A stretch of 64,000 nucleotides of DNA, taken from assembly GCA_033239005.1 (NCBI GenBank), contig BSQZ01000025.1:7172001-7236000 (forward strand), given 5' to 3'. Made by a program: the position numbers and the translations under genes. The notes beneath the pieces were generated by a model that was not told the origin of the DNA, ran no database searches, and saw only the letters and a program-made list of their open reading frames with translations. The stretch is from Lamellibrachia satsuma. Its lineage: Eukaryota > Annelida > Polychaeta > Sabellida > Siboglinidae. Shown in pieces: positions 1 to 64,000 of the stretch. Numbering within the stretch: the first letter of the stretch is position 1; each line of letters begins with the position of its first letter.

Positions 1-59
1 GATGCACATTACAATACTTACTAATCTATGCTAATTGGATATAAAATACAAATGTGATT

Positions 60-700
60 TGTGACAACTATTTCTTTCTTGCCAGCGACAGATCGCTGCT
101 AAGACAAAGTCCGCACATGCAAGGGAAACCCCTGGCATTTGTAACATGGATGTCTGTTGGATGATTCACACTAAATGACATCAGTATCTTGGGGAATACA
201 GTACCCACAGTGCAAACAACACTGATCTATGAGAACAACTCCAATATTGATACAGACACCTTCTCGCTAGCAGAAGTTAACATTGTCATCAAGTTAACAT
301 TGTCATCAAGCAAATGAAACTTGGCAAAGGCCCAGGACTAGATGGCATTCCCACTGAAGTGTGGTGGCCACCCAAGTTAAGGAAAGATTTATTGAAGTTC
401 TGCAACAAAACATACTTAGGGAACAGACCACCAGAATTGGGGATCTCAGGCATCGTACCAATCCCTAAGAGAGGAGACCTGACACTTCCTGAAAACTATC
501 ATGGAATAATTAAGTGTAACACAGATTGCTGAAAAGGTCTACAATTGACTCCTGCTCTCCAGAATTAGCCCTGAGCTAGAAAAGCACTTTCAGAATTAGG
601 AGAACGCCCACCTGCAGATTCAGCAAATTGAAGATTTTTAGGATGATAGTTGAACCTATCTTGATATATGGATGTGATTCATGGTCGCTAACACTGGATG
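60..700 (+). mobile_element. Non-LTR retrotransposon relic (reverse transcriptase pieces)
   Basis: The translation at 314-532 carries GKGPGLDGIPTEVW and GISGIVPIPKRGDLTLPENY, the classic fingers region of a LINE-type reverse transcriptase. About 100 bp further, KIFRMIVEPILIYGCDSWSLT resembles the downstream YG-x-E/D-W segment. The catalytic YADD region is missing between them, so this is an internally deleted dead fragment. The clade is unclear. It abuts the 25-bp array and probably lies in an NPC1 intron, in antisense. Confidence 0.75.
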
Positions 701-1372
701 TCACCTATGTAAGAATGCACTGGATGTCACCTATGTAAGAATGCACTGGATGTCACCTATGTAAGAATGCACTGATATCACCTATGTAAGAATGCACTGA
801 TATCACCTATGTAAGAATGCACTGATGTCACCTATGCAAGAATGCACTGATGTCACATATGCAAGAATGCACTGATGTCACCTATGTAAGAATGCACTGA
901 TGTCACCTATGTAAGAATGCACTGATGTCACCTATGCAAGAATGCACTGATGTCACCTATGTAAGAATGCACTGATGTCACCTATGTAAGAATGCACTGA
1001 TGTCACCTATGTAAGAATGCACTGATGTCACCTATGCAAGAATGCACTGATGTCACATATGCAAGAATGCACTGATGTCACATATGTAAGAATGCACTGA
1101 TGTCACCTATGTAAGAATGTACTGATGTCACCTATGCAAGAATGCACTGATGTCACCTATGCAAGAATGTACTGATGTCACCTATGCAAGAATGCACTGA
1201 TGTCACCTATGTAAGAATGCACTGATGTCACCTATGCAAGAATGCACTGATGTCACCTATGTAAGAATGCACTGATGTCACCTATGTAAGAATGCACTGA
1301 TGTCACCTATGTAAGAATGCACTGATGTCACCTATGCAAGAATGTACTGATGTCACCTATGCAAGAATGCTG
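698..1372. repeat. 25-26 bp minisatellite, about 27 copies
   Basis: Tandem copies of ctgatgtcacctatgtaaga plus atgca. The first few copies carry an extra g (26 bp); variants are gtaaga/gcaaga and gcactg/gtactg. The array starts directly at the end of the reverse transcriptase relic. It lies downstream of NPC1 exon 5; I could not find the next NPC1 exon in it or left of it. Confidence 0.95.
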
Positions 1373-1754
1373 CACAACAATAATAAAACGATTGTCAAAT
1401 TGTTTTAACTTCCATAAAATGTTAATCAGTTAGACAAAGTGTCAGATCTGTTAAGTGAGTGGGCCTCCCTACAATAACAAATTTTGCAACAACAGATGCG
1501 GAAACACAACCAACGATTGATGCAACATTCAGCTATTTAATATTTATATCCACATCTTACGCACATAGTGTACCTATATTATTAATGATGTGACATCCAA
1601 CAGCACCGAGTAACAAGTGACATTCCCCAGGTGAACACTAGTTCAGTGTGCCCCATCAATGGTCTATGCAAGTTAGACACCTGTGGAGCTTTGTAGGGCC
1701 AAGCCACAAACCAATTAACCTGAGGTTACCTGGTCCTAGTGACCCATCAGTTAC

Positions 1755-1884
1755 CTGGTCCAAGATGTCATGTCTGAGCACTGGACCGTAGAGGGTGGTG
1801 CCGGACGCTCCACCCATGTTTTGATGCTCCCACTGGGAGTTGTTAGTCGCTGTGATGATCAGTTGCTCAGTCCGATAGAATGGC
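1755..1884 (-). CDS. NPC1: NPC1 exon 5
   Basis: Acceptor ctttgcag, donor gtaact; 130 bp. It completes the T of exon 4 and continues PFYRTEQLIITATNN, ending GPVLRHDILDQ in phase 0. The acceptor and first 11 exon bases belong to a 28-bp array extending into the upstream intron. The donor is duplicated 25 bp downstream (1730). Confidence 0.92.
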
Positions 1885-4800
1885 CTGCAAAGGGTTAACA
1901 CGATAGAACAGTGTGCAAAGGGTTAACACGATGGAACGGCCTGCAAACAGTTAACACAATAGAACGGCCTGCAAACAGTTAACACAATAGAACGGCCTGC
2001 AAACAGTTAACACAATACAACGGCCTGCAAACAGTTAACAACACATATAGAAATGTCTCTAACAAAAAACCTAATTGATATACAACTTGTGCCTGGCCTG
2101 AGAATTAACCAAAAGATCCTATAACTAAATTAGTCCATACCTATTCATACTGCCATTCCTAGCATGCTGTTCTTCAGATCTCTAGATAGTATGTAGGGAA
2201 AGGCAGTGTTAGTTGAGCCATTTTTCATTCTTTTTGATATGTAGTGCACAATATCCAGACAAAATTGTTTTTACTCACATAAATTATGATTATTAGTAGA
2301 TCATTTTATACCAAGGTAATATATCTAGAATGAATAGATAATTATGTGTAGCCGATTCAAATAGGGTTGGTAAGCTGGCTCTTGGTGTGGGGTAAGTTGA
2401 GTCACAGTGTAGTGTAATTGGGTAAATACTTTATTTGTATAATTTAAGTAAGCCTTGTACTAAAATTCCATAACGACTCGGCCAACACATCTACCCAATG
2501 GGTACAACACGTCTCTGACAAGTCTGCATGGCGAATTAATAAGTCGACACACTTAATCAATAGACTTAAAGGCCAATCGCATTAGTGTAACTAATTGCTA
2601 ATATATTACCTTGTCGCTATACGATGTCCCAATTTGTTCGGACAAATGAATTCCCTGATGTATTTTACGGTAAAGAACACTCATCTTCGTTCTTTACCCG
2701 CTGTTCAGCTAACCCTCCCTTGGGTCTTGGGTGGTTCAACTAGCCCCGTTTCAACAATTAAGCATTTTAAGTTAACTTCTCAATAATGCACGAAGTGATG
2801 TAAATAATCTTCTTCACTGTGCATGGTTAAACCATTTGTGAATGCACAGATAATAAAGTCTGGTCACATGCATTGATAGTTTACACACCAGTAGACACTA
2901 ATAACAATCACCAAACGTTTCGAAAAACGTCAAAAAAACATACTTTTAACTCAGTTTCGGGCCGTTGTGACAAATGGCACATATTGTACATCAATCATGT
3001 TCTAATAACATGTTCAATCACTGTAACTGTCTGTAACTGTCTGTAGCTGTCTGTAACTGTCTGCAGTCGCTGCTGTAGTTTCCCGGGAAACATGTATCGT
3101 TCAACTAACCCAGTGGCTCAACAAACACTGCCTTCCCCTAATAAGACAACAAAAATACCTGCTGGATTCAATGTTTTGTTATAAAGCATTTCCTTCAGAT
3201 CCCCATAAAATGTACAGAAACAACAAAGTTGTGGTTTACTCCCTTTTGGCAGTGGAAAGTATGTTTTTGTTTACCAAGGGCAAAAGGTTTGTTTACTACA
3301 CTAGTAGTCTACTACATTTCTTCAAATGTTCACCTAATTTACTAAATAGAAAATTTGCTACAACGTTCTGTAAGCTTTTTAAGCCAGGACTTACAATATG
3401 ATTCATCTAATTATAACTGATCTAAGTTACATGGCTTTTACACTAACACCACTGTTTAGCAACAATCACACACTACCATAGAAAGTTGGACAAAAGTACA
3501 GACACATGTCTTTGGAAACCTTGTTTTAAGAATATGAGCATGTATTTGAAGTGTACACTCACGTGAAGTGGTCGTTGAAGTACTTCCTCTCCTGCCTTGC
3601 TCGACTGCGGGGAGCAGACCACAATTCCACGGGATCTGTCGTCACTTGGAACAATGTTAAACCGGCTGCAATTGCACAACTAACCACCAGACCGACGCCC
3701 AGAACCCACACCGGGTGGCTGGCACAGAAGCGTCCCCAAGCAGCAAATGATTTCTGCAGCCACTGTTCCATCTTTGCTCCGATGCGTTCGCTGCAGCCAA
3801 TGTCTTTGCTCGTAACGATCTTCACTGAGGTCATGCTGTAGTGATGGTCACTGCTGGAGTCCAGTCGACGGCGACCGCCATTTACACTAAAGACATCCTC
3901 TGATGATTCCGCCACTTGCAACTTTGTGGGTGTCATCAAGCTTGTCCTGCATCAAAAGGATGTTAGTGTTATAGACGTATTTCTCTGCATAAACTAGAAT
4001 ATGGTGGCAGAGTTAGGCTGAACAATGAAACTGGATTGTTTATAAATCACAATTTGAATTTTTTAATGCTACCAGCGTATCATATATCGTGATATATCCC
4101 TATGGTACATCTATATGATCTTATATAGTGTGTACCTGTAAATGACACATCTATATAACAGTCATGCTTGGGGGTACAATAAATTATAATTATGGTAATA
4201 AATTTTTTTCAATTACATAATTTACAGCATTCTAAATATTTCCAATTTCAATTGCATTGTAGTTATTTAAAAATGACACACAACTGAATGCTACCCTGGC
4301 ATGTACGTACACACACACATATATGCTCAACTCCAAATAACAGAATAGCAACAGAATTCAGTTTCACCCCATACGTACCATATCAGATACGTCCCAAAAG
4401 TGAAGACGAACATGAAAAACATGCAAGAGCAGATGAGGACCATCGCATCAACCCCAATGATGGTCCAGGGCTGCATACGTGGCGCCGCCGGTGGAGGAGC
4501 CGCACACACAGCTGCACAGTCCTGACAACTGCATGAAGCAGTGCACGGCGTTATGTTACGCGTCATGGGATCAAGTGTCGCATTGCCGATGTGCACTGGT
4601 TTGTCAGCGATGTGGAAGGTGATCGTAAATGGAGTCTGGCCATTGCTTGTGTTGCCCATGTAGTCAAGCCAGTGTTGAGGTGAACACTTCCCCTGCCCTT
4701 GGCCACATAGGACACTCAATGCCTTCATGTTGCCGCTGGGCATCTGTACATCTCGACAGGAGTTGTACATGCCGACAGCGAAGTCAGTTGACACCACACA

Positions 4801-7800
4801 GTTGACGGCAGTGATCGCTGTATCTTTGCCTTGTGATTTAGTCTTGTTCGCATTCATAAACTGGCTCTGGTGCGGATCACACGTGAAGTAGCAGTACAGA
4901 TCAATGAAGTTGCGTTTGCAGGCCGGACAGCGATTGAGAAAGCTTATCGGCACCTTTAGGCTGCTGTCTAGTTTGATGATCTGATCAGCGCTACAGCATG
5001 TAAGTGGGGGTGTTCCTGGAATCAAACATGGCATAGGGTCGCATAACACCCAAGTTCTCTGGTTCAGCAGGTACTATCCAGTATGATGTTGGGATTCTAA
5101 ATGTTGAAATGTTAAAACATTAAAACACCATAATTTATATAAAAATAACAATTTCGCAGTGCACGGCCCTAAACATGCTTGGTAACATATTGTCATCCTA
5201 GACATAATATTTTTTTAAATACTATATATTTCAGAAATGCAACATTATACATGGTCTAGTAAACCTACAGATGGACACGTGACTGATTCACCGACCAACA
5301 GTAATAACTGCTGTAATCAATACATAAAACAAACATGAAATTATACCTTACAATTTGCTGATTTCAGATCCTACATGCAAACATTTTGCGAAATTAACCG
5401 TTCACCTATATTTCAGTTATCACCTGTCTGCAGATAAATGATTGCATATATCCGTTGCCGTATTTGCTGTTAAAGTGAAACTAAAGTTTTCGGCTTATGC
5501 ACCTAAGAGTTACTAAAACATAACCATTGTAACTACATTTAAGAATATCACGCCAGAGGTTTACTAGGGAAACTTTGTTGAATACACATCTTAATTTCAT
5601 GGGCAGCGTCATATTGTTAGATAACACTATGTCATGAGTGTGGTTGAATTTAGACTAAAAAATTAGAGTCCAACACCTTAATCACTAGGCCACGGCTGCC
5701 CCCTATCATGAGTGTGGTATTCTAGCTATATTCACTCGGCAAATGAAAATATATTCGTATACACCTATTCCTATCAGGGTTGGAAAAAAATTAAGATTTT
5801 TTTATCAGGTTTTTTATTTCATCATCTCTTTTAGGTGCATAGCCCTAAAACCGTGTATTTTGTTTTGTCTTAAAATAACAAATAAACACTTCTGAACTAG
5901 TAGAGCAGAAACTGTGAAACATTTAGGCCAGTTATAAACGTAATTTAGTTAATGTAAAACTACATCATTTTAATAAATTTTTTAATGCAATCTTGATGTA
6001 TCTCATACCAGGAGCTTACCATCGTTGGTGACAAACTGTGGACAGAGCTTACCATCGTTGGTGGCAAACTTTGGACAGAGCTTACCATCGTTGGTGACAA
6101 ACTTTGGACAGAGCTTACCGTCGTTGGTGACAAACTGTGGACAGAGCTTACCATCGTTGGTGACAAACTGTGGACAGAGCGTCTTGAGAATGCTCAGCGC
6201 CCGAGGGTCTGTTAGCTTCTGAGCAGGTCCGTTATATTCACAATTATATTTCTTGCCGCATTCCTTGTACCACACGCAGTGTCCTTCGTCCTCGCCATGG
6301 CTGCTTGCCTGCTAACAAGAAAGACAACTGACAAAATCTGAGATGTGACAGGGCCGAAGGATCCAACTTCTTGAGCTACACTGTGTCAACTGCTTAGCAG
6401 TCGATGTTCCGGGTATCCAATGTTCCTTAGAAAATAGAGATCAAATGTAACTTGTGGCTCATTTGACAAATCGTTGGATCATAATTAACAAAGTGGCTAG
6501 TGTTCCGGAATATTATCTGATACGCTCAAATCTGACAAAGCAATGATACATAATTATTAGAAAAGTATAGCTAGGTCTCTTCTTTTCTTCCAATGATCTT
6601 CCAGATATTTTTAGTTCAGGAAGGCAGTTATATTCAGACCTGGGGTCAATTACATTGTAATTGTAATATTAATAGTAACGATAATTTGTTTCAAGTAATA
6701 GCAATAGATGGAACAGAACACAATGTAATAGTAATATAAGGCAGTGTAATAGTAATTGAGCTATTACGTTTCTATAACAATTGGGATTAATGCTGGCTTA
6801 TTTTGTGTTAGCTCCAACAGCCTACAAAGACAATGGGTAAGACAACCAAGGCTATGAAGCCAGGTACAGTTTACACAAACAACTGTATTGGTTCTTTGTA
6901 TAATTTGGTCAGCAGAAGCAGTTCAAAGGACAAACTCTGACAATAGGTGTGACACCTCATGCAGCACAACTACATTCTACTATAAACTCCAAACAAAGCC
7001 ATGATTGTATGCGAGCAACAGCAAAGGACATATCTTGGCATCACACGATGAAAGGATACACTTCAAACAAGTAACTGTTATTATCTGGTTTGAGCAAATA
7101 TGAAATGAGTCCTTGTGTGCAGGGCTGGGTCCAATTATGTAATTGTAATTGATTACAGCAAAATTGTGTAATTGTAATTGATTATGGTTTCAAAATGTTG
7201 CTGTAATTGTAATTGTTATATTTTGTATTTTATTTCAATTACAATCCATTACAGTATGTTTCACAAACTACCTGAATGAATTGTCAATAAAAATATAATT
7301 TAAGTCGCACATGAATTGAAAATCAAGACTACTAATAACACCTGCTTATATATTTATATTTAAGTCTCAGTATTCACTGTCTGGTGGGTACTGGTCAGTG
7401 GTGCTAGTGGTGGGTAGCCTTAGCAGTTAGCCTTTTCAGTAAGTTGGTAACAGCCAGGAAGCAATAAACAATGCACAGACATTGTCAGACAAAGGCTAAG
7501 CTGGTATGCAAACAACATGGAAAGACCTGTAGCCTGATATTGCTTCAGAAAATATCAGCTCAGTAAAACATTGCAGAGTTAGCAAGCCAATTACACCCCT
7601 TGTGATGTGGTGGGTAGGAGACAGGTCAGGTGGCAAGGACCGTTTACATGGCCTCTCTTCCCATTCCCAACTCACACAAAGCAAAGGGCAGACCAATTAA
7701 GAATGTCAGCTTAGAGCAGGAGCTACAACCTCAAAGTAAACACATCATAACCTATTATTAGTATTTTCCAGAAAAATTTAAGAAATGTGCACGGATAAAT

Positions 7801-10800
7801 GTCTGCATTGGAATATGTCCTGTAGGATTGTGTCTGGATATTGCATTGTATTTTTATATAGTAAAAATATGTTTTAAACGGCTATCTTTTTATTTAGTAT
7901 AATTCAAAGTCACAATTCAACAAAATGTACAAACATTACCGTTATATTTGTTTATCAATTGTGTAAAAAATATTGAAATTCAGCAAAACGCGCAAAAATA
8001 CATAATTAACAACCGCTGAATATATTTGGTTCCGCATAATGTAATTGTAATTGAAATTGAGACAGTGTAATTGTAACTGTAATTGATTTGGAAAATTATT
8101 AATGTAATTGTAATTGTAATACATTTTTTATGTAATTGTAATTGATATAATTTTGTGTAATTGGAGCCAGCCCTGCTTGTGTGCCTATAATACTGGCTGG
8201 CATGTTGTAGTGTAAGTTCAGTTGAAATTCCACTGTCACTGTAGATGATTCTATGCTCAACTTCTTCGTAAGACTACTGCTTAATGTTACTGTATTTCAC
8301 TGCTGGTAATAGTCTGCTATGTTTAATCGAAAGCAAATAATTGCTTTTTGAAAAATGTAGTAGAATTACATTTACGTGTAATAGTAATAGATTATTTGGT
8401 CTTCAGTATGTAATAATAATAGTAATAGAAAGTAATCAAATAGTTATAGTAATAGATTACATTGTAATGTAATTGACCCAGGCCTGGTCATATCTTCATA
8501 CTTCGATGATTGACAGTGAGATGGGTTTTATACATAACTGAGATTGAACGTACATATAATTGTTCAATTAGACAACAATGATGTTCTAATATGGCAATAA
8601 ACATATTCCTCGACGCTTCAAAGATCATAGGCCTATCTTTTGACTATGTGAAATGTGCAATAGTTAGTACTGCAATGGTTTAGTGCTGATGTCATGCTCA
8701 AATTTGTCTGCTGTCAAATATCATCCTCTTGGTGTATTTGCGCATGCATGAGCTGGTAGCTGACATCAATTTATTAATGACATAAACAAATTATAGCTAC
8801 AATAATAGGTACTGTATATAATATCAATGAATTATAACAGAGAATGTCAACCATGGAATTTCCACTTTCTGTTGTAAATTTTTTTTAAGTTAGAATATAA
8901 AGCGGCATTTTCTGTCGTAAACTATTTTCCCCATGCTGTTGGTGTAGCTAATTACTATATATGATATATGTATATAATTAGCTGCACAAACATGTATGCA
9001 TGGGGAAAATAGTTTACGACAGAAAATGCTGCTTTATATATATATATATATACGCTCTATAACTAGCAAGGACCTATGCTAGCAGAACTGATTTGTAAAT
9101 TGCCCGACAGTAACGGAACTGTAGCTGCTGCTATTTTTTACTGGCATGTTCTCATTGCGCATGCGCACATGAAATGTCTGACCAATACCCGTTTTGCACT
9201 ATGTCCAGATCCGGACCTATGACAATTAATTAATAAGGTGATTTTGGCCCACATGAATTCGGCACGTACTCTTTGGTAACTTCGTCGGCGTGCAACTGAA
9301 ATTTTTTTATTTTCTCATGCTTTGCATTTGGCTGATTATTTGCTTCATTTATCGGCGTCCAGATTGATTGGTTTTTGTGTGAAATGTCTGATTAAATTAT
9401 AAAGTGGGCCGAAATCAGTGTGGGCAAAAATCACCAGCCCTCCTTTTAAGGTCATACAACTGGTTAAAAAATTTATATTTAAAAAAGGCCAAAAAGTTAA
9501 AAATGGACTAGCATAATGTTAAGTTTCAGAAATGCAAATGCAGGATGCATAAATCGGAGGGTCTCGGGGAATTGTACATAAATTGGAGGGTCTTAGGGTA
9601 TCAGATAATTGTGCATAAATCACAGTATTTCACATCCTCGCCATGCATGAAAATTACCACTAGATCAGTTTTGGTTCGAAATACACTGCATATTTATTAA
9701 ATGGTTTTGACATATCAATATAAACATTGTGGCAGTAGAATTCTTTGTGGACTAGTAAAATTATAAAACATATTTACTACAGTGGTCTACAAATAAAACA
9801 ATGTTCTACTTCTGAAAAATATTACCGTAAAACAAAAATCACTTACCTGACTGGCAGAAGCCTACATATTTTATTACACACACAACTAAAAAAAAAAATT
9901 TATTAACAGGGCTAGAGCTGAAAAAAATTCTTTTCTTTATGATCCTGAGTGACCGAGGCAATTTTTTATTTGTAAAATCAATTTTTTTTAATTATGTCTT
10001 TTTGGTCATAATGTGCTCCGATTGTGACAATTGTCAAACATATGTGAATTAAATAAAACTTGTATATAGTGGAGATGCTTTTATGGGCATTATTTTAATG
10101 GACATTTAACGGATCGCACAATAATGGGGCACCGTTTGTTTAACACATATTATAAACAATGTAACAAGCAAGGCCAAGGCACATGGAAATTTATCTCATA
10201 AAGTATTGGTATACTACAATGAGCTGCATCTTAGCTAGACAGCAGGGAATTATATACCGTATAATGTACACTTGTATTGCCATAAATCTAAACTGAAAGC
10301 CCTAACTATGCTACAAAAACGAGCAATGTGGATTGTGCTCAAGACCTCTAAACAATCCCATACTAGACCTATCTTCTACAAACTGAAAACCCTTCACTTT
10401 GATAATAGTGTTAGTGTTAGCATAGCAGCATTTATGTATAAAGCAGTTTACAAAAAATTCCAAAAACACACACACACACACACACACGCACACACACAAT
10501 TAAACTATGTTATCAATCTTGTTCTTGGGTAAAGGTGTATTAGTCTGACCAAAATTATTAACGCTATTAAACAACATTTTTACCAAATTTTTTCCATGGA
10601 TCAGTAGTGCAAATTGTGCAAGGACTGAGAAACTTGATTTTGTATAATTTTAGTAGTTAAACTGTAATAAACGCAATTTTATCTTCAAATTTGCCTTATA
10701 GTGGTCTATTCTTAATTTAGGCATAAGCTTACCACCCACAGCCTACATTTGCATCACTCCCCATCAGTTCAGGTACAAAACAGTTGTATATTTGTAAGAA

Positions 10801-13800
10801 ATATTGTGTTTTACACGGGCTCAGTGCCTAAAACAACGCTATACTGACAATAGCCAGTATTGTTAATATGGCGATCATCTGAAATATGCTGTAACAATAT
10901 CATCAGAACCAAAAAGGCGATTTCACTGAGTAATATCTCATACCGCAGTATAAGAAAAGACGAAAAATAGAACAAAAAGGACAGTTTAATGTTATGATAA
11001 ACCCTAAAAATCTGCAATTTAATGTTAAAAAACCCCAAAAAATCAAACAACCCGCTTCCTAAAGAGGCGACATCTAGGGAAAACGTTTGCGACCTGTTTT
11101 AAGTGTAGCAAAAAAGAGCAGGCATGCAATCACACGAATTTGCAAATATCTTTAAACATTACTCATAGACAAGTGCTTTGCTTGCCCAAATCACATAATT
11201 CAGTAATAAATAAATAAAGGACAGTCAGAACAAAAACATGACACCGAAGTGTTTATTTTTTACATCACTAATGTTTGGAATGTATCATGAGGAAAATTGG
11301 ACATTTCACCACAAAAAGATGGTTGTTGGAATCTGCAGCAATGGTGAATTGAGTAAATGTCATGATCGGTGAACTTTTAATTATTCCATCATCACTGCTG
11401 GATGATGGACTGGAGGGTGACAGCCCTCTGGTCCAGCACCACCTGCATCCTGCAGAGGCTGCTCTCTCTCCACTGCGCCGAAAACCCATTCACCGATGTT
11501 CACCCTGCCGTGCTGATACTTCCGATGGTAGAAATAGCTCTCGTCGATTTCGACAACAATGGGACTTCCACTGTTGTTGAAACCACCAAGTGGCAACAGG
11601 TGGTTCCTGATGTCAATGGCGCACACATCACTCAAGAAATTGTCCCAACTAGCTCCTCCACCAACATCACCTGAACTGTCAAAATCATATTCAGTGGCAC
11701 AATGTGCTTCACGTTCGCTGATCGACAGGTCTTCATGGAAACGACAAATCTCTCTCTTGTACATTCATGGATCGCAATCGAAAAATATACCTGAATTTAT
11801 AATGCCAGCGGAATTTATATACTTGTTGCTTTGCGCACTACACAGCTCCCGCCGAATTAGCATGGTCACGTTCTCATTTCTGCGCACCGTTTTTGGGGTC
11901 TTTTCACAAACACGTGTGTGTGCCGAACGCAATATAACATTCCCATGCGTGCTACTGCTACTGTGACGTCTATGCGTAGCAACGTGTGATGGAATGTCAG
12001 TGTTTATTTGCTATGCTAAAAACAGGTCACATACATTTCCCTTAGATGTCGTCTCTTTATGAAGCGGGTGGTTCGATCTAAATTGTAAATTTTTTTCTTG
12101 TACTGCGGTACGGGATATTTTTCAGTGAAAATATCTTTCCATCCAGTTCTGATGCCACCATGATATTGTTACAGCACATTTCGGATGATCACCATATTAA
12201 CAATACCTGCTATTGCCAGTACAGCATTGTTTTGGGGACTAAAAGTTCGCAAAAACACAATATTTTTTTACAAATATATGTCCATTTTATACCTGAACCG
12301 ATGGGGAGTAATGCAAAGAACACATTAGCATCGAAAAAATTTAGTAAAAATGTTGTAATAATTTCAGCCAGACTAACACACCCTTAAGATATGTGACTTC
12401 TGGAATCTTGGTGCAGCAGCGACTTAAAATTGGTGTAGAGAATTGACAGAAAAAAAGTGGAATATCGAATATAGAAAGTATTACTATTGCATATATATTA
12501 TACATAAACATATCATAGACATATATTAGAAAACAGTTTTTGCTAATTAATAGTCAGAGGCAGGATTTTAGAGTAAGTTAGTTCCGGACTCCGACAGGGA
12601 AGTCAGTGAGCGTTAATAGGGTTGTGTATCATTCGAAAATTTAGATAGCATAGTGAATAGTCAGAAACAGTGGAATATTGGTTAGAATAAGTATTACTAT
12701 TACACATATACTATATACACAAACTTCTTATAGACATATATTAAGAAAGTATTCTGGTTAACTGAGGCAGTATTTTTGCCGGACTCAAATTCATCGAGCG
12801 ATAATTGGGAGTTTGTTTACAGGTCGTAAACTAAACTGGTGTACCAAACTATCGTATACATTGTTAACTATATATTAGATAAAGTGATACATTTACATAA
12901 ATTACATACATAAGGTAATATCTGACATAGTTGTAGTAAACGATTTCGGTAAAAAGAAATTAACAGCAGGATTTTAACGTAAGTTTGTTTACACTGACTT
13001 TGTTGTTTTGTTTTACACAGTGTTCTCCGTATTCGCTGGTGGCAGGTTTTTTTTGCTCGTGCGAGCTCAGTAGAAAAGACATAGTTAGCAAGTATATTAG
13101 TCTAAAGTGTTCTTTTGAACACAAAAACAGCCTTATTCAAGGTTAACGTAGTAATTAGATTAAGTATAAATTTTGTGATGGCGCCGTGCAAACAGCATTT
13201 AAAGGCCACTAGGCATTTAATATGCAGTAGTTGCAGCAACTGGGTGGACTTCGTCAAGTCCGGATGTGAGAAATCCTGGGCTGAGGTTCAGGCGGATAGT
13301 TTTAGTTTTGAGTGTAGGAGATGTACGAGGATGAAGGAACTTGAAGTGGAGTTAGAACAGCTGAGGCTGCTCGTTGTGGCAGTGGTGGGAAGGGAGCAGG
13401 TGGTTTGTGCCAGTGGTTCTGGTGAGGAGACAGTGGATAAAGTGGGGGAAGACAACGAGAGAGATGTTAGGGTGAACTCACCTCAGCCTGGGAAGAGGTT
13501 GAGAGGAGGTAAGGGGACCGGTTGTAGGGAGACAGGACGGAAGGAGACGGGACATAGGGAGACAGGACGAAAGGAGACGAGAAGGAAAGACATGGGAGGG
13601 AAGTCAAGTGGATCAAAGGAAAGGGGAGTGGGGGAGACAGTAGCGAAGGAGTCGGGGGGAAGGAGATGATAGTTAAGGCGATGGGAGTGAGGGAGACGGG
13701 AGGGAGCTCAAGTTAGCCACGAGACGGGAGGGAAAGATGAAATGTTGATGCGTGAGAGATCCTGATAACAGTCTGCCACCAAGTGACACGGCTGCAGGAC

Positions 13801-15390
13801 ATTGGAAGAGCTATTCCGAGGCAGTGATAGAGGGGGTGAGAAAGAGAGCGAGGGTGTTTGTGGGGGACTCAATAGTTAGGAAGACCGACAGTCTTAAACA
13901 AGGGAGAGGAAGTTGTAGTTTGCTTGCCTGGGGCCAAAATAGAGGCAATAACTGAGAGGGTAGAAAACATTGTGGGTTTGGGCAAGGGTTGATCTGTTTT
14001 AGTACACGTAGGGACAAATAACGTAGAGAGGGAGGGTACAACTGCCATAGTTAGGAAATACAGGAATTTGGTCAGAACACTAAAGCAGACGCGGGTGGAG
14101 CAGGTAATACTGTCAGGGATTCTACCAGTTATAGGAAGGAGGGGTCATAGATATCGAAATTGCCGGGGGATGGCATTAACATGCTAGTCAAGAAGCTATG
14201 TAGAGAAGAGGAAGTGGGTTTTGTGGATTTGTGGGGAAGTTTTGTTGGAAGGGCTGATATGTACATGAAGGACGGGCTGCATCTAAGTGGAAAGGGGGCA
14301 GCAGTATTTGCGGAAGGGCTAGCAGCAGCAGTAGACAGTGGCATGGGTAGCATAATGAATATTTTTGGTAGTCAACACTATTTAAACTAGAAGCGCAGGG
14401 GGGGTTACTTAGAGATGCCTCAAGCAGGAGAAGAGGCCGCTAGTACAGATAAGCCAATAACAAAGCAATAGTTAGACCACATTTGGAACATTGTATTCAA
14501 GCATGGAGGCCGTATCATAAAAAGGACATAGATAAGCTAGAAAGAATACAACGAAGAGCAACCAAAATGATTCCAGAATTGAGAGACCTTAGCTATGAAA
14601 GTCGCTTATTACAATGTGGTTTGACAACACTAGAGACCAGGAGACTAAGAGGAGACCAAATAGAAGTATTTAAAATAGTGAACGGTTATGAGGATGTTGA
14701 TAGGAATATGTTCTTCAAACTTAAAGAAGGCAGTAGAACCAGAGGACACAAAGCAGCATTAGTTAAGGAGCAGTGTAGGTTGGACATGAGAAAGTACTCT
14801 TTCTCACAGAGGGTGATAAATGAATGGAACAAACTGCCAAACGATTGTGTTAATGCTAGTAGTGTGAATATGTTTAAAAATAGAATTGACAGATATTTGA
14901 TAAGGGTGGGCTACACATAGATAAGAAAATTGTTGGACTCTCGATAAGCCAATGGCTTCCTTGTCCACTTTGCCATCTGGAACTTGTTGTTTGGGATGGC
15001 AATCTTGTTAAATCTAAGTTTACCCAATAATCATATCATGTGTTTTTGTGGGGGAAGAAACTTTATATAAGTCGAATGACTTCCAGTTTCTTCCTTTTCA
15101 CTTTTGACTTGTTCGTATTCAGACTCAGTTGAAATGTGTAATATTTCGCGTATTCTGTACAATTGTGAAATACACTCATTCGTTTCCATTTTCATTTCCC
15201 ATGGGCGACTGTTCTTTTGGCTATAAATTACCGTAAACGAGGTAGTGTGTCAAGAATCAAGACAGCATCTAACAATCAAACAAAACTAATTACTTACTGC
15301 GGCGAAATGCTGCACAGCGGTAACTGTGGGAATGACCAGAAACACACACAGCACACAACAAACAACTGCACGTTTCTCTGCAACGGCCAT
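1755..15390 (-). CDS. NPC1: NPC1, Niemann-Pick C1 cholesterol transporter (5' part, exons 1-5)
   Basis: Late-endosomal/lysosomal membrane protein that takes cholesterol from NPC2 and exports it. Coding exons on the minus strand: 15390-15298, 6311-6020, 5015-4379, 3946-3563, 1884-1755; further exons lie beyond the left edge. Together they give about 512 residues, or 468 if the first of five possible exon 2 donors is used. Visible parts: a hydrophobic signal peptide (exon 1); the Cys-rich N-terminal sterol-binding domain (exons 2-3, with LTCCSADQ, MYNSCRDVQ, PFTITF, CSCQDC); a proline-rich linker; a first membrane segment after PWTIIGVDAM; a second membrane segment followed by TTDPVELWSAP (exon 4); and PFYRTEQLII (exon 5). 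Splice sites are GT-AG and phases are 0, 1, 2, 2, 0. The family assignment is secure. Which exon 2 donor is used, and the missing C-terminal two thirds, are not resolved here. Confidence 0.95.
1874..2040. repeat. 28-bp minisatellite spanning the NPC1 exon 5 acceptor, 6 copies
   Basis: The unit on the plus strand is gatagaatggcctgcaaagg plus gttaacac. Read on the minus strand, every copy but one contains tttgcag|GCC, the exon 5 acceptor and first exon bases; the second copy is mutated in this core. The exon-proximal copy is the real acceptor. Confidence 0.92.
3017..3066. repeat. 10-bp tandem repeat
   Basis: Five copies of tgtctgtaac with one g variant, in NPC1 intron 4. The rest of that intron (2,050-3,560) shows no recognisable gene or element. 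Confidence 0.85.
3563..3946 (-). CDS. NPC1: NPC1 exon 4
   Basis: Acceptor gatgcag, donor gtgagt; 384 bp, entering in phase 2 and leaving in phase 2. It encodes the cytosolic segment after the first membrane helix, the motif FAAWGRFCASHPVWVLGVG with a hydrophobic stretch (second membrane segment), then TTDPVELWSAPRSRARQERK and YFNDHFT, all characteristic of NPC1. Confidence 0.95.
4379..5015 (-). CDS. NPC1: NPC1 exon 3 (sterol-binding domain, linker, first TM)
   Basis: Acceptor gattccag at 5016-5017, donor gtacgt at 4378; 637 bp. It encodes TPPLTCCSADQ, FLNRCPACKRNFIDLYC, CDPHQSQF, MYNSCRDVQMPSGN, PFTITF and CSCQDCAAVC, all at family positions, then the proline-rich linker and the first membrane segment (IIGVDAMVLICSCMFF) up to GTYLI, with the next W codon split by the intron. 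Many conserved cysteines support a correctly folded luminal domain. Confidence 0.95.
5471..5874. mobile_element. MITE-like element, family copy A
   Basis: The left end has aaactaaagttttcggctta then tgcacctaagagttactaaa. The right end, reverse-complemented, has acaaaatacacggttttagg then gctatgcacctaaaagagat. The same terminal motif occurs at 20,543-21,655 and 35,715-36,195. It lies in NPC1 intron 2 and has no coding capacity. Superfamily unknown; a short tRNA-like insert sits inside it. Confidence 0.65.
5645..5705 (-). mobile_element. 61-bp tRNA-head retro-insertion
   Basis: On the minus strand it begins near ggggcagccgtggcctagtg, followed by attaaggtgttggact: a tRNA 5' half with an A-box-like tggcctagtg. 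The insert is flanked by a perfect 13-bp direct repeat tcatgagtgtggt (5632-5644 and 5706-5718), a target-site duplication of the retroposon type. The T arm and B box are absent, so it is a truncated SINE head or a tRNA half. Confidence 0.7.
6016..6185. repeat. 33-bp in-frame minisatellite at the NPC1 exon 2 donor
   Basis: Five copies (gagcttaccatcgttggtga plus caaactgtggaca). On the minus strand each reads LCPQFVTNDGK and carries a gtaagc donor; each copy also contains tgtccacag, an acceptor-like string. Unit length is divisible by three. Copies differ by a few bases (gtggc for gtgac, ttt for tgt, ccg for cca). Confidence 0.95.
6020..6311 (-). CDS. NPC1: NPC1 exon 2 (N-terminal domain, contains a 33-bp in-frame array)
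   Basis: It follows acceptor ttgttagcag, which offers two NAGNAG sites 3 bp apart (exon start 6311 or 6308). It encodes HGEDEGHCVWYKECG and KKYNCEYNGP, matching the start of the NPC1 luminal domain, then KTLCPQFVTNDG. The 3' end lies in five 33-bp repeats, each ending in the donor context GATG|gtaagc (GACG|gtaagc in one copy), with possible exon ends at 6152, 6119, 6086, 6053 and 6020. Every choice leaves phase 1 and joins to G-TPPLTCC of exon 3. The shortest form (end at 6152) best fits the usual family length. Confidence 0.9.
6635..8486. mobile_element. Non-autonomous hAT-like element (outer)
   Basis: Left terminus cagacctggggtcaattaca, right terminus on the opposite strand caggcctgggtcaattacat. 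Flanking 8-bp sequences gttatatt and gtcatatc agree at 6 of 8 positions, consistent with an aged hAT target duplication. The interior is AT-rich and has no transposase. A second hAT-like element is nested inside. Located in NPC1 intron 1. Confidence 0.7.
7120..8175. mobile_element. Non-autonomous hAT element (inner)
   Basis: Termini cagggctgggtccaatta and, on the other strand, cagggctggctccaatta (one mismatch in 18). Perfect 8-bp target duplication cttgtgtg at 7112-7119 and 8176-8183. Subterminal runs of taattgtaattg occur at both ends. No transposase is encoded. It is younger than the element it interrupts. Confidence 0.88.
8895..9038. mobile_element. Foldback MITE
   Basis: Arms of about 40 bp (8895-8935 and 8998-9038) pair almost perfectly: gcattttctgtcgtaaacta and its complement, then ttttccccatgc and gcatggggaaaa. 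The centre has a second nested pair, tagctaatta/taattagct. Flanked by TA-rich sequence. No coding. Confidence 0.8.
9048..10199. other. NPC1 intron 1 stretch without recognised features
   Basis: AT-rich sequence. I see no exon, long ORF or clear repeat on either strand. Confidence 0.5.
10200..10460 (+). mobile_element. LINE 3'-end relic (RT C-terminal segment)
   Basis: The translation around 10,272 reads YCHKSKLKALTMLQKRAMWI then SHTRPIFYKLKTLHFDN and FMYKAVYKK. This matches the C-terminal LQKRA-hT-pLF-LkiL pattern of jockey/CR1-type LINE ORF2 proteins. It is a short truncated copy ending at a CA microsatellite. Confidence 0.65.
10466..10498. repeat. (CA)n microsatellite
   Basis: About 16 CA units with one CG interruption, directly at the end of the LINE relic. 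Confidence 0.95.
10530..12386 (-). mobile_element. Merlin-like DNA transposon, decayed
   Basis: Terminal inverted repeats: aaaggtgtattagtctg at the left and, reverse-complemented, aagggtgtgttagtctg at the right. Inverted similarity continues for over 200 bp (cattactcccc... motif, acaatatt, tgctgtaacaatatcat). The interior encodes a relic of an IS1595/Merlin-type transposase on the minus strand. I could not define a clean target duplication. It lies in NPC1 intron 1, in the gene's own orientation. Confidence 0.75.
11380..11764 (-). pseudogene. Merlin transposase fragment
   Basis: The ORF of 127 codons contains IVVEIDESYFYHRKYQHGR and WVFGAVER, the first catalytic Asp region of the DDE domain shared by Merlin and IS1016/IS1595 transposases. 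After WVFGAVER the frame is broken: CRMQVVLDQRAVTLQSII, which continues the family pattern, is in another frame. The rest of the catalytic core is missing. Non-functional. Confidence 0.75.
13178..14387 (+). pseudogene. CR1 ORF1 (zinc finger plus esterase), frameshifted
   Basis: The segments occupy several frames (13,178-13,669, 13,752-13,905, 14,160-14,387), each co-linear with the intact ORF1 on the minus strand near 20 kb. The nucleophile motif GDS and the Asp/His motif DGLHLS of the SGNH hydrolase are both readable. Not translatable as one protein. Confidence 0.8.
14467..14920 (+). pseudogene. CR1 ORF2 C-terminal fragment
   Basis: An open stretch of 145 codons from ATG 14,483 covers [40 protein letters not shown] and [20 protein letters not shown], the thumb and C-terminus of CR1 reverse transcriptase, ending naturally at a stop. 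Endonuclease and the FADD active site are absent. Confidence 0.85.
15298..15390 (-). CDS. NPC1: NPC1 exon 1 (signal peptide)
   Basis: ATG at 15390 opens 31 codons, MAVAEKRAVV then a hydrophobic core CCVLCVFLVI and small residues TVTA, a typical cleavable ER signal. It ends on GCA followed by the donor gtaagt, phase 0, and joins in frame to exon 2 almost 9 kb away. The upstream sequence shows no other start in this frame before exon 2. There is no direct homology for so short an exon; the call rests on signal character, phase and position. Confidence 0.8.
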
Positions 15391-16250
15391 TTTTAAACTC
15401 GTAGGTTACACTTCAATACATCGGTCACGCCTACGGTTTCGCTACTTGTGGTTGTCAAACTACGCTTCACGCTCTAAATCTTAACTAGAGTATCATTCAC
15501 CACTTTGTTTGGAAAATGAATCAGATGCTGTCAGGTGATCGGTCGTACAATAGAAAGTAATAACTTGGAACACGGCATCTGAAATAGCATCCTTACTGCA
15601 TAGTGCCAAGTGGCTCTTTGATAGTGCTAGCTCAGTGATTATATTATTTAAATAACAGGAAGTGCTTTTTTTACAATTACACACTTTACGATGCATATAT
15701 TAAATTATGCCATTAGCCATTAATTTTGGTACCCCAGAAAAGAAGGCATCATGAAATGTCATCGCAATAATGGTCATAGCATAAACGTTATGTTTACTAA
15801 TTTGAGTTATAATGTTTAATTAAACTTTCGAATGATGTGTTATGATACTGTGTCAGCCTTCCTTTAAGAAAACATACAGTTAGGCCGGTAGCGCCATTAA
15901 ATGTATGCGTATGTAAAGATAAACATTGATTAAAGTGTTATATATTTCTTCAATGTGAATTTATATCTTGACTTCACTTGACTTTTAAATATAGGCTATG
16001 GATATTGACAAACTTATTGAATCGAGTCACAGGGTTGGACTCGAGTCGCACATGTTTGTGACCCATTTTAGTCAGGTTAGGTTTTCTGTACATAAAGTTT
16101 ATTAAAACATTATTGTTTATTTGTGTGTATTATTTCACATTATCGACATATATTTAACAAGATTTAACAAGATTTGCCATCCAAGCCAAAGGCCCAGATG
16201 GCAAGTGGACAAGGAAGCCATTGGCTTATCGAGAGTCCAACAATGTTCAC

Positions 16251-19117
16251 CTACTTATAACCCGCCCTCCTGATATATGTGTCAACCTTGTTTTTAAACA
16301 TATTCACGCTGCTAGCAGTTACACAATCTGTAGACAGTTTGTTCCATTCATTTACTGTCCTCTGTGAGAACGAGTGCTTCCTGATGTCCAATCTACATTG
16401 ATCCTTTACTAATTTTACCTCATGTCCTCTAGTTCTGCTATCCTTCTTGAGTGAGAAAAACATATTTCTATCAATATTTTCATACCCATTCAATATCTTA
16501 AAAACTTCAATCTGATCTCCTCTTAACCTCCTTGTCTCTAGAGTTGTTAAACCACATTCTTTCAGGCGTTCTTCATAACTAAGGTCTCTAAGTTCTGGAA
16601 TCATTTTAGTTGCTCTCCTTTGTATGCGTTCAAGCGTATCTATATCCTTCTTACGATATGGTCTCCATGCTTGTATACAGTATTCTAAATGAGGTCTAAC
16701 TATTGCTTTATAAAGAGGTATAATTAACTTTTTTCCCTTGTATGTTATGTTTCTTCTAATCAATCCAAGAATTTGATTACCCTTTGAAGCTGCAATACCA
16801 CACTGCTCTGAAACTTTCATATCAGCGCTTATTGTAACTCCTAAGTCCTTTTCTTTTACAGTAGTACCAAGAACAGTAGCTCCCATTTTATAGTTTACAT
16901 TCAAGTTCCCATGTCCTGTATGTAGGCATTTACATTTCCCAAAATTGAACAGCATCTGCCATTTCTCAGACCATTTCACTAATCTGTCTAGATCGTTTTG
17001 TAAATGTTGTTTATCACCATCAGTATTAACCTTTCTAAACAGTTTTGTGTCGTCCGCAAATTTCAGTACGTTACTTGTTATACTGTCGTCCAAGTCATTG
17101 ATATAAATTAAGAATAATATAGGTCCTAATACTGATCCTTGAGGTACCCCACTCAAAACCGATTTCCAATTTGAAACTTCGCCATCTACTACAACTCGTT
17201 GTCTTCTGTCAGTCAGCCATTGTTCTATCCAGTCAGTTATGCTATCCCCGATACCATGGGCTTTTAATTTAAGTAGCAATCTTTGATGTGGCACTTTGTC
17301 AAAAGCTTTCTGAAAATCTAAGTAGATAATATCTACTGGCGATCCCTCGTCTATCCACTTAGTGATTTCTTCCAAAAACATAACACATTTGTTAAGCATG
17401 ACCTCGCTTTAAGGAATCCATGTTGAGATGAATTTAATAATTTATGCTTAACGAGGAAGTCCACCATATGGTCTTTAATTAACCTTTCTAATAATTTACA
17501 AATCACTGACGTTAAACTCACTGGTCTGTAATTCTCTGACTTATTTCTCGAACCCTTTTTAAATAATGGTATGATGTTTGCTTCTTTCCATTCAAATGGA
17601 ACAACTCCCTCTGTTAATGACAAGTTGAATACTCTTGCAAGTGGTATACTGATTTGATCTACTGTTTCCATTAGTAATTTTGGAGGAATCCCATCCACTC
17701 CCGGTGATTTGTTATCCTTCATTGCCTTTATTTTCCTAGCTACCAATTCTGGAGTTACAACTAACGGTCCTAAATAGTCAGATTTAGTCCCCTGAAATTT
17801 AGCATCAGCAACTGGTAATGAACTAATATCTTCTTTTGTAAACACTGAACTGAAGTAACCATTTAGGTCTTCCGCCATTAAAAACCCCTGTGATATTATA
17901 TTTCCAGCACTGTCTTCTAGAGGTCCAACCTTGTCTTGTACGTTTTGTTTACTCTGACATATGCATAAAAACTCTTGCTGTCAGTTTTTATGTTACATGC
18001 CAGTTTTTGCTCATAGCTTCTTTTAGATTGTCTGATTTCAGTTGTAGCTGCATTAAGTGCCTCTTTGTATTTTGCATAGTCTTCTTCCTTTCTGGTACGC
18101 CTATAAACCCTCCACATAGTTTGTTTTAGCATTATTTTTCTAATTGCCTCTTTTGACACGTGTTTCTTTCTACACCGTTTTCCTTGTTTTCGGAAGGGAA
18201 CAAATTTATCAATAATACTCTCAATTTCATATTTTAGAATATTCCAACATTCAATTGCAGTCTTATTCATCAGCATGTTATTCCAATCTAGCTGTGCTAA
18301 GTATTTTCTCATATCTTTGTAGTTACCTTTGTGGAAGTTTCTCTTGTACGTTTTCTTATTTTTACTTTCTGATTTTACATTGATGTCAAAATGTATTTGA
18401 TTATGGTCACTATTACCCAATGGTTCAAATTTTTTTACATTGTCCACTAATTCTTTTTGTGATGACAAAACTATATCTAATACATTTTCTCCCCTGGTTG
18501 GTTCTAGTACGTGCTGAGTAAGAAAGCTATCCTGGATTAAACATAGAAATTGTTGATCCTCAATCCCTGTGCTCTCTAGATAATTCCATTGTATGTGTCC
18601 ATGGTTAAAATCTCCCATTATGATACATTCCCCTTTACTAACTTCCTTTATAGCGTTTTTTTATTTTTGTGTTGTCCTCTTCGTTTATGTTTGGACTTCG
18701 GTAAACTAATCCAACAGTTAATTTTGAATTTCCTGAAACAATTTTGCACCAAACAGCTTCATCGCAATCTGCTTCCCTTTCTAGTTTTATTTCATAAGCC
18801 TGAATAGATTCTTTAACATATAAAATAACTCCTCTTCTTCCTATTCGATCTTTCCTAAACATTACGTATCCTGTCAGTCCTAATTCAGCATCTGTTATAT
18901 CTATGTTGGCCCATGATTCAGTTATACCAATTATGTGAGGGTCAATATCTTCTACCATAATGTTTAATTCGTTTTTCTTATTTACTATGCTCCTTGCATT
19001 TAAACATACGCATCTATAACCTTTTTCAGAGATGTTTTTCGGATGATTTGATATTGGTTTATCTGTGCTAGTGGTCTCTTGTTCTGCTTGAGACACCTCT
19101 AGGTAACCCCCCTGCAC
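16251..19117 (-). pseudogene. CR1 ORF2: APE endonuclease and reverse transcriptase, frameshifted
   Basis: The endonuclease begins at about 19,117 (CLNARSIVNKKNELNIMVED, GITESW, then in the next frame IIMGDFNHGHIQW and GNSDHNQIHFD). The reverse transcriptase includes SPGVDGIPPKLL, YRPVSLTSVICKLLER, DFQKAFDKVPHQRLL, GVPQGSVLGPILFLIYINDL and the active site LKFADDTKLF, and ends at 16,251. Frame breaks lie near 18,655 (in an A run), 17,925 and 17,395. All catalytic motifs remain readable, so inactivation is fairly recent. Confidence 0.9.
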
Positions 19118-19119
19118 TT

Positions 19120-20345
19120 CTAGTTTAAAGAATGTTTACTTCCAAAAATATTTGTCATTGTACCCAAGTCGCTATCTACTGCAGCTGAAAGTTTGTCCGC
19201 GAATACTGCCGCCCCCTTTCCACTTAAATGAAGCCCATCCTTCATGTACATATCACCCCTCCCAACAAAATTTTCCCACAAATCCACAAATCCAACTTCC
19301 TCTTCCCTACACAGCCTCTGGACTAACATGTTAATTGCCATCCCCCGACAATTTCGATATTTATGACCCCTCCTGCCCATCACAGGTAAAATCCCTGACA
19401 GTTTTACCTGCTCAACCCGCGTCTGTTTTAGTGTTCTGACCAACTGCCTATATTTCCTAACTATGGCAGTTGTACCCTCCCTCTCTACGTTATTTGTCCC
19501 TACATGTACTAAAACAGATCCACCCTTACCCGAGCCTACGATGTTTTTTACCCTCTCAGTTATCGCCTCTATTTTGGCTCCAGGCAAGCAGACCACCACA
19601 TCATCTCCCTTGTTTAAGACTCTGTCGGTCTTCCTAACTATCGAATCCCCCACAAACACCCTCGCTCTCTTCCTCACCCCCTCTATCACTGCTGCAGAAT
19701 AACTCTTCCTTTCGATCCCCTCCATCACATTCTGTCCTGACCCCTTCCCTTCCGTCTCCCCCACTCCCTTCTCCTTCCCTCCTGTCTCCCCTACTCCCCT
19801 CTCCTTCACTCCGGTTGTTTTCCCTCCCGTCTCCCCCACTCCCTTCTCCTTCCCTCCTGTCTCCGCTACTCCCCTCTCCTTCACCCCGGTTGTCTTCCCT
19901 CCCGTCTCCCCCACTCCCTTCTCCTTCCCTCCTGTCTCCCCTACTCCCCTCTCCTTCACCCCGGTTGTCTTCCCTCCCGTTCCTTTCCTTCCCGTCTCCT
20001 TACGTCCTGTCACCTTCCCTCCTCTCAGCTTCCTCCCAGGCTGAGGTGAGCTCTCCCTAGCATCTCTTGTGTCTTTCCCCACTTTATCGTCTACTGTTCC
20101 CTCACCGGAACTACTGGCACAACTCCCCTGTTCCCTTCCCACCATTGCCACAACGAGCAGTCTCAGCTCTTCCAACTCCACCTCTATTTCCTTCATCCTT
20201 GCGCATCCCCTACACTCAAAATTAAAACTATCTGCCTGGACCTCAGCCCAGGACTTTTCGCACCCAGACTTGACGAAATCTACCCAGTTACTACAACTGC
20301 CACAAATTACGTGCCTTGTGGCCTTGTGGCTAACAGAATTAGTAA
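19120..20345 (-). CDS. CR1 ORF1: zinc finger, K/G-rich linker, SGNH esterase
   Basis: Open from the 5' truncation to the stop at 19,120. The first part has ATRHVICGSCSNWVDFVKSG and FECRGCARM, paired cysteines of the PHD-like finger known in CR1 ORF1. A low-complexity linker of GETGGKEKGV/GGKTTGVKERG repeats (about 84 bp per unit) follows. Then the esterase: RARVFVGDSIVRKTD (nucleophile Ser), VLVHVGTNNVEREG (Gly/Asn oxyanion-hole block) and MYMKDGLHLSGKGAAVF (catalytic Asp/His). An open frame predicted upstream of 20,345 is host sequence. Esterase and PHD-like domains are established for this LINE clade. Confidence 0.85.
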
Positions 20346-20542
20346 CATATTCTATGTTCCTTAATTGACAACATAAATTCAGGCATGTACCCCGTACAGT
20401 GGCACATACATCATCGAAAACCGGCTCTTTTGAATTTTTTTTCAAAAAAATTAATATCTTGTACACGTCACAAAATTGGAATGGTGCTCGTAGAGAAAAA
20501 ACTGTGCACATACACATTCATGTGTGCAATTCAGACAGATTA

Positions 20543-21655
20543 AAGTGAAGCAATAGTCATGTTTTTGGGTCTATGCACCTATAAGAATTACCTAAAGGTT
20601 CTTAATCAATTCGATTGGTTTGCTAGTCTCATTTCAAATTAAGTTTGCGAAAAACCAAACCTACCTATAGAGTATCCACTACAACATGCCACGTCGGTTG
20701 TGCAACTTTTGTACGTAGTTTTTGTAAAATCACCAGACAAACTATTAAATTACTTAATACTTGTTCAAGCATTTATTGAAGTGAAAATCAAAATGCTGAA
20801 AAATCACGATTTTGTTCCTTGGTGAAATTTCGTAGCTTTAATGTTTAACTGTGTACGTCATGTGATCAGCGAGGGGATGGAGGTCACGTCCATGATTAGC
20901 ATTGCCCCACAAAGTGTTTGCGATTTTGGATATCTAACGACTAAAGTCAATTCTTTCGAGGATCTGAACAAAAATATGCATTTTCAAATACTACATATTT
21001 TGACACAAATTAATGAACCAGATTTGTGATAGCCTAAATCAGTTGAGGAATTCAAGCAGTTTTAAACATATCCATTTGCAACTACAATCAAGAACAATAC
21101 GCCAATGGTTTACTAGGAAAGCCTAGTAAAAACACAGCATCTAAATGCTACGGGCGCGCCATTCTGTTAAATAACCTAACATCATGAGTGCATGTAGTCT
21201 GGCAATATATTCGGTCACTAAATGAAAATGTATGTATAAACAGCTACTCCTATTCTTGCCAACAAGATACGGCCATGCTGTTTCAGTCTAAGCTCAATTT
21301 ATGCAAAACAGTTGGCCTTTGTTTACTAAAATTATCTCTTTCTGACTTAGCAGCACACTTGATTGAGAGTTTGTGTTGCTTCCGACAGCTCTTAGATTTC
21401 GGTCGACGGCACTTGATGCGTTTCACCATAGTCGATTTCTTAGAACTGCCAGGCGCTCATTGGTCGCCCAATAAACATGTCAGCCCCTATGCAGTATAAT
21501 TATTGAGATCTGACCGGAATATATCCCACTTTTAGAACCAATCCTGAGAAAAGCATTAGAGTAGTATTCTTGATTGTAGTTAAAAATGGTTAGTTTATGT
21601 TAACTCTTTTAATTGGGTTGCCCCCAAACCATGACTTTTGTTTCGCTTTAAATCT
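20543..21655. mobile_element. MITE-like element, family copy B
   Basis: The left end has gtcatgtttttgggtctatg then cacctataagaattac. The right end, reverse-complemented, has gaaacaaaagtcatggtttg then aaaagagttaac. The 20,590-21,020 part is closely similar to 54,710-55,150, and the 21,080-21,260 part matches copy A near 5,540-5,775. No transposase ORF. Confidence 0.65.
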
Positions 21656-21989
21656 AAAGGTGGGTGCACGAGCACAACTGTACCGTATAGCGTTCTGCTT
21701 GGGGAAATTACGCATGTACAGCAAATGCTACGATAGGAGATTTCACACCGACATGATTCTAAGATTGGAGGAATATTCCCAAATTAATTCCTTCTGGTTG
21801 TAATTATCGTTGGATTCATGCCATTTTTGACACGTGTGTGACAAGGTAACAGCTAACGAGTTAGGGTCTACGTGGCGGCATTTACACCCCACAAGCACTT
21901 TGTCCCGTTTTGGTAATTCGGTCGTGTCGTGTCCGTGATTGCAGTTTGTCTTTTGCATACGCGTTGTTAGTAGCGGTCTGCGCATTGGC

Positions 21990-23225
21990 GACGACTTGTT
22001 TTTCCGTTTGTTTACGGGCTTCACGTTGATCTCGGCCTCTCGGGATCTCGGCCTGAGTGATCTCGGCCTGTTTTGGTGAACTCGGCCAGTGACCTCGGCC
22101 TGTGCGGCAGTGAATTCGGCCTGTACAGCAGTGATCTCAGCCTGTATAGCCAGTGATCTCGGCCTGTTTGAGGGCGTGATGTTGGCCAGAAATAAGTGTC
22201 CGACAGTGAACTCGGCCTGTGCGGCAGTGATCTCGGCCTGTAATTTTCTATAAAAACCGACGTTAGATAAAGCTTCTTCTTGTCTTGTCAGTGATCTCGG
22301 CCTGTTTGAGGGAGTGATGTTGGCCAGAAATAAGTGTTTGTAAAATAAAACATTGATTATGTACTGTGATAACTGATATATAATACTCGACTCAATAATG
22401 TTCAATATTAATTGTATTGTGCATGGTCGGACTGACTTATTTTTGACATCGATCTCGGCCTGTTTCTATAACGGGCCTTTTTATTATAGTTATGTCCGAC
22501 ATATTTAAATATATAAATTAAAACTATAAATTATCATCGGCAAATTTTGCGTGCTAAATATAGCCATTTTAATTAATCAGTTCTAAGTAATATTTTATTA
22601 GTACAGGTATGTACAGTCCATTGATGTGTACTGATATCATATATATATATATAGTATATATATTATTTATAGACAGTTGTTGGTTATAATGTAGATATAT
22701 ATTTATTTTCGTTATTCGAGTGGGACAACGTTCCGACTCGGAATCGTGGCTAGTTTGCAGAAGACAAAAGACATAATGTAGAAAGTTTGTATTTTTATTT
22801 ATAATTTCCTCAAAATCAATACATAAATGTTGTGACGTAACCTATGCAATTATAAATCTAATCAACACAATAAGGCATGCCTTTAAACATTAAAGGTGAG
22901 CCTGATATGCTGTCATAGACACTCTTAGTTATGTATTGCAACACGAGGCCGAGATCACCAAAACAGGCCGAGATCACTATAGGGCCGATTTAATTGTACT
23001 GTGTGGTATATGGTTATAATAACAATTTCATATAATTTCTAATTCTACATACGCGTATTTAAATAATTAAAGGCATGCCTTTAATTAATTAAAGGCATGC
23101 CTTTAAACATTAAAGGTGAGCCTGATATGCTGTTATAAGTGTCTATGTGATCTCGGCCTGGTCTCTGGTGATCTCAGCCTGGTCTCTAGTGATCTCAGCC
23201 TCGTGTTGGAATACATAATTAAGAG
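21990..23225. repeat. Cluster of gatctcggcctg motifs with inverted ends
   Basis: Between 22,025 and 22,465 there are about 15 degenerate copies of tgatctcggcctgt at irregular spacing, with gtgatgttggccagaaataa duplicated. At 22,915-22,985 the motif appears inverted (aggccgagatcac), and at 23,140-23,220 again direct. The block aaacattaaaggtgagcctg occurs twice (22,886 and 23,106). Probably termini of an unclassified repeat family; another end lies at 25,925. No gene found. Confidence 0.6.
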
Positions 23226-24285
23226 TTTTTATGCCACTTTTAAGCAATGTTGCGATATGCGTATGATATGGATGGTCTTTATGTCACAAGTCACACATGT
23301 CCTAGACGATACTTCATAGATTTGGAACGTTATGTCACAAAACGCTTGGACGATTTGCCAAAAAATTATTTTACGTTTTTATTTTGTTGTTCATGCACTG
23401 AACATAAATCAATGATTATTTGTTGTAATGTTGGCAGGGACTCTGCCGTATATCTACGCCTTTTAGGCGTTACTTGTTATCGCCCATCGTCGAGCGCTAT
23501 AGATGGTACTCGCGCTGTATAATTTGTCGAAATCAAATAAAGTGATGTAGGAGTCTCCATCCTTCATGTTAATGTGTGTTACATATACATGATATGTAAT
23601 TCGTATATATTGTATGATATTTTTTGCCAATGTTTTGGTAGTAATTAATACAACAAAAAAAGAAAAAATCAGGCAAATATGAAAACAACATTTCATTTAT
23701 TAAGCACTTGCTTGCTTTTTACTAAAATTTCTGCATAATTAAAATTCAGATCTGCCACCACACATATAATTCCAACATATAACCTTCTAATGGAACACAC
23801 TAATATAAAACACTAAAGGAACATACTGATATATAAAGAATAATGGAACATAATATAGCAACAAAGACTAAATGGAGCACATCAGAGAATAGTGGAACAC
23901 ACTAATATAAAATACTAATGGTACATGCTACTAATAAAAAACTAATGGGGCACACTAACATCAGAGAAAAACGTATCACACTAATATAAAAGACTAATGG
24001 AACATACTAATAACAAAGACTAATGGAGCACACTAACATAACAGAATAATGGAACACACTAATATCAAAGACTGATACATATACAAACAATAAAGGAAAA
24101 TGTCATATTAGTATAATGCACTAATGTTAAATGTGGATAATGTACGCACAAATACAGAACATGTATACGTAGAACATATGTTTCTAAGTACTAATAATTA
24201 CAATCTTTTCTTGACACATTGAAAGAAGTAATAATTTGAAACTTAAACACTCATATGGGTGTCCCTATGTAAATAATAAAATCTT
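23226..24285. other. Non-coding stretch with degenerate repeat
   Basis: From about 23,785 to 24,110 a loose repeat of ctaatggaacacactaatat type recurs every 25-35 bp. Nothing coding is recognised. Confidence 0.55.
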
Positions 24286-24560
24286 CACGATAAGTCGTCT
24301 GTCTTGCTTGCTGTGTAGAGCTGTCGCCTGTCTTGCTTGCTGTGTAGAACTGTCGTCTGTCTTGCTTGCTGTGCAGAGCTGTCGTCTGTCTTGCTTGCTG
24401 TGTAGAGCTGTCGTCTGTCTTGCTTGCTGTGTAGAGCTGTCGTCTGTCTTGCTTGCTGTGTAGAACCGTCATCTGTCTTGCTTGCTGTGTAGAACTGTCG
24501 TCTGTCTTGCTTGCTGTGTAGAGCTGTCGTCTGTCTTGCTTGCTGTGTAGAGCAGTTGTC
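24286..24560. repeat. 29-bp minisatellite, 9 copies
   Basis: Unit tgtcttgcttgctgtgtaga plus gctgtcgtc, with few substitutions, between NPC1 and PDIA6. Open frames on both strands are a by-product of the repeat. Confidence 0.95.
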
Positions 24561-24633
24561 TGGTGATGGTCATCTGTGGCCCTCTTTCCACCTATTAACA
24601 AAAATAGCAAACACCTGGCAGTGATTCATTCGT

Positions 24634-24636
24634 CCA

Positions 24637-24684
<48 letters not shown>
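24634..24684. repeat. (ACGC)n microsatellite
   Basis: About 12 perfect tetranucleotide units, CpG-containing. Confidence 0.97.
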
Positions 24685-25924
24685 CCCTGTATACAAGTTG
24701 AATGATAATTGACACTGAAAATGACATGATATTGACAAAGAAATGAAAAGGGATGTAGAGTTAGTCATAGTTAGGTTCAAAGAAGATAATGGTAGATGAT
24801 TAGAATTAGATGCACCACGCAACAACTTCTCTGTACAACATGATGAAAAAATGCTATTGTATATACACCTTTGTCTATGTACATATCTGCATATTTACAT
24901 ATAGTAAACAACCTATTTGCAACTGTACACATTCATTGAAGCCACCAGTTGCCCATCTGCAGATGATAGCCAATTTATCTGCCAGGGTTACCTGAGTGGA
25001 TATTTAAACTTAAAGTCCATTCATTCATTCATTCTGGTGTGTTCTTCTTTAGGCGCCACAACAAAGCGATGTTTTATTGGGGAGGTCAACAACCCCAACA
25101 CAAGTACAATTGGTGTGAAGCCATTGTACAACATAACTGGCACTGCAATCATCTTTTCCGTTAAGTTGGTTAACTGTAATATTTACCGAATTACGATCGC
25201 ATTTCACATAGATTTCAAGCATTGCCTGCACTAATTCTCACTGGAACTTAAGCCTTCACTGTTGTATATGCAGAGGTGTTATGTCCTACTAAGAAGATCG
25301 TCGTCTTCATCATCAGCATCATTTAGTCATCCGTAGAACTGGTCCAGCAGAACTCACAGGTGATGATTGATTTTGAAACGTTTGATATTTCTATCTATCT
25401 ACGTCTATTTATATGTATTGTACTCTTATTGAATAAAGGGATGGAGTCAGTTTAATATTATTTTAATTGTACTTGTGGGAAACGCGGCTAGTAGGGTCTA
25501 ACGGATTAACCTATTTTCAGCGATTGTTATTCCTGTAGTCGTAATCAAAGTGAAGCCATGTTTATTTAGAAACCGCTGATGTTCAAAGCTCTGTCTCATA
25601 GAATGGACATACAATGCTTCACATTTACAACCGCGGTCGCTACGAGCCAGGATTCAATCAGTTGGAAAAGTCGTGTAGATCAAAGACCATAGAAGCTTGC
25701 CTTCGTTACAAACATGTCCGTTATCATAGATATATCTCTGTACACTCTGTATTTTAAAATTTGGCTGAAATGTTTCTAGGCAGAAAACGAGGCATTCCGA
25801 GGACATATTGAGTGAATTATACAACTATATTTATTTATACAGTATAAACAAATTTTTTTACAGCGACCATAGATACCAAACAATAAGTACATACTACAAC
25901 TATAATTATTTCGATGGCATAAAC

Positions 25925-26000
25925 ACTCTTATTTACGTATCGCAACACGAGGCCGAGATCACCACCGAACAGGCCGTGATCCCTAGGGCCAAGATCACTG
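25925..26000. repeat. Isolated end of the gatctcggcctg repeat family
   Basis: Contains cgcaacacgaggccgagatc as at 22,940 and, inverted, at 23,190-23,205, followed by aacaggccgtgatc. The surrounding 24,700-26,700 region shows no recognisable gene. Confidence 0.55.
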
Positions 26001-26711
26001 GCATCGAGAATAACATTTCTTCTTCTACCCAACTACTGCCGCTACCTGGTATAAGTCCTCCCTCTTCCCAGACCCAATGGCGCGCGTGGTGCTTGTGTGC
26101 ACGCGCTGTAAGAGAAAAGTAATATTTGGGGAAAAAATGATAGTGTGTGTGTAGTAATGCAACTTAAAAAGAGGAAACATTAATAGCGTGAAAGATGCAA
26201 TATGTATAAATTTTGCAAGCTGGAAATCCTGCCTGAAGATCTTCAAACTTGCTGCTGTTCCTGTTGGCTACGGTACGGGTAGGAAGCTGAACTGGATGAA
26301 TTGTTTAGCGACTAGAATTTGTAAGCCAGAATTGAAAGGTGCAAGTTTTAGGCATCATGAAGACAAAACATATTTCTATAACAAACACCGTCCAGTGAAG
26401 AGTTTGCAAAGGAATTACATTGCAATTTGTCACGGACATGCATTTTTAGATGTGAATTAGTGAATAGCTATACATTTTTGTTTACATTTCCTCTCATTAA
26501 CAATGGTCATACACTGTAGCAGTTATTGAAGGATTGCAAATTATACTTTCAAATTCAATTTGTTACTGAAATGTTATGATTAGTGTTTGCTACCAACATT
26601 TGTGTACCACAATGTCTTATCGCAAGACAATCTGTCAAAACATTAGTATGCACAAGTGTAAACGCTATAACAAACAATATATTCACAAACAATGCTTATC
26701 TTAATAATTCT

Positions 26712-26717
26712 TTTATT
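26712..26717 (-). terminator. Candidate PDIA6 polyadenylation signal
   Basis: AATAAA on the minus strand about 520 bp downstream of the PDIA6 stop codon. It is the first clear hexamer I noted; no transcript data are available. Confidence 0.45.
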
Positions 26718-27233
26718 TTTACACACAAAATTGTACAAAGTGAACTAACAAATACAGCTGTTCACATTCACTTCACACAGCGACAACCGACACTGCTGCA
26801 TTCACTTCATGCACATCACCCATTACATGCACACATACTATCAAACAAAACAAATATCTTTTCCAGAACTATTGTTGTGCTCATAAACAACCAAACTTTT
26901 TCTTTACACACGGCACAGTTAGTTTTACACACAGTAAAGGAATGATTCAGCTGTCAAACTTTTCAGCAGCATTCAATTCTGTTGGTAGAATTTCCATTCA
27001 GCAGTTTACATAACAAAATGATTTTACTCCAGCTGTAAACTAAACAAAGTTGCAATTCCCTAAACCCAATTTCCCCTGCTGTGGGTTTTGCAGGTGACAG
27101 TAATATCCTGTCTTGGTGACATGTTTGCGTAGCTGTCTACTCGCGGCGAGGGACAATGCCAGGACTGATGTGATGCGACAAGTGGATACAGACTTCAATA
27201 ACTGGGTGTAGTGACTCGTGTCTAGCTGACACT

Positions 27234-27308
27234 TCATAGCTCATCCTTCTTGTCGTCCAGATCATCCAGGTCAACATCACTCAGATCTATGTCCTCCATC
27301 TCGGGCAT
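27234..27308 (-). CDS. PDIA6: PDIA6 exon 12 (acidic tail and KDEL)
   Basis: Encodes [19 protein letters not shown] then KKDEL and a TGA stop. The acidic tail and KDEL are diagnostic for P5. Acceptor ctctgtag. Confidence 0.97.
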   Translation of the reverse strand: MPEMEDIDLSDVDLDDLDDKKDEL

Positions 27309-30300
27309 CTACAGAGAAATATTAGGATTCATACAGGAAACTATTTTAAAAATTAACGGATTCCCCCGACCAAAATGTAATTTCCCTGAACAAATTGACA
27401 ACAAACAAGTCTATCAGCTTGCAAGTTATTTCTGCACTTTGCTACATTTCAGAGTTTCACCATTTTGTCTGACGGAGCTATCAAGTACCCATCTTGGTTC
27501 ACTGATGCTGATGGTCTTAAAAGCTCCATCAGCAAAACAAAAATGTGAAATTCTTGAAAGTAGCTAAACTTATTTAAAAGAAATTGGTGTTTTTACAATG
27601 GCTTCCAAGTTCCCCATTTAGCCATCCATTCCACCAAACAGCCATCCATTCCACCTGTTTTATATTGAATTCAAATTAATGTTTTAAAATATAAAATGTA
27701 ATTTTACACAAGATCTCGGGAGCCTTGGCACAAAAATAATTTCTACAGTGCATTTAACATTTGACAAGACATGAACATTCCTGACTTTATTCCTTCATAC
27801 CTTACACTGAAATAATTCAAATTCGTTACCTTTTTGTGGATCAGGAATAAAATGTTATATACTAAAATATTTTGAGCAGTAGCTCACCATCAGGATTTGT
27901 CAGTTCTGTTGATGTCAAATCTTTTTTAGCAAGATTCAAATTACTGTACTTAGATCTCCTTCGGTGGGCTCTGGCACCACTGTTTACATGGTTAATAGGG
28001 TGGTCAGCAATTATACAATCAATTCACAAAATTCTAATATGTAATAGATATTTCATTGAATAAATTTTTTTAAAGTAAATATACACCAAGAGAACGGCCG
28101 TAAAATGTTTCAGTTACCAATCATGGCAAAAACCAGTTAAGCCAATGTATAATTAAAAGGGGCTTCCTACTTCTTCCTTATATAGGCACTACAACCTCCC
28201 TCACCTGTCCATCTTTGCCATCCCACGAGTCAGTTTTGAGAACTTTTGGCATCTCTGACAGGGGAGCAGTGGACCCACGGCCAACGGCAAGCTCCCTGCA
28301 AACCAACAACAACCATGTCAAATGTGCAATTATTGCATCAATGTGCACATTATTCCAATGATGTACCAAATGTTTACAAAATGACTGGTGGCATGATACT
28401 CCACTAAACAAAATGTTTTTCACTAGTGAATTTATATTAATAAAGCATTATTTCTTACTAAATCCAATTTGATGGCGTATTTTGCTTTCAACAATTCCAT
28501 TATAAAGTTCTGTCCATCTAGTGTAACTAAAACTAAAATCAAAGGTTCGTCTTAGTGTACATTTAAGTATACATCAATGATACATTACCTCAGAAATTCG
28601 TTGATGCCAGACTCGCTAAAAGACCCCTTCAATGACGCGTACTTCATTTTTCTTGAATTGATAGCAACCATCGCCTGTGACAGTAGAAGTGTCATGTGTC
28701 AACGTTGTATGTCTAATATGGATCATACAAAGGGTTGGAATATGGATCATACACTGCATTTTTATTGCCAGGAAGAGAATACATTAAGATTGGCTGTGTG
28801 TAGGAAACAGTTTTATGAGAACCTTCTGACTGTAGTTTACTTGACCAACTGACATGGTTAATTATGACAGAATGCAATGACAGTTCGACCACCATTTTAT
28901 AATTTGTTCAAATGAACCACTGACTTTGACTTCTAGAAGTTTCTTCAGGTCCTGTTAGCATGATCACAAATGTAACCGTGACATTTCTGAGATGCCATTA
29001 CAGTTATTATGGGAAGTTGGACTAACGTGTGATGGTCACCAGAGTGCCCCCCCCACACACACCCGTAATGGTCACCAGAGTGCCCCCCCCACACACACCC
29101 GTAATGGTCACCAGAGTGCTCCCCCACACACTCGTGATGGTTACCAGAGTGCCCTCCCCACACACTCGTGATGGTTACCAGAGTGCCCTCCCCACACACT
29201 CGTGATGGTTACCAGAGTGCCCTCCCCACACACTCGTGATGGTCACCAGAGTGCCCCCCACACACTCAACATTATATCATTGGAAAGTGGTTTTACAAAG
29301 GATGGATAGATCACATTGGCTTTGCTATCTGTTTGCATCATTCGACATCTTTCTTATACAATCTGTTTTTTTAATAGTAAGCGTCAGCTGGCGAATGCAT
29401 TTTATAAGTTGTATTACTTAAAAAAATGGTTCAAGTTGGAACTCTAATGTTGCAACTTGCATAGGTTATGCAAATCATTCAAACGAAACATTTAGCTGCA
29501 TAAGCCGTTAGCAGCCAACATAAAACTGCAGCACTACCAGCGACTGTGGACGGAGGAGCCCTCGATTTGGCTGTGCCTTTTGATAGTTCGTTTTGCACCA
29601 CTACGTGCACATTGAAATGAACATCTTTTTTACAAGTTACACCTGTCACACATCACTCCTGCACTGTGTACAATCATAATCGCTAATCATGAATAGGTTT
29701 AGATCTAAGGTGCTCTGGAATAGTATCTTGTAAAAAGTCATTGCCAGACTTTCAGAATGCGCTTTACGACCATGGTCCATGGTACTTGCATTTTCGTCTT
29801 ATTCCCCATATTTTCGTTGTTATGCCTGCTTGTATTTACAGTTTGAACTAAGATAATTACCACGTCACCGCAATTAATAATTATTTCGTGAATCATAAAA
29901 GTAATTGTAGTATCTAGCTCGCGACACGTGTTGTGGGTCTTTCTTTGAAACTAGTTTGCGTGCCGAGCGTGGGCGATATTGGGGAAGTTGAATGTTTTCA
30001 TGCCGTGGTTTGAATTACATTGCAAACCAGCATCGCTACACATATCTTTTTTAATTATGACATATAACTAATATTGCAGGACTTTGTGAATGTGAATTTA
30101 ATTTTTTTAATTGCTGTGATAATGTAGTTAAACATGACTGCCAGGCACCCAACGGTGGGAATAGCCATGCCCCATGGCTTGGCATGGGACAGGTTTCCAC
30201 ATGTGCGATAATCCGGCATTGTTTGGTGTAAATTGTCTCTGATTCTATATTCTACAGTAGATGAAACCTGCTATCCTGGCCAACTGGCCTCTAAATTTCA

Positions 30301-33300
30301 TTGCTGGCCTCTAATTTTGAAAGTTCTGGGATCAGCTGGCCCCTAGATTTTCAGGCGAATTTTAAGCCCTACAATACAATCTACAATGGGCCACTAAAAG
30401 TATCAGACATATCTCTATGCTCTGTCATGGTCAGAAACATCTCATTTACACCCGTTATCCAACCAAATGTTGTAACTTGTATGGGTATTTAATTTGATAG
30501 TTGAGTGAGATTACAGACAACAACAAATGGTTAGCAGTAGAGTACTCACCGGGTAACCAAAACCACCAACTCCTACAGCTGTCTCGACATTCTCCTGCGA
30601 CAGGGACTCCATCCACACCCAGCTGAAACACAACCAGTTGTGTCAAACTAATGGGCCCTGCCAAAAGTAAACTCCAATAAACCATAGATAGCACTTAGAT
30701 TCCCACTTTACCTTATGGGTGATCTTAAAACATCATTGTATGATATTAAATGAAAGTGGTTTCATTGGATGGGGAGGAGCAGTTAGGAGCAGTTAGCAGT
30801 TTCGCTTAGCATCGTACATTAATGTATTTTCCCAAAACATGGTGTATCTTCTGATCAGTTTGTAATGGTGCAAGCAGTTCTATGTTATGACGTCTGAAGT
30901 GCTGTCTGGCAAATACAAATTCATTCACAGCTATGTGTGATTCAGGGGAAGAGGGGTCAGAGGTTAACCGACACTGGTTTTATATACCTATGTCTTTAGA
31001 TTATCCCTTAATGCCTTATCAACGCATCATGTCTACTTCATAACCCTGTGTGTCACTACACTATTTGTCCATATCATGAGGAACTCTGCCATCAAAGACT
31101 GCATATGGGGTAATGTCCACTAAGTGTGACACATTGCGAGGTCCCCTACAAGTCTGACATGCACTGTGCAGCAAGCAATAATACTGTGTTGTCCCCCGTA
31201 ACATTTTACTGAAATACATTCATGTCCCAAATGAGGCAATTCTTCCAACAAACTCCTCCCAATGTTTACGAAGACTCACTTACCCCCACTGACGCTTCTT
31301 ATACTTCTCCCCGAGGGTGCGGAGGATGGAGAGGTACTTGTTGCGACACTCTGACTGGCAGTCAAGAATGTTAGGGAGGAAGGACACGATGCAGAGCTGG
31401 TGGTCATCACACGCCCTCTTCAAGATTGACTCCTCCGTCAGCTGCAGACATCAGAACATGGTCGCTCAGGTGCAACAGTTTATCACTTTGCTATGTATGC
31501 ATTTCTGCCATTTAACTTCATCGGTCGGTCGTTGATAAAATAATTTTTAGTATATGTTAACTTTATTTTCCACATCCAGTTACCAATTTAAACTAGTTTT
31601 GAACCTTAAACTACGATTCTGCATCATAGCTGGTCAGACTGGCTTACAGATGGCATAACATATGAGACACTTCTTCAAGAAGACCTGTACCTGGAGAAGC
31701 TCTGGTGCAGGCACGTTCTCAGACAGCTTGTCAAGTGCGAATGCCACAATGTCAGATGCGGTTCTGCCACCTTCATATTCCTCTGCTCCGTCCTTCTTCC
31801 CACCCGGGAACATCTTTATTGTGGGGAAACCACGAACCTAGAAAAACAAACAACATCCAAACTTATAAATGTACCATAAAAATTCCAATTTCACAGCGTT
31901 TAGAGCACAACTTTCACATTTGAGATTCAGAATTTGATGGCTATTGTTAGAAACTTAAACAAAGTGGTATCAGCCCTCGTTGTATCAGTTCAGTTAGCTG
32001 TATATATTGGTGATTGGCCTAGCCTTTTTTAAACCTGGCAATTCTTGCACCATGCCCTTTTGTAAACCTGAGCCAATCGTTGTAAATGATACGTGGCTCT
32101 TGCAGATGGGGTATAATCTGCTACACAGTGGTGTTGTAATCATGACGGATCTCTCACCCACTAGCAACAAGGACAACTTGAGCTCTGGAAGGATTTAATT
32201 TAGTAAATCAAATACGACTATTACAAGAAATGTTTCATGCAAATGTTGTTTCAGCCTATTGTCTATTATCTACCATGAGGTTATTATTAACACACAAAAC
32301 AGCTGATTCACAAGAAGACTGTGGAAGCAGCACTTCTACTACAACAAGCCAAGTGACTCACCCCGTATCTGTTGGACATGACAGTATGGACGGTGGCATC
32401 GAGGGCGCCCAATTTCACCTTGCCCTTCAGTTCAGTTGCGGCCTGCGCCCAGTGGGGTGCCAGAGTCTTGCAGTGGCCACACCAGGGGGCGAAGAACTCA
32501 ACAAGCCACATGTCGTCACTTTGCAGAACCAGTTCGTTGAAGTTAGAGTCGGTCAGTTCAACAACGTCCTTCTCGTCTCCCGTCTGAAACAAGTTGTTTC
32601 ACTACAGCACAAGAACTTCCCAATTCAGACACAGGTAGCTTGAATGCCAACTTACATTGCACCAGCAGCAACACCTCGGACACAACTAAAGCTGTTTAAA
32701 TCAACTTTGTTTTGCATTATAACAAAATGGTCAAGAAAATATATGAGAACAACAAATGTGTTATAACTACAGTAAAAGATGTTAGTGAAGTACTAAATGT
32801 AGCTACTTTAACAACTGTAATCAGCACACTACCAGTAAATGTTCTTCTCGCCACAAGTAACATCTGCAAAAGTCGTCCACATTGCAATGGTTACTGCCAA
32901 CAGATCACTAAGGTCTGTACGAACTAATTATCTTAATTAAATTGCTGAACTTTACACCTGCCAAATTGGTCTATAAGGAATGTTAACATACTGGCTTGCG
33001 ATCACCACCGCTGCCACTATGTTGGCCACCGCCGCCGCTTCCACCACGGCCAGACATGCGGTCATTCACCATCGACTTCAACTGTGACATGGCACTGTCA
33101 ACCAGCGACTGAGCTGACCGGGCACCTGGTGACAAACAGCAAAACTATGCATCAAAATCTGGCCATTCTTTATACATGTGAATGGAGCTGCAAGATATTA
33201 CACGTTGTCTTCAGGATGCCAAGGATTGTCTGAACCTGACCAAGTGTAAGGATGAATAAAGTCAAGTCAGCCGGCTCATCCCATATAATGTTTACTTATT

Positions 33301-36300
33301 TATAATCAATCATTAGTGTTGCAACCATGATTTTAAAACCAATGATACATTACTCAGTTATTATTATAGTTAAGACAAATTTTTTATTTTCTTTGCAAGC
33401 AAAAAGTGCAGAATGTTGTTAGATTAATCAACACTGTTAGGTAATATCTAGCATTACTAAAATGCAACTATATAAGTGGTAGGAATTATTCTGAACTTCC
33501 ACTCCACTGATGTAGCTGACATACATACTTTTTATAAGCCCTGTCTTGTGGCACACCCAGCACTGCCTTCTACAATAACATAAACTGACTTCACCGTTCC
33601 ATCTGGGGAAATACAACAAAACACTCACCATTATAGTCCTGAGGACTGTTCTTGTTAGATGCGAATATCTTGATGGTTGGGAAGCCACGTACGTTGTATG
33701 GCTGTCCCACTGAGCTATGGTCATCCATGTTGACTGCCCCAACTTTTACAACTCCCTGCAAACAGTGCAACCACCAACTGTATCTAGTGGTATTGTACTA
33801 ATATCAATAAAATCATGCCATAAATTAATCATGTCTTGTCTATAAATTCGGATCATAGTGTACCCTACAAAGACTTCTACTTTGGTTACTTGCTAATATA
33901 CCATGAAGATAGAAGGTCAGTGAGTATTATACCAATTAAATAAGTTGTAATCAAGAATAAAATCAAATAAAATCCTGACAATATCAACAGTCAAAACTAG
34001 CTTACACAATAAGGAAATTTTAGATAATGATAGTCATATATGGTAAAGACAAAGGGAAACAAATATCAACAAATGTCTTAGTGAATGACATGAAATATCA
34101 ACAGAACTACATAACATCCACCTTGAGAGCAGTCCACAGAGCTACAGGACACCCACCTTGAGAACAGTTTACAAAACTACAGAACACCCACCTTGAGAGC
34201 AGTCTACAAAACTATAGAACACCCACCTTGAGAGCAGTCTACAGAGCTACAGGACACCCACCTTGAGAGCAGTCTACAGAATTACAGAACACCCACCTTG
34301 AGAGCAGTCTACAAAACTATAGAACACCCACCTTGAGAGCAGTCTACAAAACTACAGAACACCCACCTTGAGAGCAGTCTACAGAGCTACAGGACACCCA
34401 CCTTGAGAGCAGTCTACAGAACTACAGGACACCCACCTTGAGAGCAGTCTACAAAACTACAGAACACCCACCTTGAGAGCAGTCTACAAAACTACAGAAC
34501 ACCCACCTTGAGAGCAGTCTACAAAACTACAGAACACCCACCTTGAGAGCAGTCGCTGCCTTCTTCCATTCAGGGGCCAAACTCTTACAATGACCACACC
34601 TTCAAAAGATTATTGTATTATTAATTACTAGCCTATTAGACAAACCTATAAATCTAGATACAAAAAGTAATCTGGCACAGAAAGGTTTAGGAGTTCCTAT
34701 AATTTCTATCACGTGTACAATACTTGAAAGTATTACTACCAATAGTCTACCGTGGAACTAACTGTATGGTAATTAAATTTTTTTTTTAACTACAACACTT
34801 AGGATGCTGCAATCTGACAAATGAACACATCTTACATGTAGGCAACTTTACATGGTTTGAAATTACGATTGGTGAAGGGTTTGTGTCAAAAATACCCTGT
34901 CACTTTAGGGGGTCATTCAACTTTTGCTTAATTCATTCGTGGTGGTGTAGCAGATGCAATTCATTTATGTTAACCAAAATCTACCTTAAAGTTATCAGTG
35001 ACACTGTCATACTTATATGTATGTCATTTAATTTTCTCATAATTATATAATTTCACATCGTTTGGCTATTTTTCATATTTACAAATTTTTTCAAAAATCT
35101 TGTAACATAACCAAATAAATGAAAAACTAATTTTTTTATTAATCAGGATTATTATACAGTATTTCAACTACAATCTGTGAAGAAATGGTTAATTTATCTT
35201 ATAAAAACATCTACTGAAACTACTAAATTTAAGACAAGCATATAATAGACACCCCAGCTACCTTAAATGTATCTGGGCTTGTGTTGTGTGGCACATAACT
35301 GTTACTGATGTTCAACACACGCTTACCATGGTGCATAGAATTCTACAAGCCACAGGTCTTGACTCTGAATGACCTCTCTGTTGAAATTTGCTTGTGTTAA
35401 TTCAACTACATCATCAGAACTGGTGTATATGGCCGATGTCACAGCCATGCATAACGTGATACCTGAAGAAATCAATTAAACATATGAATAATAATTAACA
35501 TTTACAATGATTATGAACTTAAGACATTGAACATCATGTGTGACATATGATCACTTGTGACTCTTATTGCAACATTGTTCATACAAGTAGAAACTTTCAT
35601 GTGAATGTAAAGTCATATCAAGGCAATTAGTCAATAAATTCAATGATTTTGGGGGCAATGCTAATTTTTGGTCTGCTTTAAAAAAATTTGCTGCATAAAT
35701 AGATATAGATAAAGCAAAACAAGTCATGGTTTTGGGGCTATGCACCTAAAAGAGATAATAAAACTAAAATCAAGAATATCATGCCACTGGGTTACTCAGA
35801 ACGTGTTCTAAACGTGGGAGATTCCAGTCATTTCTCCAGTTGACTGAGCACTGACTTGTTAGGCAGTGAGACTAATAAACACATGCAGAGTTCTAAGACA
35901 ATCAGGTAATCTAGACTAGTGCAACATATTAAGGGAGGCCGGCATACACAGAACCAACGCAGTCTCAAACATGTTATATTGTCAGATATGGACTAGTTTA
36001 GCAAACAAAGGCGATAATTTATTACATAAGTTGAGTTTGGATGCAACGGCATTGTCTTATTAAGAAGATGTGTGTCTAAAAAGATTTTCCTGGTAAATCA
36101 CTGATGTGATATTCTTAATTCTAGTCACAAATGGCTATGTTTTAGTAACTCTTGTAGGTTCATAGGCCAAAATCATGACTTTTGTTTCCCTTTAAGTTAT
36201 CAAGGTATCCTAACATGACATTAGTTATGGAATTGCATAATTAATAAACTCATGGTTGTCAAATTAATCAGTTACTCATGTTACAAATTGTCTGTTAATA

Positions 36301-37180
36301 CATCAAATAATTTCAGTTAAATACAGAAATTAATTAATGATGAGGCACAATCCAGGGCATCATTTTTGAGGCGAGCGATGGCTCTTGCTCCCTATCGGTC
36401 GTGGAAATCAACAATCTATCGCTCGGGTCAATGGCTAAAATCGCTGCCTGCAAGTGTTCGTCTTGACAAGGAGTTTCTTGAGTATTAGATTCACTAGGAG
36501 TTTACCCTGTTTATAACGAAGTGTTTGGACTCCAATAGTCAGAGACAAGGGCAAAGACCACAGTAGGGTGAAATTGCCTGCCCAAAATTGCCCAAGTTTT
36601 GAAACAGCAGCAGGTGCCAAGTGGTTTCGAACCCTGGTCCTTTCGACATAAACTTCTAAAGACAAAGTTCGAGGCTCTACCATACGACCACCACGTCCCG
36701 CTATTTCCTGAGGCTGTAGAAGACGTACTGCAACATTTAGCAATGTGTTTTTTGTAGAATCCAGTTGCACATGTACAATACATTCACACAAATTATTACA
36801 AAGTTCCACACGTTTGAAGACAATGATGCAAGGCAAGGATGGCATGGCCTTGGCTTTGGGCCTTGGCAAGTTGAAGGTATACTTCAAGAAAGATATTGGA
36901 ATTTGGACAATGTCAGTGGTGTCCGTTAATACCCGTTCTCAATCTTATCAGTGCGTCTGACGCCGAGTTTATTCTGATACCGAATTACAGGATAGATCAG
37001 ATTACACTTTACAGTAACCAGTTGGTGAAATACCCCACGCGCCGGAGACAGCGCCAGGGAAACCCCCACTTAGCTTTTTTAGCAACACCCGTTCACCTTA
37101 CACCTTCTTGATATTTCTTGTATGCACCCTATGCATACGTGTTTTAACCAATATAATTTCTTACCAAGTAGGAGCTTCAT
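27234..37180 (-). CDS. PDIA6: PDIA6 / P5, protein disulfide isomerase (complete, 12 exons)
   Basis: ER-lumen thiol oxidoreductase that forms and isomerises disulfides and, in vertebrates, helps switch off unfolded-protein sensors. Twelve minus-strand exons join with consistent phases to 1,323 bp, 440 residues, the same length as the human protein. Order: signal peptide (1 to about 19); thioredoxin domain a with WCGHC (active cysteines 52, 55) and cis-Pro in RGFPTIK (96); Gly/Ser-rich linker (about 113-160); thioredoxin domain a' with WCGHC (192, 195) and RGFPTIK (236); redox-inactive b domain (from about 281) with [13 protein letters not shown] and GGFGYP; acidic tail ending KKDEL, the ER retrieval signal. 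All catalytic residues are present. It is divergently arranged with INTS9. Intron 3 carries a 35-bp array built on the exon 3 donor. Confidence 0.97.
28205..28295 (-). CDS. PDIA6: PDIA6 exon 11
   Basis: Encodes [20 protein letters not shown] then [10 protein letters not shown]. Matches the family's GRGSTAP and WDGKDG blocks. Acceptor tttgcag, donor gtgagg. Confidence 0.93.
28589..28674 (-). CDS. PDIA6: PDIA6 exon 10
   Basis: Encodes [20 protein letters not shown] then ESGINEFLR. Acceptor gtcacag, donor gtaatg. Confidence 0.93.
29025..29270. repeat. 33-38 bp minisatellite in PDIA6 intron 9
   Basis: Seven copies of gtgatggtcaccagagtgcc plus a C run and cacacac; unit length varies with the number of C and CA. 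It contains the palindrome ggtcacc/ggttacc. The remaining intron 9 sequence (29,271-30,549) shows nothing recognisable. Confidence 0.92.
30550..30622 (-). CDS. PDIA6: PDIA6 exon 9
   Basis: Encodes [20 protein letters not shown] followed by FGYP. Acceptor gtttcag, donor gtgagt. Confidence 0.93.
31284..31441 (-). CDS. PDIA6: PDIA6 exon 8
   Basis: Encodes [40 protein letters not shown] and [12 protein letters not shown], the redox-inactive b domain. Acceptor tctgcag, donor gtaagt. Confidence 0.95.
31691..31837 (-). CDS. PDIA6: PDIA6 exon 7
   Basis: Encodes [40 protein letters not shown] and NVPAPELLQ: end of domain a' and junction to b. Acceptor tttctag, donor gtacag. Confidence 0.95.
32362..32583 (-). 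CDS. PDIA6: PDIA6 exon 6 (second CGHC)
   Basis: 222 bp encoding [47 protein letters not shown] and SNRYG. Domain a' is intact. Acceptor gtttcag, donor gtgagt. Confidence 0.97.
32992..33125 (-). CDS. PDIA6: PDIA6 exon 5 (linker)
   Basis: Encodes [20 protein letters not shown] then a Gly-rich run ([20 protein letters not shown]) linking the two thioredoxin domains. Acceptor tcaccag, donor gtatgt. Confidence 0.93.
33629..33755 (-). CDS. PDIA6: PDIA6 exon 4
   Basis: Encodes [36 protein letters not shown] and SPQDYN. It contains the cis-proline loop of domain a. Acceptor tgcag, donor gtgagt. Confidence 0.95.
34108..34554. repeat. 35-bp minisatellite spanning the PDIA6 exon 3 donor, about 12-13 copies
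   Basis: Plus-strand unit agtctacaaaactacagaac plus acccaccttgagagc. On the minus strand each copy reads ACTGCTCTCAAG|gtgggt, the last 12 bases of exon 3 and its donor, then ttctgtagttttgtag, which ends like an acceptor. The first copy, at 34,542-34,554, is the real exon end. Confidence 0.95.
34542..34599 (-). CDS. PDIA6: PDIA6 exon 3 (first CGHC)
   Basis: 58 bp encoding [19 protein letters not shown]. Acceptor ttttgaag, donor gtgggt. The last 12 bases (Thr-Ala-Leu-Lys) and the donor are the seed of a 35-bp array in the following intron. Confidence 0.95.
35327..35462 (-). CDS. PDIA6: PDIA6 exon 2
   Basis: Acceptor atttcttcag, donor gtaagc. Encodes the rest of the signal peptide, then [20 protein letters not shown] and [10 protein letters not shown], the start of thioredoxin domain a. 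The Trp before the CGHC motif is split by the intron. Confidence 0.95.
35715..36195. mobile_element. MITE-like element, family copy C
   Basis: The left end has caagtcatggttttggggct then atgcacctaaaagagataat. The right end, inverted, has acaaaagtcatgattttggc then ctatgaacctacaagagtta. About 480 bp, in PDIA6 intron 1. Both ends also continue into related subterminal sequence (aagaatatca). Confidence 0.72.
36480..36700 (-). mobile_element. tRNA-derived SINE
   Basis: On the minus strand it starts gggacgtggtggtcgtatgg, then tagagc (A-box-like), and about 60 bp later gggttcgaaacc, a perfect B box for RNA polymerase III. A non-tRNA body follows to about 36,480. It lies in PDIA6 intron 1, in the sense orientation. 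Confidence 0.75.
37165..37180 (-). CDS. PDIA6: PDIA6 exon 1 (16 coding bases)
   Basis: ATG at 37180 gives MKLLL plus one base of the next Gly codon, then donor gtaagaa. With exon 2 it forms the signal peptide [16 protein letters not shown]. Confidence 0.88.
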
Positions 37181-37733
37181 CTTGACGCACGTTTCGCCCA
37201 GACGCCGAATAAGAAGTGAAGTAATCAAGTAACATTAACTCTAGCCAAACAAGCCTCGTCGCTGCTACACGTTGGTCTTCTTATGTGGCTCTAGCTGATT
37301 GGATAATTCACGATGACGTCGACGCCTTTACAATTCCGGAATCCCCGGGCTTCGAAGCGGCTTGACCAAGAGCCAGTTTCAAATAATATAATCACTGACA
37401 CCATCGCCTTTGTTCATTGTTATACATAAAATTATGTTGAAATTCTACTCGTGCCCCTGCACTTTTGGGAATATTTATGAAAATTGCACGTGAAGGACCC
37501 AGTTTGCGCGTAAATTCGATTAAATAGTGTATTATCGCTCAAATTGTCTCGTACAGGCATGTACTAGTAGTAGTAGTTTACTGTCACTAGTCTACGGCTT
37601 GACTAAGTGCAGGTGTTTTACGCTGTTTTTTTTTCTGACAGATGTTCACATTCGACACAGCTATGCGTTTTAATCTGTACAGAATATGACAGAACTTTCT
37701 CAACAAAACTCCTTCGTCAAATAGAAAATAAAT
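37181..37733. promoter_or_regulatory. Divergent PDIA6/INTS9 promoter region
   Basis: 553 bp separate the two start codons. Near PDIA6 there are an inverted CCAAT box (attgg, 37,298-37,302) and gatgacgtc (37,312-37,320), a CRE/ATF6/XBP1-like core. No TATA box stands out at a sensible position. The shared promoter is inferred from the head-to-head layout; the UPR link comes from known PDIA6 biology. Confidence 0.6.
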
Positions 37734-37742
37734 ATGCGTCTG
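37734..37742 (+). CDS. INTS9: INTS9 exon 1 (Met-Arg-Leu)
   Basis: ATG CGT CTG followed directly by donor gtgagt. It joins in phase 0 to YCLSGHP of exon 2; orthologues begin M-K-L-YCLSGHP. Probable 5'UTR lies upstream. Confidence 0.82.
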
Positions 37743-40700
37743 GTGAGTTTGAAAATTGTAATATTAATAGAAATAATACTAATAGTTACAGTAATTTATA
37801 AATCATAGCATAGAGGTGTGTGTGGTAGGGTTATCAACGTCTATTCTCCCACCTTCTTGTAGTGCCAATATCCTACCATTTTGTAGATTCCCACCAATAT
37901 CCCATCTACCACAGGCACATGTCTGTGAATCCCACCTCCCGCCAATTTTTAGGACAAACATTTAAAATAGTGCTAACCAATTATAATAAGTAATTCCAGA
38001 TTCTGTGATTCCTTTGACAACGTCCATGCAGGGCTGGGGCCAGTGAATCTATACCTGTTGGTACTTGTCTTGTCCCCGGGTACCAATTTTCTACTTGTTA
38101 GTTGCGTTGTACACATAAGACACAACACTCATGAAAAGTCTACATGGATGTAGTAAAAGCCTGTTCAAACATAATGAACAATTCGGTTACCATGCAAGTT
38201 ATACAAAAATAGACCAGAATACCATCAGGCAACAGCCTATAAATTCTGTACATGATACTAAGGATGATAAATAATTACTTGTGAAGTATGTTGAGACTTG
38301 CGAGGACTTTATGAGCCCAAATTTGTCTCGATTAAAGAAAGAGCATTTCACCCAGCCATATGGTGTGGTTTCTGGGCACATTGCACTGAGTACTTTTCAT
38401 ATGCTCTAGCAGTTAATTTTTTTATGTGAATAATTCTTAACAAATCATTTGTGTTGTGTTTTATAAATTTACGTCAACAATACTTTTCAATTTTTTTCAC
38501 GTGTGAGTTCACTGGGTTGAACAATTGATACGTTTATGACAACACTTGACTACATGAATTTGAAATTGACACACACAGGCTGCCTCTGGTAATCCTGACA
38601 TGTCTAAGCATACTTTATCTGATGGAAGTAATACCGAAGTATAGCTCCAAATGAATGGTCCCTTGTAATTGCTACATGTTTGGGCAAGCCCAGGGGAACT
38701 TAGCTGCTTGATGTGCTGGTTCACATGAGTACACTTGTAGTTCATGACTGTTCTAGAATAGGAATTGTAAGGAAGATTTCGTGTACATGTTTGGATGCTG
38801 GAAAGTAACTTATATTTCTAAAAAAAAACTTATGGAATATAAAAGTGAAGTAAATAGTTTCTCATTTTTAATACAAAAGTAGTTGCCTTAAGTTCACTGA
38901 TTGTTCATCTTTATAATTGGCAGTAAGTAGGCATTTTTACATTTAAATATTGATTTTTGGTTACAGATTTTTTAACATGCTTCAGAAATGTTTGTGGAAT
39001 GAGTAAATAAAGTATAAAAATTAGGGTCACTGTTTCATTCTTGAAACAGTGACCCTAAAGGTATAGTGGACTCTGCTTAACAGAATCATGGATAACCGAA
39101 TCAGCCATTTAAGAGACTCAAAATGACTGAGATTAAATCATTCCCTGTTAGTGTGCACAATGTTCAAATGTGCAGTTTGATATAATAATTAATTACATCC
39201 ACTGGTTTGGAGACTCAGATACATGAAAAACGATACACCAGGCATGGGTTAATTTCAACTTTACTGGAAAGGCTAGATTAATTAAATTAAATTAATTAAC
39301 TTCACCAAAAGGGGTTAATTTATTTTTATTTAATTGACAAATTCCCAATTAACTCTCAATTAATACTCATTTAACAGCTGGTATCAATAGATAGTTCACA
39401 GCCATGTTACCCAGGCATTTCCAAAAGGCCTGCAGTCACTATTCTAGTCATTAGCCTGACAGAGATCAGGTTAAGGCATGTGTGAATTAATATCTATCAA
39501 TTAATATCCAAATTACCCAACATAACTAATATATCACCAAAAAGAAACAAATATCAAATAGCTATTGAATTAATCATGTAAAATATATGAAGCTAGTTTG
39601 AAGTGACCTTGAACCAACCATGTAAAAGAACAATCTAACAACTTCCACTCGGGTATGTTGGATGTAAAATATTTAAATAAATATGAAAACAAAGCAACAT
39701 TTTGTAAGTTATGTATGCTATATACCCCAGTAGTTTCCTACAACAGAAACATGGTGGTTGTATTTCATTGGAACAATTTTCCGGAGTTTCTCCACCTTTA
39801 TTTGTTAATATTGTTGTATTTTAAACACCTCTGAACAGAATTTATATTCCAGAGATATGGTGCTATGCAAATAACAGTTATTATTATTGTTATTAATTGT
39901 CCAATGCAGCAATGTCTGTCCTTTCTTTACCATTGTCCACTGCAGTACTGGCTATCCTATCATGACCACTGTCCACTGCAGCACTGTCTGTCCTTACTTG
40001 ATCACTGTCCACTGCAGTACTGCCTGTCCTTGCCTGACCACAGTTCATTGCAGTACTGTCTGTCCGGTCACCCGAGTCGACCATGCTTTATCCTCAAGTT
40101 CAAGAGCACCACCATCATGCTGGACGCAGGGTTGGACGTCTCACCCCTCATGAACTTTGTGCCCCTTCCTCTCGTACAAGGGTAAGGGAAAAGGGTTTGG
40201 GAAATGTAAATGCCTACATACAGGACATGGGAACTTGAATGTAAACTATAAAATGGGAGATACTGTTCTGGGTACTACTGTAAAAGAAAAGGACTTAGGA
40301 GTTACAATAAGCGCTGATATGAAAGTTTCAGAGCAGTGTGGTATTGCAGCTTCAAAGGGTAATCAAATTCTTGGATTGATTAGAAGAAACATAACATACA
40401 AGGGAAAAAAGTTAATTATACCTCTTTATAAAGAAATAGTTAGACTTCATTTAGAATACTGTATACAAGCATGGAGACCATATCGTAAAAAGGATATAGA
40501 TACACTTGAACGCATACAAAGGAGAGCAACTAAAATGATTCCAGAACTTAGAGACCTTAGTTATGAAGAACGCCTGAAAAAATGTGGTTTAACAACTCTA
40601 GAGACAAGGAGGTTAAGAGGAGATCAGATTGAAGTTTTTAAGATGTTGAATGGGTATGAAAATATTGTTAGAGATATGTTTTTCTCACTCAAGAAGGATA

Positions 40701-43700
40701 GCAGAACTACAGGACATGAGGTAAAATTAGTAAAGGATCAATGTAGATTGGACATCAGGAAGCACTCGTTCTCACAGAGGACAATAAATGAATGGAACAA
40801 ATTGTCTACAGATTGTGTAACTGTTAGCAGCGTGAATATGTTTAAAAACAAGGTTGACACATGTCTCAGGAGGGCAGGTTATAAGTAGATGAACATTGTT
40901 GGACTCTCGATAAGCCAATGGCTTCCTTGTCCACTTGCCATCTTTTAGTATATCCGCTCACAAACACAGCGGTTGCTGCATTCATTGTAACTCTTACTTT
41001 GAATATTTTCTCCGTAATCTTATTCACATTAATTTAGCTATATTTTAAAACTTAATTTGGCTCTTATATTTCTATTTTTACTATATTGCAATATTTTTAT
41101 ATATTTGTTTTTAAAGTATGATTGTTATTAGTTTTATAATAAATTTATTTATTTAGCATTTCTAGAATATGTTATTAATTTTAAATACACTGTAATGTGC
41201 GACGGAGTCTTGTATCTGGTGCTGGATCAAATAAAATATATTATGTATTATATTCTATCACTGATTTTTTTTCAGGGGGAAATTTTCCAAACTGCCCAAC
41301 TGGATCCCGAGGGAAGGTCCGGCCATGTCAGCAAGACTGGGTGGCGTGAGTTATCTCCCCCTATTTCCTACTAATATGTCACCAGTAATTAAATCTCATC
41401 AGTGATATAACTTCAGATTTTTTCTCTCTGGTCACATGTAGCTGCATCTGTAAATTGTTGTTTCACAAAAATTTTACAATATACAATCATTTTACATTAC
41501 CAATTTACAATGTTCTTTATGTTGTTTGAATATTATGCTTTTTGAATAAAATATGACATTTTAGACTGTTGGTAATTTGTTTTGCAGGAAATAAAAGAGA
41601 TTGGTGGGAAAGTGTTCATAGAGAGTGAGCCTGAGTTTAATGTACCTAAGGTAAGGTCATTACTTACACCATTGCATACATATAGAGTGAGCCTGAGTTT
41701 AATGTACCTAAGGTAAGGTCATTACTTACACCATTGCATACATATAGAGTGAGCCTGAGTTTAATGTACCTAAGGTAAGGTCATTACTTACACCATTGCA
41801 TACATATAGAGTGAGCCTGAGTTTAATGTACCTAAGGTAAGGTCATTACTTACACCATTGCATACATATAGAGTGAGCCTGAGTTTAATGTACCTAAGGT
41901 AAGGTCATTACTTACACCATTGCATACATATAGAGTGAACCTGAGTTTAATGTACCTAAGGTAAGGTCATTACTTACACTATTGCATACATATAGAGTGA
42001 ACCCGAGTTTAATGTACCTAAGGTAAGGTCATTACTTACACCATTGCATACATATACAGTGAGCCTGAGTTTAATGCAACTAAGGTAAGGTCATGACATA
42101 CACCAATGCATACATACATATAGAGTGAGCCTGAGTTTAATGTAACTAAGGTAAGCCTACCATAGCTGCCAAAAAACACTATCTGGTATAATATTATTAT
42201 GTTATAAAAATTATATTTTTTTCACGTCCTTAACTGGCCACTCCACTGACCGCTCTCTGTTGCTCCAGCTGACCATGCTGGACATGGCCGAAGTGGACGT
42301 CATCCTTGTTTCCAACCTGCACTGCATGATGGCGCTACCGTACATCACAGAGTACACAAGTTTCAGGGGTGAAGTGTTCGCCACCGAGCCAACCCTACAC
42401 ATTGGCAGGTGGGTGGGGTGCTGGAGAAAGGGTGGAGTAGGTGTGTGGTGTGCTGGAGACAAGGTGGAACAGGTGGGTGGGATGCTGGAGATGGGGTGGA
42501 ACAGGTGGGTGTGGTGCTGGGGACAAGGAGGAAAAGGTGGGTGGGGTACTGGAGATGAGGTGGAACAGGTGGATGGGGTGCTGGAGATGAGGTGGAACAG
42601 GTGGATGGGGTGCTGGAGATGAGATGGAACAGGTGGATAGGGTGCTGGAGACAGGGTGGAACAGGTGGGTGGGGTACTGGAGATGAGGTGGAACAGGTGG
42701 ATGGGATGCTGGAGATGAGATGGAACAGGTGGATGGGGTGCTGGAGACAGGGTGGAACAGGTGTTTGGTGTGCTGGAGACAAGGTGGAACAGGTGGGTGG
42801 GATACTGGAGATGGGATGGCACAGGTGTGTGGGGTACTGGAGATTAGGTGGAGCAGGTGGGTGGGGTGCTGGAGACTGGTGGAGCAGATGGGTGGGGCAC
42901 TGAAGATGGGGTGGAGCAGGTGGGTGGGGTGCTGGAGATGGGGTGCAGCTGGTGGGTGGGGTGCTGGAGATGGGGTACAGCAGGTGAGTTGGGATATATG
43001 TAGTGAGGGTGTATATGGGTGGGTTTGGTTAGGGTTTTCACGTATTGTTGCCAAAATTGAGCTCAGTGGTCATGTAAAGTTATAAACTTCACATGGCAAG
43101 TGCAAAAAATTTAGTTTTTACAACACATTCAGACCGTGCGCAGGGAACCACCAGATTGCATTCACCTAGTTGTCATAACAAATGCAAAGATGCTTTCTTT
43201 CTCCTGCTCAGACTGTTCATGGAGGAGATGGTCGAGTACATCGAACGAGTTCCCAAGTTGTTACGGGCAACCAAGTGGAAACAGGCCAATATCCAGAGGT
43301 AGGTTACCATGGAAACACCATTCACTGATAGAATGGTGGTGTGATATCCCTGACACTGGGATTATGTTGTGATGATCAAACACTTCTTTCAGCGTATTTT
43401 GTTTACCTGTAGAGCTTTCTCCACCTTGTCAAGATGGCTTTATCAGTACTAATGCAACGACATTCTGGTAGGATGGCGTCATCATAGACATGTGGAAATT
43501 CAGAGTTCCCCTCATCTCGGTTGGTCGCTGCCTCTGTCTTGCATATCCAGATTACCTCTTTCATTAGTCTTCTCCTTCTGTGTCACTCCCTATCTACCAC
43601 TCCCTGTCTACCACTCCCTGTCTACCTCTCCCTGTCTACCATTCCCTGTCTACCTCTCCCTGTCTACCAGTCCCTGTCTACCTCTCCCTGTCTACCAGTC

Positions 43701-46067
43701 CCTGTCTACCTCTCCCTGTCTACCTCTCCCTGTCTACCACTCCCTGTCTACCACTCCCTGTCTACCTCTCCCTGTCTACCACTCCCTGTCTACCACTCCC
43801 TGTCTACCTCTCCCTGTCTACCACTCCCTGTCTACCACTCCCTGTCTACCACTCCCTGTCTACCTCTCCCTGTCTAACACTCCCTGTCTACCTCTCCCTG
43901 TCTACCACTCCCTGTCTACCACTCCCTGTCTACCTCTCCCTGTCTACCACTCCCTGTCTACCTCTCCCTGTCTACCACTCCCTGTCTACCAGTCCCTGTC
44001 TACCACTCCCTGTCTAACACTCCCTCTCTACCTCTCCCTGTCTACCACTCCCTGTCTACCTCTCCCTGTCTAACACTCCCTGTCTACCTTTCCCTGTCTA
44101 CCACTCCCTGTCTACCACTCCCTGTCTACCTCTCCCTGTCTACCACTCCCAGTCTACCTCTGCCTGTCTACCACTCCCTGTCTACCACTCCCTGTCTAAC
44201 ACTCCCTGTCTACCACTCCCTGTCTACCACTCCCTGTCTACCTCTCCCTGTCTAACACTCCCTGTCTACCACTCCCTGTCTACCACTCCCTGTCTAACAC
44301 TCCCTGTCTACCACTCCCTGTCTACCACTCCCTGTCTACCACTCCCTGTCTACCTCTCCCTGTCTAACACTCCCTGTCTACCACTCCCTGTCTACCACTC
44401 CCTGTCTACCACTCCCTCCCAGGCTGTCATATGGTTCTCGGTTGTTGTGTAGTCTGTGAAGGCTGACTTGTTAGTGGTGGACTGTGAAGGCTGACTTGTT
44501 GGTGGTGGACTGTGAACGCTGACTTGTTGGTGGTGGACTGTGAACGCTGACTTGTTGGTGGTGGTCTGTGAACGTTTCTCTCCACTCCTCTTGTATTGTT
44601 TTTTTGGTGCATTCTCCACATCTTTCTTGTGTTCATCTCGTCTGGTCTTACACAATCTCCCTGTCTCTCCTATGTAGGCTGTGCCACAACTCACAGAATT
44701 TGGTAACTAGTTCACCCTGTTCATCCGGTTCTACTTTGTCCTTTATTGTGATGATTCTATGGCGCCTGCACTGTGTTTCTTGATCCATCTGTCTGGGGCT
44801 CCATAGTGCTGGTTATGGGGCACTTGTAGAGCACCTAGGAAACAGTTGGTTAGTTATTCTGTGTGCATTCATTGTCATCATGTTCCAAGGGTTTATCACT
44901 TGGTTTAGGACTAAATAACAATGCGATAACATTATTGTGTATGTTCACAGTTAATACAATAACATTATTGTGTATGTTCACAGTTAATGCAATAACATTA
45001 TTATGTATGTTCACAGTTAATGCAATATTATTATTGTGTATGTTCACAGTTAATGATATGTGGAAATTCAATGGAATCTAGTAAATTGACTCACTTTTGT
45101 TTTTTCAAAGATAGATTGCCCATTTAAGTCACACTATTTCCCAAACATGTAAGTAACTCTGGGCAAGAAAGCTTAAATTACTCTGAATAGTGTAATACAG
45201 AGTGTTGGATGTAAATCAAGTGATACCATTCTTTCTGGAACTTGTACGTGCATGTGTACCAACACAATGCAAACAGACAAACACAGAACATTGCCTTGTG
45301 TGGTTCTTAAAGTCTCAATGTTTAGAAAAGTTGTACAGCAATTTGTATATAATATTAATAATTTTAGAAGTTATCAGATTGATGTACAAATCAATCAGTA
45401 ATTGCTAAGTGTGCTGAAAGGTTCAACAATGGATTGTCACATTTTTATTAGTTTTCCGATATGAAAATAAAAATATGTGTTTGCAATAAAATTTCAAACA
45501 GGTGTATTTGTGTTCAGAAAAAGTAAAACTTAAGACGTTTGTCTGATGGATCAATAGAATAACATTCATGATAATTTAGGTTCAACTGGCCGTTGGGTGT
45601 GAACTTGTTTTAGCTGTCTGCCTCCACCCTTGAGAGATGCTATTTCCCCCGGTGCTTGGAGACGTTGCTATAGCAACCACGATATCCAGTCATGTCTCTC
45701 AAAAGTGCAGAAAGTTGGCTTCAATGAGAAGAAGGTATGCAGTAGTAATAATGGCACTGTGGCCTAATCTAACAATTCATTATTATTTTATTTGTAGTAC
45801 ATTAGTTGTGATAATGCAGTACCAACTCAGCTCTGTATGACATGGAACGTGTAATCTAGGATAGTAAGTTTGTTAGTACTACAAAGTTAGTACTTTGTAA
45901 GCACTATGAAATGTACTAGGGTATTTGCCCATTACAATGATCAGTTGAAGCAATGCTTCTCAACCTATTTAATCATCAGTTTTCTAGCTGCATTGCTTGA
46001 TGATCATTGCTGGCTGGCTGGCTCACTGGCTGGCTCATTGACTTGCTGGCTGGCTGGCTGGCTCGCT

Positions 46068-46105
<38 letters not shown>

Positions 46106-49100
46106 TCAGTCTACAGAGTGGCTGGCTGGCAATTTTAGATAGAGTCCACCTAGCTGTTATGATAATGTTTGTTCCAACTAGACTGTGTTATGTGTAGGAC
46201 GTGTTTGGTGCTGTGATCATCACTGCCGCCAGCTCTGGCTTCTGTCTTGGCAGCTGTAATTGGACCATTCACTCAGACTACGAGAAGGTACTGTCTATGA
46301 CCTCCGTGTACAAAAAATGTTTTGTCAGAAATAATGGTTTTGTAAAAATGTAACAACATGGCAATATAGGGATTTTTTCTAGGATTTAAAAATTTTTAAA
46401 TTGTCTTGTGTAAAAAAATAAAAATCTGTTTTTATGTGGACAAGAATGCTTAACTGTATGTAGCACTTATTTTTTTAGACCTTTATAAAATCTGACTATT
46501 TAGCCAAAACTAAAATCACCCTCTTCAATCAATTGGTTTACCAGTAATCGATCATGTATAAGGTTTGTTGATAACCACTTTTGCATTTTTGTCTCTAAAT
46601 TTTGACCAGATCCAGTGTAAAATAAGTTAATAGTTTGTCCGATGATTTCACCAAAACTACTGAATAACTAAGTTGTACAAGTGAGCTACCATGTCATAGT
46701 GGATACTAGATATGTTCAATTGTTTGTGAAATTCATCTGAAACGGAACAAGCAAAAAATCAAATTGAAGAGGCATCTTTAAACAATATGGTTTGGGGAAC
46801 ATAACGTTGCTGTATTATGTGTTTCCAAAGTAACATGTTGATGCATATGTCCTCAGATTGGATACATCAGTGGTTCTTCAACGTTAACCACGCACCCAAA
46901 GGTAGGGGTATAAAAGACATATTTTCTTTATTTCCTTATACAGTAGTACCTGCCCTGAACGGACACTTCTGTATCCAAGCAAAAGTGTCACTATATCACA
47001 TGGCAGGTGTCCCCTCATTGGAGGGACAGGCATGTTGGAGTGGAAAGTACTCTTTCTCACAGAGGGTGATAAATGAATGGAAGAAACTGCCAAATGATTG
47101 TGTTAATGCTAGTAGTGTGAATATGTTTAAAAATAGAATTGACAGATATTTGATAAGGGCGGGCTACCCATAGATGATAAAATTGTTGGACTCTCGATAA
47201 GCCAATGGCTTCCTTGTCCACTTGCCATCTGGAATTTGTTGTTTGGGATGGCAATCTGTTAAATCTTGTTAAAAAAAATTAATAATACATAAACAGGCTG
47301 TACAGTAAGGATATAACTGAGGTACATATACCACAAATAAGGTGCGTTAAGTGTTCCCATGTCTGCCACCAGGGAGCTACTAAACAACAGCGACCGCTGC
47401 CCGCTGCACCAAGTCCAAGAACGCTGTCGAAGCCACTGTGCACTGTCTTATATGACAACACGCAGTTTATAGAGCTTATTAAATGAGTCAATTAGCATCA
47501 ACATGTACAATTGTTTAATGTCACACCCTGTTTAATAGTTAACTGAATAAAATACATGTTTGTGTACCATTATGGAATGACGATGTACTGAACTAATAGG
47601 CCTATGAATCGAAAATAATAACCAGGATTTGAGCAGCCGAAATCGTATATGAGTTGACACATGCAGTATGTAAGTTGATTAAACATAGAAAATGACAATA
47701 GGCAGAATTAATAATCATTTCACCTCGATTTTCAACTGATCTCGACCAAAGTATAAATTTATGACACACCACTTAGCATCGATTCATCGTTTCATATACG
47801 GATAACGAATTCGTATTTTCGCGCACTGGTAGCGCCTTGGGTTTGGCATTTGGCATGTTGGTTTTGCGTCGTTTAGATTGGAAGCATGCCATTTCACCCC
47901 AGTTTCATACTAATACTTCATACTAAGTGAAGCCAACTTCAGCGATTGATGTCGGCGGCAGCGTCAAACAAACAACATCTGGCAGCAGAAAATCGGAGTC
48001 CACGACCAACATCCTTATATCCGAATCCGCGACAGAACATTGTTTTTTCCACTACACACTGCACTGTTTTCCCACTACACACCACACCATTTTGGAAATA
48101 AAATATTGCGAAAAAAAACACAAAAATAATGATTACTGTCCGCCTTAGCATGGACAGAAAACCAAAATATCCTGTCCGCTGTCTGCGTTCACCAGGTGTC
48201 CCCTCATCAGAGGGATATTAACATAGTAAAACAGTCCGCACATTGAGAAAGTGTCCTGACATAACAGGTATCCGCTCACTGGGTCCGTTGAAGGCAGGTA
48301 CTACTGTATACACAGTTATGATGCTTTTTGCTTCAAATAATTCATAAAACCTCAAAGTTCTAAAATCAGGTTTGCCAAAAACCTTGAGCAATATCATGAA
48401 TGTATATAATAGCCATATGAATTTTATTAAGATATTTACAACGGACTATGTAGAAAGTAAGATTTGTATCTATCTTTGTCAACAGAACAACATTTAACTG
48501 GCCACTTGTCCTTTTCAGTCTGATTTTGTTTTATTATTTTTTCACCTTTCATTGATTAATCTCCCTTCAGTTTATACAGCAGAAGGACCCTTTCTTTCAC
48601 TGTCCAGTTTCCTACCATTTGCTACATATTGCATCATTGTGGTCCTCAGCCAATGGACCAGGCCCCACTGCGTAACAGTGACGTCCTCATCATGTGTAGT
48701 CTCAGTCAGACTCCCATGGCCAACCCAGACGCCATGATTGGAGAGTTCTGTGTCAACGCTGGTGAGTTGTTGGTGGTTGGAGGGTATCTTAAGTAGCTGA
48801 AGAGGTAATTGATTCTGCTCTTCAGTCACATTAGCAATGGTTCAGTTATGGGCTATGCAAAAATATTGTTTTTCATGCTCGTAATAATAAATTATGTTAT
48901 AAAGCTGGTTGCTTCAACATATCATGTATTCTTATTGGCCATGTGAATATCAAACAGAGCAACATGTAACAGCCAGTGGTGAATACTCAGTTGATTCACC
49001 ATCCAAACCTACTACAATGGCAACAGTGCCCTTAATAGGTGTTCCCTTCTCTCATACATGTAACACTACATGCGACTCCACATTTCAGCAATGACCTTGA

Positions 49101-52100
49101 AGAACGGCGGCAATGTCCTTGTTCCGTGCTACCCATCTGGTGTGACCTACGACCTCTTCGAGTGCCTGTCAGGTCACCTTGAGAGTTGCGGGCTGCTCTC
49201 AGTACCAATGTATTTCATCTCGCCAGTTGCAAAGAGCAGCCTAGCATATTCTAACATCTACTCTGAATGGTACGTTCAGTGTGAAGCACATGCTTGCTTT
49301 CGTTTTCTCTTTCAGAATTATTTCAAAATATATTGCAACTCATTTCTGTTTTGCAACAAACTCTTGATGCTCCATGATGTATTTTATTTTAGAATATATA
49401 ATGTTATATTTTAATTTACTAAGGTTTGACTAACAGGTTCTCCTTGTTATGTTTGAAAATAGAGTGTAAAATCTTAGTGTGTAAAAAGCTAGATGTTCGT
49501 ACTGTCACTCACTGACACTAACATCAGACAGGATAGGCTGTCAGTATGCTGTTCTTGTGGACACAAAGTGAAAAGGATGAGAATATTGAACTGTCACTCA
49601 CTGACACTAACATCAGACAGGATAGGCTGTCAGTGTGCTGTTCTTGTGGACACAAAGTGAAAAGGATGAGAATATTGAACTGTCACTCACTGACACTAAC
49701 ATCAGACAGGATAGGCTGTCAGTATGCTGTTCTTGTGGACAAAAAGTGAAAAGGATGAGAATATTGAACTGTCACTCACTGACACTAACATCAGACAGGA
49801 TAGGCTGTCAGTGTGCTGTTCTTGTGGACACAAAGTGAAAAGGATGAGAATATTGAACTGTCACTCACTGACACTAACATCAGACAGGATAGGCTGTCAG
49901 TATGCTGTTCTTGTGGACAAAAAGTGAAAAGGATGAGAATATTGAACTGTCACTCACTGACACTAACATCAGACAGGATAGGCTGTCAATGTGCTGTTCT
50001 TGTGGACACAAAGTGAAAAGGATGAGAATATTGAACTGTCACTCACTGACACTAACATCAGACAGGATAGGCTGTCAGTATGCTGTTCTTGTGGACAAAA
50101 AGTGAAAAGGATGAGAATATTGAACTGTCACTCACTGACACTAACATCAGACAGGATAGGCTGTCAGTATGCTGTTCTTGTGGACACAAAGTGAAAAGGA
50201 TGAGAATATTGAACTGTCACTCACTGACACTAACATCAGACAGGATAGGCTGTCAGTATGCTGTTCTTGTGGACAAAAAGTGAAAAGGATGAGAATATTG
50301 AACTGTCACTCACTGACACTGACATCAGACAGGATAGGCTGTCAATGTGCTGTTCTTGTGGACACAAAGTGAAAAGGATGAAAATATTGAACTGCCAAAA
50401 CCGCTGGTTACATATGTAATGAACAATATGAAGGAATCTATTTCAAACAGTACTTTCAACAACTTTGTAAAGAGGCTGACTTGTGTCAAAATGGTTTTCT
50501 GAATGTGATAGATATATATCCTGACCAACTCTATAAATACTGCATGCTTTATGTATATGTTTCGACTGACTACAGTGTTGTATGCTGGGGAATGTTGTCT
50601 CACAGGTTGTCGACTGGGAAGAAGAACAAAGTCTACCTCCCTGAGCCTCCCTTTCCCCATGCAGAAGTGAGTCCTCTTTCTAAATCATTCCATGTTTATG
50701 GCGTATATGGTTTCTTGTTTTCTACCACCAGAAGCTAATTGAACTTATATGATTGAGCTGACTGTATCCTTTGAAACTTACATTAAAAAGCCCATCTATT
50801 CAGATTGAACACTGATCCAGGACATCAGCAATAACAGAGAACCATCATCTACTGGAGTAGGTTGCAGAGGCGATGTGTTAGGAGCTAACAAAACTAGTCT
50901 AAAGACAACCTTCAAATCACTTGGTATAAAAACACAACAGACAAAAGTGAAACAACTAAATCTATGTTTGACTACCACGATTCACTGTTCAGTAACTGTT
51001 CATTTACACAAATTTGTTCATCATCTATGATTTACTACTAAAGTAAAGTATTTGGTAGTTCACTTAATTTAAAGCAGGTATTTGAGTAATTTTTCTACAC
51101 TTCGTTATATGTAGCCAGGGTATGTACATCTAAATGAAATGATATCCTCAAATGTGTTCTAGAACTGCCCATGACAGACGAACACGATGGCCTCCCTTTA
51201 GCAACATGACAGACGAACATGATGGCCTCCCTTTAGCAACATGACAGACGAACACGATGGCCTCCCTTTAGCAACATGACAGACGAACATGATGGCCTCC
51301 CTTTAGCAACATGACAGACGAACACGATGGCCTCCCTTTAGCAACATGACAGACGAACATGATGGCCTCCCTTTAGCAACATGACAGACGAACACGATGG
51401 CCTCCCTTTAGCAACATGACAGACGAACACGATGGCCTCCCTTTAGCAACATGACAGACGAACACGATGGCCTCCCTTTAGCAACATGACAGACGAACAC
51501 GATGGCCTCCCTTTAGCAACATGACAGACGAACACGATGGCCTCCCTTTAGCAACATGACAGACGAACATGATGGCCTCCCTTTAGCAACATATTCATTC
51601 ATACAGATTTTGTTGCAATGCTATTATAACGTTAAGCAAAATTGCATCATCTTCAACATCTAATGTCCAACTAAAATTTGCCCAGATTGACTACAGAAAA
51701 TCAAGTAAAAATACCTGTTTTTTTTTCAGTTGGTGAAGAACTGCCGACTTCGCCACTATGCAAGTCTTCACGGTGGGTCCATCAAAACATTACAAAACTG
51801 ATATTTATTTGCATGCACTTGATGTATGGATGTTCTTTTGATATATTTGAGACATTAATGGCAGATAGATATTGACATCAGATCAATGCAGAAATTAGTC
51901 AGCTAGACAACATAATTTTAATTGTTGATTCTGCCGCATTTATTACTGTAATTTTGAGATGAATGAAATTAACAGACTAATTAAAAGATAATTGCAGTGT
52001 CTGGCTAAAATGGTCTAAGTCGGGTTCTTTCAGATTAATATAATAATATATTCGTGAGAGTCTTTGTTTTGAACTGATGATCTGTGATTCATGTGACAGT

Positions 52101-55100
52101 TGACAAAGCCGGGTCATATCTCATAATTAAACCAGTTAACGAAGCCGGATCATATCTCATAATACAACCAGTTGACAAACCCAGGTCATATCTCATAATA
52201 CAACCAGTTGACAAAGCCGGGTCATATCTCATAATACAATCAGTTGACAAAGCCAGGTCATATCTCATAATACAACCAGTTAACAAACCCGTGTGTTATC
52301 TCATGATACAATCAGTTGACAAACACGGATCATATCTCATAATATAAACCAGTTGACAAACCAGGGTCATATCTCATGATACAACCAGTTAACAAACCTG
52401 GGTCTCATGATACAACCAGTTGACAAATCTGGGTCAAATCTCATAATACAAACAGTTGACAAACCCAGGTCAAATCTCATAATACAACCAGTTGACAAAC
52501 CCAGGTCATATCTCATAATACAACCAGTTGACAAACCCCGGTCATATCTCATGATACAACCAGTTAACAAACCCGGGTCATATCTCATGATACAACCAGT
52601 TGACAAACCTGGGTTATATCTCATGATACAACCAGTTGACAAACCCGGGTCATATCTCATGATACAACCAGTTGACAAACCTGGGTCATATCTCATGATA
52701 CAACCAGTTGACAAACCCGGGTCATATCTCATAATACAACCAGTTGACAAACCTGGGTCATATCTCATGATACAACCAGTTGACAAACCCGGGTCATATC
52801 TCATGATACAACCAGTTGACAAACCTGGGTTATATCTCATGATACAACCAGTTGACAAACCCGGGTCATATCTCATGATACAACCAGTTGACAAACCTGG
52901 GTTATATCTCATGATACAACCAGTTGACAAACCCGGGTCATATCTCATGATACAACCAGTTGACAAACCTGGGTTATATCTCATGATACAACCAGTTGAC
53001 AAACCTGGGTTATATCTCATGATACAACCAGTTGACAAACCCGGGTCATATCTCATAATATAATCAGTTGACAAACCCGGGTCGTATCTCGTAATACAAC
53101 CAGTTGACAAACCCAGGTCATATCTCATAATACAACCAGTTGAAAACCTGGGTCATATCTCATAATACAATAAACATGCAGCATAGAACCATCATGAATG
53201 TCTCAGTCCTATGCCTGTAAGAACATCAAATTTAAGACCATTCATAAGAGTTCTGTATTACTTCTGTTTAACCAAAACAGTCGACACACATATGGTCAAT
53301 GGCTGTTGACTCTGTCATATATTTTGTCACTGGCTGTTGACACTGTCATATGTATGGTCACTGGCTGTTGACACTCATATGTATGGTCACTGGCTGTTGA
53401 CACTCATATGTATGGTCACTGGCTGTTGACACTGTCATATGTATGGTCACTGGCTGTTGACACTGTCATATGTATGGTCACTGGCTGTTGACACTGTCAT
53501 ATGTATGGTCACTGGCTGTTGACACTGTCATATGTATGGTCACTGGCTGTTGACACTGTCACTGTGTCCACCATTCAGATGGATTTAACAACGATCTGAA
53601 GACTCCAGCTGTTGTGTTTACTGGACACCCGTCACTACGATTTGGAAATGTTGTCCACTTTCTTGATTTGTGGGGCAAATCAAGTTCAAATACCCTCATA
53701 GTCACCGGTTAGTTACCCTGCTATATATTTGTCATATTTTAGTTATAACTAAAAGTTATATAAGCATAGCTAACTTGACAAGATGAAAAGTGTTGTCAGT
53801 TTTAATTAGTATTTCATATTCTTCATTTCCTTGTGGTGTTGATTCTCAAAACATTTTCATACTTTTAGCTTACAGAGATTTCAAGCACTGAGAGTTGCTG
53901 TAATTAATATACAAGATTATTTCATTGTACCGTGTCAGATATTCATGTAACAAGTTATCTGTGATGATGACAACAATGCTTGACCTGTGTACATAATTAC
54001 TTTTAAATTGTGGGTTTTTACAGTTATTAATTATTGTAAAATTGACATTGATTATAGAACCAGACTTTGCCTACTTGGATGCACTAGCTCCATATCAGCC
54101 CTTGGCAATGAAGGTTAGTAATGGCACTTGTTAACATATTACTGCAGATCTAAAATCTCTGGTCAGTTAGATATTGAACAGTAAAACTAATGCAGTAACT
54201 ATTGTAATAAACCATTTATGTTTATGTCATCATCTTGATCACAATTTTACTAAATCTACTACATCTAATTTTAAAACATGGACTGTTTTTCAGAAACGTT
54301 TATTATTTCAGGTGAAATTGTCAAAATTTTGCATTCTTGTGTTTTCAGTTATTTTTATAATAGTGGTTGTTTTCAGTTTCCTGTAATGCATTTTCAGATT
54401 CATGTTGTTGAAATTAGTTAATTTTACCGCCCACACGTGGTATGTTTCCCAGGTTGCCTACTGCCCAATCGACACAAGTCTTAGTTTTGCGCAGGCAAAC
54501 AAATTAATCAAAGATCTGAAGCCACTGCACATGATCGTCCCCGAGCAGTACATAACGCCACCTACATCTATGCCACATCGAACGGACCTCATCATTGACT
54601 GTGTGAGGAAACAAAGTTATATTGTAATGACGATAAGTTTATTGTTTGCCACAATATTCGTAAATTACATATATACTTTTTGATCAGGCAACAAAAACAT
54701 ATATTAAAAGTTCCTCCTCAATTCGATTAGTTTGCTAGTCTCATTTCAAATTCATTTTGTGAAATATCAAACCTACCTAGTATCCTCTGCAACATGCTAG
54801 TTCGTTTGTGCAACTTTTATATGTAGTTTTTTGTGAAATCATCAGACAAACTATTAAATTACTTAAGTGAAGTGAAAATGGAAACACTGAAAACTCACGA
54901 ATTTCCCCCTTGGTGACATTTTGTAACTTTGTCATGTGATTGATGAGAGGATGGAAGTCATGTCCATGATTGGTATTGACCCGCAAAGTGTTTACCATTT
55001 TGGGTATCCAGTAGTTTGATCTGATGACTACAGTAAATTCTTTTGATGATTTGAAAAAAAATATAATTTTTTTATTAAATCGACTGCAAATGTCACTTAG

Positions 55101-58100
55101 ACTATTCAAACTACATATTTGGACATAAATGAACCTGATTCGTGATAGGACATGTACTAAACAGAAAAAAGTCTTTATCAGTATCTGATTAACAACTGGC
55201 CCATCTAAATGTGTATGCTTGCATGCGCAGATTAATGTCTAACAAAGAAGTGGTTTATATTTACAAATCATCGCACACAGTAGGAGATTGTGTCAGTCTT
55301 GTTATCACTTTCTCTCTGTCTCCTTCCTCCTCTTATATGCAAATTAATATGACATGACTAAACTGTTAAATTTGTTTAAAATTTAACCCAAAAGATTTTG
55401 TCTGACAGTTCACACTTCTTGACATTGCCATGTTTCTTGAACGAACATTTTGTCAGACAGTTCACACTTCTTGTCATTGCCATGTTTCTTGAACGAACAT
55501 TTTGTCTGTCAGTTCACACTTCTTGTCAATGCCATGTTTCTTGAACGAACATTTTGTCTGACAGTTCACACTTCTTGTCATTGCCATGTTTCTTGAACGA
55601 ACATTTTGTCTGACAGTTCACACTTCTTGTCATTGCCATGTTTCTTGAACGAACATTTTGTCTGACAGTTCACACTTCTTGTCATTGCCATGTTTCTTGA
55701 ACGAACATTTTGTCTGTCAGTTCACACTTCTTGTCATTGCCATGTTTCTTGAACGAACATTTTGTCTGACAGTTCACACTTCTTGTCATTGCCACGTTTC
55801 TTGAACGAACATTTATGTTGCTTTTCCTCCCCAGGAGCCGCCACCAGCAACCATCAGGCAAGCGGAGGTTATCACGCCCCCCATTAAACGCCGCTTTGAA
55901 AAAGTTGACCTTGATGCTGAGGTATGGACGCAGTGACCAGGAGATCTGTGACGTTTTGACTTTCTACAATACAACAATTACAACAGGAATTGTTGATTAT
56001 TAATTAGTAGGGCTGTAATGATTCATTGATGCATCGATTAATTACAATATTTTCTCACGGTGCAATACTCGATATATTTTACAAGAATCACGATACATAT
56101 AAGATACATTCAAACATATTTTCCAAAGTGTTATTGTGTTGAAAATTGAAACTACCGGTACATCAAAAACAGGCCTTGGAAACTGTTACGAGTCCACCCA
56201 TTTGTAATGTAGTCAATGCCAACACAGTCAATTCGCTTGCTACCTGTTGAAATCTTGCTTCATCAGTAGTTTTAGTTATTACAGTATTATTTGTTCTGAA
56301 CATGTAGACATTTACAGCTAGTTTGTGTGTAATGCAGTTTATTTTGTCAATCTTGACAACTGTATCATTGTTGTGTTGTGATATGTATATCGTATTGTGA
56401 CACAAATATTGTGATGTCTGTCATATCATAGCTTAATGTATTGTAACGGCCCTATTATTAATTAGAAAGGTTAGAATCCTGGAGTAACACATTTATATGC
56501 TGTTTCCAACCAGGAATTGAAATGTAATAGCTTTTTCACACATGTTAAATATTTCACACATGTTAAAAATTTTCTCCTGCATTCGTCTCGTCCAACAGTT
56601 TGCCGCCAGTCTTGCCCCATGCGAGGTGAAGCCAGGCGTCTCGGTTGCCATGGTGACAGGCACTCTGTCAAACAGGGATAACAAGTTTGCATTGAAGGTG
56701 GGTTGTAGGTGATGAAATTGTGTGCATGCATGCATGTCTGCATGTCTGTCTGTATGCATGTGTCGGTGAGAGAATCACAGTTAGAGAGAGATATAGTTTT
56801 GACAGAGTGGGATTGTAGACCTACTTACAGACTTGACTAATTCTTCTATAATACCATTATCTATTTCAAACCTGTTCAGTTGATGCTTAAAGAAAGACAT
56901 GCTTGCCACTGAATAAAGATCTCATCATTTTAGACACCTTCACGTTAGCCACAAATAGACGAGCCTATTGTAGAATTATTTCATGGATGCTATTTTTGTT
57001 TACCATCTTTCTTTGCACAAATAACCAGTGTCAACCATTTTGTGAAGTTTTTTATGGTGATGGTTTTTACCATAAAATCATATATTAATATACACTATGC
57101 TTTTAATAATAGGACAGTTGTCTGTTTATGAATATCAACCTTGTCATTTTTTACATTCGAACAAAATTTATTGGGATCAGGCGTTCATGGGCATATTATA
57201 AACGCATAAAATTATGTCCCCTCCCCACACAATGTCAACATGATATTTGCCCTGAAACAATATATACAAATTAAACAGAAATCAGTCAACGTATATTTTA
57301 ATGTGGTTCATTAAAACACCCTTGGGCATTCAGAACATAATATACACTACATAGCTTGATTTCACAATAACACCATCAGACTTTGACCTTTAGATGAACT
57401 CATCCTTGACCTCATAGAGGCATGTTATCAGTTAAACTCATCCTTGACCTCATAGAGGCATGTTATCAGTTGAACTCATCCTTGACCTCATAGAGGCATC
57501 TTATCAGTTGGACTCATCCTTGACTTCATAGAGGCAACTTATCAGTTGAACTCATCCTTGACCTCATAGAGGCATGTTATCAGTTGAACTCATCCTTGAC
57601 CTCATAGAGGCATCTTATCAGTTGAACTCATCCTTGACCTCATAGAGGCATCTTATCAGTTGCACACATTGTTGTTCTATCAACAGCCTGTATCCAAGAC
57701 CACAACTCCATTGACAAGTAAGAAACGCAAGCTAGATGACTGTGAGATCAGACAGCCTACATACGTCTGGGGAACACTTGATGTGTACGAGTTTGTGGAC
57801 AACTTGAAGAAGGTTGGTTCTGTTACATTGCTCTCATTTTTGATGTAGACATGAATATGCATGCGCTATAAACATTATATTGACCTTGCCATTCAGCATG
57901 CAGTATACACATGATATTGACCGTGCCATTCAGCATGCAGTGTAAACATGATATTGACCATGCCATTCAGCATGCGGTATAAACATGATATTGACCTTGC
58001 CATTCAGCATGCAGTGTAAACATGATATTGACCGTGCCTTTCAGCATACAGTGTAAACATTATATTGACCTTGTCATTCAGCATGCAGTGTAAACATGAT

Positions 58101-60198
58101 ATTGACCTTGCCATTCAGCATGCAGTATACACATGATATTGACCTTGCCATTCAACATGCAGTATATACATGATATTGACCTTGCCATTCAGCATGCAGT
58201 ATAAACATGATATTGACCGTGCCATTCAGCATGCAGTGTAAACATGATATTGACCTTGCCATTCAGCATGCAGTGTAAACATGATATTGACCTTGCCATT
58301 CAGCATGCAGTGTAAACATGATATTCACCGTGCCATTCAGCATGCAGTGTAAACATTATATTCGAGTTGAAACATTCAAATAATTAAAAAGATAGCATTC
58401 AAATTATATTTAAACATTCTAGTTCATTCAAACTTGTGCAGTCACGATGTTATAATAGATATAGTTTATACTATATATCATGATTTAGAACAGATATAGT
58501 TTATACCATATAACATGATTGAGACTTGATATATTTTATACTATATATATCATGATTTAGAATAGATATAGTTTATATTATATAACATAATTTAGACTAT
58601 ATATAGTTTATACTATATAGCATGATTTAGAATAGATATAGATTATACTATATAACATGATTTAGAATAAATATAGTTTAAACTATAACATAATTTAGAG
58701 TAGATACAGTTTATACTATATATATATCATGATTTAGAATAGATATAGTTTATACTGTATAACATGATTTTATGTTAAAAACAATCTGACTTGGCACCTT
58801 CAAATTGTATGTTTTTCTGCTAATTGTCAATGTGTCCAATTGTAGCAGTCCATGTGTCCTATTGTAGCAGTCCATGTGTCCAATTGTAGCAGTCCATGTG
58901 TCCTATTGTAGCAGTCCATGTGTCCTATTGTAGCAGTCCATGTGTCCAATTGTAGCAGTCCATGTGTCCTATTGTAGCAGTCCATGTGTCCAATTGTAGC
59001 AGTCCATGTGTCCTGTTGTAGCAGTCCATGTGTCCTATTGTAGCAGTCCATGTGTCCTGTTGTAGCAGTCCATGTGTCCTGTTGTAGCAGTCCATGTGTC
59101 CTGTTGTAGCAGTCCATGTGTCCTATTGTAGCAGTCCATGTGTCCTGTTGTAGCAGTCCATGTGTCCTGTTGTAGCAGTCCATGTGTCCTGTTGTAGCAG
59201 TCCATGTGTCCTGTTGTAGCAGTCCATGTGTCCTGTTGTAGCAGTCCATGTGTCATGTTGTAGCAGTCCATGTGTCCTATTGTAGCAGTCCATGTGTCCT
59301 GTTGTAGCAGTCCATGTGTCCTATTGTAGCAGTCCATGTGTCCTGTTGTAGCAGTCCATGTGTCCTATTGTAGCAGTCCATGTGTCCTGTTGTAGCAGTC
59401 CATGTGTCCTATTGTAGCAGTCCATGTGTCCTGTTGTAGCAGTCCATCATGGATGTGACCGTAGAAGACAGTCCCGGGGGCGGCCACACTGTGCACTTGG
59501 TGGGTGATTCAAGTAGACACAGTTATGTTTGACGTTCTCCACTTTAAGAGAGACTAATGTCTTGTTTTCTCATTGAATGATTTCACTTATGAGACCTTCT
59601 TTTTTGGAGTTTCTTGCTTTGTTGCTGTCAACTCTTACCAATCATGCTATGTCTACTCAACAACCACCCTATTTGGCTAGTCTCCTGCATCTTTCAAATA
59701 TCCGCAGGCAGCTCAGATCGTCTGTCTCACAACTTGTTCCTATAACTAAGCTTAGCCTGGGCAGGTGCTTTCTCTGTAGCTGCGCCCAAAGTCTGGACCA
59801 AACCCCCATCACCTTAAAATCATTTGAAAATATATCCGGCTACCTTCCGCAAAAATCTCAAAAGATATATTTTTTTAATTGCAATTCCACCATAAATCCT
59901 CTCCAGTCTGTTGCTCTGATGATGACTTTTGTGTATCCCTGTTCATGATGTCATGCTTAATGATTCCAGCTTGTTGTGGCTCTGAGCTTGGGTTCCTGAC
60001 ACGCACGCGCCTGCGCCTGGTTAGGTGCAGGGGTTGTACCCAGGTTATGTAGTGTACAGTCTTTATTTTGTTGTTTTGCAGCCGAGCGAAGATTCACTGA
60101 TACAGATCGAGGATGGATCAACTCACATCATCTGTGGCAACGAGTCACTGCGAGTGCAGCTGCGTGACACACTGCTCAAATGTCTGGAGAAATTATAG
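37734..60198 (+). CDS. INTS9: INTS9, Integrator complex subunit 9 (complete, 21 exons)
   Basis: Nuclear scaffold partner of the INTS11 endonuclease in the Integrator complex, which cleaves snRNA and many nascent transcripts. Twenty-one plus-strand exons with GT-AG introns join without a frame break to 1,971 bp, 656 residues, close to the human protein. The MBL fold is at the N-terminus and the beta-CASP insert in the middle (about 290-450), with a basic SKKRKLDD segment in exon 19 and the C-terminal INTS11-binding part at the end. The zinc motif of active relatives is lost ([10 protein letters not shown], residues 105-114), as expected for this pseudoenzyme subunit. Exon 1 codes for only three residues. 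Introns carry at least fifteen tandem arrays, four of them overlapping a splice junction. Confidence 0.97.
37743..39020. other. INTS9 intron 1, no recognised element
   Basis: AT-rich. I see no gene on either strand and no clear repeat before the 39,021 hairpin. Confidence 0.5.
39021..39058. repeat. Perfect 17-bp inverted repeat (hairpin)
   Basis: Arms ttagggtcactgtttca and its exact complement are separated by 4 bp. In INTS9 intron 1. It may mark a transposon end: tatagtggactctgcttaac follows. Confidence 0.85.
39889..40065. repeat. 36-bp in-frame minisatellite spanning the INTS9 exon 2 acceptor
   Basis: Five copies with the acceptor-like CAG ending at 39,909, 39,945, 39,981, 40,017 and 40,053, exactly 36 bp apart. 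The unit contains tgtccactgcag|tactgt. The frame stays open through all copies and repeats Tyr-Cys-Leu-Ser-like residues. Confidence 0.94.
40054..40181 (+). CDS. INTS9: INTS9 exon 2
   Basis: Encodes [40 protein letters not shown] and VQ, the first MBL strands. Acceptor ttcattgcag is the last of five 36-bp repeats, all open in this frame. Donor gtaagg. Confidence 0.95.
40196..40946 (+). mobile_element. 5'-truncated CR1 copy in INTS9 intron 2
   Basis: Starts at tttgggaaatgtaaatgcct, 14 bp after the exon 2 donor, and runs through the reverse transcriptase C-terminus ([60 protein letters not shown]) to the shared 3' tail. The frame is intact for 200+ codons, so the insertion is young. Sense orientation. 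Confidence 0.92.
41276..41345 (+). CDS. INTS9: INTS9 exon 3
   Basis: Encodes [20 protein letters not shown] then LGG. Acceptor ttttttttcag, donor gtgagt. Less conserved than its neighbours. Confidence 0.88.
41588..41650 (+). CDS. INTS9: INTS9 exon 4
   Basis: Encodes [20 protein letters not shown] and K. Acceptor tttgcag, donor gtaagg. Its last 29 bases are repeated with the donor in the following intron. Confidence 0.92.
41622..42155. repeat. 62-bp minisatellite spanning the INTS9 exon 4 donor, 9 donors
   Basis: The unit holds agtgagcctgagtttaatgt, acctaag|gtaagg and about 30 bp of intron. Donors fall at 41,650, 41,712, 41,774, 41,836, 41,898, 41,960, 42,022, 42,084 and 42,150. The last two copies have diverged. 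62 is not a multiple of three. Confidence 0.96.
42269..42408 (+). CDS. INTS9: INTS9 exon 5 (degenerate zinc motif)
   Basis: Encodes [40 protein letters not shown] and PTLHIG. The position of the MBL His-x-His-x-Asp-His motif reads NLHCMM. Acceptor gctccag, donor gtgggt, which seeds a 32-bp array. Confidence 0.96.
42405..42985. repeat. 32-bp G-rich minisatellite starting at the INTS9 exon 5 donor
   Basis: About 18 copies of gtgggtggggtgctggagat plus gaggtggaacag. The real donor GGCAG|gtgggt is the first; most copies repeat acag|gtgggt or a close variant. Strongly G-rich on the coding strand. Confidence 0.93.
43212..43298 (+). CDS. INTS9: INTS9 exon 6
   Basis: Encodes [20 protein letters not shown] then KWKQANIQ. 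Acceptor ctgctcag, donor gtaggt. Confidence 0.95.
43575..44420. repeat. 14-bp pyrimidine-rich minisatellite, about 60 copies
   Basis: Unit ctccctgtctacca/ct in INTS9 intron 6. Almost all pyrimidine on the plus strand. It gives long Ser/Leu/Pro/Tyr open frames in all forward frames; these are not genes. Confidence 0.96.
44453..44575. repeat. 28-bp tandem repeat, 4 copies
   Basis: Unit ctgacttgttggtggtggac plus tgtgaacg, in INTS9 intron 6, next to the GIY-YIG relic. Confidence 0.92.
44576..44830 (-). pseudogene. Penelope-like retroelement GIY-YIG endonuclease relic
   Basis: The minus strand reads [20 protein letters not shown] then [17 protein letters not shown], the GIY-YIG pattern (AYIGETGR...R..EH) of Penelope-like elements. 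Upstream, in another frame, [15 protein letters not shown] fits the region before it. Frameshifted and truncated. Confidence 0.75.
44919..45060. repeat. 33-bp tandem repeat, 4 copies
   Basis: Unit aatgcaataacattattgtg plus tatgttcacagtt, in INTS9 intron 6. Confidence 0.92.
45614..45734 (+). CDS. INTS9: INTS9 exon 7
   Basis: Encodes [20 protein letters not shown] then [20 protein letters not shown]. Matches the family WRRCY block. Acceptor gttttag, donor gtatgc. Confidence 0.95.
46008..46128. repeat. (GGCT)n-rich microsatellite
   Basis: Interrupted ctggctggctggctcgctga type repeat in INTS9 intron 7, ending about 70 bp before exon 8. Confidence 0.95.
46198..46287 (+). CDS. INTS9: INTS9 exon 8
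   Basis: Encodes [20 protein letters not shown] then [10 protein letters not shown]. Acceptor tgtgtag, donor gtactg. Confidence 0.95.
46857..46901 (+). CDS. INTS9: INTS9 exon 9
   Basis: Encodes [15 protein letters not shown]. Acceptor gtcctcag, donor gtaggg. A pogo-like element begins 40 bp downstream. Confidence 0.94.
46941..48306. mobile_element. Non-autonomous pogo/Tigger-like DNA transposon
   Basis: Termini cagtagtacctgcc are identical for 14 bp in inverted orientation, and similarity continues (gaacggac / caacggac). Flanked on both sides by TA, the mariner-superfamily target. No transposase is recognised. A CR1 fragment is inserted inside. In INTS9 intron 9. Confidence 0.8.
47041..47275 (+). 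mobile_element. Short CR1 3' fragment nested in the pogo-like element
   Basis: Encodes [20 protein letters not shown] then [20 protein letters not shown], followed by the CR1 tail gttggactctcgataagcca and gttaaatcttgttaaaa. Confidence 0.9.
48650..48761 (+). CDS. INTS9: INTS9 exon 10
   Basis: Encodes [20 protein letters not shown] then [17 protein letters not shown]. Acceptor gtcctcag, donor gtgagt. Confidence 0.95.
49089..49269 (+). CDS. INTS9: INTS9 exon 11
   Basis: Encodes [40 protein letters not shown] and [19 protein letters not shown]. Beta-CASP region. Acceptor catttcag, donor gtacgt. Confidence 0.96.
49497..50395. repeat. 89-bp minisatellite, 10 copies with dimeric higher-order pattern
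   Basis: Unit starts actgtcactcactgacacta in INTS9 intron 11. From the second copy on, units alternate between gacacaaag and gacaaaaag, giving a 178-bp higher-order period. The 67-codon open frames here are repeat artefacts. Confidence 0.96.
50606..50666 (+). CDS. INTS9: INTS9 exon 12
   Basis: Encodes [20 protein letters not shown]. The [12 protein letters not shown] block is highly conserved. Acceptor tctcacag, donor gtgagt. Confidence 0.96.
51176..51592. repeat. 35-bp minisatellite, 12 copies
   Basis: Unit atgacagacgaacacgatgg plus cctccctttagcaac in INTS9 intron 12; the only common variant is cacg/catg. Each unit ends in an acceptor-like ccctttagc. Confidence 0.96.
51730..51772 (+). CDS. 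INTS9: INTS9 exon 13
   Basis: 43 bp encoding [14 protein letters not shown] plus one base. Acceptor ttttttcag, donor gtgggt. Confidence 0.92.
52096..53167. repeat. 36-bp minisatellite, about 30 copies
   Basis: Unit ttgacaaacccgggtcatat plus ctcatgatacaaccag in INTS9 intron 13. The main variants are cccggg/cctggg and gtcat/gttat. Both strands are open for long stretches because 36 is divisible by three. Confidence 0.97.
53283..53560. repeat. 31-bp minisatellite, about 9 copies, ending 18 bp before INTS9 exon 14
   Basis: Unit tatggtcactggctgttgac plus actgtcatatg, some copies lacking a gt-containing piece. Confidence 0.94.
53579..53707 (+). CDS. INTS9: INTS9 exon 14
   Basis: Encodes [40 protein letters not shown] and IVT. 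Acceptor ccattcag, donor gttagt. A 31-bp array ends 18 bp upstream. Confidence 0.96.
54058..54113 (+). CDS. INTS9: INTS9 exon 15
   Basis: Encodes [19 protein letters not shown]. Acceptor gattatag, donor gttagt. Confidence 0.95.
54453..54602 (+). CDS. INTS9: INTS9 exon 16
   Basis: Encodes [40 protein letters not shown] and [10 protein letters not shown]. Acceptor gtttcccag, donor gtgagg. Confidence 0.95.
54710..55150. mobile_element. Internal part of the MITE-like family (copy D)
   Basis: Similar along its length to 20,590-21,020 in the same orientation (for example tttgctagtctcatttcaaa and caacttttatatgtagttttt versus caacttttgtacgtagttttt). It lacks the terminal motifs. In INTS9 intron 16. 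Confidence 0.75.
55392..55812. repeat. 52-bp minisatellite, 8 copies, ending 22 bp before INTS9 exon 17
   Basis: Unit acattttgtctgacagttca, cacttcttgtcattgccatg, tttcttgaacga. Copies are nearly identical. Confidence 0.96.
55835..55921 (+). CDS. INTS9: INTS9 exon 17
   Basis: Encodes [20 protein letters not shown] then FEKVDLDAE. Acceptor cctccccag, donor gtatgg. Confidence 0.93.
56599..56697 (+). CDS. INTS9: INTS9 exon 18
   Basis: Encodes [20 protein letters not shown] then [13 protein letters not shown]. Acceptor gtccaacag, donor gtgggt. Confidence 0.94.
57395..57662. repeat. 38-bp minisatellite, 7 copies, ending 24 bp before INTS9 exon 19
   Basis: Unit gttatcagttgaactcatcc plus ttgacctcatagaggcat, with gtt/ctt variants. 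Confidence 0.95.
57687..57812 (+). CDS. INTS9: INTS9 exon 19
   Basis: Encodes [20 protein letters not shown] then a segment ending [17 protein letters not shown] resembles a nuclear localisation signal. Acceptor tatcaacag, donor gttggt. Confidence 0.93.
57865..58365. repeat. 37-bp minisatellite, about 13 copies
   Basis: Unit ttgccattcagcatgcagtg plus taaacatgatattgacc in INTS9 intron 19, starting about 50 bp after the exon 19 donor. Confidence 0.95.
58448..58770. repeat. AT-rich 35-62 bp tandem repeat
   Basis: Units of catgatttagaatagatata gtttatactatata type with variable length. Each unit can form a tatagtttatactata hairpin. INTS9 intron 19. Confidence 0.85.
58833..59452. repeat. 22-bp minisatellite spanning the INTS9 exon 20 acceptor, about 28 copies
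   Basis: Unit tgtcctgttgtagcagtcca plus tg, with cctg/ccta/ccaa variants. Each copy contains ttgtagcag|TCCAT, the exon 20 acceptor and first five exon bases. The last copy is the functional one. Confidence 0.96.
59443..59499 (+). CDS. INTS9: INTS9 exon 20
   Basis: 57 bp encoding [19 protein letters not shown]. Acceptor tgttgtagcag is the last of about 28 copies of a 22-bp repeat. Donor gtgggt. Confidence 0.9.
59500..60081. other. INTS9 intron 20
   Basis: A 123-codon open frame (59,577-59,948) resembles a decayed LINE reading: [28 protein letters not shown] [16 protein letters not shown]. The similarity is weak, so I assign no element. Confidence 0.4.
60082..60198 (+). CDS. INTS9: INTS9 exon 21 (C-terminus)
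   Basis: Encodes [38 protein letters not shown] and TAG. Acceptor ttttgcag. The ESLRVQLRD block is typical of the C-terminal domain that pairs with INTS11. Confidence 0.96.
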
Positions 60199-60322
60199 CA
60201 CCAACAACAAAGTTGTGCTCCCACGACGTCAAAGACAAACAAACGATTCTTCTTGTTAATATTTGTTGTAGACTTTGTGTTCCATATTTCTGTAATGTTG
60301 TCAAAAGCATTCATCAGTGATT

Positions 60323-60328
60323 AATAAA
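60323..60328 (+). terminator. INTS9: INTS9 polyadenylation signal
   Basis: AATAAA 125 bp after the stop codon, followed by a GT/T-rich stretch. Confidence 0.8.
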
Positions 60329-60769
60329 GTTTGTATCTTGTAGTTGTGAAATAGCATCATGTTGTAGGCACAAAGACAACACAATGGTGATAATGGTGGA
60401 CGGAATGGAAATGGCAGCATGTTCCTTCCACACGTGTTTTGTATCAGTGAGGAGATCAAGGGGGGTGGTCAGGAAGAGGGAGATGATCGAAGGGAGACCA
60501 AGAAGACAGGAAGACCAAGGGGACAGATGGCAAGACAGAAACAGGGAAACCGAGAGGAACAAGTGGAAACAGACGTAACATTACAACATGGCCTGTAATC
60601 TGCAACTTTGAAGGCCACATCGACGGATGCTACACCCAGCTTTTGCATTCACTGCTTGGTGTCAGATGGCAGGACTGTATGACCAACACCTGCCACCATT
60701 GTTTGTTGACTGTGCTAAGGAGACAACTGCAATTTGATGGTCACTGCACGAAGGCAGTCGACCAACCTG

Positions 60770-62330
60770 TCTCCGGTGCTACAGGTGGGTGGGACAGGAA
60801 ACACTCTAGTGCTACAGGTGGGTGGGGCAGGAAACCCTCTAGTGCTACAGGTGGGTGGGGCAGGAAACCCTCTAGTGCTACAGGTGGGTGGGGCAGGAAA
60901 CCCCCTAGTGCTACAGGTGGGTGGGGCAGGAAACCCCTAGTGCTACAGGTGGGTGGGGCAGGAAACCCTCTAGTGCTACAGGTGGGTGGGTCAGGAAACC
61001 CCCTAGTGCTACAGGTGGGTGGGGCAGGAAACCCCCTAGTGCTACAGGTGGGTGGGTCAGGAAACCCCCTAGTGCTACAGGTGGGTGGGGCAGGAAACCC
61101 CCTAGTGCTACAGGTGGGTGGGGCAGGAAACCCCCTAGTGCTACAGGTGGGTGGGGCAGGAAACCCTCTAGTGCTACAGGTGGGTGGGGCAGGAAACCCT
61201 CTAGTGCTTCAGGTGGGTGGGGCAGGAAACCCTCTAGTGCTACAGGTGGGTGGGGCAGGAAACCCTCTAGTGCTACAGCTGGGTGGGGCAGGAAACCATC
61301 TAGTGCTACAGGTGGGTGGGTCAGGAAACCCCCTAGTGCTACAGGTGGGTGGGGCAGGAAACCCCCTAGTGCTACAGGTGGGTGGGTCAGGAAACCCTCT
61401 AGTGCTACAGGTGGGTGGGGCAGGAAACCCTCTAGTGCTTCAGGTGGGTGGGGCAGGAAACCCTCTAGTGCTACAGGTGGGTGGGGCAGGAAACCCCCTA
61501 GTGCTACAGGTGGGTGGGGCAGGAAACCCCCTAGTGCTACAGGTGGGTGGGGCAGGAAACCCTCTAGTGCTACAGGTGGGTGGGGCAGGAAACCCCCTAG
61601 TGCTACAGGTGGGTGGGGCAGGAAACCCCCTAGTGCTTCAGGTGGGTGGGGCAGGAAACCCCCTAGTGCTACAGGTGGGTGGGGCAGGAAACCCCCTAGT
61701 GCTACAGGTGGGTGGGGCAGGACATCCCCTAGTGCTACAGGTGGGTGGGGCAGGAAACCCCCTAGTGCTTCAGGTGGGTGGGGCAGGAAACCCCCTAGTG
61801 CTACAGGTGGGTGGGGCAGGAAACCCTCTAGTGCTACAGGTGGGTGGGGCAGGAAACCCCCTAGTGCTACAGGTGGGTGGGGCAGGAAACCCCCTAGTGC
61901 TACAGGTGGGTGGGGCAGGAAACCCCTCTAGTGCTACAGGTGGGTGGGGCAGGAAACCCCCTAGTGCTACAGTTGGGTGGGGCAGGAAACCCTCTAGTGC
62001 TACAGGTGGGTGGGGCAGGAAACACTCTAGTGCTACAGGTGGGTGGAGCAGGAAACCCTCTAGTGCTACAGCTGGGTGGGGCAGGAAAACCCCCCAGTGC
62101 TACAGGTGGGTGGGGCAGGAAACCCCCTAGTGCTACAGCTGGGTGGGGCAGGAAACCCTCTAGTGCTACAGCTGGGTGGGGCAGGAAAACCCCCCAGTGC
62201 TACAGGTGGGTGGGGCAGGAAACCCCCTAGTGCTACAGCTGGGTGGGGCAGGAAATCCCCTAGTGCTACAGCTGGGTGGGACAGGAAAACCCCCAGTGCT
62301 ACATCTGGGCAGGTCAAGAAACACCTTAGT
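60770..62330. repeat. 33-bp G-rich minisatellite, about 47 copies
   Basis: Unit tgctacaggtgggtggggca plus ggaaaccccctag. It starts about 440 bp downstream of the INTS9 polyadenylation signal. Each unit has four G runs of two or more (ggtgggtggggcagg). Open for hundreds of codons because 33 is divisible by three; not a gene. Distal copies carry agctgggtgg and aaaaccccccag variants. Confidence 0.97.
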
Positions 62331-62514
62331 GCTACGATGGCGAAAGAAGCTCTGTGACATGCCCTGTGAAGTTATTGTGACGTCATTGGTGCTGCATGAC
62401 ATTCATCACTGGCGTCGCCGTGGGCGCATAGGGCGGGCGCGTGCGCGTGCGTGTCAACGTTTGATACGTGGCCAACAACTCCAAATTTGTAACAATTTCG
62501 CCTAACTTGGGAAC

Positions 62515-62733
62515 ATGATCTGTGATGAGGCGATATTGGACATCGAAGAGAAGAGCGTAGCCGGGACATCGTCAATGTTTGGTCGGCTGCGCAAGCGTTT
62601 GTGGAAGACCGTGTGGCAGTTAGGAGGAGATGTCAGGTGTACGGAGCAATACTACGATAGACGTCGCTCTATGGATCTGAACCGCGGGCACCGTACTGAA
62701 AGCAAATTACAAAGTTGCAAGCCTTACATATAA
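62515..62733 (+). other. Open reading frame of unknown status
   Basis: 72 codons starting MICDEAILDIEEKSVAGTSS, with a basic RLRKRLWKTVWQL segment, between two arrays. I do not recognise it. It could be a first exon of a gene continuing to the right or a chance frame; no donor stands out. Confidence 0.25.
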
Positions 62734-62984
62734 TACACCTTAGATCCGTCATGGATAATACGAAGACACCGCCTAGTCAACAAGGAACTACCACAAAGAG
62801 CCCAAGCATGGAACAGTTGCTGGTGTAAGTAACTATCAGAAGGACAGATCATCTAGCTCGGATGAAGACGTATTCCTACTTGCTCAAGAAACCCTGACTT
62901 GGAGAGGACTGCTATCTTGGGAAGTTTGGCTGTTTCGAAGGTTGATAGGGCAATTGCGCTCTAAAAAACAATACCGTGAACCGC

Positions 62985-64000
62985 GGTGACACTTCGGTGA
63001 TCCCGTGTTGACAGTGATGCAAGTCTGTGAATTGCTAAACACTGTCTGCCAAACGTTGGACTGCTGGGGATGGCACAAATGGATGGCTAAACACTGGTAG
63101 CCAAACGTCGGACTGCTGGGGGTGGCACAAATGGATGGCTAAACACTGTGTGCCAAACGTCGGGATGCTGGGGGTGGCACAAATGGATGGCTAAACACTT
63201 TCTGCCAAACGTCGGGCTGCTGGGGGTGGCACTAATGGATGGCTAAACACTGTGTGCCAAACGTAGGGCTGCTGGGGGTGGCACAAATGGATGGCTAAAC
63301 ACTGGTAGCCAAACTTCGGACTGCTGGGGGTGGCACAAATGGATGGCTAAACACTGTGTGCCAAACGTCGGGCTGCTGGGGGTGGCACAAATGGATGGCT
63401 AAACACAGTCTGCCAAACGTCGGACTGCTGGGGTTGGCACAAATGGATGGCTAAACACTGTGTGCCAAACGTCGGGCTGCTGGGGGGGGGGTGGCACAAA
63501 TGGATGGCTAAACACTTTCTGCCAAACGTCGGAATGCTGGGGTGGCACAAATGGATGGCTAAACACTGTGTGCCAAACGTCGGGCTGCTGGGGGTGGCAC
63601 AAATGGATGGCTAAACACTGTCTGCCAAACGTCGGACTGCTGGGGTTGGCACAAATGGATGGCTAAACAATGTCTGCCAAACATTGGACTGCTGTGGGTG
63701 GCACAAATGGATGGCTAAACACTGGTAGCCAAACGTCGGACTGCTGGGGGTGGCACAAATGGATGGCTAAACACTGTTTGCCAAACGTAGGGCTGCTGGG
63801 GGTGGCACAAATGGATGGCTAAACACTGTCTGCCAAACGTAGGGCTGCTGGGGGTGGCACAAATGGATGGCTAAACACTGCCAGCCAAACGTCGGACTGC
63901 TGGGGGTGGCACAAATGGATGGCTAAACGCTTCCAGCCAAACGTCAGGCTGCTGGGAGTGGCACAAATGGATGGCTAAACACTGTCTGCCAAACGTAGGG
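62985..64000. repeat. 52-bp minisatellite, about 19 copies, running off the right edge
   Basis: Unit ggctaaacactgtctgccaa, acgtcgggctgctgggggtg, gcacaaatggat. Variants alternate among tgtctgcc, tgtgtgcc and tggtagcc, and among cgggct, cggact and aggGct. Confidence 0.96.

Follow-up and report, generated by a model that had tools for sequence, protein, structure and literature searches.

The genome of the siboglinid annelid Lamellibrachia satsuma raises the question of why minisatellites in three neighbouring genes should contain the very borders at which exon meets intron, and whether chance alone would put them there. The stretch analysed, here called the window, comprises 64,000 nucleotides (positions 7,172,001 to 7,236,000 of contig BSQZ01000025.1, assembly GCA_033239005.1; the assembly comprises 735 Mb in 279 contigs). 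Minisatellite arrays were located with Tandem Repeats Finder (TRF) in the window and in 100 kb on each side of it, 264 kb in all. Exon borders were predicted from the sequence only, by reading frame and splice consensus, and genes were named by their matches in the PDB: INTS9 (E 8e-239), NPC1 (1.7e-87) and PDIA6, which matched several PDIA6 chains (for example 3w8j, 3.9e-54) while the top score fell to the related DNAJC10. The three genes are arranged as follows (window coordinates).

1755..6287, minus strand: NPC1 exons 5 to 2; the gene runs on below the window start
28205..35460, minus strand: PDIA6, 10 exons modelled
40054..60198, plus strand: INTS9, with 18 modelled exons; two or more small exons are missing

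As assembled from the window, INTS9 shares 90% protein identity with its counterpart in Ridgeia piscesae, a vestimentiferan tubeworm (Siboglinidae, Annelida), 59% with that of Capitella and 53% with that of Branchiostoma floridae. The original prediction was made from the letters alone and its allusion to amphioxus hinted at a lancelet, a hint that these identities do not bear out. Among the best 120 matches listed for the NPC1 protein there was no siboglinid, and Rfam and tRNA scans of the window gave zero matches each. Genome searches for the GFP family and for COX1 matched nothing, the GFP control being likewise without a match. Some INTS9 junctions were checked against the Ridgeia protein. 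A self-written exon-chain finder recovered most of NPC1, in a chain of 19 exons that extends over the window edge; one of them was later dropped. This finder put a penalty on codons within arrays, and exons that hold arrays may therefore be missed. Before counting we removed an ab initio NPC1 exon without homology at joined coordinate 86077 (joined coordinates are window coordinates plus 100000), together with exon-finder predictions of low score or on the wrong strand. Small exons are missing from NPC1 (between joined coordinates 83911 and 78850) and from INTS9, which makes the chance expectation given below slightly too low.

It had been claimed that seven arrays contain the exact exon-intron border and that their units are unrelated, and both statements stand. 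TRF places the border base inside the array in 7/7 cases, distributed over NPC1, PDIA6 and INTS9 as follows.

1875..2040, minus strand: 28-bp array, 5.9 copies, NPC1 exon 5 acceptor; first exon base 1884, 10 bp exonic
6012..6180, minus strand: 33-bp array, 5.1 copies, NPC1 exon 2 donor; last exon base 6152, 29 bp exonic
34101..34554, minus strand: 35-bp array, 13 copies, PDIA6 exon 3 donor; last exon base 34542, 13 bp exonic
39898..40065, plus strand: 36-bp array, 4.7 copies, INTS9 exon 2 acceptor; first exon base 40054, 12 bp exonic
41617..42155, plus strand: 62-bp array, 8.6 copies, INTS9 exon 4 donor; last exon base 41650, 34 bp exonic
42406..42976, plus strand: 32-bp array, 17.9 copies, INTS9 exon 5 donor; last exon base 42408, 3 bp exonic
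58826..59447, plus strand: 22-bp array, 28.3 copies, INTS9 exon 20 acceptor (numbering of the original prediction); first exon base 59440, TAG|CAG, 8 bp exonic

The INTS9 exon 5 array is a marginal case, its exonic part being only 3 bp (CAG). When the seven units were compared by BLAST with each other and with four found later (n = 11 units), the best cross-unit match was 17 nt long (E 0.046).

Several further candidates were rejected. A TRF row at 53333-53614 reaches into INTS9 exon 12, but its exonic part is conserved coding sequence to which a 93-bp row extends only weakly; a 31-bp row near the same exon stops 17 bp short of the acceptor. At the donor of INTS9 exon 2, a repeat of 13 bp and 2.1 copies scored 40, under the score threshold, and was left uncounted. 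Two NPC1 borders (joined coordinates 74275 and 91480) have an array edge 3 bp inside the intron and are not crossed.

Three more border arrays sit in the flanks of the window.

Donor of a trypsin exon: 48-bp array, 14 copies; the chained exons together match Pfam Trypsin (7e-46)
Donor of NPC1 exon 8 (our numbering): 35-bp array, 44 copies
Acceptor of a PAN-like exon: 31-bp array, 22 copies, 4 bp exonic; PAN_1 at 21.0 bits against a cut-off of 21.4 bits, from an exon pair made of neighbouring predictions joined by hand

The 264 kb thus holds 10 border arrays, at six donors and four acceptors, each at most about 1.5 kb long. For a view of other contigs, protein-kinase exons were sampled: out of 139 matches to protein kinases genome-wide, 20 stretches (L044-L063) holding 22 exon matches were chosen among short open frames, blind to repeats. 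A border array was present at one of the 22 exon matches, a CDK2-like exon (L052) with a 69-bp, 4.9-copy array across its acceptor, the border being read by us. Seven arrays lie near these 22 matches, for which a hand estimate gives about 0.6 expected crossings against the one seen. At 15 further kinase loci (L029-L043), no predicted exon border was seen by eye to lie within an array. The proportion originally put forward, about one exon in five, holds in the window (7 of 32 modelled exons) but not elsewhere: it is 10 of 88 in the curated 264-kb set, window included, and one in 22 in the kinase sample.

Minisatellites form 170 clusters that occupy 28% of the 264 kb, and their share is 28.9% in modelled introns, 29.4% in other DNA and 0.9% in modelled exons. 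None of 107 arrays lies wholly in a modelled exon, where 11.1 would be expected, a comparison that is partly circular outside the homology-checked genes because the exon finder penalised codons inside arrays. Within the 264 kb, single 22-kb bins reach a minisatellite share of up to 52%. The share is smaller at the other places sampled: seven loci around a dispersed repeat have 11%, the kinase exon stretches L044-L063 have 7% and the kinase loci L029-L043 have 3%; the 264-kb neighbourhood may be unusually minisatellite-rich.

Whether the borders are crossed more often than by chance was assessed with a null model in which the expansion was removed and one unit per array was placed at random in its own intron, with overlap into an exon allowed if part of the unit stayed intronic. 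The INTS9 exon 2 array was left out of this intron-wise model, since exon 1 was not modelled. For introns in the window (58 borders, 23 arrays), which are the discovery set, six crossings were observed against 2.75 expected (P 0.03). In the remaining introns, those that lie at least partly outside (102 borders, 84 arrays), there were three against 3.02 (P 0.59), and all introns together gave nine against 5.7 (P 0.11; nine against 5.8 in another run). A coarser gene-wise null that includes the INTS9 exon 2 array gave 10 observed against 5.1 (P 0.027). The assertion that chance placement is implausible is thus not supported, as the excess comes from the discovery set and is not repeated outside. 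The overlap of arrays with borders, set against an intron-shuffled control over the 264 kb, exceeds expectation in the discovery set and matches it in the other introns.

A modest border bias is nevertheless possible, and the gene-wise count and three further results point to it. When only arrays of at least three copies are considered, all introns give nine crossings against 4.1 expected (P 0.015), and with at least four copies and a unit of at least 20 bp they give nine against 3.3 (P 0.003), all these thresholds having been chosen post hoc; the stricter filter applied outside the window gives three against 1.5 (P 0.18). Array ends cluster 3-12 bp inside exons (seven against 2.0 expected, P 0.0035, in one of eleven bins). 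Finally, donor-like motifs are slightly stronger in the units of non-crossing arrays than in control DNA (P 0.006), whereas acceptor-like motifs are not (P 0.93).

The exon-proximal (outermost) copy is very probably the used splice site, as had been proposed. The Ridgeia INTS9 protein reads FNVPK-LTMLD, HIGR-LFMEE and NLKK-QAITDVTVED at the junctions of exons 4, 5 and 20, with no repeat residues, as expected with exon-proximal sites, although it comes from another species whose gene may itself be without arrays. The annotated start of the Ridgeia protein falls past the exon 2 border. The outermost NPC1 donor would yield a protein with a single LCP block, as in the human protein. If the nearest inner copy were used instead, a frameshift or a stop would follow in 8/10 arrays and no harm in 2/10. 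In the arrays at NPC1 exon 2 (33-bp unit) and INTS9 exon 2 (36-bp unit), any of the first three inner copies would keep the frame and meet no stop, and at INTS9 exon 2 the whole array is open; the third inner copy of the INTS9 exon 5 array would likewise be in frame and open. Unit lengths are divisible by three in 3/10 arrays, which indicates no frame preference.

Inner copies retain their splice signals. Splice-dinucleotide positions match the consensus at 290/294 positions in the aligned inner copies, compared with 4434/4695 for other positions, and the dinucleotide pair is intact in 143/147 copies (the sum of per-array values). When ranked within its unit, the border pair has a mean midrank of 0.60 over 10 arrays (P 0.13) and is not significantly better kept than the rest, and inner donors and acceptors mostly score about the same as the used site. 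With an unexceptional pair and inner scores that mostly resemble that of the used site, selection on the spare sites, whether positive or negative, is not clearly indicated, and the inner copies look young and homogenised. The suggestion that duplications at borders are selected because a spare site is kept is thus not supported.

Taken together, these data are best accounted for by ordinary minisatellites that are born at random, purged from exons and tolerated at borders, where the exon-proximal site stays in use; we assign this reading a probability of about two in three. Local tandem duplications would arise almost anywhere and then amplify, in keeping with arrays that fill more than a quarter of this stretch of an annelid genome. 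Those wholly within coding exons would be removed by selection, which we infer to be the cause of the empty exons, while a unit that straddles a border would survive, all copies beyond the exon-proximal one turning into intron. Survival would be possible because coding sequence and a functional splice site are both preserved in the exon-proximal copy. Splicing would then have to pick the exon-proximal site among up to some forty equally scoring copies, a choice that exon definition, by which the shortest exon wins, may make.

An alternative is that a duplication-prone process acting at splice signals, for instance on donor-like GT-rich motifs or through RNA-DNA hybrids in co-transcriptional splicing, seeds arrays at borders. 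We regard this as unlikely: the excess in the window (6 versus 2.75) and under the strict filter (9 versus 3.3), the clustering of array ends 3-12 bp inside exons and the slightly stronger donor motifs in the units of other arrays would all follow from it, but it would not lead one to expect the 3 versus 3.02 outside the window, the lack of enrichment of acceptor motifs, units that share only chance-like short matches, or arrays at donors and acceptors alike (6 and 4 of 10). A broader form of the idea is that splice junctions in this annelid lineage are a hot spot for the birth or growth of long minisatellites (about two- to threefold over random placement, for arrays of at least four copies), so that introns grow from their ends and the spliceosome routinely picks the exon-proximal site from up to 44 near-identical ones. 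This we consider doubtful; if true, it would hold for lancelets too, and duplication at borders would be a way in which animal introns generally lengthen.

Selection could also keep border arrays if spare splice sites buffered mutation of the used one. The pair retained in 143/147 aligned inner copies, with inner sites that mostly score like the used site, would suit this explanation, but conservation of the pair does not significantly exceed that of other positions (midrank 0.60, P 0.13). Moreover, with 8/10 nearest inner copies shifting the frame or meeting a stop, most nearest spares could not rescue the protein, and we find the explanation very improbable. Equally slight is the probability that some arrays are functional in that alternative copy choice adds repeat units to the protein (11 residues per unit at NPC1 exon 2, 12 at INTS9 exon 2). 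In these two arrays the unit length is divisible by three and the frame is open over the three inner copies tested, which, with the open, in-frame third inner copy at INTS9 exon 5, would permit such additions; against them stand a nearest inner copy that is harmless in only 2/10 arrays, an outermost NPC1 donor that gives one LCP block like that of the human protein, and multiples of three no commoner than chance (3/10). That the arrays or borders are artefacts of assembly or gene modelling is scarcely credible. The borders come from sequence alone, an ab initio model gave part of the exons and the PAN-like exon only nearly attains the Pfam cut-off (21.0 of 21.4 bits), but the window lies within a 9.4-Mb contig and no border array is longer than about 1.5 kb, both reading frames and homologues are consistent over the junctions, the chained trypsin exons together give a Pfam match (7e-46) and a CDK-like exon on another contig has the same structure.

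The closest known counterparts are the 'mirages' of lancelets, which the original prediction had named and whose sequence-level features are found here. In the accessible text of the reports, these are described for Adh3, the globins BflGb6 and BflGb9, PGBD5 and troponin C, with splicing reported to be undisturbed (PMC3087553, PMC3902484); the Adh3 units measure 10-72 bp as quoted in PMC3087553. Both sets consist of minisatellite-like repeats across exon-intron borders, at donors and acceptors, with overlapping unit lengths. Many but not all mirage copies carry AG/GT, and here 290/294 dinucleotide positions are kept. Lancelet mirages are further marked by unstable length, between haplotypes or in somatic cells. 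The border arrays here are of the same kind as lancelet mirages, in an unexpected phylum. They differ in host and density (an annelid with seven border arrays within 64 kb, where the accessible text on cephalochordates describes single genes) and in that a chance model is applied here and is absent from the accessible text of the lancelet reports. In the portions of the open-licence literature that were accessible, the name was found for no group but lancelets (one pine paper also matched), and no report of border arrays in annelids or siboglinids was found; the Ridgeia genome paper (PMC9921365) ran TRF and its accessible text has nothing on borders.

Related phenomena are described elsewhere, as far as the accessible text of each report goes. 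Internal tandem repeats occur at exon-intron boundaries in human duplicated genes, without the name 'mirages' (PMC2812944); they too have minisatellite units of about 30 bp and may form novel introns, but they lie in segmental duplications, in paralogs that arose recently in primates and frequently have alternative transcripts, whereas the genes here are conserved and single-copy. When introns are gained through tandem duplication of proto-splice sites (PMC2891723, PMC4974935), splice-signal DNA is likewise duplicated, but the new introns appear within exons, whereas here existing introns lengthen at their ends. In earthworm metallothionein (PMC12783039), another annelid case of intronic minisatellites, the arrays lie within intron 1 and, in the accessible text, are not said to include the border.

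Our data extend border-spanning minisatellites from lancelets to annelids and set them against a chance model. The annelid host makes them taxonomically more interesting than was first supposed, when a lancelet was in mind. With the chance model, the border arrays look like tolerance of duplication at splice borders, as modelled exon interiors hold 0/107 arrays against about 11 expected. They also provide natural test cases for splice-site choice, with up to about forty near-identical tandem donors or acceptors of which only the exon-proximal one seems right.

Other features of the region were noted. A 33-bp array of 47 copies at window positions 60776-62335 has a unit with a strong donor-like CAG|GTGGGT, and no exon was found adjoining it. 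The arrays at window positions 55814 and 57669 and at loci L045 and L059 leave about 17-30 bp between their end and an acceptor, as though the polypyrimidine tract limited them. NPC1 intron 4 contains, at about 2190-2400, a dispersed repeat of at least 210 bp that has at least 39 further matches of 84-89% identity on many contigs. Two open frames on the plus strand, at 40154-40885 and 46805-47170, end in a similar closing motif, the first being without a Pfam match, and we take them to be fragments of a LINE-type retroelement. A third open frame, at 11384-11764 on the minus strand, contains ESYFYHRKYQHGRVNIGEWVFGAVER and has no Pfam match; it is perhaps, we presume, a fragment of a DNA transposase. 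In the flank, at about 7254900-7325000 of G000:C25 (L020-L027), there are two inverted paralogous multi-exon genes with matching exons, whose exon model has no border-crossing array. They encode NIDO and VWD domains (Pfam), AMOP just under the cut-off and EGF by eye, and a comparison of their introns would be useful for dating arrays.
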